64,000 bases of DNA, taken from Echinarachnius parma. Its lineage: Eukaryota > Echinodermata > Echinoidea > Clypeasteroida > Echinarachniidae. The stretch covers positions 62,001 through 126,000 of the forward strand of contig JBAMJV010004287.1 of assembly GCA_037951105.1 (NCBI GenBank), read 5' to 3'. The translations under genes were made by a program, and so were the position numbers. Each line of letters starts with the position of its first letter. Within the stretch, counting starts at the first letter, position 1. Below, in pieces: positions 1 through 64,000 of this stretch. The notes beneath the pieces were generated by a model. That model saw nothing but the letters and a program-made list of their open reading frames with translations. It did not search any database and was not told where the DNA came from.

Positions 1-1536
1 CAGGTGTTCTATTCCTCCTCTACCCCGCTCTTTTGCACATGTTATTGCGATACATCCTTTCAGGGAACACTATAAACCCGACCCATTGGATATCCCCGGT
101 ACACTCTTTTTGAATGTTAACTATAATAATAATACGTAGTTAGTAGGGGTACAGTGATCACCTTTCCCCCTTTTCCAAATCTGCAGGATGTTGTCCTATA
201 GGTTTGATTTCCGATTTTAACAGTATTATCCCCTGTCATGCGTTTATCATATTCTTGTGAAACCCGGAGATATATAATAGCGCTGGAGGGAATGAGTATA
301 GCTGGCTTTTCATGCATTTAATAAAATGACACTCTTTATACTCTTATGTCGTATTATCAATCCTGTGCGGATTGCGAGATATTTAACTCTTTCCTTGTAC
401 GTGTTGTAAAAAGGCAAGTAAAGAATTTCCTCCCAATCCGAACGATTGTCGGTAAACATGTAACCCCATCCTCCGTACATTCTGTTTACAACTATCATGA
501 CGCAATTCGATAATAGTGGGTGTATTAAAAGACTAATGACGAAATACATATGTCATTTAATATGCACTTCATGAAATTGTATTCGTTTTTCATATTCTTT
601 TGAAACCTGGCAATATATTCCCTTGGACGGAGTATGCTTCAGCGATCAGGAGCGGATACTTTCCCCTCCCCTCCGGGAGCGACTCGGGAATGCCTTATTG
701 TCCTCCGCATAACGTATATCCTTCGATCGGGACGGTCGGGGAGTCGCCGAATCCTCGGGGTGAGGATATCTCGAGTGGGACATGATTCGAGGGGTTGAAG
801 CTTACTGTATTAATATAATAGATAAAGTACTAATTCTCGTAAAGGTATTGTGAAGCCGACATTTGTTAACATATGTCATGGAAAAAGATCTCAAAAATAA
901 AAAAATATATAATTACATGTAGTCAGTTCAAGCGATGTTTGGGTATTTTGCTTGGTTAACGCTCACACATAAGTACTTATGCGCGGGTCACGTAGCTAGC
1001 GCGGGTCACGTAGGGGTCATGCATACCGATCTGGCACTCCGTGAAGTATGTGTACGAACTTACTCACCGGCCGAAAATACGTATGTACCCATTAAACCGA
1101 CGTCCCTCAGTTTAATCAGTTTTAGGTCTATAACTCCACGAAAAAGAGATTTCAAGCCCTAATTTTTTCAGGCATGCTATTAAATGACATTTCCTTTCAT
1201 ATAAGACCAACACCTCGCAACTTTTGAATGTTGGCTTGCAAAAGAGGATCTCTCCCTTTAAATACTTCATTAAACCATTAAAACATATTTTTCTGAACTT
1301 GTTGGTAGAATGGACTACTGAAGTGCTCAGATTTTCAGGGACTTTTCATTCTGTTTAGTGTAAATAGTGCATACAAAAATTTGTCTGGATTTCAAGGGTA
1401 TGCTTGAAGGCTAAAAAATAGATCTCAATGTAAATATGTTTTATGATGAGTTGTAATGAAAACCATATGTATACATGTAGAACCTTTTTTCCCCCTAAAT
1501 ATTAAAATCCTGAATTTGTTGTTCATTTTTTGACAG
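1..1536. other. Non-coding DNA upstream of the first visible cytochrome b5 exon
   Basis: No exon with convincing coding content and splice sites is seen. Two diverged direct copies of a roughly 55-bp sequence lie near 247-305 and 587-640 (shared words TCATATTCT, GAAACC, GGAATGAGTAT-like). A short direct repeat, GCGCGGGTCACGTAG, occurs twice at about 978-1011. A GC-richer patch at 640-785 is open in one frame but has no recognisable domain. Most simply this is an intron of the gene whose last exons follow. Confidence 0.5.
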
Positions 1537-1563
1537 GCCGACAGATTTGAGGAAGGTAGCTCG
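1537..1563 (+). CDS. CYB5: Cytochrome b5-like gene, linker microexon
   Basis: A 27-nt candidate exon. A pyrimidine-rich acceptor ending TTTTTTGACAG lies immediately before it and a perfect GTAAGT donor after it. Read in the phase required by the downstream exons it is open and encodes ADRFEEGSS, a short polar sequence fitting the linker between the haem domain and the tail anchor of cytochrome b5. Length is a multiple of three, so it could be a skippable cassette. It is assigned by splice signals and phase only, since nine residues carry no diagnostic similarity. The haem-binding exons would be upstream of the window. Confidence 0.5.
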
Positions 1564-1911
1564 GTAAGTATTAATGTTCTATTTACAAAATCATAATGTT
1601 AATTTTAAAAATTGTGAGAAAATATGTAATTCTTTGTTTTAAAAGCCCATCTTCATCAGTTTCTAATTAAATCAATTAATATATTTTGTTTCTGAAATAT
1701 GTTTCTATTTCTATCTCAAATTCTTTAAAATTCTTTTAGAGATCATCTTCTCGAATGAATAGCTAATTGGTAAAGAGCGGTTTATTGTATTTTACTGATT
1801 TTGGTTACTTACCACCAATGAATGATTTTCTGCATTATACACTATCTAAGTTATTACTATTTGTATGCATTTCAACCTGTTAGTTACTCTAAGTACTGTT
1901 TTTTATTGCAG

Positions 1912-1952
1912 GGGTCTATTAGCCTGGGTAACCCATCGGAATCAACTGGCGG
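1912..1952 (+). CDS. CYB5: Cytochrome b5-like gene, second linker exon
   Basis: A 41-nt candidate exon between a strong acceptor (TTTTTTATTGCAG) and a GTGAGT donor. It enters in phase 0 and leaves in phase 2, matching exactly the phase needed by the terminal exon at 18876. It encodes GSISLGNPSESTG plus two bases of a glycine codon: a Ser/Gly/Pro-rich flexible linker before the membrane anchor. The following intron is 16.9 kb and consists largely of nested transposable elements. Confidence 0.52.
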
Positions 1953-2243
1953 GTGAGTAACAATGTTAACAATTTGTATCATAATTTTTTTTTTTTTGAA
2001 CGACCACCAGCATGACCAGCTGTTCCACCAGCATCACAGCCTTCTTGTACACTCTTCGGTGTCCGTTTCGTCTTCAAAATAACTACTTTGACTAGTGTAC
2101 CAGAAGCTACACAATCCCGGGCTTGTATAAGCGGGCAAGGTAAAGCCTGGGATGATGGTGGAACAGGTGGTTATGCTTGTGGTCGTCAAAGTAAACAAAG
2201 CCATGAGGGCGTGGCACATTCAGTGAGTGAGGTAATTGTTTTC

Positions 2244-3346
2244 ATACCCCCGTCAAATGAAGTTTGAAAGGGGGTATATAGGAATCAGCGTGTGGGCGGG
2301 CGGTCGGTCGGTCGGTTGGTCCGTTGCAAAAAGTTTGTGGAGTGAACTACTTTCACAGTTTTTGAGCAATTTTGATGAAATTTGGTACACTTAATGTTCT
2401 TGGGGTAAGGGTGTGCAAGACACATTTTTCATGAATGTTTATTAAGGCGTTGCCATGGTAACCAACATTTTGCACCAAAAATATGAAAATCTTGTGGAGC
2501 GAACTACATGTACTTCCACAGTTTTTGAGCAAATTTGATGAAACTTGACACACTGAATGTTCCTGAGGTAAGGGTGTGCAAGACATATTCTGTGAATGTT
2601 AGATAAGGCGTTGCCATGGTAACCAAAATTTTGCACCAAAAATATGAAATCTTGTGGAGCGAACTACTTCCACAGTTTTTGAGCAAATTTGATGAAACTT
2701 GACACACTGAATGTTCCCGAGGTAAGGGTGTGCAAGACTTACTCTGTGAATGTTTGATAAGGCGTCGCCATGGTAACCAAAATTTTGCACCAAAAATATG
2801 AAAATCTTGTGGAGCAAACTACTTCCACAGTTTTTGAGCAATTTTGATGAAACTTGACACACTGAATGTTCCTGAGGTAAGGGTGTGCAAGACACATTCC
2901 GTTAATGTTAGATATGGCGTTGCCATGGTAACCAAAATTTTGCACCAAAAATATGAAAATCTTGTGGAGCGAACTACTTCCACAGTTTTTTAGCAATTTT
3001 TTATGAAACTTGACACACTGAATGTTCCTGAGGGAAGGGTGTGCAAGACATATTCCGTGAATGTTAGATAAGGCGTTGCCATGGTAACCAAAATTTTGCA
3101 CCAAATATGAACATCTTGTGGAGTAAACTACTTCCACAGTTTTTGAGCAATTTTAATGAAACTTGGTAGACTTAATATTGTTTTTAAAAGGTGAGGGTGT
3201 GCAATACATATCTTTTTTGTTTTTTCGGATAAGGCGTTGCCATGGTAACCACAAATTTGCTCCAAATATATCTGTGCAGCATACAGTGTAGATTCTGCAC
3301 TAAATAATAATTGTTATATCTTCACAAACCAGTACTTCGGGGGTAT
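2244..3346 (+). mobile_element. Pearl/HINE-like element, family 1, with internal ~157-bp tandem repeats
   Basis: It begins with a hairpin, ATACCCCC...GGGGGTAT (2244-2277), then (GGTC)n at about 2300-2320, then about six tandem copies of a ~157-bp unit, each carrying a form of GTTGCCATGGTAACC. It ends with GGGGGTAT at 3339-3346. The terminal hairpin, tetranucleotide run and tandem core units match the design of molluscan pearl and Helentron-associated (HINE) elements; this is by architecture, not by sequence match. No protein is encoded, and minus-strand open frames here are by-products of the repeat. Confidence 0.6.
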
Positions 3347-3936
3347 TAATCACATTCAGTGATATTTCTAGTTATATCTGTTATCGCCATTGTTAGCATT
3401 ATTTTATTATTATCATAATTATGATCATTTTCAACATCTAAACTTCTCTGTATATTAGTTTTATTCTTGCAAATCGTATAAATGAGTGATAAAACATGAT
3501 GTAGATACAGTATTCATTCATCTAGTAAAATATGCTTAATGTGTGAAACTAATGCAGGGTCAGGACCACGACCTTCTGAAATAATGCAGGGTTCAAAGGG
3601 TTAAGGTCAAATATAACTTAAATGAAATTACTTTTGCAAATTAGGCTTAGCAGGTTTTTCTTTTCAAAGTGATAATTGTATAAGTTGGTCTGCTTGCAAC
3701 TGGTTTAATCTATTTATGACATCAATAATGATTAAAGGAACTGAATAATATAATCATTTAGTGAATGTCATTTTCCGATAATGAGCGGGCAGATGCCGAT
3801 GATATTGTGTCCATAAATCGTCAGAATTGTTTGGAAAAAAGTATGGACAAAAGTCCGTCCAAATTTAGTTGCAACCAATTTGAAAACTAACTTTAGTGGG
3901 AAAAGGAAATTGATGCGGGCGTTATAAGTGCAAGAT
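3347..3936. other. Intronic DNA without recognised features
   Basis: AT-rich sequence with no coding signature or clear repeat boundary seen. Confidence 0.4.
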
Positions 3937-4809
3937 TAAAGTGATGCCTGTAAAGTGTCTAACATCACGAAAGATACTTGGAGCTTCCTCGTTTCTCTTC
4001 TGCCGTGTTGTTTAGCTTATGGTAAGAGAAGAATAAAATAGGGTTAGATTTTTTCAAAGTAGAATGAAGATATTTATCATTGAAAATCATTATTTCAAAA
4101 GCGTTAGCTAACGGTTTTGATAAAAAGTACAATCGCAGTAGCTGATTACGTCCGGCCAGCGAGCGTGGGAAACCTTCCCGAGATACGACTGTTGAGCCGA
4201 GCGTGCGTAAATTCCATGAATTCCATACCATATGCAGGGCTCCACACTCACCTTTTTAGTCAGTGGCCCGGTCGGACCAGTGAAATAGTTTCTTCCCCTT
4301 TTCTGGTGGCCTGAAAGAAAATTTACTGGCCCAAAAATTTTATTTCACAAGTAAGCTTTTTACTATTCAAAATATCACTTTTTCCTGATCAAACCTGTGA
4401 TTACAGATGAAGCACGACATAAAAGAAAACAAGATATTTAAATTTTGTCAATGTTGGGTTGAAAATCTGCTTGCCCGATCGGGCCACCAAAATATGACTT
4501 TTATACATTTTGCTGCCCCCAAGTGCAATTTCACTGGCCCCGGGCCAGCGGGCCAGTGGGAGTACACGGGTGCGGATATCGTCAAGATCAAACGGATGAT
4601 TATTACTGCAACAATTCTACGGCAGGCCATCAGTATTAGGTGATAAAATATGAACTCAATATTTGTTTTTTTCACTAAGTAAACAGTGTTCGTTTTCTTT
4701 CAAACTTTCACAAATCTTTCAATTGTATTTTACAGTGATATTGACTTAGGATTGAAGTCTCAAATGTCTCTTTCAGCAGAATTTTACACTTTACAGGCAT
4801 GCCTTTAAG
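3937..4809. mobile_element. MITE family A copy, carrying a nested insertion
   Basis: Bounded by TTAAAGTGATGCCTGTAAAG and its inverted counterpart CTTTACAGGCATGCCTTTAA. The same family recurs at 10848, 12203, 21405 and 24502. Compared with the 24502 copy, this one carries about 335 extra bases at about 4228-4562 that begin CAGGGCTCCACACT and are rich in GGCC/CTGGCCC; the join is visible after AATTCCATGAATTCC. No protein encoded. Confidence 0.65.
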
Positions 4810-5024
4810 ATTATGATGTTATTGGAGTAATTTTTAACAACCTGAATATAATTGATAAAACGCAAATATGATAGTAACTGTATGTAATTAATCTTTTACT
4901 GAAAATGAAGATGCAAACTGGCTCTGTATCAAACCTCTTAACCAGGTAAACTTAATGTGTAGAATCCGTTATTGAGCACAGTTCATTTATAGTAGATGCT
5001 ATTAGAACTATAAGTTATGGGACA

Positions 5025-5197
5025 AGGGTCCTGTTGCAGAAAGAGATACATGTACAATCGATTTCTAAGTTGCAATTAATCGTAAGTCAGATCACGTGTT
5101 CTAGATGCGCAAATCTGATTGGTTGAAACGCGTACATTTTCTGACTTGCGATCAATTGTAACTTACAATCGATTGTATCTCTTTCTGCAACGGGGCC
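5025..5197. mobile_element. Hairpin MITE (CTGTTGCAGAAAGAG ends)
   Basis: Long inverted termini: GGTCCTGTTGCAGAAAGAG on the left and CTCTTTCTGCAACGGGGCC on the right, with further pairing inward (ATCGATT / AATCGAT, AAGTTGCAATT / AATTGTAACTT). Non-coding. Hairpins with distantly similar ends lie at 63500-63780. Confidence 0.65.
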
Positions 5198-5707
5198 AAG
5201 ATCTCACCGTCTGTTTTAGCAACTTATAGGTAATTGTTTAGTGGCCATTGCTTGCTTTTTAAATTTGTTATGATTTTAGTGTGTATCATTGCATGCCATT
5301 CACAAGCATTTCACCCTCAGTGATAACAATTGTTTATTATCCCATCAAGGACAAGAGCTATTTGAAAGCGAAATTGATCATTATTTTCTCAACAAAATGT
5401 CAACTCCTATTTTTTTCTACGTATAAAGGTGAACAAAAAGTTATTAAAACTTAAGACAAATATGAAGTAACTTTGCCGCAAATTTGCCAATTTGAATGCC
5501 ACAATCTGTTTGAAAATGTGGCAATGTGTTGCCAATATAAGGGTTTTCCAAAATTATAGCGATTTACTCTGATAAAAATCATACAAAAATAATGAAAGCA
5601 GGTACAGTAACAAAATAACAGCGCTACACAAATATAGAAATTTATGCTCTTTCTTCTTATATATTTCATGACTTGTCATCTTCTTGCTCAAATGTAGGAC
5701 TACCAAA

Positions 5708-6021
5708 TAGTGTTGTCGTTTTCGGGAGTATTTACTACCCGGGACTCGCGATAATTTTTCGGGCGAGTCCCGGGTACCCGAAATTTACCCATTTGTTTAT
5801 TACACGATCAGCATTTCACGCCAGCTGGGAAAACATGTTCATTCAAGTGACAAACATTGAGCGCATTTATGACAATAAATCATCTTCTTGAATGAACATG
5901 AAAGCTCTGGCGTTCAATGAGGGGACTTCCCCTTTTTTCGGGAAATCGAGTATCGATTTTGTGCCCGGGACTCAAAATTTTCCGGCGGGACCCGGGTACC
6001 CGGTACTCAGCGACAACACTA
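5708..6021. mobile_element. hAT-type MITE with 8-bp target-site duplication
   Basis: The 314-bp element has TIRs TAGTGTTGTCG / CGACAACACTA. It is flanked by an exact 8-bp direct repeat CTACCAAA at 5700-5707 and 6022-6029. An empty site of the same host repeat lies at 11516-11545 (GGACTACCAACCGCATATAT), proving the insertion. An 8-bp duplication and TIRs of this form are hallmarks of the hAT superfamily. GC-rich internal part with CCCGGGTACCCG palindromes; no transposase. Confidence 0.8.
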
Positions 6022-6062
6022 CTACCAAACCACGAATATGTGGGCCATCATCCTTGATGGGC

Positions 6063-6408
6063 TTAAAGGGACTAAGTAACATTGTCCAAAAATCCTCAAA
6101 ATTAAATTTTAATTCTAGCGGTTCCCTCATACCTTGTTGTATTCGTATAATTAGCAATAAAATCATGGGACAGGTTTCAGTTATTCAAATTTCCCTTTCG
6201 TTACTAAGATATGTACGATCAAAGTATTTGGATAAGAAAAACTCTGGTGGAGTTTTGAAACCGTGTACAAAGTGAGTGCAGTGAGTTAGTGAATATTACT
6301 TTGCATTTTCGCTCATTACTTGGCCATGCAATGTTCATTTGACTTGAAATTTTCACACAATACCCTGTGGACATATGAGATGTCAACAAAGTTACTAGAT
6401 CCCTTTAA
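6063..6408. mobile_element. MITE family F (TTAAAGGGACTAAG ends), copy 1
   Basis: Ends are TTAAAGGGACTAAGTAAC and GTTACTAGATCCCTTTAA. Other copies: 11901-12200 (inverted, truncated where it meets a family A copy) and 28398-28738. The shared core includes AAAGTGAGTGCAGTGAGTTA. Non-coding. Confidence 0.6.
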
Positions 6409-6727
6409 GTAATGATGGTAACGAATCTGTTAGCAAGAGGATGACGGTTGAAGCTTGTAATTCAGGCAATTATTTCCTTGTAAAAAGTTGATTGAAATGT
6501 TAATTTGCCAATTAAAATGATTTTGGTTGCACCCATTGGCAAGTAGATTTTCCAACTTAAAGGGGTAGTACAGTTTTGGTAAGGCTGAACTTAAAGTGGC
6601 CAGGCAAACTAAACGCATGTTTTTATCTGTTCATCTCTATTAGTGTAAACATCAACTATTTGTAAACCATTTGACCCAAACATATTTTGTTTATTTTAAA
6701 ACATTTCAGTAATTATTTTTCTCCATA

Positions 6728-7112
6728 TTGTGAAGCCCCCACTTCTGAAAACCTCTCCAGAGTAGAATTCTATTGTTGACCTGTTGTGACATCATCAGCC
6801 ATTGACTTCTCAGTTACAAAGAAGTTACCTTCACCCAAGCTGAGTGCCCAATCACAATAGCATCACACGGTTGAATAGAATACCAACTCACACACCTTCA
6901 ATTTCAATAGCTGTTGCTATGTCAGAAGAAAAGCACTGTCTAAGCTATTGCATGGAGGTATGCAGGGCATGCTTTTGGGTGGATGTTCTTTTTGTACTTT
7001 CATCTTTTGTATAATCTCATGGTAGCTGACCAGTGATTGACATATGATGTAACAACAGGTCAACAATATAATTTACTCTGGAGGGTTTTTTAGGAGGTGG
7101 GGTTTAGCGGAA
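6728..7112. mobile_element. Foldback element
   Basis: Arms pair at 6728-6805 and 7040-7112: for example TTGTTGACCTGTTGTGACATCAT against ATGATGTAACAACAGGTCAAC, and CCCCCACTTCTGAAAACCTC against GGTTTTTTAGGAGGTGGGG. A related foldback lies at 32571-33070. No coding capacity. Confidence 0.5.
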
Positions 7113-7280
7113 TTTTTTTATTTTTTATAAAATGTTAAAAAATATACAAAACATATTTAGGTCAAACCGTTTACAAATATTGAATGTGTACACTAATACA
7201 TATGAACAGAAGTCAACATGCATTTGGTTTGCAGGGCCCCTTTTAATTAACCAAACCTGGACAGTAACATTATAAACTAA

Positions 7281-7579
7281 TACCGTAAAACTCCGTGTAT
7301 AAGACGCACTTTTTTGTTGAGAAAAATGTATAACCACTGTTTAGAAAATTGAATATTAAATGAGTGCTGCTACTCATGAATATCTGAATATTCAATTAGT
7401 AGCAGTGTTACTGCTTAAAAACTTGCATTTTGTTTTGCTAACCACTATAATTTATGTAGGAAAAAGGTATCTTTTGATAAATGTTACCCCTTATATAAAG
7501 CTCTTGTCATGCCCTAGACCAGTTTAATATGCATTAAACATGACTACCGGGTGTCCCCAAAAAAAAATTCTAAAAAAAA

Positions 7580-7617
<38 letters not shown>

Positions 7618-8371
7618 GCTGTACCTGTGTATAAGACGCACCCCCCACTTTTTAAATTTTCCGACGGAAAAAAAGTGCGTCTTATACACGGAGTTTTACG
7701 GTAGTACTGTAAAACTCCGTGTATAAGGTGCACCCCCAACTTTCTATTAAAAAAAAAGGACACCCTGTATTTTTTTTTTTAGACACCCTGTAGTGCTGTT
7801 GGAATACTTGCATCGCTGGTCTAGGGCATATCAAGAGCTTAATGTCAATTGTAGCTTTCATCATCATACACTATACATTTTTTCACATACAAAATAGTGG
7901 TTAGTACAAAAATTGCACACATTGAGCATTAACACTGGTGCTCATAAATATTCATATTCATATTCATGAATATTCATAAGCACTTATACTCATTAAATAT
8001 AATGCAATTGTCTTAATTAACTAACAAATATTTTCAATTATGAGCAAAATTTATAACCACTGGTTAGATAGAGTACTGCTGCTCACGAATGTATGAATAT
8101 TCATTAGCAGCTCAGTATTTGCTCAAAATACTTGCAATTTTTACATCTGTAACCAATATTTTTTGTGTGAGAAAAAGGTATATGTTGCTGAATGCTACAA
8201 CAGACAGCAAGCTCTTGTCATGCCCTAGACCAGTGCAATATGCATTGAAAATGACTACAGGGTGTCCCCCAAAAAAAATTCTAAAAAAAAAGAAGAAAAA
8301 AAAGGCGCACCCCGACTTTGAATTTTTTTCTGACGAAAAAAAGTGCGCCTTATACACGGAGTTTTACGGTA
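7281..8371. mobile_element. Two adjacent TIR elements with TACCGTAAAACTCCGTGTAT ends
   Basis: The first runs 7281-7703 and the second about 7705-8371. Each starts with TAC(C/T)GTAAAACTCCGTGTAT and ends with its inverse. Both contain the words CCCTAGACCAG and ACAGGGTGTC. The first holds an A-then-T homopolymer block at 7559-7616. A third copy is at 9832-10364. No transposase seen; superfamily not assigned. Confidence 0.65.
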
Positions 8372-8454
8372 TACATGTAACTCCACCATGCTCGAAAGGT
8401 ATGTATACAAGATTACAAACGACTAAGTAAAAAGCCTGTTATCATTTTAAAAGG

Positions 8455-9050
8455 GGCATTCAAACACAAGAGGGCGCTATAGAATACAATGGTAATTTTA
8501 ATTTTTTAGAAAAATTCATTAATTTGCATATTTATGGTAATTTTTGCAAATAAGGTCATAAAAATCATATTTTTACCCATAAATCATATATTCTTCATAA
8601 TTAAACTCTGTTTTTCACTACATATATTCTTTAGAGCATTTAGAATAATACAACAACAAAATTTGGCAGACAGGTTCTTCCTTATGTTTTCTATATTGTT
8701 TTCATGATTTCTTATGTATTTTTTTATTTTTTTTATTTATGTATTTTACTTTTTTGTTGTTTATTTTATTTCTAACTATAATTCAACTATTTTGAACCCT
8801 AAAACAAACTATATATAAACAAGACCAAATAACCAATGATATACTTCCTTTTATAAAAACTGATATTTCCATATGTTTTGTACACAAATCACGAAATCAC
8901 GATTTTCGGGCTGACATGCATAGACAAAAGGTCACGTGACTTCGTAACGGTAGGTCCGATTTTCAAAATTTTTGTTTTAAAATATGCGCAAGACCCAAAA
9001 AGTCACTGAGCAGCGGCGCGGCATTTTACGGCGTTTAGGAGCAATAATTA
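8455..9050 (+). repeat. Long AT-rich repeat family B, uninterrupted copy
   Basis: Homologous to 16217-17640 (interrupted), 52740-53050 and 58190-58665. Shared words include ATGCAAATAAGGTCATAA, CCATAAATCATATATTC, TTCAACTATTTTGA and TTTCCATATGTTTTGTACAC. This copy is valuable because it gives the empty site for the element nested at 16546-17267. Confidence 0.65.
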
Positions 9051-9831
9051 TTAGGGTTAATAGGTCTATAATTTTTTCAAGGTACAGAAGACTTTGAAAT
9101 ATTCTAATTTTATTTGTTCAAGCTGGATATGAAATTCCAGGAAATCTAGTCATTGATAGGTCTATCATTTTCATCATTTTGATTAGGTAGAACGGCCTTG
9201 AATTTGTTCTTATTTCATTTTTAGAAACTGTATATTTCAGGAAATGCAAAGATGTCATTACAATAAAGAAGTATCATACCTTGAACGTTTTCTCCTTAGA
9301 TTTTCATAAATAGGTACTCAATATACATAATTAATTAGCACTTGCCCGCTTGCCCGGGGCAAGTAACATTTTAAATTTCATGGTCTAATTTCGCTTCAAC
9401 AAAGAGAATAGAATGTAGTTCCTTATATGACAACCTCATCTAGAAGTATTATAGCGGGCAAGTAAATTGTCTGTTTGGGCAAGTAAAATTTGAACATTTA
9501 TGGTTTTACTTGCCCGAATGGGCTAGTAGAGACTAATTGCGATGAAACTATCATTTGATGGACCTGACTGGGCCATAGCCTCTAGCCAAGTTTTCCAAGT
9601 ACATGCAGTATGAACTAACCTGACAGACACTGTCACACAGTGAAAAAATGTTCAGGGCTCAGGCCAGGGCGATTTAGTCCCGAGAATGACAAAAATGCCC
9701 CTGAAGTCATTAAAAAGCCCCTTTAAAATTGCATAGATTTCAATGCAAAACAAATTTTAGAGTGCTATTTGCATTCGGGCAAGTTTGAAAAGTAGCCCCC
9801 GAAAAATTGATATTATTTTTTTCCTATTGAA
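9051..9831. other. Non-coding DNA with recurring GGGCAAGT words
   Basis: No gene seen. Between 9345 and 9540 the palindrome CTTGCCCGGGGCAAG and several GGGCAAGTAA/TTACTTGCCC words occur in both orientations; a further one lies at 9775. Probably decayed mobile DNA. Confidence 0.35.
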
Positions 9832-10364
9832 TACCGTAAAACTCTGTGCATAAGGCGCACTTTTTTTCCGTCAGAAAAATTTCAAAGTCGGGAGTGCGCC
9901 ATATACACAGTTACAGCAACAACAAAAAAGTTTATTGAGCAAATACTACTGCTAATGAATATTCATACATTCGTGAGCAGCAGTACTCATTATATATATG
10001 CAATTATCTAACCAGTGGTTATAAATTTTGCTCATAATTGAAAATAGTTGTTAGTTAATTTAGAAAATTGCATTATATTTAATGAGTATAAGTGCTTTTG
10101 AATATTCATGAATATGAATATTTATGAGCACCAGTGTTATTGCTCAATGTGTGCAATTTTTGTACTAACCACTATTTTGTATGTGAAAAAAATGTATATG
10201 ATGATGAAAGCTACAATTGACATTAAGCCCTTGATATGCCCTAGACCAGCGATTTAAGTATTCCAACAGCACTACAGGGTGTCTAAAAAAAAATACAGGG
10301 TGTCTTAGAAAGTTGGGGGTACGCCTTATACACGAGTGCGCCTTATACACAGAGTTTTACGGTA
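9832..10364. mobile_element. TIR element, TACCGTAAAACTC family, third copy
   Basis: Starts TACCGTAAAACTCTGTGCAT and ends ATACACAGAGTTTTACGGTA; internal order is inverted relative to the second copy at 7705-8371. Non-coding. Confidence 0.62.
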
Positions 10365-10600
10365 CGCATGTGGTTGATATGGTTTTGTTTTCTTCGCTTT
10401 TTATATTAACTTGCTATAAATCATTTATGGTGTAATTAAACCAAGAATTGACCATTTGAATTATAATGAATGGCTGATAATTTGTATTTTGTAAGTAGCA
10501 TCTGTTCTTGACAAGAAGGAGAGATAATACAAAGATTTAGCTAATTATTATCACTAGATATGCACCATTTTATTCAAATAAGAGACTCCTGTAGCTACAT

Positions 10601-10714
10601 GCATGCCAGAGGCGTCGCCGCGTCGATCTGTTTGGAAAACACAATGCATTGGAGGGGCGAGCATTTCTCCAATGCATTGTGTTTTCCGAACAGATCGATG
10701 CGCCTGATGCATGC
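10601..10714. repeat. Near-perfect hairpin, ~50-bp arms
   Basis: GCATGCCAGAGGCG... pairs with ...CGCCTGATGCATGC, and GGAAAACACAATGCATTGGA with TCCAATGCATTGTGTTTTCC. The loop is about 13 nt. Short open frames on both strands result from the symmetry and are not called as genes. Confidence 0.55.
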
Positions 10715-10847
10715 CTACACTGTGTAGGTAAGATAATCACCATAATGGCTACCCTTACTACTGAATATGGACATGATACTGGCATACCATATTTGTTTAG
10801 TATCTGTGCCCCTATATATAGACCAGACTGAACTTTGTTCACAGACC

Positions 10848-11219
10848 TTAAAGGTGCAACTGTAAAGTGTTAGATATTGCCCAAAATTACATTTGAGACT
10901 TTAATTCTGTACTAAAATTATTGTAGGATATGTCTGAATGATGTGTGAAAGTTTCATTGAAAAAGAACACTGCTTTCCAGGTTAAATAAGCGAAAATATG
11001 CATCAGCTTTTACAAAGAATTACTGTATGACGTTTATGAGGTTTATGACTGTTCATTAATGCTCTTGAACTGAATGATAAATATTGTCAACCTAAAGGGG
11101 CATTTGAAAAGATCTAACCCTATTTTATTATTTTACAAAACAACACGGTAGAAGAGAAACAATTAAGGAAGCTCCAAGTAATTTTCGTGGAGTAAGACAC
11201 TTTACAGGCATCCCTTTAA
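10848..11219. mobile_element. MITE family A copy
   Basis: Termini TTAAAGGTGCAACTGTAAAG and CTTTACAGGCATCCCTTTAA. The middle (11000-11100) matches, in reverse, 12330-12431 of the copy at 12203. Confidence 0.6.
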
Positions 11220-11289
11220 GTGACTGTGTGTTGAAGACAATCGAATGATGTATAGACTACTTGTTCCTACAAGATCACTTTGAGGCCTA

Positions 11290-11560
11290 TTTTAAAGCAC
11301 TGAAAATAAATCATTATTTTCCTCAACATATTGGCAACTCCCAATTTTGTTCTACCCTTAAATGATCTAAAGATAGATCTGTGCAACATATTTAGTTAGG
11401 AAAATTGAAGACAAATATGAAGTAATTTTTCAACTAGGGCTTGAAAAATGGAGAAATTTATGCTCTTTCACCTTGTGCACTTCATATAACTTGTTATCTT
11501 CTTGCTAACGTGTAGGACTACCAACCGCATATATGTGGGCCATCGTCCTTGATGTGTTAA
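11290..11560. repeat. Repeat containing the empty hAT target site
   Basis: Homologous to 5340-5707 plus 6022-6060 (shared CATTATTTTC, CAACTCC, TCATCTTCTTGCT-like words, GTAGGACTACCAA, TGTGGGCCATC). It lacks the hAT-type insertion. Confidence 0.6.
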
Positions 11561-11664
11561 GCATATATAGGATGAGGTGATAGAAACCGTAGTACACAAA
11601 TCAACCAGGCAAATAGACAACACACTTCTTACTAAATCTGTACATTTGCACTCTTCCTATAGGG

Positions 11665-11812
11665 TGTCGGGTAAAAATGCCAGTGGAAAATATGCCAAAA
11701 TAAAAATGTCAGTGACAAAAATTGATTTTTACCTCTGGCATTTTTGTTACTGACATTTTTCCTTCTGGCACGTTTTCCACTGGCATTTTTATCTCTGGCA
11801 TTTTTACATGGA
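11665..11812. repeat. Inverted cluster of AAAAATGCCAG units
   Basis: Units AAAAATGCCAG, ATATGCCA and AAAATGTCAGTGAC on the left are mirrored on the right by CTGGCATTTTT and GTCACT/GTTACTGACATTTTT. A foldback built from short degenerate units. Confidence 0.5.
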
Positions 11813-11900
11813 GCCTTTTATAAAACTGTATTCATTTTGTATTTTTGTTACATAAATGTGTATTTGAATGCACTATTTTTATGAACTTTTTACTGTTCAA

Positions 11901-12200
11901 ACGGATCTAGTAACTTTGTTGACATGTGCAAATAGTGATGAAGGGTTGATGCAATGTATATTGTTGTTATCTCATATGTCCACAGGGTATTGTGTGAAAA
12001 TTTCAAGTCAAATGGACATTGCATGGCCAAGTAATGAGTGAAATTGTGAAATTGTGAAAAAGTGATATTCTCTAACTCACTGCACTCACTTTGTACACAG
12101 AAGAAAAACTCCGGGAGAGTTTTTCTTATCTGAATACTTCGAATATATCTTTGTAACGAAAGGGAAATTTGAAAAACCGAAACCGGTCCCATGATTTTAT
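11901..12200 (-). mobile_element. MITE family F, truncated inverted copy
   Basis: Inverted relative to 6063-6408: begins GGATCTAGTAACTTTG and ends at CCCATGATTTTATTG where a family A copy starts at 12203. Confidence 0.55.
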
Positions 12201-12202
12201 TG

Positions 12203-12431
12203 TTAAAGTGAAACCTGTAAAGTGTCTAACTCCCGAAAATTACTTGGAGCTTCCTCGTTTCTCTTCTACCGTGTTGTCTAGCTTATGGTGAGAGAAGAAT
12301 AAAATAGGGTTGGATTTTTTCAAATGCCCCTTTAATATGACGATATCTATCATTCAGTTCAAAAGCATAAGCTAACAGTTATAAACCTCATAAACATCCG
12401 TGTTAAAAGCTGACGCATATTTTCGCTTTTT
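12203..12431. mobile_element. MITE family A, left part, cut by the element at 12432
   Basis: Starts TTAAAGTGAAACCTGTAAAG. Its sequence up to GCATATTTTCGCTT matches the 10848 copy in reverse, then breaks at the boundary of the next element. The other half is not recognised after 13368. Confidence 0.5.
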
Positions 12432-13368
12432 ATGCCTCCGTAACGAAGTTGCCGGAGGTATTATGATTTCGGGTTGTCCGTCCGTCCATACGTACGTATG
12501 TCCCGTTCTCGTGATCGCGTGATCAAGAACGGATTGACAGATTCTGACCAAACTTGGTACATGTATGTATCTTGGGAGGACGATGATCTGATTAGATGTT
12601 GGGGACATGAGGTTGAAGGTCAAAGGTCACAGAGCTCATTATATATTCAAAAATAGCTCGTGATCGCGTTATCTGAAGAACAGATTGACAGATTCTGACC
12701 AAACTTGGTACATGTATGTAACTTGGGCGGCCAATGATCTGATTAGATTTTGGGGTCATGAGGTCAAAGGTCAAAGGTCACAGAGCTCATTATATATGCA
12801 AAAATAGCTTGTGATCGCGTTATCTCAAGAACGGATTGACGGATTCTGACCAAACTTGGTACATGTATGTAACTTAAGAGGCCGATGATCTGATTAGATT
12901 TTGGGGTCATGAGGTGAAAGATCAAAGGTCACAGAGCTCATTATATATGCCTAAATAGCTCGTGATCGCGTTATAATCTCAAGAACCGATTGACAGATTC
13001 TGAGCAAACTAGGTACATGTATGTAACTTAGGAGGCCGATGATCTGATTAGATTTTGGAGTCATGAGGTGAAAGATCAAAGGTCACAGAGCTCATTATAT
13101 ATGCAAAAATAGCTCCTGATCGCGTTATCTAAAGAACGGATTGACGGATTCTGACCAAACTTGGTACATGTATGTTCCTTGGAGAGCCAATGAACTGATT
13201 AGATTTTGGGGGTCATGAGGTCAAAGGTCAAGGTCACTTATAGCTCATAATTGTGATACCGTCAAGATCTAAAAGACAGAGTACCATCAAAATTGAGTTG
13301 ACAAAATTAATTCAGTGTACATGTTGATTTGGGCTTGATATAAATAAATCGCGTAATGGCGGAGGCAT
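12432..13368 (+). mobile_element. Pearl/HINE-like element, family 2, with five ~150-bp tandem units
   Basis: Starts with the hairpin ATGCCTCCG...CGGAGGTAT, followed by (CCGT)n and CGTACGTATG, then five tandem units of about 150 bp, each with a form of CGTGATCGCGTTATCT, GATTCTGACCAAACTTGGTA and GAGGTCAAAGGTCA. It ends CGGAGGCAT. An inverted relative is at 46645-47464 and a decayed one at 18266-18815. No protein. Confidence 0.65.
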
Positions 13369-13787
13369 CAATTTCGAGTCCCTTTAATCATTACACCATT
13401 ATCAACATTAGTGATAATGTGATTTAACAATTTTGTTTGATATTATTTTCCCCTTCACATTTTTCTCTCTCAAAGACCTACAAACCATTCCTGGATGCCC
13501 TGTTAATTTGTTAAAATCCAGTAAAATAACAAATTTGGTGGCCCCAAAGGCCCAAACAAGCATTGAGTAGCCCCAAACAAATTAACATTTTGATTTTAGA
13601 AGTCTGTTAGTATTTGGCACTGAGTCGGGCAAGTGAAATTCGTCAATGAAGTAATTTGGTGACCCAAGCTCATTTGTGGTGGCCTCAGCCTCTGGTACAG
13701 CGGGCCAATGCCTATTTTGAGTCCTGCAATACAGAGTGTCTCAGATAAAACGAAACTGGATTTCATGGCAGAAATTATCTGTCATAG
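13369..13787. other. Non-coding DNA between elements
   Basis: No coding exon seen. Contains words such as GGGCAAGTGAAATT and GGTGGCC that recall the insertion at 4228-4562. Confidence 0.35.
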
Positions 13788-15567
13788 TGAATTATTTCTT
13801 TGGTGAGATAACATAAATGAAGAGCTCGTGTTTCTCTTCTTTTATTTGATGTACAACTTATGGCACATAGTTAACGCATGACTAAATTAGAACAATGGAA
13901 TTGGGCATTACCAAAATTCCATTTGCACGCAGAAATCGTAGGTTTGTGTGAATTTTTAGGGTAGTAAACGTACTTGTTTTTAAAAAGGACAAACGCCAAA
14001 TAAAAATCCATATATTTATCTTTTATATGACACCTCATGATTAAAAAAAAAAGAGATTTATGCCAGAGAACGAGTGCAATTGAAAACATGCTTGATTTCA
14101 GCCCAAATGAGTAAAGCCTATTGCCCACTTAACGATCTGGGCCTAGCAATCTAGAGCGATCTTGCCCGAATAGGAGCGATCCCCTGAGATCTGTGGTTAA
14201 GTCACCAAGTGGGCACCAATGGCCGCACCAGATCGCTGTAACTCGCGTCCGCAAGGGTGGTGTCGGTAGCGGTTGCCGGGGTTTTGACATGCTCAAAAAT
14301 CTGGCGACCAGGTTGGTATCGATCACATTCGCGGCAATCTGGTGCAGACATTGGTGCCCACTTTGCGACTTAACACAGATCTCAGGGGATCGCTCCTATT
14401 CGGACAAGATCGCATAGGGCTAGCGACCTTGGAATCACATCAGTTCGCAGTGAGTCAGCTTGATTCCATTGTGCACGCGATCTTTTCAATTTGGCCTCCT
14501 TGGGGTCATAGCTTGGCCCCTATTTCCACCCATTGTCAAGGAATACAATAACGAGGAATTCACGCTTGTTTGATTCTGAATTTGTTGGCCAGTCATGGCT
14601 AGCCGTTTTAACATTTATTTCCTTAAGTTACCAACAACAAATAATTTATTGATATCAACCATTAATTTCTTGATATCAAGAAAAGAATTCTTGATTCTTG
14701 CAGGGCGCCTTATTAGAGCAGTTTCGCATAACTGAACATTGAATTCTTGATATCAAGAAACCACTTTCTGTTGCTAACCAATGGCATTTCCTGATTTCAA
14801 GAATTCAACTCCTGGCATCAAGAAATCAAATTCTTGATATCAAGAAATCGAACTCTGGATATCATTAATTTATTTCCTGATATCAAGAATTTAATTATTG
14901 CTATTATGAAAACCGAATTCCTGATATTTGTGCGATCCCGCCCGACATGCGATCGAGAACAAATTTTTTGAACATGTCCAACACCTTGTGACCCTAACCG
15001 ACACATCCCTTGCGGACGCGAGTTACAGCGATCTGGTGCGGCCATCGGTGCCCACTTTGCGACTTAACCATAGATCTCAGTGGATCGCTCCTATTCGGGC
15101 AAGATCGCTATGCGCAGATCGCAAAGTGGGCACTGGGTTTATAAAAAAAACTCGCAAAGCGCATTATGATGTCAAGACAAGCAAGAGCGAACAATACCTG
15201 GCTGTAATTCTCAACCATGCACGCATGCGTGGAAATAGGGACAATAGGAAGTCGCCGTGAGATCGCATAGTGGGCACCGAAAAGATTGCGTTCGCAATGA
15301 GATCGGGCTGACTCGCGGCGAACTGGTGCGATTCACACCGAACAGAGATCGCTAGCAACTCGGGCTAGATCGCAAGTGCAGATCGCCTAATGGGCACTAG
15401 GCTTAACTCACCCAAACTTGTAATTTCTGCGTGCAGATGGAATTTTGGTAATACCAATTTCTTTTGTTTTTATTCAGTCATACGTGAATTATGTGCCATA
15501 AGCTGTACATCAAATGAAAGAATAGAGCCTTTCATTCATGTATATCTCACCAAAGAAATCATTACAC
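13788..15567. mobile_element. Compound foldback element with a second TIR element inside
   Basis: Outer arms at about 13788-13960 and 15405-15567 are inverted copies (ATTTCTTTGGTGAGATA, CTTATGGCACATA, TTACCAAAATTCCAT, TGCACGCAGAAAT). Between them an inner element about 14112-15407 has ends GTAAAGCCTATTGCCC / GGGCACTAGGCTTAAC. It contains repeated AGATCTCAG(G/T)GGATCGCTCC blocks and many GATC-centred words. No transposase found. Confidence 0.55.
14645..14935. repeat. Cluster of the palindrome TTCTTGATATCAAGAA
   Basis: Three exact copies of this 16-bp palindrome and several one- or two-base variants (CCTGATATCAAGAA, TGGCATCAAGAA) lie within 290 bp, inside the inner element of the foldback. Confidence 0.6.
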
Positions 15568-15851
15568 AAAAAATACACAACCACTACCGCAATTATCTTA
15601 TTTTTTCTTGTACAAATAATGATTATTATTAGATTATGCCTCTTCTTTCTTCATCACATATTTCCATCTATAGCAATGCTTGCATCACATCATAAACAAT
15701 CACCCATGACTTCAGGGAACACTGCCCTTGGTAGGAGCTTTGCATTCATTTTTGCCATTTACATTTGCACATCATACAACATTATTAAAACCAGTTTAGC
15801 ACAAGCCATTTTGTGTGTGTCATTGTATTCTTTTTAACAGTTTTGTTATTA
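15568..15851. other. Non-coding DNA, nothing recognised
   Basis: AT-rich, no splice-flanked coding segment or repeat boundary identified. Confidence 0.3.
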
Positions 15852-16215
15852 TTTGGCCATTATGGCGCGCTCCCCCAAAGATCTTGGCCATGAAACAGCT
15901 GATCGCCGTGAAAATTTGCACACATGTTGGGTAAAGTGTATAGAATACTATGGTACAGTGGAACCTCGTTATAATGAGATCATTGGGACCATGAAAATTA
16001 CCTTGTTAATTTGTTAATCACCTTGTTAATTTGTTAATCAGGTTTCTCATATCAAGGTAAAAAAAAAAAGAAGAAGAAATATAAAGAGCTGGGACCAATA
16101 AAATTACCTTGTTATGAAATGGTTTTGTTTTATCCTATCTTCAGGTTCCACTGTAGTTTTTTGAAAAATGTATTAATCTGAATATTAAATGCTAATTTAT
16201 GCAAATAAGGTCTTC
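15852..16215 (+). repeat. Repeat family B, outer copy, left part
   Basis: Starts near GGCCATTATGG and GATCGCCGTGAAAATT. It is interrupted at 15956-16153 by a TA-flanked MITE and again after 16215 by another family B copy; it resumes at 17641 (ATTTTTACCCATGAATAATA). Confidence 0.55.
15956..16153. mobile_element. Tc1/mariner-type (pogo-like) MITE
   Basis: TIRs CAGTGGAACCTCGTTATAA / ...GGTTCCACTG, flanked by TA on both sides. The host repeat is seen uninterrupted at 16321-16350 (ACAATGGTAATTTTAATTTT). Related elements: 18399-18568 and 60600-60763. A TA duplication with CAGTGGAACC ends fits pogo/Tigger-like MITEs; no transposase is present. Confidence 0.7.
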
Positions 16216-16216
16216 T

Positions 16217-17033
16217 TAACCCTAAAAGGGCCATTATGGCCCCCCCCCCCCCCCCCCAAGATCTCGGCCGCGGAGTGGCCGATTGCCGTGAAAATTGCAT
16301 GCATGATAAGTGAAGTGTATAGAATACAATGGTAATTTTAATTTTTTGAAAAATTCATTAATTTGAATATTTATGGTAATTTATGCAAATAATGTCATAA
16401 AATTCATATTTTTACCCATAAATCATATATTCTTCATAATTAAACTCTGGTTTTCACTACATATATTCTTTAGAGCATTTGGAATAATAATACGACAACA
16501 AAATTTGGAACAGCCAGGTTCTTCCTTATGTTTTCTATTGTTTTTAGCTCATCCGGCCCGAAGGGCCCGATGAGCTTATGCCATGGCGTGGCGTCCGTCG
16601 TCCGTCCGTCCTTCCGTCCGTCCTTCCGTCCGTCCGTCCATGCGTGCACAATTTTCAAAATGCTTCTTCTTCCTTATTTTTCAACCGATTTTGATTCTGA
16701 TTGTTTCATAAGATAGGGCTAGGAGGGGGATTTAAAACTTCTACACAGAATCGTGAAATTCATTATATATGCTAATTTATGCAAATTTATTCGAAATCAC
16801 AAAAAATGCTTCTTCTCCTTCATTTCTCGACCGATTTTGATTTGGTTTGCTTTATCTGCTAGAGCTAACTTTGGTACACTAAACTTCTACACAGAATTTT
16901 GAAATTTGTCTCCATTAATTAATTATGGAAATTTTTATTTATTTATTTATTTATTTATTTTTATTATTTATTTTGTTTAATTTATTTTGTTTAATTTATT
17001 TTATTTTATTATATTTTTTTTAATTTAAATTTT

Positions 17034-17065
<32 letters not shown>

Positions 17066-17640
17066 ATTTATTTATTTTTTTTCCCATGTCCCTTCTGGGG
17101 CGTCAAATTTATATTTTGTTCACTCTATTTTTTTTTAAATTAATTTTTATGTCCCTTCCAGGGCATCACATTTTTATTTTTGGACCAGTTGAAAAGTGTA
17201 CCACATGAAGTTTGCGATATTTGATGTTGCGAGATGCCGGATGAGCGCTACGTCATTGACGTTCTGGTTATAATTTCTTATGTATTTCTTTTTTTTTTTT
17301 TTACTTTTTATTGTTTTTTTAAATTTTATTTCTAACTATAATTCAACTATTTTGAACCCCAAAACAAACATATAAAATGTAAACAAGACCAAATAACCAA
17401 TGATATACCTCCTTTTACGAAAACTGAATATATTTCCATATGTTTTGTACACAAATCACGAAATTGAGCAATTTTCGGGCTGACCTGCATGTGACTTCGT
17501 AACGGTAGGTCCGATTTTCAAAATTTTTGTTTTATAATATGCGCAAGACCCAAAAGAAAAAAGTCACCAAGCAGCGGAGGGGGGGGGGGGGCCATTATGG
17601 CCCCATTATGGCCCCCCCCCCCCCCCCCTTTTAGGGTTAA
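16217..17640 (+). mobile_element. Repeat family B, inner complete copy with TIRs and C/G tracts
   Basis: Ends are TTAACCCTAAAAGGG and CCCTTTTAGGGTTAA. Next to each end is GGCCATTATGGCC followed by a long C or G run. It sits within another copy of its own family and itself contains the pearl-like element at 16546-17267. No protein encoded. Confidence 0.65.
16546..17267 (+). mobile_element. Pearl/HINE-like element, family 3
   Basis: Begins with the hairpin AGCTCATCCGGCCC / GGGCCCGATGAGCT, then (CCGTCCGT)n, then core units with CCGATTTTGATT and TTCTACACAGAAT. A (TTTA)n block (16930-17090) follows, and it ends CGTCATTGACGTTCTGG. Compared with the uninterrupted family B copy (8688-8720) the insertion boundaries are visible. 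The inverted sister copy is 23531-24402. Confidence 0.68.
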
Positions 17641-17740
17641 CATTCAATTTTTACCCATGAATAATATATTCTTCATAATTTAAAAAATAATAATGATACA
17701 ATAAAATGCCCCGGCTTTATCAGGGTTTAGGGGGGGAAAA

Positions 17741-17996
17741 GTGCTTCCACTTTTTCAAAAATTTACAAAAGATGTTTTTAAATAGTTGTTGAGCTCTCTA
17801 TTTAATCATTATTTTACCCATACATCACATGCACAATGTTATACAAATATGCTGAAACCAAGGCATTTTTAGAGAGCACCCTATTGTGTTTTAACAGGCT
17901 TTTTAATTAGTTGTTTTATTTACGAGGTTGTCATGAACAGGTTTTGCTTACCGGTACTTAAATTCAGTTTTACCAAAACTGTACTATCCCTTTAAC
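17741..17996. mobile_element. MITE family G fragment
   Basis: Right end TTTTACCAAAACTGTACTATC and CCTTTAA, with the internal words TTTTAATAGTTGTTGA-like and GAGAGC typical of copies at 47559, 48378 and 52042. Truncated on the left. Confidence 0.45.
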
Positions 17997-18398
17997 AATA
18001 TTACTATGAATACACAAAATACATGGCTAGGCAGAGGCCTTCTTTCTTTTATAGTTATTTTCAAAACATATTTTAGTGTTCAAATTGGCAACTTCACAGC
18101 AAACCACTTATTTACCACTTATTTTCATGTCATGAAAAGATAGACAAAACATAGAAGTTACAAATTTGTTTGAATGAAATGATGATAATTTTGCCATAAA
18201 ATATTAAATAGCTCTTGTTCTTGATGGGATAACTTCTCCATGCCAATGGTAATTCAGAGAGATAGCGGAATATGCCTCCACAACTAGCTGGAGGCATAAA
18301 TGTTTGGGCAAATTTGGTACATGCCCATGAACTGATTAGATTTTGGGCTCATTATATTTGTCTGTCAGTATATATAGGTCCATTCTGTACATAGATTA

Positions 18399-18568
18399 CA
18401 GTAGAACCTCTTTATAACGAGCTCTCTTATAATAAGGTACCTGATAAAGCGTGGAAATTTCACAGGTCCAATTTGATGTATTTTATTGTTTTTTCAGCCC
18501 TGATACAACAAGATGGTATAAAAAATTAAATTCAATGGACCCAAGGTGCTCGTTATGAGGCTTCACTG
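18399..18568. mobile_element. Tc1/mariner-type (pogo-like) MITE
   Basis: TIRs CAGTAGAACCTCTTTATAA / ...GAGGCTTCACTG with TA at each side. Same family as 15956-16153. Confidence 0.65.
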
Positions 18569-18666
18569 TACCATAAAACTGTACATTGTATGCATTTTGA
18601 GCCAACGAACCGATAAGACTTTGAGGTCAAAGGTCACAGGGCTCATTCAATTTGCATCAATATATT

Positions 18667-18812
18667 GTGATCTATTATATATATGTGTTTGTATAATTTG
18701 TAGGTTTGTATTTGTAATTATGTTATTGTTTTGTTTTGATTTTTAAGCGCTTTGTATTATTTTTGTTGTTGCAAAAAGCGCTATATAAATGAAATTATTA
18801 TTATTATTATTA
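18667..18812 (+). mobile_element. SINE/LINE 3' tail with (ATT)n
   Basis: Contains TTAAGCGCTTTGTATTA and AAAGCGCTATATAAATGA followed by (ATT)n. The GCGCTATATAA(A/G) tail with ATT repeats is the usual 3' end of many deuterostome tRNA-SINEs and their partner LINEs. Inserted in a family 2 repeat between GTGATC and ATCTCAAGAAC. Confidence 0.6.
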
Positions 18813-18875
18813 TCTCAAGAACTGTTTTTGGTTCCTCTTCATTTTACTAATTCTCTTCTTTCTTCTTTCCTGCAG

Positions 18876-18960
18876 ATTCCTGTTGAACTGGGTACTGCCC
18901 GCTGCGGTTGGCATTGGCGTTGCTGTAATATATCGCGTCTACTTCTCTGGAAGCAATTAA
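18876..18960 (+). CDS. CYB5: Cytochrome b5-like gene, terminal exon with tail anchor
   Basis: Cytochrome b5 is a small haem protein that donates electrons to ER (or outer mitochondrial) enzymes such as desaturases; it is held by a C-terminal tail anchor. After a long polypyrimidine tract and TGCAG acceptor, this exon completes the split Gly codon and then reads FLLNWVLPAAVGIGVAVIYR followed by VYFSGSN and a TAA stop. The N-W-V-(I/L)-P-A start, hydrophobic helix and Y-R-x-Y end match the anchor of animal microsomal cytochrome b5. The haem core is outside the window, so the catalytic part cannot be checked and A/B paralogue assignment is not possible. The short tail after the helix is nearly uncharged. 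Splice phase with the exon at 1912-1952 is exact. Confidence 0.68.
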
Positions 18961-19930
18961 CATCCAAGAAAAGTTATCATCGCGGCTATATTCCATCAGC
19001 AAACAAATTGTATGAAAATATCCTGGGACCAACTAATTGCTTGGGTCTTTTCCTGCTGTTTTTTTGTACCGTATGCCTGAAAGATATTACAGAATGAAAA
19101 TTCTTCAATAACAACTTGATATGTGCATTTAATTCAAAATACCGTACATGGAATTGTTTTATGTAAAGATGATTATGTAATATAAAAGTAAATCAATGTA
19201 ACATGTAGGTCTGCCCCACATGCAATAATGTCGGATGTGATTGGCCTGTCTATTTCAATTTCAAGTTTATGGGTAGAGCAAAGTGCCTAGTGTTTTTATT
19301 ATATAATTGTGCTGCTTTATTTCAGCTATTTATGCTTGAATTTCATTGTTTTTTTCTCTCATATCCCCTCTCCATCTCTTTATGAATTGTTTTCTTTCAT
19401 ACCATTCCTTTACCACAGCTAGGAAATTTAATTGCTAAAATGATAATCCCCCCCCCCAAAAAAAAAAAAAAAATGTTTGCAATCATTATTGATCATATCA
19501 AATAGACAAACAAACCATGTTGTAATCATTGCCATGGTACATTTGTCAATTTGATATGATCAATAATGAATGCAAACATTTACTGTAGCACATTATACAT
19601 CCAGGAGGGGGCAGTGTAAGATCTTGTATGAAAGCTATCTTTGACATGCATATACATGTATAATATACATTTTACAACCTTTTACATTTAGTGAAAGTTT
19701 TTAATAGAACAAATGTGCTAATCATTTGTATTTCTAACACTTTCATAATAATGATAATGGTGGCCAAGTATAAAGGGCAAGATCTGTTTTTTGAAACTCG
19801 CTGCGCATGTTTAGTGAATACTTTATTCAGAATTGCATGTTGTGATTAATTTTAAAGCCATGTGGCCACTGAAATTACTATACTTACATATTATGTTATC
19901 GCATCAAACTCAAAATGTTGCAAAATAAAC
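18961..19930 (+). other. Probable 3' UTR of the cytochrome b5-like gene
   Basis: Non-coding sequence after the TAA stop. A canonical AATAAA is present at 19924-19929, followed by a T/G-rich stretch, so the transcript may end near 19950. It contains a hairpin-forming inverted repeat (19471-19581). No cDNA evidence is available here; the UTR could end earlier. Confidence 0.35.
19471..19581. repeat. Inverted repeat, ~40-bp arms
   Basis: AAATGTTTGCAATCATTATT pairs with AATAATGAATGCAAACATTT, and GATCATATCAAAT with ATTTGATATGATC. Follows C and A homopolymers; would form a hairpin in the cytochrome b5 3' UTR if transcribed. Confidence 0.55.
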
Positions 19931-20228
19931 TTGTACATGTTAATGAGTATAACTACAATTATGATCTTTATATGGCTCAATATCATCTGTGCCAGCTCTT
20001 CCCATGTATCTATTTGTTCCTAGTTTGCTCTAAAGTAAGTTGAATGATAATTCATTATTATACTTAACCCATTCAGAACTAGTCCCGAAAATACTTGGGC
20101 AGGAGTCTATGGAGAATGCATGTTATACCAAAATAGCAAAACTACAAATGTTTTTCATTTTCAAATGTAGAGTTCTCTATTACATCTTCAAGCTGGTACC
20201 ATACTTCGTTCAGTATTCATTTTCTTGA

Positions 20229-21404
20229 TAGTGAATTTTGTTGCATCGTTTAGAACAAATAATGACGGAAATGGGATAACAAGGCTTGTGTAGTTGCTAT
20301 GCAGGGCTGGTAACCACTCAGTAATTGACTTTGCAGGTAATCGACAGAAAACGTTTGTCAGTGACATTGCACATGTACAAAGTCAATGGCGAGCCAAACT
20401 GCACGGATACAAGCCCAGGAAAAGCCAATTTTCGTAGAGCTTAAAAATCATAAATTTTCATTTCAATGACCAGCGTCATCAACAGATTATACAAAAAAGA
20501 TTTAGGGCATTTGATTATTGCAAATTATAAATTAGTCCATGAAAAAGTCAACTCTTTGATATGTTGTCATTCTATCAAAGAAGTGTGCGGGTGTCAACAT
20601 GTTTATGGTACCGTGTAGCCACATCCTCTGGGATGACATTTCACAATGCTGGTGTGCCAATGACTGCGCAAAAGGGTAACCAAAAATACATATCGATGGA
20701 ATAAGCGGGAACAAATTTGCGAACAAGCACAAACAGGATTTACTGCAAACAAGTGCAAACAGGATATACTGTGAACAAATTTGTTCGCAGTAAATCCTGT
20801 TCATGCTACATTTGCACGTACCGTTTGCAGTACATCTGTTATTTACTGCGAGCAAGTGCAATGCGATCAGGAAATTTGTTTGCTGTAAATAGCTCGTTTG
20901 CACTTGTTCACGCTAAATAGTAGGACCCCTTTTTATAATGAGACTACACGTAAATAGCCCATTGCTTGGGCTTTTTCCCAGATCGGCACCAATTGATCGG
21001 TATGGGTTAGGTATGGGAGGTACTTATATCTGAAGTGTGAACTGTACCAATAGCTCGGCTTATTTAGGTAGTACATATACATTCCCCGGAGCATAGGTTG
21101 GGGTTTAAGAGGAAATACTATACATGTATCAACAATTTAAATTAAATAAGTTTTGATTGTGGAAAAATTGATTATTATGAGCAGAATAATATACATTGCT
21201 GCTTTGAGCATACTTGATTGGTGCTCCATTGTTGACACAGTACAATGTATGTAGTTGGGAAAATTATGAATGCTTAATTTGTTTGTAAAGAGGGATCAAT
21301 ATACTTCTGTCAGTCATTGTGACATTTTACTTAATAAAATGATACTGTATCAATTATAACAAGATTCTGTATGTCTAATATTGTAATCAGTATTATACAT
21401 GTGT
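20229..21404. other. Intergenic DNA with a degenerate ACAGGATTTACTGC repeat cluster
   Basis: No coding exon recognised. At 20705-20925 the words CAAACAGGAT(T/A)TACTG, GTGCAAAC and AACAAATTTG recur in both orientations (AGTAAATCCTGTT, GTTTGCAGTA). Remainder AT-rich and featureless. Confidence 0.4.
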
Positions 21405-21660
21405 TTAAAGGTGCACCTGTAAAGTGTCAGATATTGCCCAAAATGACATTTGAGACTTCAATCCTATACCAAAATCATTTTAAGATATACATGCATGTTC
21501 AAATGATGTGTGAAAGTTTCATTAAAAAAGAACACTGCTAAAGGGGCATTTGAATAAATCTAATCCTATTTTATACTTCTCTTACCATAAGCCAAACACT
21601 TTAGAAGAGAAATGTGGAAGCTCAAATTAATTTTCGTGGAGTTAGACACTTTACAGGTGT
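21405..21660. mobile_element. MITE family A, short copy
   Basis: Ends TTAAAGGTGCACCTGTAAAG and GTTAGACACTTTACAGG; shares TTGCCCAAAATGACATTTGA and TTTTCGTGGAGTTAGACAC with the other copies. Confidence 0.6.
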
Positions 21661-22237
21661 AACACATTGCAAACACCCCGGATCTTTCTCAAACTGTGCA
21701 TGTAGGTAGCTAGGGAATTTGTGAGAAATATATCAATTGAACCCTTACTTCTTCAATAAACAAATTTAATATTTTTCTGTTTTACTTCGGAAAAAATATG
21801 GCTTGAGGTAACTCGGCCTCGAAAACTGAAGAAAAAAAAAACGTTTTATACAATTTTATACAACTACCCACCCCCACCCCTTTTATCCAGCTTGTCTGGT
21901 TTCCTTAAATTGTTGCTTGTTAGGTTCTCCACTATTACTCTTATACATGTATGCCAGGTATGCCGTGGGGGGGGGGGGCACTCGAATTATTTTTTGACGG
22001 GGGTGTGCCTCACAGAACTCTAAAATGGTTTTTAAGAGCGACTACAAGCACAAAATATAGGGTCTTTGGAGCTACAAAAACCCTGAAACGGGAGTTAAAG
22101 GGTCTGAGGAGCAGACTAAAACTACAAAATACATGGACTTCGAGCTACAAATGACCTACGGAATCCCTCAAATGGTGGTCCAAGGACATGAAGGAGCTGA
22201 CTAGAAGAAGAATAATGGACTTAGCGCTAGTGCTGTA

Positions 22238-22360
22238 ACTGACCTTGATGATCGGATTGATTGATCGGATCGGCAAAATTTTATCGATCATCGAAATCGG
22301 ATCGCAGATCGGATCGGATCGATTGATCGGATCGGCAAAATTTTATCGATCATCGAAATC
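22238..22360 (+). repeat. Tandem GATCGG-rich repeat (two units)
   Basis: Two near-identical copies of a unit of about 65-70 bp containing TTGATCGGATCGGCAAAATT and TTATCGATCATCGAAATC. Confidence 0.6.
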
Positions 22361-22366
22361 CCAAGC

Positions 22367-22561
22367 CCAAGGTAATCTTGTATGGGTATGCTTTCATTTC
22401 AAACCGATTACCTCTTCTTTTACAAAATTAGTCCCATGTGATTAATTTGGCGTAACCTTTCAGAATCACATGGGACTAAGCTCAGAATCGCCGCGAGTAA
22501 TTTTGTAAAAGGAGAGGTAATCAGTTTGAAATGAAAGCATACCTATACACGATTATCTTGG
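22367..22561. mobile_element. Hairpin MITE
   Basis: Arms of about 60 bp: CCAAGGTAATCTTGTAT / ATACACGATTATCTTGG outside, TGCTTTCATTTCAAACCGAT / GTTTGAAATGAAAGCATACC inside, ending at TTTTACAAAATTA / TAATTTTGTAAAA. Non-coding. Confidence 0.62.
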
Positions 22562-23173
22562 TATTATTCATATGGATATATGTTGCTTTGGTATTCATTT
22601 ATTTTCCCAAAATATGTTTTTTGGGGATCATTTTCCAAAGAAAAAAAACTTTTTTTTTTTTCTTTCCGAGCTTCCGATGATCGGTTACAGCATTACTTGG
22701 CGCTACTCGACTACCTTGCCAAGTCATTCCGGGGTTCTATGGGGTGGCAATTTTTGAAAATCGGGCATCTTTAAAATGGCAATCGGGTGTGAAAATAGGG
22801 GTCTTGTAAGCGGCACATACCCGTCTTACATGAGTGCCCCTTCCCCCCCCCCCCCCCCCCGGCATTATGTACTCTCATTCTGTATGCAGAGTATGTTGAC
22901 TACGACTACAGTGCACAAAAGCAATGTTTCACATTATTTGTTTTAAGTTCTCCTTTTTATTCACGACAGCCCTCATGTTTACAAAATTGCACTAGAGCTA
23001 TACATGATCACACACAATTTCTGAGCATTTGGAAAGTCAACATTCGGTTCAACATCAACAAATTTTTGTTGAAATACAAAAATACAAAATTCATATTAGG
23101 AATAATCACATTGTATTGTAGACTTCAAATAGCAAAAAAACTATCCGCTCCATTATGAATTATCATTAACAAG

Positions 23174-23830
23174 TTAAAGGGATAGTTGAGTATTGGTCAA
23201 ACTTAAATCTGCAAGAATCTTCAGAAGAAGAACTTAACTTTAGTAACCAAAACCTGCACCATTACGGTACAAACTAATAGTTTTAACTCCACTATGCTCG
23301 AAAAGTGTACACAATTACAAAGGACTATGTTAAACCCCTGTTTTCATTCAAAAAGAGCGGTTACAACTCAGGAGGGAGCTCTCTAAAAAAAATTTAAAAG
23401 CCATTTTTCCTACAAAATTGTGCATTTGATGTTTTGTTAAAATAATGATACAATAGAGATATCAACTTATAAGCATTTAAAATATGTTTCTAAAAAGTCA
23501 AAATGTTCCCTGGCGGAGAAACTTGAATAACCAGAACGTCAATGACGTAGCGCTCATCCGCCATCTCGCAACATCAAATATCGCAAATTTCATGTGGTAC
23601 ACTTTTCAACTGGTCAAAAAATAAAAATGTGATGCCCTGGAAGGGACATAAAAATTAATTTAAAAAAAATTAGAGTGAAAAAAATATAAATTTGACGCCC
23701 CAGAAGGGACATGGGAACAAAAAAAATAACAAAAAAATAAATAAATAAAAAAATAATAAATAAATAAATTTAAACAAATAAAAATAAATAACAAATAATA
23801 ATAATAATAAATAAATAAATAAATAAATAA

Positions 23831-23861
<31 letters not shown>

Positions 23862-24480
23862 ACAAAATTACCATAATTAATTAATGGAGAAAAATTTCAA
23901 AATTCTGTGTAGAAGTTTAGTGTACCAAAGTTAGCTCTACCAGATAAAACAAACCAAATCAAAATCGGTCGAGAAATGAAGGAGAAGAAGCATTTTTTGT
24001 GATTTTTGGAATAAATTTGCATAAATTACCATAATTAATTAATGGAGAAAAATTTCAAAATTCTGTGTAGAAGTTTAGTGTACCAAAGTTAGCTCTACCA
24101 GATAAAGCAAACCAAATCAAAATCGGTCAAGAAATGAAGGAGAAGAAGCATTTTTTGTGATTTCGAATAAATTTGCATAAATTAGCATATATAATGAATT
24201 TCACGATTCTGTGTAGAAGTTTTAAATCCCCCTCCTAGCCCTATCTTATGAAACAATCAGAATCGGTTGAAAAATAACGAAGAAGAAGCATTTTGAAAAT
24301 TGTGGACGGACGGACGGACGGAAGGGCGGAAGGACGGACGGAAGGACGGACGGACGCCACGCCATGGCATAAGCTCATCGGGCCCTTCGGGCCGGATGAG
24401 CTAAAAATGTGTTTATGGATTCTGACAAAAAAATTTGTTTGGAAGTGCCCCTATATACCAAAACTCAACTATCCCTTTAA
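23174..24480. mobile_element. MITE family G copy interrupted by a pearl-like element
   Basis: Ends TTAAAGGGATAGTTGAG and CTCAACTATCCCTTTAA. Family G copies without this insert occur at 52042-52549 and in 47559-48664. The interior 23531-24402 is the inverted family 3 element. Confidence 0.65.
23531..24402 (-). mobile_element. Pearl/HINE-like element, family 3, inverted copy
   Basis: Reverse complement architecture of 16546-17267: starts CCAGAACGTCAATGACG, has an (AAAT)n block at 23720-23870, two tandem core units, (GGAC)n at 24304-24356 and the terminal hairpin AGCTCATCGGGCCC / GGGCCGGATGAGCT. It has one more core unit than the sister copy. Confidence 0.68.
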
Positions 24481-24501
24481 ATACCAGCAATTACATTTCT
24501 A

Positions 24502-25056
24502 TTAAAGTGATGCCTGTAAAGTGTCTAACTCCACGAAAAATACTTGGAGCTTCCTCGTTTCTCTTCTGCCGTGTTGTTTAGCTTATGGTAAGAGAAGAAT
24601 AAAATAGGGTTAGATTTTTTCAAATGTCCTTTTGGTATGAAGATAATTATCATTGAAAATCATTATTTCAAAAGCGTTGATCAATGGTTTTGATAACAAG
24701 TACAATAGTCGTAGCTAAACGCGTCCGGATGCAGCACTCGTGGGAACATTCCGGAGATTGAACTTTGAACCCAGTGAGCGCAAATTCCATGAATTCTGTG
24801 CTACGTCTGTAAACATACACAGGTGCGAATATCTCAAACGGTTCATTATTACTGTGACAAATGTATGGCAGACCATCAAGTATTCGGTGATAAAATATGA
24901 AATCAATATTCGTTTTTTTCACTAGGTAAACAGTGTTCTTTTTCTTTCAAACTTTCACAAATCTTTCAATTGTATTTTACAATGATATTGATTATAGGAT
25001 TGAAGTCTCAAATGTCATTTTGTGCAATATCTGACACTTTACAGGTATCACTTTAA
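24502..25056. mobile_element. MITE family A copy, uninterrupted
   Basis: Ends TTAAAGTGATGCCTGTAAAG and CTTTACAGGTATCACTTTAA. Serves as the empty-site reference for the 335-bp insert in the copy at 3937. Confidence 0.65.
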
Positions 25057-25305
25057 GAATCAATATACAGTTTTAGAATATATTCTGCATGAAATTACAC
25101 CTTGAAAACAATAACAATAAATTCTAAACATAAGAATGTGAATGTCATTTGCTGAGCAACATTTGTATTACTTGAATGCAAATACAAAATTGAAATCATG
25201 GTTTCAGAATGGCTGATGTAAGCCAGAGAGAAAATATCCTATGTACTGATCTTTAGCTTGGACTTGATAGAAAAACAAAGATATATGCTACTGGGCAATT
25301 CCAAG

Positions 25306-26946
25306 CAAACGCCGTGACGGTCAGAGGGTGTTTCTCACAATGAAAGTCCAAATAACTCATCAAATCTAAATATCTAGAACCAACTTTTGATATGCATCTG
25401 TAACCACTATCCTACCAATAATTTACAATAGGCAAGAAAACCAAAATTCCCAATAAATTATTAATTATGAATATCAATATCTGCCGTAACGCCGTGACGG
25501 CAAAAAGACATGGGTTTCTTACATGCTAAGAAACTAAGTAAACTCTGTGAACTACAGGAACATTTTGCACTTTTGTCACATTGATTCTTTGTACTAGACA
25601 TCAAGCTAGAACATCCAAATAAAAATGTAGAAAAAATCCAATGCTCATAGTAAATATGATATCATAAATGTATCTATGCACTGTAACGCCGTGACTGTAA
25701 CGCTGTGACCTCTGAATTGTACATGTTATATATATGGGAGATATTAAAGAGATGAATAATATGATATAATTTTAATGTAGTGATCCAGAATCAATAAAGA
25801 ACTAGATGAATAGGTGATATAACCAAGATGCTATTAAATGATCATCCGCATGACACAAATTTGCAGCACAGCGCCCTCTATTGATCAAAAAATCTTTTAG
25901 GACATAATTGAAATTCTTATCTATTTCAGAAGTTAGTTAATGGAACCATCAAATATTAAAACCAAAATACATACTTAAATGTAACAATGAAATATGAGAC
26001 CTTTGACATCTGACCTTTGACCTTGTTTCTCAAAATAACATAAATGTTTAATTTTTGGTCTGCACAGTGCATATTTGCAAGTGATTTGTTTCATGTAACA
26101 TGATTTCAGAGTTAGTAAATGTTTGTTTTTGAATTGGTAATTATCCGAGTGACCTTTGATCTGTGCCCCAAACAGTTTCAGAAAATTGTCTTTTACCTAC
26201 AGTACTCTTTCTAACATTGATTCTGGAACTTAATTGTGAGAACAAAAAACAACAACAATATTTTGACCTGTTGACCTATTACCTCCCATGACCCCATTCC
26301 CTAATCAGGTCATATACTTCACTGGACGCATACCAGTATTATTATCATGTTATCCTTCAAGGATTCTCAAACTATCTTGATAATAATATAATTTTTGCAT
26401 ATTTGTTAGCTATGTGACCTTTGACCTTTGACCTCATGGACCAAAATCATATCAAATAATCCGTACCTCTAAATACATGGATTGTACAAAGTTTCAACGA
26501 AATCCATCCAACGATTCTTGAGATATTGCAAAAAAAAGAACACTGATGTACAGATGCACATACAGACAGACGGACATACAACCCATACACATACATGACT
26601 CGGGTAACTTTGAGATGGAAACATTATCAACTGACCCTATTCATATAATTATAGCATGAGCAATGCCCAAGCATACCTACAAAAAATATCTTACACTATT
26701 TGATTATGTCTACTGTGTTATGTCAATGGGAATCCAGTAGGTAGCGTCACGGCGTTACACAAAACGTAACGCCGTGACCAAATTGATATTGATTATATTA
26801 ATAAGTGGTAAAAGATAATGCTGCTCTTCAGCATGCATATTATAGCCCTATGGGCTAATACAGAGAAAACAAAAAATTATTTCATTCCCATTCATATTTT
26901 TCCAGAAATATTAAAAATATATGTTTTTAGTGTAACGCCGTGACAT
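25306..26946. repeat. Region with seven dispersed GTAACGCCGTGAC motifs
   Basis: The 13-mer or a close variant occurs at about 25308, 25488, 25683, 25696 (one-base variant), 26744 (inverted), 26766 and 26932. Between them the DNA is AT-rich with several TGACCTTTGACC words (26020-26050, 26150, 26410). No open frame spans it. The edges of the underlying repeat are not resolved. Confidence 0.5.
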
Positions 26947-27395
26947 ATTAATGATTGTAAATGAGACAGTCACTGAAGCGGAACGAAGAGCGAAAATGAC
27001 GAAATTGATATTTATCTGAAAAATTGAAGCAATGATCCTATCAACACTGAAATAAAATTGTATGAAAACTCCTTTTCGCAGTTCTTTTATGCTTAATATT
27101 TAATTGAATGTTTTGTGAAAATAACTGAAAATTAATTTATGCTATATATATATATTAACAATAAAATAATAGTTTACAATTTTTTTTTCAAAAACAAAAT
27201 ACATTTTTGGAAAGTTCAATCTTTTAGCTTTCATTTGATACCAAATTTGTTATGGTACAACGAATTTGAAAAATCAGTGGCTATGTCAATGTTTGCTTGG
27301 AATTGCCCTACTGTTGATTTGTCAAAAAAGTTTTGTGAATCAGAACCAAGGCACGATCCTCATTAACACATATCCAATAGAACAGTTCACTAGGC
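26947..27395. other. AT-rich intergenic DNA
   Basis: No coding exon or repeat boundary recognised. Confidence 0.3.
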
Positions 27396-27399
27396 GAAC

Positions 27400-27475
27400 A
27401 GTTCACTAACTCTCTAAGAGTCAGTTGGAGCACATCTGATGCAGACACCTGGGATCCCTGGTTCAACTCAAGTAA
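27400..27475 (+). mobile_element. tRNA-related SINE head (tentative)
   Basis: A-box-like AGTCAGTTGGAGC and B-box-like GGTTCAACTC are about 45 bp apart, as in tRNA-derived SINEs. The acceptor arm does not close and no intact tRNA is formed. A C homopolymer follows at 27523-27541. Confidence 0.35.
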
Positions 27476-27615
27476 AATCGTGAATGATAAAATTGACATG
27501 CCCAAACAAAAAATGTCCTTGCCCCCCCCCCCCCCCCCCCCTAAATAATGTGAAACAAAATAATAAATAATTGCACTTGGTATTTTGATCTGCTGGGCAA
27601 CTTTCTTTGTTATTT

Positions 27616-28170
27616 CGTCGCTGGGCAATAAAAAGGGCAAAATGGCCGATATTATCGTCGAATATCGATTTTGTTTTTATTTTATTTTCAGATAGAGTTC
27701 TTTAAAACCTATCCGATGATATGTTTAGAATTCCCATATGTGCCCAACTTTTTGAGAAAATCAAAAATATATATCATATGGGCAATACGAAGGACAAAAA
27801 GGGATTTGCCCTTTTAGCTGCCCATTATTGCGCCAAGTTGCGCGCATTGCCTGTGCATTATCAATGCGCGTAAAAGGGCAATACGCATTTTGTCCTTTTT
27901 CATGCCCAATATCGACGCGATATCGTGCATGTAAAAAGGGCAAATTCAGAAATGCGTAAATAACTCCGTTAAAAAGAACTGAGCGTAGGCCAAATTAAAC
28001 GACTTGATTGCTTTATAGCCTACATAACTGTTTCACTAAACAAGATTACTGGATTTGGCATTTTAAAAATATTATTGCCCAAAATGTCAAAATGTTGTTT
28101 CTTCCAAAAAAGTAAGTATCGTTTTTTGCTATCGATACCGTCAATTTGTCCTTTTAATTGCCCAGCGACG
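27616..28170. mobile_element. TIR element (CGTCGCTGGGCAATAAAAAG ends)
   Basis: CGTCGCTGGGCAATAAAAAG on the left is matched by CCTTTTAATTGCCCAGCGACG on the right. The interior has repeated AAAAGGGCAA words in both orientations, including an inverted pair around 27850-27950. No transposase. Confidence 0.55.
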
Positions 28171-28397
28171 ATTTGTAGAAGAGATTTACATTTTATCTTC
28201 TTCGTAGTTGGACAGAAATTATGTAAGGTGGCTGATTGGGAAACTAAACTAGACCATTTATGAAATTTCACTTGCCCGACATAAATTTTTATTTGCCCAG
28301 GACAATCAGGCCATTGCTAGTATCGACCTGTCCCTAAAAATGAAAATAAAATTATTATGTTAAATGTATGTCACACACTGATATGCATGACCATATA

Positions 28398-28738
28398 TTA
28401 AAGGGACGCAGACTTAACATTGTCCAAATCCTCAAAATCCAATTCTTATTAACAAAAAAAGTATGGGAAAGGTTTCGGTTTTTCAAATTTCCTTTACGTT
28501 AAAAAGATATATTTACGATTGAAGTGTTCAGATGTCAAATTATCCAATGGATCGTCAGATCTGTGTACAAAGTGAGTGCAATGAGTTATTGAATGTCACT
28601 TTGCATTTTTGTTCATAACTCGGCCATATAAAGTCCATTTAACTTTAAATTTTCACTCAATACCCACTGGACATATCAGATAACGTATCAACCACTCATC
28701 ATTTTGTGCACAAATACAAAGTTAATAGATCCCTTTAA
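28398..28738. mobile_element. MITE family F, copy 3
   Basis: Ends TTAAAGGGACGCAGAC and AATAGATCCCTTTAA; shares AAAGTGAGTGCAATGAGTTA with 6063-6408. Confidence 0.58.
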
Positions 28739-30252
28739 ACATAACATCTTGAATTAATCATTCATACATGTGCTATAGAGGTTTGGTACTTCTGTAAGTA
28801 CTTGGCATTTGGAGGCATTCAAGTTTGGCAGACACAATGAAATGAATACAAGACTAGCATTTTGAGTAATTAAAACGATATAAACTAGAAAGCAGCACTC
28901 GGGGAGTGCATATATAATACTTTTTGTGCGCATTGACCTTGACGTCTTTAACCTTGAAAATTAAATGGGTTCTATTCCAAAACTAAAAGGAAAGGAAGCT
29001 TCTATGAAAAATTGGTATATATCTGCAAAATTGTGCTCATGAGGCTATTAAAAAACCAACAAACGCACAAATGGAACCGAAAACATAACCTAAATAATAC
29101 CATGCACTTTGTTGGTGGAATTAATTACTGGACAAGTGATCATGGAGGTTGATCCATTGCACATCAGAATGCTAAGTCTAGGACTTAGAACTGCATTGTG
29201 TAGCATACAGTAAACTCAAATGTGTTATTCTATGATTGAAGTGTTCAGATTTGAAAGCCTCCATTTGAGACTTTCAACAGTACAAAGTGACCGAGTGCAA
29301 TGAAGTAGCAAAATATGCAAATATAACTTTGAATTTTGGCACATAAATCATTAACATTCATTAATCAAGGACCCATATAACACATCAAAATGCCCAATTT
29401 TATGAAAGAAACTACAATTTAAGAGGTAGTCCTAAGAGAACTGATAGGACATGAACAATACATCTTTTAGTAAAATTACATTGAATTTTGGATACAGTTC
29501 CTGCAACCATTTATTAGTCTAGCATCTGCAGACCTTTTAGTGTATTTTGTATTTGCATTTGATGTTCACAAACAGAATTAGAACCAGCAACTGTGTCAAA
29601 TTCTACCCAAACGATTTTCAAATGTCTCCCTAACTATGGACTGGAGGTCTTTGGATACTTTGTACGAATGATCAGGGATAATATGATATCAGGGATTTTA
29701 ATTTAATTGGACTTCAATTTTCACATTGTTCTCAGTTCTCACATAAAAAACAATCTTACAATGATATCAATTCTAGTGATAGTATTTCACATTTTGTTTA
29801 ATGTATAAATCACATTAAAAGTTTTATTCAAAGATTAAACATATAAAAAACGTTTAACATATTTGACTTGGCACTAATATCATCAATTTAATTCTCAAGT
29901 ATCATTTTTGTACAGATCTTATAAAACCAATAGTTTCCAACAACAAAACCTAAGGCTAAGTGGTCCGAGCAGATTTGTAATGTTACTAACACTGTAACAG
30001 TGATGATTTTCTTTTCACTTGGTAAAAGGATTTATAAACAATACTCCATGCTACAGAACAAAGATTTAGAATAAAGAACGCAAATGAGCATGAGAGTTTG
30101 ACTACCCAGTGATGGGTATTCTTACATCACTTGCATACATGTTATCATCGTTGTGGTTTGGTATCATTGACATTGACTCAATTGACTGAACTCGAGTTGA
30201 AGATGACTAAAAAACTCTAACTTAATTTTTGAAGATGATAAAACTGCACATA
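28739..30252 (-). other. Probable FITM2 3' UTR and downstream intergenic DNA
   Basis: Lies 3' of the minus-strand FITM2 stop codon. On that strand an AATAAA is found at 29828-29823, so the UTR may be about 430 nt. The rest is AT-rich without coding signs. Confidence 0.3.
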
Positions 30253-31140
30253 TCAGACACCATCAAGATCAAATATAGGAAGTCCAAATCGGCTTCCTGA
30301 TATAAAGCACACTCTGTAAGTGAGTAACCATGTAAGGAGGGCGATTGCAGTGCCCAGTATTTTGTGGCTCATATCATGAAAGTAAAGGCTAGTTGCAATA
30401 ACCATCATAACACTGAGACTTTGCAGTAAGGAAACAATAATTGTGAGCAAATAGAGTAACATTTTGAGAGCAAATCCAAGAAGTGGGATTCTTTCCTCAT
30501 CCATTCCGCTTCTCGATGACGATGTGTTGAATGTTATTCCTGTTGCAGTTGATTCATGCAGCTGCCACAGCGGCGCCAACTCCTCGTGGATCACAAGAAT
30601 GATCAGCACCAGCAGGAACGAGTGACCGGAGATATCGAAACCTTCCCACCGCCCTCCGCCCCGTCGACAGGCCTGCGAGTTACCATGCGATTCGACGCTG
30701 CATTTGCCCGTCCATTCGTGCACTTCAAACATGACAATTTCAACCCAGAAATACCATGAGGCCGTCAACACGATCAGTCGGAGGATTCCCCTAAGGGCTG
30801 CAAGAAACTGTCCCGAAGATCTGGCACAGGACAGAAGCAACAGGAACGGCGTCATGACGCAGAGAGTCCAGCCCCAAGCCCACTTGACAAACTTCTGATT
30901 GATCGGGTTGTGTTTGTTAGAAAAAAATGAGTCCGGGACCATGTCATTTTCGTGCAGGACAGAACCAAAGAAGACTGTGATAGAAATAATAACTGCTAGA
31001 GTCTGTGTCTCAAGATGTCTCTCAAAACTTTTGCGGGCTTTAGGCGCAGTTGTATCCTTTTCTACGGAATCTAAACGGTGATTTCCATTTATTTTTCGCC
31101 TGTTAGTCGCCGACACGTTCTCTGCTCTGTGTGAAGCCAT
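30253..31140 (-). CDS. FITM2: Fat-storage-inducing transmembrane protein, FITM2-like
   Basis: FIT proteins are ER membrane proteins needed for lipid droplet formation; FIT2 has lipid (acyl-CoA) diphosphatase activity. The 295-residue frame starts at ATG 31140 with a good context (AAAATGG). The frame stays open 37 codons upstream without another ATG. Family signatures: FFSNKHN near 72 (compare SYLSNKRN in vertebrates), FVKWAWGWTL near 84-93, GRWEGFDISGHSFLL with the catalytic-type His at residue 173, and SLYFHDMSHKILGT with the second His at 255. About six hydrophobic helices fall near 48-62, 91-103, 115-134, 174-186, 222-251 and 261-279. Compared with vertebrate FIT2 (about 262 residues) it has an extra basic N-terminal region of about 35 residues. 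At the place of the vertebrate Asn following the third hydrophobic segment (PF.ALTN) it has Ser. Single coding exon; no introns needed. Convergent with the cytochrome b5 gene and divergent from the SRCR gene. Confidence 0.9.
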   Translation of the reverse strand: MASHRAENVSATNRRKINGNHRLDSVEKDTTAPKARKSFERHLETQTLAVIISITVFFGSVLHENDMVPDSFFSNKHNPINQKFVKWAWGWTLCVMTPFLLLLSCARSSGQFLAALRGILRLIVLTASWYFWVEIVMFEVHEWTGKCSVESHGNSQACRRGGGRWEGFDISGHSFLLVLIILVIHEELAPLWQLHESTATGITFNTSSSRSGMDEERIPLLGFALKMLLYLLTIIVSLLQSLSVMMVIATSLYFHDMSHKILGTAIALLTWLLTYRVCFISGSRFGLPIFDLDGV

Positions 31141-31767
31141 TTTGATTCTCGAACATGGTTGCTGAATTGAACGGATGTCGGCGCTAGATGGCGACAAATA
31201 GTTTGGCTCTGTACCATGGTTTGACACAGTGCCGTATGATACACTACTCACAACAAGTAAGTACCCCCTAGCATTTTGTCATATATCTTTAAAAGTATTT
31301 CACCTATTTTGATCCTTCAAACGGCAATGGCTGCGCAATTTTCTTACGCACAATGTGAATGGTAAATGGTTACCATAGCGTTACGTTTTCATCATCAAAA
31401 CGTGAATTTTCTAAAACAAATGTTGCACTTTCAGTTTTATTTGGCATAGTGGGTGCATTTTGTACACGAGTAAGCTTTTGAAAACTGGTTCCAAAATCCA
31501 CTGTGAACAATGCAGCAGTATGTACATAACAGATTAGTGTATTAGGCCAACTAAAAAAAGAGGAAAACAGGACATGACTTCTTCGGCCATTCTAATCCAC
31601 AGCAATTTCATATTGAAAGGCCTATTGTTTTAGAAAAATGCATGCTTTTGAAAAATGGTGTCACTATAAGAACAATGCAGTGGATTACATAATAGATTTG
31701 TGTGTCGGGTAATCTTCAATAAAGATGTTTACTCGTATACAAAATGTACCCACTATTTGCGGTAGGA

Positions 31768-32459
31768 CAGTGGCGGATCTACAGGGGGGGGGGGGGGGGG
31801 GGTAGGGGGTTTAACCCCCCCCCCCCCCCCCCCCCCCCTTGGGCTGCCAAGTGAAAATGTGATGTGGAAAACATCACTTACGGGGGTTCAAAATAACAAA
31901 AAAAATCACCACTTCGCGGCTCGTGGACGATCGTCATTGGGTCAACCCCCGGGGGGGTACTCAGATTATAGTCGGACGGGGGTGTGCGGCTGAGACCTCC
32001 AAACCCATACCCACATCTAAGGGTCCTTTTGCGAAAAATGGACCCATGTCTAAGGATTTTTTTTTCGCCTGCGGCGCATGTTTTGGGTGTATTTCCCGAA
32101 AATTTTGTGCTTTTAAGTTAGCGAGCGTAGCGAGCTTGAAAATTTTTGCAATTTCACATCGGCAAATCCAAAAATCCCTTATAAAAGGGGAAATATGAAA
32201 AAAGGGACCCTGTCTAAGGATTTTTTTGATGAAAAGGGGACCCATGTCTAAGGATCTTTCTTGAAAAAGTCACCCTTCCCAGCGGCACATCCCCGTATAC
32301 CCAATATACGTGAGTACCCCCCCCCCCCCCGGGGGTCAACCCCCCCTTAGCAAAAAGACATCAATTAATAGAAAGAAAAACAAAATCGCCGCTTCGCAGG
32401 TCGTGGGTAACCCCCCCCCCCCCCCCCCCCCCCTTAGCAAAAAGCTAGATCCGCCCCTG
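31768..32459. mobile_element. G/C-tract TIR element (CAGTGGCGGATCTAC) with a nested relative
   Basis: Ends CAGTGGCGGATCTACAGGGG and CTAGATCCGCCCCTG. Long G and C runs sit inside each end. A second element (about 31948-32331) starts GGGGGTACTCAGATTATAG and ends ACGTGAGTACCCCCC. It separates GGGTCAACCCCC from a repeated GGGTCAACCCCC, which looks like a target duplication. Confidence 0.6.
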
Positions 32460-32570
32460 TAGGGCCAACATAATCTCGACACAAGATGACAAATTGTGTC
32501 GCCAGTGATCCTGCTCACCTGGAGAAGAGATTTAAAGGGTGACTAAATTAAAAACGCATGTTGACTTTGG

Positions 32571-33070
32571 TTGATCTGTAATAATGAATACATCACATTT
32601 CTGATGATTATTTCATGTACATTTCTGTCATATTTTTAATATTATTTTTTCTACTATTTTTATTCTACTTGCTAAGATCCACCCCTAAAAAAACACTCCA
32701 CCATTGACTTCTCTGACATCACAATACCATTCAACCATCGATCAGCTAGATAAACAAAAGATATGTTCTTACTCACTGAGTATCTTATTGCATTAGCATT
32801 GGATGTTTTCATTGAAACCCTTCTTTTCATGGTGAGTGGGCATTGTCAACAGGTAATCAGTTGACATATCAATTTGTCTTTTGTTCATTTTGCTGACTGA
32901 TGGTAGAATGGTATTATGATGTCACAGAAGTCAATAGCTTCAGGGTTTTTTTTAGGGGCGAAGCTTAGCAGGTAGAAAAAGTAATAGAAAAACAAATTAT
33001 ATAAAAAATATGACGAAAATGTACATCACATAATCAACAGATATGTGATGTATTCATTATTATAGATCAA
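32571..33070. mobile_element. Foldback element, arms over 150 bp
   Basis: Left TTGATCTGTAATAATGAATA and CACCCCTAAAAAAAC pair with right TATTCATTATTATAGATCAA and GTTTTTTTTAGGGGCG; inner arms CATTGACTTCTCTGACATCA / ATGATGTCACAGAAGTCAAT. Related to the foldback at 6728. Confidence 0.6.
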
Positions 33071-33134
33071 CCTTCTCGTAAAAGTTACCATAAAATTGTA
33101 AAGCGATTGAAAGTGACAGGGGATATAATTATGA

Positions 33135-34492
33135 CAGTGGCGTAGACAGGTTCTTACACCTGGGGAGGGGGGAGGGGGATGAAATTTTTCGCCGGCCGAG
33201 ATCACCTCCGGGATCACCTGCCAAAATGTTTCGAGACCGATGGAATTGCATTGGGGCACAATTGGGCAAAGACCTCAGGGGGCTCACGATTTTGTTCACA
33301 GGGTTGCCAACTTTGAGCCAGGTGAGAGCGAGGGAGCGAAGCGACTCAGGGGAGGGTGCATTTTGGACTTAAAATTGTGCAATCTGCAAGGTGCATACCT
33401 AGATAGGAAATCTGGGAAAGCGTGTTATGAAATTTTCAATATATTTTTCTCGAAGGAAACACATAATTGACACACTAATAAATATGTACCCCAACATCCA
33501 CATATTACATTATATTTATTTTCATACACAGGCCCAACATAAACCATATTATTCCACATTATCTATTATCCAACAACATCGCCTACAGCCACGAATGAGT
33601 GCCGATGGAGCGAAGCGACCGAGGGCTGGGGCAGAGCCATATTATGAGGAGGTGATGAGAGGGGGATAATGGTTAAGATGTTGCATTTATACACTTTAAA
33701 TGGTGCAATTTGGTGCACGTCAGACAAGCAGCCAGAGCAATGCCGATGTATAGGCACACGGGAACTACATGCCCGGTAGAGAAAAAGTACTCACCCGCAA
33801 GATCATACACAAGATTATAACAAACTGAGATAATCTGTTCGCGAGCGAAGCGCGCATCGAAAACTTGGATGTATAAATTCGATTTTGAATGTTAGAATTA
33901 ACAAGTCTTAGCTCATACATTGTATACCACTCACACACACAAACACACGCACCTACACCATTCAAACACACACACACACACACACAAACAAAAATGCATT
34001 TTCCTTAAAGGTAAAGACCAGTTTTGGAAACGCCCCCCTCTCAAAAAATGAAATGGAAGCTCTTATTACCAATAATGTGAAAGAATATAATTATACTAAT
34101 ATAGGATTATCCAAATTTGGCCAAGAAACCGCCTACTAATTGATATATTTGCAAAATTATATATTTATTCCAATGAGATAGAATATCGCCAACGAGGAAT
34201 CGCCCATACGCTACGTGTATTACGACCACGCGGTTGTCCACGTGGCGGTTCGCTCATACTTCCGATATTTCTGTATTGAACGATGCTTAGGTTCGGATTT
34301 TACCACACAAGCCCTATTTCAATACATATTCAACAATACTGATACATTTAGATGTATTCGGCTACTTTCCCGAAACTGATCTTGGGCTTTAAACCTGGGG
34401 GATGATTGTACACGTCACCCCCCCCCCCCCCCCACATCTTGTCAGGTGGGGGATGCATCCCCCCCCCCCCCCCCCCGTTGTCTACGCCCCTG
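33135..34492. mobile_element. TIR element with CAGTGGCGTAGACA ends
   Basis: Left CAGTGGCGTAGACAGG, right TGTCTACGCCCCTG with C runs just inside. Interior contains GGAGCGAAGCGAC words (33333, 33607) and an (AC)n tract (33935-33990). Short open frames lack domains. Confidence 0.55.
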
Positions 34493-34493
34493 A

Positions 34494-34753
34494 GGCCAAA
34501 ACAAATAAATTGTTGGATTGGCGTAACCCGCCCGACCCTAAAAATACCGCCGACCCTAAAGGTTTTTTCTGATTTTTTTTTTTCACTCGATTGTAAAAAA
34601 AAAATTCCCAAAATGTTGCGATATGTGTTATTTGTGTGTTATATTATGTGAGTTTTTGTGTATTTGTGCGAATCCTGAAAAAACAAAACCTACCTACCTA
34701 CCCTAATGTTTGGTTGCCCGTTACTCCAATCCAACAATTTATTTGTTTTGGCC
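34494..34753. mobile_element. Short TIR element with near-perfect ends
   Basis: GGCCAAAACAAATAAATTGT / ACAATTTATTTGTTTTGGCC, with pairing continuing to about 30 bp (TGGATTGG / CCAATCCA). Flanked by TGA on both sides, a possible 3-bp target duplication. Abuts the end of the previous element. Confidence 0.68.
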
Positions 34754-35061
34754 TGATATATGGCTGAGTTACCTAAAAGCCCCTGTCGCCAGTTTTTACA
34801 CAGGAGGCTGGAGCAGAACGTTCCCAAGTGTGGTTTCATGACAGCAGCACAGTGTTCTATAAAATATAGCGAAAGTTTTAATGATCCCACTTCATTAACA
34901 ATTTTGATGGCCATTGGAAATGTGTCGCCAAATCTACTGAAACATATATACGTTACTGTTATTTTAAATGATTTTATGCTTAGATGCTGACATCTATAAT
35001 ATACACTGTCAGTTATCTTCCTTCTTGAATGATGAGAACATGCATGGCATACAAGTAAAAC

Positions 35062-36895
35062 CAGGGGCGTCGATCCTGGGGGCAGGGGGCGGTCGCCCCC
35101 CCCCCCCAAATGCAATATTGGGGGCGAACATAATTATCATTTCGCCCCCGCAATAATTCCGAAAATGAGAAAGAAAACAATCGAGTGATATAATGCCAAA
35201 GAGGGGAAAGACACAATTTTATCAATTAATTAATCTTCAAAATAGCCGTTTTTTAGTTTGAAATTAAAGAACTGTAGTTCTAGTTCTAGTTCTATGGTAA
35301 TACTCATCAACGCCTGTTCAGCATCTAGATGAGGGAAAAGCATAGAGTTGTTATATACAGCTCTATGCGGTACAGCCTGTAAAGGGAACTAAATTGTTTC
35401 AAGAGCCACCTTGAACTGCTCCAAAGAAGGCAGTTCGACGATGTTCTGAGGTAGCTCGTCCCAGTCCTTTAGTGTCCTGGGGAAATAACTAAATTTGTAA
35501 GTGTCCATTGAAGAGCCTAGTCTCATATATCGTTGTTGTTGACTCCTCCTTGTAGTTCGCTCCCTCGGTTTGATGTAATCCGGTATTGGAATCGCAATGT
35601 TGTTATTTGCTATCTTGTAGAACATTGACAATCGTGCCCGTTTTCTTCTTTCTTCAAGAGTTTGGAGATTAAGTTGTTCTCGCATGGATGTTACACTGGC
35701 ATCACGCTGGTAGTTTCCACAAATGAAACGAAGTGCACGTCTTTGGATCTTCTCTAGTTGGTCTATCTGGTTCTGCTTGTTGGGGTCCCATACTACCGAA
35801 GCATACTCTAGCTGGGACCGTACGAGAGAGATGTATGCCAGTTTTTGTATAAAATCATTCTCTCTTTTTCGGCACGCTTCGCGCGCATACAGTTTCTCAT
35901 ATTGCAAGTTTCATTTGGGTTGCGGGAACTCACCTTTCGAAATCTGTTTGGCAGCTTTATGCCTCAAATACAGACCATAATGTTGATGTTCTCATAACCT
36001 GGCCTTGTTTAATTGGAAGATGTGTGTTTTCAGAGTTTGTTCATATAATGTCATAATTTATTTGCCACGCATCATGTTTCAAGCGAGGCGCTTACACATT
36101 TCAGTCGAATGGTGTGGTCCTCTATTTTTTTTAAAAACAGACCTTGCTATTGTTAATGACCATGGCAGTTCATGCATGAACGATTACACATTTAATTAAT
36201 ACCCTGCCTGTATTTAGAGGACTAAATTTCCTTTAATTTGGTATATGATAATATACTTTATTGTACATAATTATGAAATATTTCAACGTAAACAAGTGTC
36301 CTGTTTCTTTTTGTGCGCAGAATACTTCATATTACGTGAAATTTCTGGCTCAGGTGTCCACCAAATCGCATAATGTCACGACCCAAAATACAAAAGCTCC
36401 CTCTCACACACCCTCCCCCGCTCGGTCGCTTCGTTTCCTCGCAATGTCTCCCCTCCACTTTTCAGAAATTGTTGACGCCCTTGCTTAGTTTCATGGGAGC
36501 CCAATGCCCTAGACTATAATTTTTATCGATGACTCTATAGTATACTGGATCACGTGGATCCATCTCATGCAGGGCTCAATCTTTACCTCGCTATGCCCTT
36601 TACAAATTACGTTACGAGTATTTTCACTGTTTTATACAATTTTAACATCCATGATATGAGTTGCAAATGTCTGATATCTAAAAGCTTCCGAGGGGTGCCC
36701 CCCCCCCCCCCCCCCCCAAACTCAGGTCTTCGAGCCATCAAGACACTTTCAATGAGCGCATAATAAAACTTCCGGGCATGCCAATGTGGGGCTTTTAGGG
36801 CTTTTAGCTCTCTCAGTGGTCACTCTGGACACATTTTCAAATTCCGCCCCCCCCCCCCCCCCCCACCCAATCGCAAAAACGGATCGACGCCCCTG
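35062..36895 (-). mobile_element. TIR element R1 (CAGGGGCGTCGATCC ends), carrying a LINE insertion
   Basis: Perfect 15-bp TIRs CAGGGGCGTCGATCC / GGATCGACGCCCCTG. An inverted relative covers about 45225-45870. Blocks 35063-35265, 35880-35930 and 36395-36610 match that copy in reverse. The LINE piece at 35270-35875 is absent from it. C runs lie near both ends. No transposase recognised. Confidence 0.6.
35389..35875 (-). pseudogene. 5'-truncated non-LTR retrotransposon, reverse transcriptase C-terminal part
   Basis: The minus-strand frame encodes the end of a CR1/jockey-type LINE ORF2: ISLVRSQLEYASVVWDP, then IDQLEKIQRRALRFI, a TLEERRKRARLSMFYKI segment, RTTRRSQQ and a final FPRTLKDWDELPQN...LEQFK block typical of such C-termini. 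The catalytic FADD part is missing, so it is dead on arrival. The frame has no true start; upstream codons belong to the host element R1. After the stop the 3' end carries (TAGAAC)n at about 35275-35297, as expected for a LINE tail. Confidence 0.82.
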
Positions 36896-36965
36896 AGTGA
36901 AATCATGTTTGAAAGTCAATATACAAAATAAATGTGACTGGGAACATACAAAGGCAGATTTACTG

Positions 36966-37110
36966 GGGGGGGGGGGGGGGGGGGGGGTGGGGGGACACTC
37001 GAATTATTTTTGATGGGGGTGTGCCTCAAGGAACTCTGAAATGACTAAAACCACAAAATATACGGACTTTGGAGCTACAAAAACCCTGAAACGGGAGTTA
37101 TGGGGACTCT
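36966..37110 (+). repeat. G-tract repeat fragment
   Basis: A G run of more than 20 followed by ACACTCGAATTATTTTTGAT and CCCTGAAACGGGAGTTA, the same words as at 21966-22100. Confidence 0.5.
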
Positions 37111-37543
37111 TGATTTTGTTGGGATATATCATGTAGAAATGTCCTTTTTTATTCATAGCTAGCTAGGCCTATATAGATTTGTTTTTCTTTATTTTCCGAA
37201 ACGTACGTATTGATGACGTCAAAACTAAATACGCGCCATTGCCTAGTTATAAAATAATGCGCGATTTCCAGATCAGAAAACTGCGCTGCATGCATGCGCA
37301 AAAATGAACAAAAACCATAGAAGTATGAATAAACAAACCAACCCGTTTGACAAAAACGTGCAGGCACCGCATGCGCAAGGAGCTAGCTGAGGGGAAAAGG
37401 GAGACATAACATTCAAAAGCCCTTTCAAAAATCAGCAAGCAAGTCAAATATCACCCACAATTTCATAATAAATAGGCAGTAATCATGAATGGGTTTTGAC
37501 CAGCTATCAGTCGATTTTCACATAAACCAATTATGGAGCAAAA
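37111..37543 (+). promoter_or_regulatory. Candidate promoter/5' UTR region of the SRCR receptor gene
   Basis: Directly upstream of the signal-peptide exon. A perfect cAMP-response palindrome TGACGTCA lies at 37214-37221. An upstream ATG at 37533 opens a four-codon reading frame whose TGA (37545-37547) overlaps the main ATG (37544-37546). No TATA box is evident. The transcription start cannot be placed. Confidence 0.3.
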
Positions 37544-37631
37544 ATGAAATGTCCGATTAGGCTGAGGTCGACAGAGCTATGCAGTATTATCTTCTCGATT
37601 CTCTTTTTGGCTGGGTCGTGTACGCATGATG
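37544..37631 (+). CDS. SRCR receptor gene, exon 1: signal peptide
   Basis: The ATG (context AAAATGA) opens a 29-codon segment: MKCPIRLRSTELC, a hydrophobic core SIIFSILFLAG, then SCTHD. It is a typical secretory signal peptide, likely cleaved near the S-C-T. The exon ends with one base of the next codon and a perfect GTAAGT donor (phase 1). The phase joins exactly to the exon at 50141, giving Glu-Glu-Pro-Asp-Asp after the signal peptide. The connecting intron is 12.5 kb and contains the 6.1-kb TIR element. The assignment to the SRCR gene rests on strand, phase, splice sites and the need for a leader; a transcript would be decisive. Confidence 0.7.
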
Positions 37632-37861
37632 GTAAGTTTGACAAATCATTCTATTTATATTTCATGGAACAATTAATTTTAAAATTGAATCGTTTTTCTG
37701 CATGGCAATGATTTCTTTCATCGAATATTTGCTCTATCGATGCTTTATCATCATTTTAAGCAACATTATGCAAGACATGCACACAGTAAGTTGGCCTGTC
37801 CACATAATCTCGCCTGGGCCCTTGCCGAAATCTGAGATACTAAACAAATCCACCAACAGGC

Positions 37862-37979
37862 CTATACTCCGCTTTGGTTAGGCCACGTATTCGGAATACT
37901 GCAGTCAAGGTTGGATCCCACATTTTGTACAACACATCGAGGAAGTAGAAAAAAGAGCAGCGAGATTTTTATGTAATAT
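37862..37979 (+). pseudogene. LINE reverse transcriptase fragment, left half, frameshifted
   Basis: Plus strand: YSALVRPRI, then after a frameshift EYCSQGWIPHFVQHIEEVEK and RAARFLCN. This is the LVRPxLEYxxxxWxP...LExxQRRAARF region of CR1/jockey-type LINEs. It ends exactly at the left end of the 6.1-kb TIR element and resumes on its other side at 44106. Confidence 0.72.
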
Positions 37980-38883
37980 CGTCGCATGCCCGCACAAAGG
38001 CCGCTAACGCGCGTCGCGGGTCAAAAGTTAGTTCTGAGATAGAGCGTTTTAAAAGGTTGAAACTTACAATTTTTCTTTAACACATACAAATTATACATGA
38101 AAACGTGGAATGTTGCATATTCTATCAGACTGACAAATTAATTTTGTAAAACAATCATTATTTGTTGAGTTATCGTCGATTTTGTGATAGTGGCTTTTGT
38201 GCAGTGAGTTGAACGCGCTGGGCGTTTCCCGCACAAACGCCGCTACGCGCGTTACGGCTTTTGTGCGGGAACAATTTGAGCGCGCTCTATGTACAAAGGC
38301 CGCAGTCTACGTGTTGTAGGTATGCGCAGTGGCTTTTGTGCAGTCAATTAAGTGCAGAAACGTTTTGATAGTGCTCCCGCTTGTAATTAGCGTACTTTGT
38401 TGTGGTAAAGCCAAAGTAATCTTTTATTTGGTATCCCTTTTGTTTTACTTACTATCGAAAAGACCGCTTTATGTTTTTTCTCCTTCTTCATGTTGTATTT
38501 ATGGTCACAACATCAGTGGCAGCATTTTTGTTTCTTGATGTGTGTTTTGTCTGTTTTGTTTTGTTTGTTATGCGTACCGGGGGGGGGGGGGGGGGTAGTT
38601 AGCCTCGAAAAGAAATTGCTATTGAAATTGTCAATGGGCCTATCTATTATTTACACATCCACTGGTTTTGTATTAATACGTGTCAGTTTTACACATTAAA
38701 GGTGGGGGTAATTATTGCATTATTTGCCAATTTATTGGGATCATATGCCATGTGCATCCTATAGCTATTACAATGAAAATGGATAAAGGTCATTCAAATG
38801 AACTCTATATCCTGTTGTTGGTGTTATTATAAAGTGTATTATTTCGATTTCGCCGAATCATGAATGTATATGTATTTATGTAA

Positions 38884-39119
38884 ACATAACACAAACGGTA
38901 ATTCCCCCTAAAAACAAAATTTATAAATTCTCGATAAACTGCGTTTTAATATTTTGTCTTGTTAAGAAATTCATACTATGAAAACTATTTTTATTTATTA
39001 AATCATAAATAATAATAATTTTAATATTTTGTCTTGACAAGAAATTCATACTATGAAAACTATTCTTATATAGTAAATCATGAGGAGTTTTTAAGGGGGA
39101 TTTTGTTTGTGTTAGGTTT
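38884..39119. repeat. Small TIR-like element with two tandem ~90-bp units
   Basis: Ends AACACAAAC...AATTCCCCCTAAAAAC and GTTTTTAAGGGGGATT...GTTTGTGTT. Between them two tandem copies of a unit containing TTTAATATTTTGTCTTG and GAAATTCATACTATGAAAAC. Lies in the 6.1-kb element. Confidence 0.5.
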
Positions 39120-42110
39120 ATCATGTGTTATCATTGCCTGAGAGTTGAGCAAATTTCTTAAAGGGGAAGGAAAGTCTGCCATGATCTATTAAATCCTTCT
39201 CGCATCATGAATATCAGAGGTGCGTTGCAGGCGACGCCCAAAATATTTCAACTGGGTGATTTGACTTTCCTGTAAATATTGATTGCAGAACTATGAAGCC
39301 AATATACAAAAAGATTATTCTTGGTGATTCTAGGCTTCACTGATATTTAATGGAAATACTACCATTTTCCAGCTCGCTCTTAGTTAGCTCTCATCCATTT
39401 TCACTCATTATACTGTAAAATACTCGGGCAGGGATCTATGGTCTGAATAATAAGTGTTGAAGCTAAATCATGCAGTCATGAAAATTCTTAATGGGTTAAA
39501 TTGTTGTCACAACGAAAATGATCAATATGGTTTATAGAAAATATAAGTGCTTCAAATAGCCACCCATGAATGGAAGACAAAATTGAATATTCATAATATA
39601 GATTACTTTATTTCTTGCAAAGAGGATACTTCTTCACCAGTATAAAATAATGAATGCAGAGGTTAAAATCATAGCATCAATTTACAATTCATAACTGAAA
39701 AGGACAATTCACATAATTAAATGAAATAATTTTCAGTTTTCTTATATCTCTAAAATTAAAATATCATGCAGAATTAGAGATACAGTTCGTATTATTACAA
39801 TAATGTTTAAATTACTAAATACAAACAGAGGCCCAGGCAAAAAAATCAATAATAGAACTATTTGGGACCAGCAAAATTAAATACATATTTAAAATATCCA
39901 TATTGAATGTATTATGCTCAAATGTTGTATGATACTTTAAAACCGATGAACACTACAATTTCAACTACTGTTCAGTTCCATCCTTACAATTAATCAAAAT
40001 CAAACTTCACTTTCAAAATAAGCTCTCTGGAAAACATATGAAGCAATAAATTGAGTTTGCAAGTCACATAATAATCACTTAAAAATAACATAATTATATT
40101 ATTTTAGGATTTTAAACATTTATAACAATATTGTTTCAATTCTACAAAAAAAAAACCCACTATAACCTTGTTTTAAATTACACATCACTAACAAAGAATG
40201 TGCACCAATGATTAACTATGCTAATGGACATTATTATTCTACGGCCTTACACTTATTTTGGCAAACATTAAAATTGATATGTGAGATAATGCAAAAATCG
40301 ACAAACGTAACTCCTTTAAAATCGGACCACAAGTTTCTATTCTGTCCAAATTGGCTTTTATAAAACGTGAATTCTTTGATATTGCAAGCCTAGATACACA
40401 AGTTTGTATTCTCCATTTGTTTTATTGATTGAAATTTTTTTTATATAGGATTTCATTCCAGGAAAAGGTAAACAAAATTCCAGCATGTCTCACTGAAAGC
40501 ACCCCTCCTGCACCATGTTGGAATCACTGTTGCCAAGAAGACGGATCTTGATGATCTGTACAAAATAAACAAAAATATTTGTATAATGGTAAACTAAATT
40601 CTATATGAACTTTTATCAAGTAAAATGCTCAAAATATGGTCCTATTTTGAAAACAAAATCACTTATAATTTTATAAATATTATTGCCATCCACTCGCAAG
40701 AACTTTGAAACTGATAGTCAACTTAACATGATATATAATAGTCACATTATTGAGCTACTCAATACCATGATTACGTTGCTATGTTTATTTTACAGGTTAC
40801 ACTATGATTTTATTAGGCAAGCATCAAGCACTTTTATAATGCAATGCAAGGTTCTATAGCTCTCCGACTATGTTAAATGTGGGGAGATAATATTCAATTT
40901 AACCTTGATTAGTTTTAAAAAATGAAAAGTACATAATAAATAGCCTTAATTTGCAGTCCATCATTTTATGTAAAAGTTCTTTTGTTGGAAATGTTAAGTT
41001 TAGATATGGTATACAGCAACGTAGCTCTTTTCTGATTTCCCCTGTTGTTGCTGTTGTTAAGGGAATAATTAAGTATATTTTTATTTGTGAAATATCTTAT
41101 GAATGAATTAAAAAACATTCATGAATGCTTTCGATTTTAGTAAACATCGGCAGTATGTGATGAAATCTGATATACATGTAGATCTTCACCCCTTTTAACA
41201 AGACAACAGCAGCCCTTCTGTTCTATGAAATAAACACACATCATGCAGACGGAATAACCTCATAATGATATTGGTATATGATTGAATTCTAAAATGTCAC
41301 CTTTTTGAAAAATAGCACCAGTATAATGTATAAATTTAACTAAAAGAAAATATTGACTAGAGAAACACATACCTGCTTTGTGATATTTGCGTTATTCTTC
41401 CATCTGATGAAAGTGCATGTTCTCAGGAACCGTCTATCCCATGTCAGATCAGGGAGGAACTCATTCTGTACAATAACAAGGTTTGTAAACACACTGTATT
41501 AAATTGAGTTCGAGACAAAAACCTAAATTGTTCATCAGTGCATATAATACATTGACATTTACATACATATTTTTGGAGCAAGAAGAAAATTAATTGAATA
41601 TTATTTACATGACAATTATTTTTTTGGTTAAACAAACTCATATTTCACTCTTACCATGCCTAGACGCAATAAACAGGGGTCATCTTCACATTGCAGTGTT
41701 GTCCCAAGCGATGTCCCAGCGCTGCCCAAGTCACTTGATCACAGATGTTACAATAGGTCTTGTAGGTTTCCTGTTCAAAAATGACAGATAAAAGTCACAT
41801 TTATTTGGCGCTTGAAATGGGACATATTTCCAACAACCTTCAAGGTCGAGTTTATTGCTATACAAACATGTAATTCCAGTTCCAGAATGCGTTGACTCAC
41901 ATTCATTTTATAGACATTTTTCACAATTATGAGCCTGTTTGTAGACAAAGAATACAAGGTTTCAGTTGAAGCCTCTTTGCAACAACAAATGATAAGTTTG
42001 CCAACTACATGTTTTGATTTTTAAAAATACCCAAACTGGAAAGATTTGCATCTAAATCTAATATAGGATTCTCCAAAGATGAATAAGAAAATAAACCAGG
42101 CATAACCATA

Positions 42111-42202
42111 TACCTTGAGTGTAGAGATAACTCTGGAAGCAATTATTACAAGATAACCATCTTGTAATAATTGCTTCCAGAGTTATCTCTGCACTCAAGG
42201 TA
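42111..42202. repeat. Near-perfect 92-bp palindrome (44-bp arms, 4-nt loop)
   Basis: Left arm begins TACCTTGAGTGTAGAGATAA, right arm ends TTATCTCTGCACTCAAGGTA; 43 of 44 positions pair around the loop AACC. A strong hairpin inside the 6.1-kb element. Confidence 0.75.
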
Positions 42203-42811
42203 TGTGCATACTGGGGAGTGAAACATTTGTCAATTTTGTCCTTCCTCATATTTCATTGACGTTTCATAATCAGGTAAATGTGTAAGAAATTCTGTATACA
42301 TGATTCTTAAAACACTTACTGTATCATGATGACTTCATCTGTCATAGCTGCACCCTTCATCTGATCTGTTTGCAATATCTTGACACCCTTCTATAATCAG
42401 CTTCATGTCTTGTGTAGATGTGACATTCCCTCTGACAGCTCTGTTCTTCATCTTAGTGATCTGGCAGTAAGAGAAACAAAATGACAAGACACATAATTAG
42501 CTCATCTCACTATGAAAACTAAACTGGTCAAATAAATAAAAACAAATTAATGGATTCAAATTGACAAATAGTTGATTGACCCTTCATGTTCAGTGGCAAT
42601 TTTCAGTCACTTCTCACCACTTACATATATTCAATTGTCAATACTTTGTCTTAGATATGTTTTTACACAGCTACACGTAGTCCACATGTTGTACTGTACT
42701 GTATACATTTTGCAGACTGGGAAAGAAGATTCATGGGCAGTTCAGTATCATTATTCATGTGATGTTATCAACTTGCATAATTACATAGTTATGAATGAAA
42801 AAAGCAAATAA

Positions 42812-42892
42812 TAATGGGATTCTAACAGGATTCAAACTCGAGACCCCCGGATTGATAGACCAATGCTCTTACCAGCTGAGCTTATAGAAAAC
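42812..42892 (-). mobile_element. tRNA-derived SINE head
   Basis: Minus strand: GCTCAGCTGGTAAGAGCATT (A box) and GAGTTTGAATCCTG (B box) at tRNA spacing. Acceptor stem does not pair, so this is not a functional tRNA gene. Confidence 0.55.
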
Positions 42893-43034
42893 CCTAGTAC
42901 AGTGTTCGTCCCTGAAACTCCTTCATTTTTATATCTGACAAACACTACTTGTATAATTTATATGCTAATATGGGACATGAAATTAGTTGTGAATACATTT
43001 ATAACCAGTGATAAAGCTTTGAAGCTAGCCAATA

Positions 43035-43460
43035 ACATCACTCGCAATTCACAATGCAATTGCACTAGTTGTAGAGCTTAAAATATCAGTCTAAACTAAG
43101 TCATATACAGTCCAGACAAGAACAATTCTACAAGTCATCACTCGCAAGTCACAATATACAATTGTACTACTAGTTGTAGAGTACCACAACTTAAAATATA
43201 AGTCTAAAGTAAGACTAAGTCTTGTCTAACTCTAAGACTAGTCCAGACAAGAACAAGTCCACTCAAATTTGGACATATCATCACCCGCAATTCACACTGC
43301 AATAACACGCCTACCCTACTTAGTTACTACTAGTAGGGTTTACTAGTTCATTAGTTGTCCAGTACCAAGAACAGTTTGAGACTAACTCATGTCTAGAACT
43401 CTATCGTAATACAAGTTAGAGACTAGTCCAGACATGTTAAGGCAGCTTAGAGTTAGACTT
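43035..43460. repeat. Diverged tandem repeat, subterminal in the 6.1-kb element
   Basis: Repeated words ATCACTCGCAATTCACA, TGTAGAG, TTAAAATAT.AGTCTAAA and AGTCCAGACAAGAACAA occur two to three times at spacing of about 110-130 bp. Confidence 0.45.
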
Positions 43461-44105
43461 AGTCTACATAGTACATCATACATATCTTCTCTTATCCAGA
43501 CTAGATGAATTTCACCAAGTATATTTTCACAATCAAATCAACACAGGGGATAATATCGTGCCTTCTTTATCTTGTGAGTACTAGTGACTAGTTGTGGTTT
43601 CTTTGGATTGTATACATGCCAAATGCAAAACAAACACATTTATCTATAGGTGGGACAGTGTACACATACTGATGAGTCCAAAAACATAACATTTTCGTTT
43701 AAACATGACTATTATTCTATGTTTTAGAACCAATGCATGATATAAACTTATTTTGGGTAATAATTGAAGGCAGTGTTTTTATCTAAAATACTTTATACAA
43801 AGTATCATTCGAGTACTTACATAGAATTTGACGTACGAATTTGCTGGACCAGACGACACAAAATAATAGATGGGGCTTTTGTACACGCGTGAATGCGCGT
43901 AGCGGCCTTTGTGCGGGAACTTTTTGTGCAAATAACGCTTAGCGGCCTTTGTTTATGAAGAATATCTTCATAAATAGTGCGAATTAGATCATGTGCAATA
44001 TATCAAATTGTAGCTTTTTAAATTATCTACCATATTACTGAATAAAACATTTTTCGAAAATGTTGACCAAATTTGCGATAGCGGCCTTCGTGCGGGCAAG
44101 CGACG

Positions 44106-44175
44106 ATATGTTAGTTGTTACTCATGCGCTGCAGTCGAAAAAGTGGTGTCACAATTGGCTTTTTCTAAGGCTTTG
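44106..44175 (+). pseudogene. LINE reverse transcriptase fragment, right half
   Basis: Continues the fragment ending at 37979: after the ATAT duplication the frame reads MLVVTHALQSKKW..., matching the (S/V)VTxxLxxLxW region that follows RRAARFxC in CR1-like LINEs. Supports a single insertion of the 6.1-kb element. Confidence 0.6.
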
Positions 44176-44179
44176 AGTT

Positions 44180-44420
44180 TGAGGAGGTGCCACATGAACA
44201 TGGCGTATAGCGAGGGTCAACGGATTGGGAGGGGCACAACTGCGAGGGAGCGGAGCGGCCAAGCCTGAGGGCGCGTAGCGCCCGAGGGGGGGGGGGGGGG
44301 GGTGGGAGGGGGTGTCCCCCCTCCCACGGTAGGGAGCTTTTGCAAATTTTCAATTGAAATATTAATGCAATCTGGTTCATACCAGATTTAAATCATCTCC
44401 CTCATGATAAAGTATACAAA
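44180..44420. repeat. G-tract repeat with GAGCGGAGCGGCC
   Basis: Contains GCGAGGGAGCGGAGCGGCC, GGGCGCGTAGCGCCC, a long G run (44285-44302) and TGGGAGGGGGTGTCCCCCCTCCCA. Related sequence surrounds 45040-45100 and 45880-45910. Confidence 0.45.
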
Positions 44421-44434
44421 CACAGTCGAACCTA

Positions 44435-44986
44435 TAGACCGGCAGCCCAGAGGTCTTTTGTGCATCGAAAAGCGTACTGATTGTTGAACGAATATTTAGA
44501 GGAGAATGTAACAAATCCAATAATATGAGTCTCCCTGGGTGTATCCGTGGATAAAGGGGTCCTTTGCGCCTCCAAAAGTTGGCCCTGGGGATTGTCCGAT
44601 GCTTCTATTTTGTGACATATTTGTTAAGTTGCAAGAGGTTTTGGATATAATCCCCAATGCATCAACGTGTATTTTGTCTTTCAAAACAGGCATCGTAAAA
44701 TATTCGAAAAAGGTAACATGCATCAGTGATTTCTCCATTGTCTACGATGCGCTTACCCCGCCCGCGGCGAGTCGTGATCGACGATTAACACGGTACAATC
44801 GCACAAAATAGAAGCATCGGACAATCCCCAGGGGCCAACTTTTGGAGGCGCAAAGGACCCCTTTATCCACGGATACACCGATGGAGACTCATATTATTGG
44901 ATTTGTTACATTCTCCTCTAAATATTCATATGTTCAACAATCAGTACGCTTTTCGATGCACAAAAGACCTCTGGGCTGCCGGTCTA
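44435..44986. mobile_element. Foldback TIR element with ~180-bp arms
   Basis: TAGACCGGCAGCCCAGAGGT / ACCTCTGGGCTGCCGGTCTA. Arms 44435-44614 and about 44802-44986 are almost identical apart from a small indel near ATGTTCAAC and two differences near CTCCCTGGG/CCATCGG. Flanked by CTA on each side. The spacer is unique and non-coding. Open frames on both strands are arm artefacts. Confidence 0.75.
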
Positions 44987-45224
44987 CTACGATGTACATG
45001 CACACATACCAGACTCAAATACGCTCACGTGATATCCGTGCTTGTTATTACTATTGGGGGAAGGTGTGGGAGGGGGTTTACCCCCTCCCACGTGGAGAAA
45101 CTTTTGATATTGGTGTTTAAAATATCACTGTAGAAGTATGGTCATTATTGTCTTTTTATTTGTCATTGTATTATAATAGTGAACCTACTCATAACGTATT
45201 TTTAAACGGGAATAGCGAGGAAAG

Positions 45225-45870
45225 ATTGAGCCTTGCATGAGATGGATCCACGTGATCATGTAGAGCCATCGATATAGTCTAGGGCATTGCGCTCCAATGA
45301 AAATAAGCAAGGGCGTCAACAACTTCTCAAAAGTGGAGGGGAGACATTGCGAGGAAGCGAAGCGACCGAGTGGGGTATAGGGTGTGGGAGGGTGACAATC
45401 TCCTCCACTTTCAAATGTGGGGGGACATGATATTCCAATATGATTTGCGTTCAGCGCATATGGACCGCATTTACTGAAAGATATTATTATTTCAGATTAT
45501 TTTATTTTCTGTGAAGGGTTTAATAAACTTCGTTTGAGGTGTGCTTTTGAGAAATTACACTGCCCAACACAGTTCGAGCGGTGAGTTCAAGCAAAACGAA
45601 ATGAAACTTGCAATATGAGAAACTGTATGCGCACGAAGCGCGCGGCAGAAAACGAGATTTACAGTCTTTTTCAAACTAAAAAACAGCTATTCTGAAGATT
45701 AATTTTTGATAAATGTGTCTTTCCCCTCTTTGGCATTATATCACTCGATGTTTGTCTTCCTCATTTTCGGAATTATTGCGGGGGGGGGGCGAAATGATAT
45801 GCTCGCCCCAAATATTTTCATTGGGGGCTGACCGCACCCCTGCCCCCAGGATCGACGCCATGGGAGGGGG
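45225..45870 (+). mobile_element. Relative of element R1, opposite orientation, without the LINE
   Basis: Matches 36610-36395 (GATGGATCCACGTGATC, TCTAGGGCATTG, AAGTGGAGGGGAGACATTGC) and 35930-35063 (GAAACTTGCAATATGAGAAA, TTTCCCCTCTTTGGCATTA, CCCAGGATCGACGCC) in reverse. Where R1 has the LINE this copy runs from CGGCAGAAAACGAGA to TTTCAAACTAAAAAACAG directly. Confidence 0.62.
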
Positions 45871-46254
45871 TGTTCCCCTCCCATTGTATACTAGGGAGCT
45901 TTTGCAAATGTTGGGCTTTAAATTTTGCGATTTGGCGCATACCCGAGACCAAATATATGATTCGTAGTTCATGCTATAGAATCAAACATACATAATGTAT
46001 GCATATTACAAAGTGGGAGGAACAATCACCTCTCTTTTCAAATGTTTGGCTAGGGGCATGTCCCCCCTCCCCGTCCCCTGCCTGTTGTCGCCCACCGCGT
46101 GACTAGACCCATGACACGGGTCCCTTGAGTTAGTTTCAATAGGCCTATGCTCAAAACTGATGCAGACGTCGTCTCTGGAGAAGATGACTGGTGCTCCTTC
46201 AATCATGATCATCAACAATATGCCTACAGATATTCATCATGAATCAATGTAACG

Positions 46255-46368
46255 GGTGCATTTGGAGGGACCCATGTCTAAGGATTTTGTTTGAAAAAGT
46301 CACCCTTCCCAGCGGCACATCCCCGTATATAAACCCAATATACGTGAGTACCCCGCCCCCCCCCCCCC
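46255..46368 (-). repeat. G/C-tract repeat fragment (ACGTGAGTACCCC type)
   Basis: Contains GGACCCATGTCTAAGGATTT, AGTCACCCTTCCCAGCGGCA and ATACGTGAGTACCCC with a C run, as at 32210-32331; the inverse orientation lies at 50530-50620. Confidence 0.55.
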
Positions 46369-46644
46369 ACCCCCCCGGCTTTCCTCCCTCATTTTCTCCG
46401 GGATTTTGGGATTTGTGAAAATCGATGAGATGTGAAATTGCTAACATTTTCAATTTATTTGTATATATGAATCAGTCATATGAATAATACATCAACATAG
46501 GAAGACTACAAAAAAAAAGTAATAAACTTGTTGGCAGTATAAATAACACCCTTAAGATACGAAATATTCAGTTTTCCACGTTTGATACAAATACAATTAC
46601 AGGTAAAAACTATATGGATCTTCGATTGCGCGCAATCGAAAATT

Positions 46645-47464
46645 ATGCCTCCGCTATCACGCAATTTGTATATCAAGCCAAAATTAACATGCACTGAATT
46701 AATACTGTAAATTCAATTTTGATGGTAATTCATCAACCACATCTTGAGATATCACAATTACGAGCTATTTTGGCAAATACATGTATAATGAGTCGAGTGA
46801 CCTTGACCTTTAACCTCATGACCCCAAGATGGTAAGGCAACATCAGTCCCCTAAGAAACATTCAGGTACCAAGTTTGATTGAAATCTGACATTCAGTTCT
46901 CGAGATTTTGCCATTACAAGCTATCTTAGCATGTATTTATAGTCCTATGACCTTGGCCTTTGCCCTCATGACCCCAAAATTGTATGGCGTCATTGGCTCC
47001 CCAAGATATATTCAGGTACCCAAGTTGGATTGAAATCTGCCATTCAGTTCTTAATATTTTGCCATTAAAAGCTATTTTTGCATGTATTTATTGAGTTCTG
47101 TGACCTTGACATTTGATCTCATGACCCAAAAATTGTACAGCTTCATTGGCTCCCTAAGATACATTTACATACCAATTTTGATTGAAATTTGTCATTCGGT
47201 TCTTGAGATTTTGTCATTACAAGTGATTTTTGGATATATATAGTGCCCTGTGACCTTGACCTTTGACCTCATGACCCCCCAAATCTAATCAGATCATTGT
47301 CACTCCAATATGTACACTTATACCAAGTTTGAAATTGATCCGTCAACCGGTTCTTGAGATATCGCGAGAACGAAAACGGGACGTACGGACGGACGTACGT
47401 ACGGACGGACGGACGGACAACCCGAAAACATAATGCCTCCGGCCACTTCGTTGGCGGAGGCATA
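46645..47464 (-). mobile_element. Pearl/HINE-like element, family 2, inverted copy
   Basis: Starts ATGCCTCCGCTATCACGC and ends in the hairpin ATGCCTCCGGCC...GGCGGAGGCAT. It has (ACGG)n at 47378-47418 and about four core units with TGACCTTGACCTTTGACC and CAAGTTTGATTGAAATCTG. Reverse-oriented relative of 12432-13368 but strongly diverged. Confidence 0.65.
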
Positions 47465-47558
47465 CAAAGTCGTATAACATACATTTAACAAAACACACAC
47501 AACGCAAACATTGCATGGGTAAATGATTTTTACGAGATTAATATATAGTTTCTTAAAT

Positions 47559-48664
47559 TAAAGAGGTAGTTTAGTTTTGGTAGAGAGGGCGCTGCACATC
47601 ACAATTTTTTTGTGAGGTAATGAAAAACTGAGTGTCGAATTTGAGAGAACATGCAATTTTAATGGCAGAATAAACTTTATTTGGTCAAAATCGACCCAGA
47701 AACGGCTGAAATATCAATAAATATATCCGCTCTTATAGTTATTTGGGGCCCAAATAATTAGATGATATATTGAAAAAAATAAAAAAATGCTTGCACTTTT
47801 TCAACAAATTTCAAAATCGTTTCTTAGTTGAGTTTTGGTAGAGAGGTCGCTACACATAATAATTTTGTTGTGAGAAAATGAAAAACTGAGTGTGAAATTT
47901 GAAAGAGCATAATATGTTAGTGACAGAATAAACTTATTTTATCAAAATCGGTTCAGAAACGGCTGAAATATCCATAAACGTAACCATTTGTAATTAATGT
48001 GGGGCCCCACAAATATTAGTTAATTTTGAACCAACCGTTACAATTTTTTTTTAAATGCTTCCTCGTTTCAAAAATTTCCAAAAGAAGTTTTTTAATAGTT
48101 GTTGATTATAACTCTATCTAATCACTATTTTGACGAACCTTCACATGCACAATATTTTATTTTAAATGGTTTAAACCAGTGTGTTTTTAGAGAGCGCCAT
48201 CTTGAGTTTGAACGCCTCTGTTTGAATGATAAAAGGCTTTTTACTCAGTCGTTTGTGATTTTGAATTCCTTTCAAGCATGGTAGAGTTATAACTATTAAT
48301 TTGTAATGTTATGGTGCAGGTTTTGGTTACTAAAATTCAGTAGGACCAAAACTGTACTCTCTTTACCAGAACTCAACTATCCCTTTAAATAGTTGTTGAT
48401 GATCTCTCTATTTAATCATTATATCAATAAAACATCACATGCATGATTTTGTATGAAAAATGGTTGAAACCAATGCCTTTTTAAAAAGCGCCCTCTTTTG
48501 TTTAAATGGCTCTTTTTGAATGATAACGGGCTTTTTACTTAGTCGTTTGTAATTTTGTATACCTTTCGAGCATGGTGGAGTTATAACTATTAGTTTATAA
48601 TGTATACTGTGCAGGTTTTGGCTACTAAAGTTCAGCCTTACCAAAACTAAACTACCCCTTTAAG
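47559..48664. mobile_element. MITE family G cluster (two or more copies)
   Basis: Left end TTAAAGAGGTAGTTTAGTTT; internal right ends near 48388 (AACTCAACTATCCCTTTAA) and 48664 (AAACTAAACTACCCCTTTAA). The core contains GCGCCCTCTTTTG-like and TTTATTTTATCAAAATCGG words repeated in tandem. Confidence 0.5.
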
Positions 48665-48765
48665 CTTTGAATGCCGTATCAGGACTAAGTACCCTCTGGA
48701 CAATCACCCCCCGACGATTAGCCAACGACAATTCCCCCCAAGACAACTTCCCCAAGGCAATAATA

Positions 48766-49879
48766 TAATAATATACTCGGTTTATATAGCGCCTAATAAT
48801 ATGATTGATAATCATCTCTAAGCGCTTTACAATGATAATAATTACCCCCGGTCATAGGATACAATGCAAACCAGCACAAATTGTGTGCACCATCTCCACT
48901 CCCTGGGGAGCATTCCTTCCAAGCGGGTCATGGGCATTGAGAAGATTTTTCACATACATGTATAGGCTTTTACCTCCTACCGGGTCCCCATTTATACACC
49001 TGGGGGTGTATTCTGAAAATCGTCTTTTCCCTAATATCGTATTAGGCTTATGACAAAACCGGTATTCTGAAAACTCTCATATCTTTTGTATTATCTCTGA
49101 AAGTTTGTTAACCTCTATTAGCTGGCGCGCCTTGCCACGCATTATTGATAAGCGCGTTCGCGCAAGCAGAGGTGGAAAATGTGTATTCTGAAAACTCTCT
49201 TATCTTTCATCTCATCATGAAATTATCATAAATTCTACTCATATGCCGAGACAGCTATGGGGCAGTATTTTCCTTTTGTTATATCTTGTTTAAACATATT
49301 TAAAGACAATTATTTGAGATTTTAAAGAGCTCCCTATGTTTGTTGTGTGTATAGCTGTGTGTACGTGCGTAAAAGTTAGAAAATAAGAGTGAGGGGGAGA
49401 AAATTCCATTGAAAATCTAACCATATGGAAATCCCATTCTTACAAAAATACTCTTTGACCAAATATATAAATTTCTTGAACTTTGATTGAAATTTCTACG
49501 TGTGCGCAAAGCTAGTTAGATGCGCGCGTTTAAAGAAAATGCGACGCATACGCAATTTAACCCACTTTGATTGGCTGAGGGGGCATATAAACATTTTGTA
49601 ACAACAATTTTGATTGGTTAACTCAGCACTAATGGGCGTGGTCAGGGAAAGATATGATGCCCTTAAGACAATTTTCAGAATACCGATTTATGACAATTTT
49701 AGCGGTGTATTATCTTATGGACTTATGACAAAAGATAATACAAAAGATAAGACGATTTTCAGAATACACCCCCTGGGTAGAGAGCAGCAACTGTGGATAA
49801 ATTGTCTTGCTGATGGACAAAGGCAGTGGGCAGGGTTCGAACTCGGGATCTCATGATATGAAAGCGCGCGCTCTACCAA

Positions 49880-49894
<15 letters not shown>
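48766..49894 (-). mobile_element. tRNA-derived SINE, split by a TIR element
   Basis: Minus strand: tRNA-like head TTGGTAGAGCGCGCG ... GAGTTCGAACCCTGCC at 49894-49828, body, and a 3' tail with AAGCGCTTAGAGATGATTA and AGGCGCTATATAAACCGAG. Interrupted at 49004-49771. A tail fragment of the same SINE is at 53192-53280. Confidence 0.7.
49004..49771. mobile_element. 768-bp TIR element inside the SINE
   Basis: TIRs GGGTGTATTCTGAAAATCGT / ACGATTTTCAGAATACACCC; flanked by CCTGG at 48999-49003 and 49772-49776. Interior repeats TATTCTGAAAACTCTCATAT-like words. No transposase. Confidence 0.72.
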
Positions 49895-49911
<17 letters not shown>

Positions 49912-50140
49912 TTCCCAAGAAAACTACCTCAAGACAATTTCCCCCCGGGACAATAACCCCAAAGTCCAAGACAATTACGACTACTACCCCCGGACAATTA
50001 CCCTCAAGACAATTACCTACCAAGACAACTACCCCCCCCCCCCCCCCCTCCTACTTACTCCTCCTCATATAGCTACGGGCCTACGTTATCATCACCATAA
50101 TCCTCAATCCCTTCCCTTGTTATATTCCCTTCTCAAATAG

Positions 50141-50319
50141 AAGAGCCTGACGATGGAGATATCATGCTGGAGTCCGTAAACTGGTGGCCATACGATTCAG
50201 GTATTGTTCTTGTATTCCATGATGGAGAGTGGGGCGCATTATGCAGCGACGGATGGACAGAGAGCGAAGGCATAGTTGCGTGCAGGCAATTGGGTTACAG
50301 CGAGATGATCAATATACGG
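50141..50319 (+). CDS. SRCR receptor gene, exon 2: first half of the SRCR domain
   Basis: A polypyrimidine-rich acceptor (TTCCCTTCTCAAATAG) and a GTACGT donor bound 179 nt (phase 1 in, phase 0 out). The protein segment (residues 30-89) contains the SRCR signatures GEWGALCSDGW (Cys64) and VACRQLGY (Cys77). SRCR domains are extracellular ligand-binding modules of innate immune and adhesion receptors. The domain is split across two exons and has six cysteines in all, which is the group A pattern. A G run follows just inside the intron (50341-50356). Confidence 0.88.
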
Positions 50320-50504
50320 GTACGTAATGATGTGTGTGTGGGGGGGGGGGGGGGGGTGGATAGGAGAGGGTCGTTATTTTTTTCCATGAAGCATGAGGAA
50401 ATAAAGGCGTGTTACGCTGTGGAATTAATATATTTATTGTTGGAGTTGTAATTTTGTATGTAATACAGACTGGCGATAGCGTAGACATAGTGCCGCGGAA
50501 TCAG

Positions 50505-50700
50505 CCCGAGGGGGGGGGGGGGGGGGGGGGATACTCACGTATATTGGGTATACGGGGATGTGCCGCTGGGAAGGGTGACTTTTTCAAGAAAGATCCTTTG
50601 ACATGGGTCCCTTTTTCATTAAAAAAAATGTTAGACATAGGTCCCATTTAAACAAAAAAAACCCTTACACATGGGTCCCTTTAACACAAAATATATTCCT
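50505..50700 (+). repeat. G/C-tract repeat (ACTCACGTATATTGGGTATA) in SRCR intron 2
   Basis: A G run followed by ATACTCACGTATATTGGGTA, GGGGATGTGCCGCTGGGAAG and TGGGTCCC words, inverse to 32290-32331 and 46255-46368. Confidence 0.55.
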
Positions 50701-50794
50701 TTCCCCTCTTGCCTCCCTCATTTCTCCGGGATTTTGGAATTTGCTGATGTGAAATTGCTAAAATGTTCAAGCTCGCTTCCCTCGCTCGCATACA

Positions 50795-51231
50795 TAATAG
50801 CGTCTTTTCGCTCTGCGACGCAAGTGCTAGGACGGGGGATTTAAATTACCTGTGACCGTCCCCGTACTCTGGCTACCGTCGCGATCTATTTGCAGTTTCG
50901 CAATTCTGAATACGCGGGAGTTCACTCGTTCCATTTATCATGCATGTTGTACTATAAGCATACGGTATAGGCAGTACAAATCACAACATACTGTGCATGC
51001 AGCGCGTGTGTACGAATCGGTGCATGAAACACGTGAGGCAGCGAGCCTCGCCGTCCAAGCGCTCTGATTGGCTGATCACGTACCCGCGTAGCGGCTCTAC
51101 GACCGACGTTAATTCGGTCAAATACCGTCCTAGGTTTGGCCGCTACGCGGAAATTTTCGCTCTGAGTGCGACCCCCCGCTAAGATTAGCGTTGTAGCCAC
51201 ACTCCCGTCGCAGAGCGAAAAGACGCTAATA
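50795..51231. mobile_element. TIR element in SRCR intron 2
   Basis: TAATAGCGTCTTTTCGCTCT / AGAGCGAAAAGACGCTAATA, extended by GCGACG / CGTCGC. The GC-rich interior contains GCAGCGAGCCTCGCC and GCGTAGCGGC; open frames on both strands lack domains. Confidence 0.6.
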
Positions 51232-51801
51232 ATTCACAACCTCGGGGGATAATTAACCTTCATAACGCCATATCATAAGACATAACACGAATATACCCAT
51301 ACAATAATATTGAAACAAATGGCATTTTCCGATGTGATATTGCTAAAATGTTCAAGCTCGCACCGCTCGCTAGCATTATTCATATTTATGCAAATTACCG
51401 TACCATAATTAAAGCCTAATCACAGTTTTTCTATCATTTGAAAATTTGAGAATTTTACCTCCGATAAGTGTAAAAATTGCCAAAGCTCCCTGGTGAGGGA
51501 GGGGGACACCCTCCCCCCGCTCGGGCGCTTCGCGCCCTCAAAGTTTACACTTTCGCCCTCCCTAAGAAAATACCCTGGCGTCGCCCCTGTAGTATGGTAC
51601 AGTTTACTAATGAATAATTTCATCAAGAAACTGCAAAATGCTTAGCCATTGTATTATATTACAGCTAAACAATTTAAAAGTTCGAAATCCTTAGACATGG
51701 TCCATTTTTCACAAAACAATGTTTTTATTTTTACTGGCTATTATATGCAATATGGCTCAAGATCAGTACTCTCTATTGTATTGCATTGTATAAACTTGCA
51801 G

Positions 51802-51991
51802 AGCCATGCCATGAGATATGACGAGCCATTGCTGCTGAGAGGTCTGTCATGCGAAGGGAACGAGGACAGTCTGTACGATTGCTCTTATCTTCAGAGGAGA
51901 AATATGGGATGTCCGAGCCCGGGCCGTATAGCAGGCGTGAAGTGTGACCGAACGACACCGTACTACGAGGAGGAAGACGAGTGGGACGAAG
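51802..51991 (+). CDS. SRCR receptor gene, exon 3: second half of the SRCR domain plus acidic stalk
   Basis: Acceptor TAAACTTGCAG, donor GTGAGT (phase 0 in, phase 1 out). Residues 90-153: LLLRGLSCEGNEDSLYDC (Cys106, Cys116), a shortened loop with Cys126, and GVKC (Cys137), completing the domain. With Cys64 and Cys77 this gives six cysteines at group A positions; Cys1 and Cys4 of group B are absent. The usual His before the sixth element is not obvious. The exon continues into a stalk, TTPYYEEEDEWDEG, very acidic, that leads to either transmembrane exon. Confidence 0.88.
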
Positions 51992-52041
51992 GTGAGTTTC
52001 TTCAACAATGAAACAATCTGTAAAATAATGATATCCGCTCT

Positions 52042-52549
52042 TTAAAGGGGTGGTACAGTTTTGGTAAGACTAATATAAGCTTTAGTAACCAAAACCTGCA
52101 CAATAACATTAAAAAATAATAGTTATAACTCCACCGTGCTCGAAGGGAAAGAAAATTACAAAGTAAAAAGCCCGTTATCTTTTTAAAAGCCATTAAATCA
52201 CAAGAGGGCCCTCTCTAAAAAGGCATTGGTTTCAACCATTTTTTCATACCAAATTATGCATGTGTGATGTTTTGTTGAAAAAAAAAGATTAAATAGAGAG
52301 ATCATCAACAACTATTCAAAAACATCTTTTGAAAATTGTGGAAAAAAGTGTAAGCATTTTTATATTTTAAAAAGAATTCATCGAATAAATCTTGGCCCCA
52401 GATTTATTCTGATCAAATGTATTTATTAATATTTCTGAACCGATTTTGATCAAATAAAGTTTATTCTGCCATTAAAATTGTATGCTCTTTCACATTTTAC
52501 ACTCAGTTTTCAATGACCCCTCTATACCAAAACTGAACTACCCCTTTAA
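52042..52549. mobile_element. MITE family G, complete copy in the intron after SRCR exon 3
   Basis: Ends TTAAAGGGGTGGTACAGTTT and AAACTGAACTACCCCTTTAA. The 508 bp are non-coding. Confidence 0.65.
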
Positions 52550-52739
52550 CTCTTTACAGGTCGTATGAGTGAAACATAGCCGCACTATATTATATTTTGA
52601 ATATAGCTGCTTTTTAGACCCTTTAGACCTATGGAGAAAAAAAAACTGGTCAGCTCCAGAGACCAGTGGAGCAGACAGGTTCTTACACCGGGGGGGGGGG
52701 GGGGGGGTGATTTGCCGTTCACGAGCAGGCACGTAGCCA

Positions 52740-53050
52740 TTGTTTTTATAATTTCTTTTATATTTCCTTTTTTTTAACTCATGTATTTCATTTTTTTTTT
52801 TTCAACATATAATTCGACTATTTTGACCCACAAAGAAAACACCTTACCGTATATGAAAACAAGAACAAGTACTAGTAACCAAAACTCTTTTTAGGAAAAT
52901 CACATTTCCATTTGTTTTGTACACAAATAAAAAGCAATTTTAGGGCTGACATGCAGACAAAAAGTCGCGGGATTTCGTAAGGTTCGATTTAAAACAAGAT
53001 GTGCAAGACTCGAAAGAAAAAAGTCACAAAGCGGCGGGGTATCATGTTCA
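52740..53050 (+). repeat. Repeat family B, partial copy
   Basis: Shares TTTTGACCCACAAAG-like, TTTCCATTTGTTTTGTACAC, GGGCTGACATGCA and AAAAAGTCACAAAGC words with 8755-9020 and 17330-17580. Confidence 0.55.
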
Positions 53051-53191
53051 TGCATAATTCTCGAGCAATCGGAAAAATCGCGGAGACGCGGCCTATCATT
53101 TTCTTTTTTTAAAGGCCACTATTTAGACTATTTTGTAAATGATACCCACCCTTTAGACCTATGAGTAAAACATACATTTAAAATTATAATA

Positions 53192-53280
53192 ATAATACTC
53201 GATTTATATAGCGCCTAATATGATCGATAATCATCTCTAAGCGCTTTAATACAAGATAATATTACCCCCGGTCATAGACC
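53192..53280 (-). mobile_element. SINE 3' tail fragment
   Basis: ATTTATATAGCGCCTAATAT and TCATCTCTAAGCGCTTTA match the tail at 48778-48830. Confidence 0.55.
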
Positions 53281-53391
53281 TATCCGCTCTTTAGACATCA
53301 CCACCAAAATATAATTCGAGTAGGGGGCACACCACCACCAAAAGATAATTCGAGTACCCCCGAGATATACCCCCTCCCATATTTATAGCAG

Positions 53392-53445
53392 ACGTCTAGT
53401 GTGAACAAACAACGCAATTCTACGATGAGGAAGAGTGGAACACAA
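53392..53445 (+). pseudogene. Relic duplicate of the 3' end of SRCR exon 3
   Basis: The 54 nt with acceptor TTTATAGCAG and donor GTGAGT are homologous to the last part of exon 3 (TATAGCAG-GCGTGAAGTGTGA...). In the phase left by exon 3 it reads D-V-stop-CEQTTQFYDEEEWNT, against GVKCDRTTPYYEEEDEWDE in exon 3; the Lys codon AAG has become TAG. Phase 1 at both ends and length divisible by three. Either a dead exon or a cassette that would end the protein before the membrane helix. Confidence 0.6.
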
Positions 53446-54568
53446 GTGAGTTATACCCCCCCCCCCCCCCCCGCCCCCTCCCCCACACCACCGTGGCATA
53501 AATATCTGAGAGGCATTCCTAGGCTAATCTACCCCTCCTGAAATTCGTTCTCTTCTCCCCATATATTAAGAAATTCCTCTAACCTGCTAGATCAGAGAAG
53601 TTGTTACGGTAGTCAGATATAACTAACTCTAAATGGGGATTGGTATTTATAAATATGACTTCCTTCTTATGGGGTGGTCTCCACAAGCTGGCGATAGTGG
53701 AGCCAGTCTCAGTTGAACAACCATTGGTTTGCATGGTGATGGGTGATGGGCAGAATTTATAAACATACTAATAATTACTGAACAATACAGGAAACTGGAC
53801 TTTAATTCTCACCATGCAACATAAAACAACCAAAGATTATCATCACTGCCATGGGAAAAGCGTGAGCATCAGAGAGAAAAATTCTTATTTTTTCTTTAAT
53901 GGAACAAAAACCAAGAACATATTATAAAGAGCTAAATTACAAATGCGCTAAATTCACTTTTTCAACTTTGGAGAAAAGCAGGTTTCTTTGTCTAACTTTA
54001 TACACAAGTCAGCTATGGGAATATGAAGAAATTAATGTATCCGTATTTTTAATTTTGTTAATTTTGTCCTAAAATTTGGATTTCGAGATAGTTACGTAGC
54101 TAACAATTAATATGCCATGTGGATATCGTTAACTCATTTTTAGTTTAAAGTGGATTTAGCGCCTTTTCGAACTAATATCTTTATAAAGAGCTAGTACAAG
54201 ATTTGTTATATCTCACATATATATGTTATCAAATACCTGTGTGTATTCACAAATAAACTGACTCGGCATGATATCAAACAGGCCCGTAGCCAGGATATTT
54301 TTAAGGAGCGGGGGGGGGGGGGGGGGGATCGATGTCCGAGGCCGAGACCACTAGTTAATTTGTGTCATAAGTAGGGGAATGGGGGGGGGGGGGGGTCCAA
54401 GACCATTGGTTTATGTCCAAATTTGCAGTAAATTACTTTTCTTATCTTTTCATTTGACTTCAGCTGTCACTTACGTGAATACTTCCACATTCTGTTTTTC
54501 TATTTTAAATAATATTTCTCTCACAATTCATTCGTAATTTGCTTCTTGGTGTAAATGCGCATATACAG
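53446..54568. other. SRCR intron, no further exon seen
   Basis: C run at 53457-53472, G runs at 54310-54327 and 54381-54396 within a CCCGTAGCCAGGAT-type repeat. AT-rich remainder without open splice-flanked segments. Confidence 0.4.
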
Positions 54569-55215
54569 GAGGGAACCTTATACCCCCCTACGCGTATGCC
54601 GGCTTTGTGGTGTTTATCTTGATAAGCATAGCAATCACAGCCTACAGAATTTGGAAGAGACATCAAAGCCATCAAAGCGGGGGAAATCTGTTTCAATTTG
54701 GCCACCGTGTTGACCAGCCAGTGCAGATACAAGCCATGCAGGCTATGGGAGCACAACAAGCTCACACTCAGCATGGTCAAGGCTCATATCCACCACCAGC
54801 ACATGAACCAGATACCCAGAATGATGCCCCGAACACCACTGTAGATGTTGCTGGGAACTATCACCCTCTAGCAGCTATTCAGCGCCCCACACAGACCCAG
54901 GGTACCGCCTCACACACCTTTGAAGTTCACGCGCAAGAGCCACCTCCCCCGCCCCCATCTAGGCTGTGGATGGGAGAAGAGGCTGGGGGGATAGGTCAGC
55001 CCATGGTGCCCCCACCAGCTGTCTACACCAACCCAGGACACGTGGGCCCGCCCTTACCCCTAGGGATGCATCACCCCATGCCAAACCCCACCCACTACAC
55101 ACAAGCACCTCCGACTCCCTACTACCATCTCCCGGAGGTTGTGCCCCTACCACCACACCAACAACAAACCGACAACCTGCCACCACCCCCGGGTTACGAT
55201 CAAGCAACTCAATAA
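54569..55215 (+). CDS. SRCR receptor gene, terminal exon A: transmembrane helix and proline-rich tail
   Basis: Acceptor GCGCATATACAG; enters in phase 1 and completes a Gly codon. Residues 153-367 (isoform A of 367 residues): a short juxtamembrane GNLIPPYAYA, a helix GFVVFILISIAITAY at about 164-178, a basic stop-transfer RIWKRH, then a roughly 185-residue Pro/Gln/His-rich cytoplasmic tail. It has runs such as PPPPPPS and ends LPPPPGYDQATQ-stop. The PPGY (359-362) is a PPxY ligand for WW domains (for example Nedd4-type E3 ligases). AATAAA overlaps the stop codon (55211-55216), and another lies at 56153-56158. Antisense and alternate frames here are by-products of the proline codons. Confidence 0.8.
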
Positions 55216-56160
55216 AGTTAACTGATAATGTACCGAATGACCCCCACAATGTATGATGTTGGAACTTGACCACACCTAAAAAAGCTTATACACAAAACAT
55301 TTTCACAGTGTTAATAACACTCCACATATCATTTTGATATCCATATAACACAACATTAATGATAAGTACTTGTATGAATAATCAGCTATTAAAAGAAAAT
55401 GTTTAAATTATGAAATATAGTTTCAATTGTCGTCTCCGTGTATAATTATGTGAGAAAATGTTTTTAAAATACATTATATCCCTCATGAGATCGTTTTACC
55501 ATTGCGCAATCCCCGCGCAATCACGTGACCGGGCTTGTGATAAAAAATTAATTATTATCACCTGACTTAGTAAATACAGTATACATGCCGCTGCCGTGTT
55601 CTATTTTTGGATAGCACATGGGTATAGGCTTATAGCACACCCCTGCAAGTGAAGTCGGATGATAAAACAGTTGTTACATTTGTTGTCGGGAAAATCACGG
55701 AATATTCCTACCCTCGGGATTTATTTCGTGAAGAAAATAAGTCCCTCGACTTCGTCTCGGGACTTATTTACTCTCCCCTCAATAGCATTTAAAATCCCTC
55801 GGGATGTAATATTCCGTGTTATATTCCACATACTAAGAATCTTGCTCTACGATTGGTCAAAAGTTAATCACGTGATGAAATATAGTTTTGCCCATTATCG
55901 ATGGAAGAAGAAAAGTTCGTGACACTGTGTAGATATCTTGGGTGAAAGTGCGTTGCACTCACTAGATAGTGCGTTGCACTGTGTAGATATTAAATTGTTC
56001 GCGCGCAAGTACGCGTGCGCGCGTTAGTGCGCAGAAAGGTAGCGCGCTGATGCGCAACGTTTGCGCGCGGCTACCCCTAATAGACAATGGTATTTAAGCG
56101 TCTTTGACTTTTAGTCATAAATCTTGTTCATGTGCAGGATTGACGAAATTAAAATAAAAG
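55216..56160 (+). other. Possible 3' UTR of terminal exon A and following DNA
   Basis: AATAAA at 55211-55216 and 56153-56158. Between 55680 and 55830 lies a repeat with CCCTCGGGATTTATTTCGTG and TCGACTTCGTCTCGGG mirrored by AAAATCCCTCGGGATG; GCGC-rich DNA at 55990-56075. Confidence 0.35.
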
Positions 56161-56269
56161 ACTCGATCAATTGCTCAATATTCCAAACTTTTTAGCCCTT
56201 TGTGTTATTTATAGGTCGTTTTTGATCAAAATAATTGATGTGGAATATAAAGCAAATAATCACCTTTTG

Positions 56270-56520
56270 GTTTCAGGCGATGGCAAACTATCACTTCCTC
56301 GGCGATCTGAATGTATACGCTATCTTTCCTCAGCTTCGCTTCGGAAAGCTAGCTACATCCAGATCGCCTCGGAAGTGATAGTTTGTCCCATCACCTTCAC
56401 CAACGGTAATTATTTGCTTACTATACCCTCCACCGCCATGTAACAACAGTATATTACCCTCAGCTACGCTTCGGGTAATAATCATTTCGAGCCCACCTCG
56501 GTAATAGATTTGACTATCAC
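56270..56520. repeat. Hairpin repeat with CAGCTTCGCTTCGG
   Basis: Arms CAAACTATCACTTCCTCGGC / CGGAAGTGATAGTTTG, GATCTGAATGTA / TACATCCAGATC, around CTCAGCTTCGCTTCGGAAAG; followed by a similar CCCTCAGCTACGCTTCGGG at 56456. Confidence 0.5.
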
Positions 56521-56929
56521 AAAAAGCCCATTCGTTAGTTGTATATTAAATAAAAGTATGGGATAATCAATAATTAGCAGAAGTTTTTAGTATAGTATAA
56601 TAATGCAATAATTCAAAACACACCGGTATAAGTATACGTGATGTTGTGAAGAATTATAATTTAAAAATCAAATATTGATTGAGACTCACAATAATGTATT
56701 TGGCATGATCAAACATCAAAACTGCATGAAATACATGCTCTCATTTCTGACCAGTATTTCGTGGATGGGTAAGACTGGAGTAGCGAAGAGAGGCCTCTTC
56801 GAGAGGCCTCTTCGATGCCCCGAAAATTGACGGTTTAGTCGGAAAATAACACGGTTTTGCCCGAATGATGATATCAATCCTATCATGACATGACTTTGCC
56901 CGAAACTTTGCATGCTGAGATTGCCCGAA

Positions 56930-57180
56930 TATATTTGGAGATTTGCACGAATGTGACATGGCTTTGCGGATTTGCCCGAATGTGACATGGCTTTGCGGAT
57001 TTGCCCGAATGTGACATGGCTTTGCGGATTTGCCCGAATGTGACATGGCTTTGCGGATTTGCCCGAATGTGACATGGCTTTGCGGATTTGCCCGAATGTG
57101 ACGTGGCTTTGCGGATTTGCCCGAATGTGACGTGGCTTTGCGGATTTGCCCGAATGTGACATGGCTTTGCGACTTTTTCC
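56930..57180 (-). repeat. 29-bp minisatellite, about eight units
   Basis: Unit TTTGCCCGAATGTGACATGG plus CTTTGCGGA, repeated with little divergence (two units have GACGTGG). Since 29 is not a multiple of three and the minus strand lacks stops in the unit, long frames appear in more than one frame (87-bp/29-residue period). Not a gene. Confidence 0.8.
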
Positions 57181-57195
57181 CCGAATGATGATTCC

Positions 57196-57795
57196 TACCC
57201 AGATAACAATGCGACGTTGGCGGAACGTAGTCTATAGTCGGCACCGTCGCGTTTGGAAAAACAGCGTTTAGCCAACGTTGGCCTACGGTAAATTCACAAC
57301 CATATTTTTGCAGTCGGCGAGCTGACGTTAAAACAACGTTAAGCCGACGTTGGCTGTTGACTGTTGGCAAACTGGTCGGCAAATGTACGTTGAAACAACG
57401 TTGGGTGATAGACGAACAATCATATTTATATGGTCGAAAAGCAAACGTTGGGCCAACGTTTCGCCTACTACGTTGGATATTGGTTGGCTAGTTGACGTCG
57501 TACTAACGTTTGACAAACAACCGCATTACGACGGTAGGCAAGCCAACGTAGGGCCAACATTCACTTATATAGTCGTATGAACGTTGGGGTTTAGTCGGCT
57601 CAATGTTGGCTTGACGTCAGAAATAGCAAAATAAAAGGTTGGGCAAACGGCGCAACATTGGCAATTGACGTTGGCTTATAGGGGTTGGGCCGACGAGGGC
57701 CCAGCGGCAAGAATGACGTGGGCAAAACGTCACGTTTTGACGTTGGCCCAACATGACCGCCTACATTGGGCCAACGTAGCATTGTTATCTGGGTA
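57196..57795. mobile_element. 600-bp TIR element filled with AACGTTGG motifs
   Basis: TIRs TACCCAGATAACAATGC / GCATTGTTATCTGGGTA. The interior carries over ten AACGTTGG or CCAACGTT words or one-base variants (for example GCCAACGTTGGCC, AACGTTGGGCCAACGTTTCG) in both orientations. No transposase. Confidence 0.72.
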
Positions 57796-58189
57796 AATGT
57801 TGTGGGCTAGAGTACATTCATCAATACGAGTGTGCATGGAGCTGCTAAAAAGAACCTGTTCACATACGAGTTACAAATCTGTTTTTCAATAGTACTTCAA
57901 CAATGCAGCTAAAATCCAACTCTGTCCAACTCGGTGGCGTAGCGACGGAGGGTGGGGGGGGGGGGGGGGGGACGTGAAGAAAATTTGTTGTGGGCGTTTC
58001 CAATTTGAATTTTCAAGTTTATTTCTTTGTTTTATTGATATAATATATCAATGTGGTTGAATAATTATATATATTATAATTCAACCACATTCTGTTCTCA
58101 TTCCCTTATAGCTGGAGGAATTGGGGGGGGGGGGGGGGGGGGGAGAGACATAATGGATCTTGCCGTAAAAGAGCATAAAGAATATAATG

Positions 58190-58665
58190 ATGTAATGATA
58201 ATTTAGATATTTTGAAAAATCGATGGTATATTAATTAAGGAAAATTATGGTATGTTATGCAAATAAGGTCATAATTTCACATTAATTATTGGGCACAATT
58301 GGACAGTTTGTTGCCCAACACTGGGCAACATACTGTCCACACAACTATTGGTTAAAATCTGCCTAACTGATGTTCATTTGAAGGCTCAATTGGGTAATAA
58401 TAGCCCAGAATTATGAATCTTTTTAACCAACCAACAAGTACCCAACATTTTTAGAGTGCATATTCTTTAGAATTCGGTAGAACAGTCGGAATGATAATGT
58501 AAAAACTAAATTGGAAGAGCCTGTATTTATCTTGTATTCTATTGTTTTGAATTATTTCTTAAGCACTTATACAACTATTTTGAGCCCGAAACAAACTTCT
58601 GCAACGAAAACAAGACAAAATAGCCAATGATCTCTCTTTGGGAAAAATTATATTTCCATATTTTC
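58190..58665 (+). repeat. Repeat family B, diverged copy before terminal exon B
   Basis: Shares TATGCAAATAAGGTCATAA, TATTGTTTTGAATTATTTCT, AACTATTTTGAGCCC and TTATATTTCCATATTTT with other family B copies. Interrupted near 58280-58440 by DNA with GGGCAAC / GTTGCCC words. Confidence 0.5.
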
Positions 58666-58780
58666 CTGGCTAGAATACGGTTATATTGATAAATCATAAC
58701 CCATTTACAATCAATAAATGCAGTAAATCCAGTAATACAACTTTTACTGCTTTGCACTATTTTTTCTAAATACCAAACAG

Positions 58781-59490
58781 GTATAACTGACCCCAATACA
58801 GAACCCATCTTCATGTATGCGCTCTACATTTGCTTCGGACTTTCCTTCATTGCCTGCATCGTCTACAAGGCCAACAGGGCACGGAGACAGTTTCACCCGA
58901 ACATGATCCTGGGAGGAAGGTTCGGAGCTGGAAGAACAATTGCTGCACAGCGGACACAAGAGGATGATGATGCAGTTGTCGTGTCTCACATTCTCTTAAC
59001 ATCCCCCTTCGGGCCACAACCGGGTGCCTGGGATGAGGCCCCTCCAGATTATGAGGAGGCCGGCTATATTTCCCTACTAGACGGGACTGGAACCCTCAAC
59101 CTGCCTTCGTATGCCTCCCAGACTCTTCCCTCAGAACCTCCGCTTACATTTGCCGAGTTGGTAAGACAGATTCAGCTAGACATCTCGGTTACCGGTGAAG
59201 GAGAAGAAGGGGGTACGCCGGCACCAACAGGGGGGGAACAGTGCCCCCTCTGCCCATCCCAAGCGGGCAATCCCACTGGTCATGCAGACGCTGCATTACC
59301 TATTAATGGGGCGAGTCATCCTTTGTCCCCTCTCTCCCACTATCTTACGACCCCACCAGCACTGACATGCTATCCTCCTGGTGAAGAATCTTCTATGCCC
59401 AGGCGGTCATTGCCAGTTCAACCTGAAGATGTTCGTCCCACAAACATGTCTCCCCCACCTAGCTATGATGAGGCAACTAAACAAGTCTAG
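58781..59490 (+). CDS. SRCR receptor gene, alternative terminal exon B: transmembrane helix and PPxY tail
   Basis: Acceptor TTCTAAATACCAAACAG; enters in phase 1 like exon A and completes a Gly codon, then ITDPNTEPIFMYA. The helix is about 162-181 (FMYALYICFGLSFIACIVY), followed by basic KANRARRQ. The tail of about 200 residues has two PPxY motifs: PPDYEEA (240-243) and PPPSYDEATKQV-stop (PPSY 378-381). Isoform B would be 388 residues. The end PPP(S/G)YD(E/Q)AT is shared with exon A, so the two exons are probably ancient duplicates, but the rest of the tails is dissimilar. It could instead be the last exon of a second gene copy whose other exons are lost; no second SRCR exon pair is seen between 55.2 and 58.8 kb. 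Confidence 0.75.
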
Positions 59491-59502
59491 CTAAAACCTA
59501 AT

Positions 59503-59981
59503 GGCCCGAATTCTCATCAGTGGCTCAACTTTAGTCTGGCCTAAAAAGACAAAGACTACCAGTAACCAGTCTAACCAGTTAAACCACTGTGGACCCATTG
59601 ATTGTTGCTATTTCCCACCGGAGATATTATAATTGTTTCCTTTCATTATCCAGTCAATCCCTTGAGTTCTGCTTATATGCATCAGGACAATAATGGGCCG
59701 CTTGAAAATCAAGTCATAGTATAGTCGCTCATAAGCAAATTTGCATCCTGGATCATCCAGGACATTGTATTACTGGTGACCGGTATTACTGAAATGGCAA
59801 TCAACCCTTTGTCCTAATTCCTAAGCAGAACTAGAGGGATTGACTGAATAATGAAAGGAAACAATTAGAATCTCTCTGGTGGCAAATGGCAACAATCAAT
59901 CAATGGTTCAACTGTTAACGTTAGTTCGTCTTTATCTTTTTAGGCCGGACTTAAGTTGAGCCACTGATGAGATTTTGGGCT
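59503..59981. mobile_element. Foldback element in the 3' UTR of terminal exon B
   Basis: Starts 12 bases after the stop codon. Arms: GCCCGAATTCTCATCAGTGG / CCACTGATGAGATTTTGGGC, GTCTGGCCTAAAAAGA / TCTTTTTAGGCCGGAC, AGTCAATCCCTTGAGTTCTG / AGAACTAGAGGGATTGACTG. If transcribed it would make a hairpin of about 160 bp. AATAAA follows at 60289-60294. Confidence 0.68.
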
Positions 59982-60599
59982 ATAGACTCTATCACAGCCA
60001 TGACTGGAAATATATCAAAGCGAAGTTGCCAAGTCTTGGCACATGTTACCCCACCTTGCTGTGAAAGGCAACTGGACAAGTGTAGATGGTGATTTTCCAA
60101 CGAAAGTTGTACTTCATTTATTACCAACAAGGCCCCAAAGTATATTGTACACCAAAATGTCACTACTAGCTAGCTGTGATAATTAGACATTCATTTGGTC
60201 TAATTTTATCTTTTAGAAGGGCCCCATAGCATAAACCTATACAATTAATTGGACAATATACTTATTTCGATCATACATCAAACAATTCAATAAATTTAAA
60301 TGGTTGCACAATAGATCAAATGAACCAAGTACAATCAATAAATATGTCAACTCAGTAGGGTAGCGGTTGGTGTACTGATTTCACATTATTATACATTTTT
60401 ATAAATGTTCCCCCTATGATTTATGTTTTTTTCCTTCAAAATCATTAGGAGAGGGGGACAGATGTCCCCCCCCCCCCTTCCGTAGCTTCGCCACTGTATA
60501 TAACTGATCTCAAATCTGTATGTTTTTAAAAGCAATACTGTCTATCTCCTTGAATGAAAACTCTTCATAAATACATGAACCCTCTGTATAATTAGAGTC

Positions 60600-60763
60600 C
60601 AGTGGAACTTTGTCATAACGTGGAGCTTAGGGCCATGAATATGACCTTGTTATAATCAGAGTAAAAAAACAACAAAGAATTAAAAAAGCTTGGACCATCA
60701 CAATTACCTTGTTATAAAAGTTTGTTTAAAATAAATATCAGAAATCCTTATGATGTTCCACTG
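60600..60763. mobile_element. Tc1/mariner-type (pogo-like) MITE
   Basis: CAGTGGAACTTTGTCATAAC ... GTTATAA ... GATGTTCCACTG; TA on the right side only. Same family as 15956 and 18399. Confidence 0.55.
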
Positions 60764-62574
60764 TACATGCATACTGTATATATTTGCATTAAATTAAAGG
60801 AATTAATTATCAGTCATAAAGTCTCTTTTTCAACTTAATTGTTGTATTGTTTGGCCTTGTGGACAAAATTAGCAAATAACCATATTTGATTGATCATCTA
60901 GATAGAGCTTCACACAAAGTTGATTCATAATTCATATCTTTGGACCACAGAAGAGTGCATGGAGAGATACACATCGCTCTCTTGCAACACACCAATAACC
61001 TTTTTGTTGGTACACACATTTCAAACAACATCTCAAACAATTTAGATTTAGATTATTGATTAATTTTATTATCTTATATACAAATTCAAAAATAATAATT
61101 TACATGTATTATGTATAGATGCACTAATACAAAACTAAAACAATAATTTAATAAACATTACATATTTATTTAAACATTAAATAGTTAAAATATTCATATT
61201 AATAATGTACATAGCAAATTTGCTACTAATCTCTTTGAATGTAGCAGCTTTTAAAAATGCATCATGATTAATCAATAAATGTTTTTGAATAAATAATATA
61301 CTGCAATAATTTCAGTTGAAGGACAACACAAGAGAAGGTGGGAAGGAAGAAAAGAAAGAAAGGAGAGTAAGAATATTAATAGAAATTAAAGGGGACCACT
61401 ACCCAACACAGTAATATGTTTTGGTATCAGTGTTTCTTATTGAATAGATGTACAACACTTTGCAAATGGTTGTGTAATTCATAAACAATGCAATTAATTA
61501 CCATCACTTACGGAACCATTATGACCTCATGGTTCCGTATGCGCCAAATGTTTGTGAGTGCGCCAGTTCTATTCACGCATACATTTGGAGACAATAGAAT
61601 CACGGACGATGCGTTTGTCCTATACAAAAGGTAGTCATTGTATGCAGACCCATGAACACATGTTGTAAAAAATGCTGATGCTTTTTTTCCAAATATATAT
61701 TATTTTCTGGAAACATATTTTCTGAACTTTTTGGTGGAAATGACTACTCAAAGTATTACCTTTTATTCATAAGAATATTATTTGTGGGTGGTGGTACCCT
61801 TAAGTTAGAGGAATATAGAAAGAGAGAGAATTAACTCTCACTTACATTCAACTGTGTAATGTGTATAATGACTACCCAAGGAAGCCCAAAATATGGCCAA
61901 TGTAGACAGGTTCCATATTATTGTTTTTTTTTCTCTGCAGGGGATCATTTTTGCGTCCACTATACTAAGGCAGGTCGGCTACTAAGACAGGTTTGACTGT
62001 ATTTGCATTTATATTGTCAATTCCTACGGGCAAATACTACATGATAATCATAATGAATACATTATACTCTGCATTCAAAATAAATCTGCACCTTACTAAA
62101 TTGTCAAGTCATGATAGTCAACACTGATCTGAGCTTCATTATTTGCACTGATCTCCCTGGGTTGATTGAGCAAAGTTCAGCACATTGGCCAAGCCAGCAG
62201 CATACACCACAAAAGGCAAATCACACTATGTAAATATATATCGCTATAAATATAACTAAATACAACAAGTTTTATTGCTATACGTAAAGATAAGATTTCG
62301 TTCTGAGGTTAGCGACTTCAGATTCTTAATGCCCTTACATACGATGTGCATTTTTTTTTCATCAGGTATAAGATTTAACAAGAAAATGTACATCACATTT
62401 TTGTGACCAATGCAGGGTTATACTCTCTATTTACTATCAATTTAAACAACAGATGCAAAGTCTATCAGATAAAACATACATTCACTTGGCCTCGTTGTGT
62501 ACCCTGAACATTTTATTTAAAAGGGAAATGAATGTACAGTGTGAGTAAAAAAAAAACGAAACCGGACTTTAGTA
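60764..62574. other. AT-rich DNA without recognised genes
   Basis: Polypurine stretch at 61320-61370; no splice-flanked coding segment or repeat boundary seen. Confidence 0.3.
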
Positions 62575-62960
62575 GCTTATATATCCACAATTCTAGACAT
62601 ATATAATATGTTGATATTGGTATCATGTTAAAACTTGAGAAATTGCCTTTAAAATTATATATATCATACATACACTTTGATTGCTTTACGCATCACCGAA
62701 TGCGACCTTATTATCCAAAGGCATGCAAAAACTACCCATGTCTGAGAACATCAGACAACAGACAACAGGATGCAGCCATTCACAAAACAAGAAAACTGCA
62801 AACTTGGACACGGGTGGTTTTTGCATGACTGTGGATAATTAGGTCGCGTTTGGTGAAGCGTGAAGTGATCAGAGTGTATGATATATCATTTTAACGGCAT
62901 TTTCCCAAATTTTATCATGATACCAATATCTACATATCTACATATGTTTAGAATTGCGTA
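62575..62960. mobile_element. Foldback element
   Basis: Arms: ATATTGGTATCATG / CATGATACCAATAT, ATATATCATACA / TGTATGATATAT, CGACCTTATTATCCAAAGGC / GACTGTGGATAATTAGGTCG, CATGCAAAAACTACCC / GGGTGGTTTTTGCATG. No gene. Confidence 0.6.
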
Positions 62961-63499
62961 TTTATAGAACTTGCTATTAATATTGCAATTATCTTTCTAT
63001 GGACATAAATTAACAGATTAAAGAATAATTTTACTTCTGAGACATAATAACAAATTTGATTCGACCAACCATTATTTCTCCTAAATTTAGAAGAAAACAA
63101 GATCTACATGTACCCTCCGCCATTGTAACGTACATTGTTGTGACTATCAAATTGTAATTATTTTTTCCTAACTGTATCATTTTTTTTAGACAGACATTTA
63201 ATAGTATTAATATTATTATGGATATGTGACACATTATTTTATGTAGGCTGAACTAGCTGGTGTGACAACTTTGAGATAAGTAATGACTCCTGAGCTAAGA
63301 CACAACAAAGATGGCAATGAAGCCTCAATAAAATACAGGGCACTGCCAAATCCAGTGATTTACATTATGGTTACTGCAAGAGATTGACATCATATGCACA
63401 GACCATTCCTCGGGTTAGTCTTGCATTACAAGATGGAAGGCAGGGAAGGCAAAAACTATAGCTTTCGTTTGAGTGTTTTATTAAACGGGCTACTCTAGC

Positions 63500-63780
63500 C
63501 TGTTTCATAAAAACACTTGCAATTGTTGTAAGTGTCCAATTATTGTAACTATTTAGTCAACAGCCAATCATCATGGAGCATCAGCTGTTGCCATGGTAGT
63601 TACAATAATTGGACACTTACAACAATTGCAACAGTTTTATGAAATGGGTTACAGGGCCCGTTTCATCAAACTTCCAATAGTTGTAAGTGTCCAATTAGTG
63701 TAACTACTACAGCAACAATTATAATGCTTCATGCCGATTTGATTTGGCTGTTATCATGGAAGTTAAAATAATTGAAAAAG
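63500..63780. mobile_element. Hairpin MITE and adjoining partial copy
   Basis: TTTCATAAAAACACTTGCAA / TTGCAACAGTTTTATGAAA and TTGTAAGTGTCCAATTATTG / CAATAATTGGACACTTACAA (63500-63648). A second, incomplete copy starts GGGCCCGTTTCATC at 63655. Confidence 0.6.
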
Positions 63781-64000
63781 TGATAAAAATCTAATGATTT
63801 ACTTAAAGGGAATTCAGACTGGTATATTCGACGCGTGTATCCATATTGCGCACTTTTACGCACGGTACGTAATCCCCATTGGCTCAGTTATAAGTAGCGA
63901 TCGCAAACTGTCCCACTTCACGAAGGCCCGAATCGCGTTCGGAATATTTGTACTAGTCGAATGGAATTCCATCAGAGATGTTTACGAGCGAAACTATTAC

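Follow-up and report, generated by a model that had tools for sequence, protein, structure and literature searches.

A predicted single-domain SRCR receptor gene of Echinarachnius parma with two candidate last exons encoding related PY-motif tails

In this study, we analysed a stretch of 64,000 nt of Echinarachnius parma DNA (assembly GCA_037951105.1, contig JBAMJV010004287.1, positions 62,001 to 126,000 of the forward strand; hereafter the window) and found a predicted gene in which exons 1–3, together with either of two last exons, 4a and 4b, encode a signal peptide, a single SRCR domain, one membrane helix and a proline-rich tail (Table 1). The two tails are related to each other, and an extended PY motif is common to both. 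With moderate confidence, we propose that a last exon was duplicated, that both copies are used and that the products act as ligase adaptors through their PY-motif tails. In some invertebrates the SRCR genes have undergone massive expansion, and to our knowledge the signalling route of such receptors is largely open.

Table 1. Positions of the predicted exons, domains, motifs and signals within the window
Feature	Position	Strand	Details
Exon 1	37544..37631	+	88 nt; ATG at 37544; signal peptide MKCPIRLRSTELCSIIFSILFLAGSCTHD; donor ATG/gtaagt, phase 1
Exon 2	50141..50319	+	179 nt; first half of SRCR domain; donor CGG/gtacgt, phase 0
SRCR domain	50197..51945	+	aa 49–137; intron 50320–51801 inside; PF00530, E 8.6e-18
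Exon 3	51802..51991	+	190 nt; second half of SRCR domain, acidic linker; donor AAG/gtgagt, phase 1
Partial copy of exon 3 3′ end	53384..53452	+	with donor and in-frame stop; blastn 75%, 72 columns, E 4e-8
Exon 4a	54569..55215	+	helix, basic anchor, 215-aa tail including junction Gly, stop
Tail A membrane helix	54580..54636	+	most hydrophobic 19 residues; Kyte-Doolittle mean 2.04
Tail A extended PY motif PPGYDQA	55186..55206	+	motif search
AATAAA	55211..55216	+	overlaps exon 4a stop; next signal ATTAAA at 55388
Exon 4b	58781..59490	+	helix, basic anchor, 236-aa tail including junction Gly, stop
Tail B membrane helix	58807..58863	+	most hydrophobic 19 residues; Kyte-Doolittle mean 2.36
Tail B extended PY motif PPDYEEA	59041..59061	+	motif search
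Tail B LPSY motif	59101..59112	+	motif search
Tail B terminal extended PY motif PPSYDEA	59455..59475	+	motif search
AATAAA	60289..60294	+	first after exon 4b stop

Translation of the splice model gives open reading frames of 367 aa with exon 4a and 388 aa with exon 4b. Checking coordinates, frame and phase on the sequence bore out the claim of an earlier note on this DNA that exons 1–3, 457 nt in total, finish in phase 1, and the exon 3 donor ranks in the top 0.03% of plus-strand GTs of the window. The acceptors of 4a and 4b both match this phase exactly, and each exon provides what the same note had described, a Gly at the junction, one helix, a basic stop-transfer and a proline-rich tail with a PPP(G/S)YD(Q/E)AT end; the C-terminal motifs read PPPPGYDQATQ (tail A) and PPPSYDEATKQV (tail B). 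Exon 1 is one of two phase-1 signal-exon candidates obtained from a scan of both strands of the window with donors of at least 4.5 and a looser hydrophobicity limit, both limits having been chosen after the scores were known. The second candidate, at 1865–1952, lies 36 kb upstream and has a good donor (7.4). With donors of at least 6.0, the scan returned no candidate and missed exon 1 itself.

The ectodomain belongs to the SRCR superfamily, with PF00530 scoring 64.9 bits against a curated cut-off of 26.1 and PF15494 (SRCR_2) 28.9 bits against 27. As a rule, group A SRCR domains are encoded by two or more exons, and in the splice model the predicted exons 2 and 3 share the domain across a phase 0 junction, which would fit this rule. 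The domain span contains six cysteines (64, 77, 106, 116, 126 and 137), and the extra pair C1/C4 of group B is absent; the replacement of CRQLGC by CRQLGY we take to reflect the lack of the group B extra cysteine. Six cysteines are given as the hallmark of group A in passages of PMC2906472 and PMC10855680. Among PDB sequences, 25 distinct ones match the ectodomain SRCR at E up to 0.001, the best-scoring chains being those of CD163, a multi-domain group B protein. In place of group B domains in series, the model holds a single group A-type domain, and no second SRCR domain stands out in the window (next-best ectodomain match 20.8 bits, E 1.3, among the best 60 matches).

The earlier note had called the two tails unrelated, a view that we cannot uphold. 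Their local alignment scores 116, higher than any of the 1000 shuffles run under each of four schemes, the best of which scored 104; reversed-sequence controls score 68. Codon-position identity is 0.45, 0.53 and 0.35 over the 200 aligned codons and 0.51, 0.68 and 0.37 over the 74 C-terminal codons, above the chance level of 0.25–0.27. Convergence of proline-rich, PY-ended tails, as opposed to exon duplication, would be in line with their low complexity, with an identity of 31% across 200 aligned positions and with the last 20 residues driving most of the score; proline-rich sequence also raises alignment scores, and the tail minus its last 15 residues is matched by 31 of 1000 shuffles. The membrane part is weak as well: 19 of 1000 local shuffles equal its score, and its codon-position identity (0.46, 0.37 and 0.41) lacks an excess at position 2. 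We nevertheless consider convergence very unlikely: intron phase, the order of helix, anchor and tail, and C-terminal anchoring are all identical, and after removal of the PY end the C-terminal part was still matched by no more than 4 of 2000 full, 9 of 2000 local and, in a global test, 2 of 2000 shuffles. At the DNA level, exons 4a and 4b gave no blastn match to each other at E up to 1. Since the protein alignment exceeds every shuffle without detectable DNA similarity, 4a and 4b appear to descend from a last exon that was duplicated long ago, with both frames kept. Circular rotation of tail A, tried as a control, reached a maximum of 114 over 205 rotations and was uninformative because aligned blocks survive rotation.

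The main rival to alternative last-exon splicing, in our estimate unlikely, holds that an SRCR gene once duplicated in tandem lost its 5′ exons and left 4b behind as a remnant last exon; 4b would then be dead or dying, and exon 3 would join 4a only. SRCR genes often stand in tandem (in sea urchin, 253 of the 359 do so according to passages of PMC10855680), repeats lie in the interval between 4a and 4b and directly after 4b, the 4b acceptor is unremarkable, and a piece of the locus was duplicated earlier, as seen from the incomplete exon 3 copy, which includes the donor. This copy, however, sits before 4a, not 4b, and has an in-frame stop, whereas 4b is open across 236 codons and carries three PY motifs. 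At 0.1 substitutions per site, 10.5% of simulated drift runs (n=2000, substitutions only) kept 4b free of stops, and at 0.2 the share was 1.4%, which renders long neutrality unlikely, while a loss too recent for a stop is still compatible. Across 300 Markov sequences, each 14 kb long, the longest stop-free run attained 225 codons in two cases and 265 in none; the actual stretch holds one run of each size. That one of the last exons was misplaced here by the assembly is extremely unlikely: repeats and poly-G tracts surround both, but the window contains no N, 4a and 4b diverge far more than allelic copies, and the phase matches.

The exon 3 copy itself, absent from the earlier sequence-only reading, aligns with a score of 30.5, the best of 200 Markov controls scoring 16.5, and is probably a relic. 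Read as a mini-exon from seven possible acceptors, it meets an early stop in six of seven cases after exon 3 and in four of seven after exon 2; the readings that stay open are a 12-nt exon following exon 3 and three forms that skip exon 3. Its use as a mini-exon is unlikely because most of these readings stop early.

Alternative last-exon splicing, as put forward in the earlier note, appears as the simplest model and on balance a probable one; the frame, the lack of another SRCR domain standing out and the lack of a donor of at least 4.5, or of one matching the strength of the donors of exons 1–3, between 4a and 4b agree with it, while the signal-exon candidate at 1865–1952 weakens it. The absence of strong donors is weak evidence, as 25% of like-sized windows are also without any, and 55216–58780 holds four donors scoring 2.5–4.5. 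These donors and the distant signal-exon candidate, as well as a 4b frame that is open for 29 codons upstream of its acceptor and a Met at the helix start, would allow 4b to be part of a different transcript, either with another 5′ exon set or as a short PY adaptor that starts from this Met and lacks the ectodomain. We regard this as quite unlikely, given that strong donors are missing between the tail exons, that three ORFs tested in this interval gave nothing in Pfam at E up to 0.1, that the phase of the 4b acceptor is the one in which exon 3 ends, and that the tail alignment already starts at residue 3 of A and residue 6 of B, near the junction. Of ten ORFs outside the gene model searched against Pfam at the same limit, nine had no match and the tenth is a FIT protein. 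Acceptor scores from an approximate splice model do not separate the models, ranking among AGs in the top 36% for 4b, 11% for 4a and 22% for exon 3. The unremarkable 4b acceptor counts against alternative last-exon splicing, as does the nearest polyadenylation signal of 4a, which lies on the stop.

Tail A carries one PY motif and tail B three (PPDY, LPSY and PPSY), with a single copy of the extended form in A, two copies in B, and LPSY additional to B. The earlier sequence-only reading did not contain PPDY and LPSY of tail B. In composition shuffles, PPxY falls by chance within the last 14 residues in 1.6% of cases for A and 0.7% for B. The pattern [LP]PxY[DE][DEQ]A, designed after the tails were known, has three matches in 127,996 six-frame residues, all of them within the two tails. 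A difference in valency fits better than the suggestion that the tails recruit different WW-domain partners, both tails carrying one common extended PY motif. After residue 31, with Lys30 of each tail set aside, lysine accounts for 0 of 184 residues in A and 1 of 205 in B; lysine poverty was dropped as a tail-specific sign because exons 1–3 are also poor (2 of 152). Searched alone, tail A gave sub-threshold Pfam matches only and tail B none, tail B had one PDB match (E 1.6), and Rfam returned no match. None of 117 pattern stretches in prokaryote contigs encodes a relative of tail B, and viral contigs held no pattern match for tail A, animal genes not being expected in either.

We propose a model in which a single gene would give rise to a type I membrane protein composed of signal peptide, group A-type SRCR domain, short acidic linker, helix and proline-rich tail. 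The last exon encoding helix and tail would have been duplicated long ago with both copies kept, and transcripts would terminate in 4a or 4b through competing splicing and polyadenylation, changing the tail while the SRCR head stays constant. The tail ends bear extended PY motifs of a type to which the WW domains of NEDD4-family ubiquitin ligases dock, and most likely the protein would be a membrane adaptor that carries a ligase of this family to the SRCR ligand or to a neighbouring receptor, leading it to endosomes. Form B, with three PY motifs, would be expected to bind the ligase more tightly than form A with one. Only tentatively do we extend this to a receptor serving as a switchable ubiquitin-ligase adaptor, in which splicing, not ligand, would set the strength of ubiquitination and clearance of cargo or partner. 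Such an adaptor might, speculatively, combine an innate-type head with a lysine-poor tail of either low (one PY) or high (three PY) valency. If true, a tail docking a ligase at two strengths would provide a testable route, receptor-guided ubiquitination chosen by splicing, and two known designs, SRCR recognition and the PY-motif membrane adaptor, would be united in one protein.

Features in common with SRCR group A are the one six-cysteine domain, the signal peptide and the one membrane helix, while the PY-motif tails are a difference. A literature search that left most subscription journals outside found no work joining SRCR with PPxY, which does not establish absence in print. Passages of PMC10855680 report that SRCR-only proteins make up 53.66% of 1747 and that in one sea-urchin cluster each SRCR domain lies within a single exon, in contrast to the domain spread over two exons here. 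According to passages of PMC2906472, CD163A and CD163b each combine one ectodomain with alternatively spliced cytoplasmic tails, a likeness to the constant ectodomain and the predicted splice-made tails of this gene. However, CD163 belongs to group B and has many domains and tyrosine motifs instead of PY motifs, and in the present gene helix and tail would switch together through two last exons.

Another likeness is to Commissureless (Comm), PRRG4, CYYR1 and Shisa-like/WBP1/VOPP1 proteins, which likewise have a single helix and cytosolic L/PPxY motifs, the cytosolic location being predicted in our case. The extended PY motif of the tails resembles that of Comm, GLPSYDEAL, given in passages of PMC5578492. 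The same passages describe C*C*CC*CC after the signal peptide for the majority of Shisa-like (STMC6) proteins and no extracellular cysteines for Comm; the ectodomain found here differs from both and is without adjacent cysteines. The SRCR head is a further difference, none being described for PY adaptors in the passages compared. With regard to valency, the PY motifs of Comm act additively and recruit Nedd4 to Robo1 (passages of PMC12101832), and deleting pairs of the three PPxY motifs of CYYR1 abolishes WWP1 binding (passages of PMC11399591). In its overall design, the predicted protein resembles the transmembrane PY adaptors of NEDD4-family ligases, equipped with an SRCR head.

On the + strand of the window (64,000 bases, GC 37%, N absent) lies a gene model of four exons, the last of which has two candidates. 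From the spliced frames we could confirm the predicted junctions described in the earlier note, with phase 1 after exons 1–3 and the frame restored as Gly by either last exon, as well as the claimed helix and stop-transfer, since tail A and tail B (the products of exons 4a and 4b) each contain one hydrophobic helix followed by basic residues.

Exons of the predicted single-SRCR receptor gene
Feature	Position	Strand	Description
exon 1	37544-37631	+	signal peptide
exon 2	50141-50319	+	part of SRCR domain
exon 3	51802-51991	+	rest of SRCR domain and acidic linker; ends in phase 1
exon 4a	54569-55215	+	candidate last exon; Gly at joint, frame completed; 367 residues in all
exon 4b	58781-59490	+	candidate last exon; Gly at joint, frame completed; 388 residues in all

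Pfam places the SRCR domain at residues 49–137 (PF00530, E 8.6e-18), and PF15494 matches the ectodomain slightly over its cut-off. The domain is divided between two exons and has six cysteines, the number given for group A in PMC2906472. In the PDB, 25 distinct sequences match at E <=0.001, with multi-domain CD163 on top. Among the 60 best tblastn matches listed, none is conspicuous as a further SRCR domain: setting aside a partial duplicate of exon 3 (the exon 3 copy), the ectodomain finds nothing in the window better than 20.8 bits (E 1.3).

Stop to stop, the last-exon frames span 225 (4a) and 265 codons (4b); in a Markov control of 300 sequences of 14 kb each, stop-free runs of at least 225 codons occurred twice and of at least 265 never. 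Scored with an approximate splice model, the donors of exons 1, 2 and 3 fall within the best 0.4, 0.8 and 0.03% of + strand GTs, and the acceptors are all ordinary among AGs (exon 2 top 8%, exon 3 22%, 4a 11%, 4b 36%). When both strands were scanned for a start codon with a hydrophobic core and a phase-1 donor of at least 4.5, as expected of a first exon (limits chosen after the exon scores had been seen), two candidates emerged, exon 1 and 1865-1952 (+). The latter, a second phase-1 signal-exon candidate 36 kb upstream of exon 1, has a better donor (7.4 vs 5.7) but a weaker hydrophobic core.

Intron 1 additionally holds two inverted arms of ~180 bases each, 96% identical (44435-44986), and a repeat with internal duplication (46636-47469), inverted copies of which lie at 12426-13377. 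The − strand contains an open frame for a FIT (fat storage-inducing transmembrane) protein (30256-31278; PF10261, E 1.8e-23) and one of 173 codons (35392-35910) without a match in a Pfam search, which we take to be the last part of a LINE reverse transcriptase.

The earlier note regarded the two tails as unrelated, which is not borne out: their local alignment scores 116, a value reached by 0/1000 shuffles in each of four schemes (highest 104, within 10-residue blocks), and reversing either tail gives 68. Parts alone were weaker, being matched by 1/1000 full and 19/1000 local shuffles for the membrane part, 8/1000 and 16/1000 for the middle part, 0/1000 and 31/1000 for the tail minus its last 15 residues, and 4/2000 and 9/2000 for the C-terminal part once its PY end is removed (global test 2/2000). 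Identity by codon position, in a protein-based alignment that itself favours positions 1 and 2, was 0.45, 0.53 and 0.35 for all 200 codons aligned; the C-terminal 74 gave 0.51, 0.68 and 0.37 (chance 0.25–0.27), and the pattern is absent from the membrane part (46 codons; 0.46, 0.37, 0.41). Since these similarities persist where blastn gives no match between exons 4a and 4b, the last-exon duplication looks old, with both reading frames apparently kept. In simulated drift (n=2000, substitutions only) 4b remained stop-free in 10.5% of runs at 0.1 and 1.4% at 0.2 substitutions/site.

There are points for and against 4a and 4b being alternatively spliced last exons of one gene. Both acceptors are in phase with exon 3, and under the approximate splice model no donor of at least 4.5 was found between the tail exons. 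However, four donors of 2.5–4.5 are present there, and 25% of same-size windows likewise lack any donor above 4.5. Against alternative splicing, the closest polyadenylation signal of 4a overlaps the 4a stop; the first AATAAA past exon 4b is at 60289. Exon 4b may instead derive from a tandem gene copy, a reading compatible with the exon 3 copy at 53384-53452 (+), which repeats the exon 3 end including its donor at 75% identity and thereby shows that pieces of the locus undergo duplication. This copy is a younger duplication than the tail exons. It has a stop in the frame corresponding to exon 3, and splicing it in mostly ends early (6/7 acceptors after exon 3, 4/7 after exon 2). Its donor, CAA/GTGAGT at 53445 (score 5.0), is the sole one of at least 4.5 between 52000 and 54560, and an exon 3-skipping form through the copy would read open into 4a.

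Between the last exons, self-matches reveal a short-unit tandem array (56934-57187), followed by a MITE-like element (57196-57795) that starts TACCCAGATAACAATG and has 35-bp terminal inverted repeats, 89% complementary. A foldback repeat (59501-59983; 74% match to its own reverse complement) begins 11 bases past the 4b stop; transcripts of form B, the receptor with tail B, could therefore have a long hairpin in their 3' untranslated region.

Tail A has a single PY motif (PPGY), tail B three (PPDY, LPSY, PPSY). The extended motif [LP]PxY[DE][DEQ]A, defined after the tails had been seen, occurs 3 times in 127,996 six-frame residues, always within the two tails, and resembles GLPSYDEAL of Comm (PMC5578492). 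Past residue 31, not counting the helix-adjacent Lys30 of each tail, lysines number 0/184 in tail A and 1/205 in tail B, against the 5.8 (P 0.003) and 5.3 (P 0.03) that base composition at each codon position predicts. Lysine poverty was dropped as a tail-specific sign, because exons 1–3 are lysine-poor too (2/152), whereas the FIT protein of the window has 10/295.

By analogy with the PY motifs of Comm and CYYR1, form A (with tail A) would act as a low-valency and form B as a high-valency ligase adaptor, the SRCR head being identical in both. According to PMC12101832, the PY motifs of Comm are additive and recruit Nedd4 to Robo1, which then becomes ubiquitinated and goes to lysosomes; two older studies that it cites disagree on the need for Comm's own lysines. 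For CYYR1, loss of one of three PPxY motifs has little effect, while loss of pairs abolishes WWP1 binding (PMC11399591). The combination of SRCR with PPxY was not found in the literature searched, where most subscription journals are missing. PY adaptors are a class already known, and alternative tails are likewise already known for CD163 receptors, as stated in PMC2906472.
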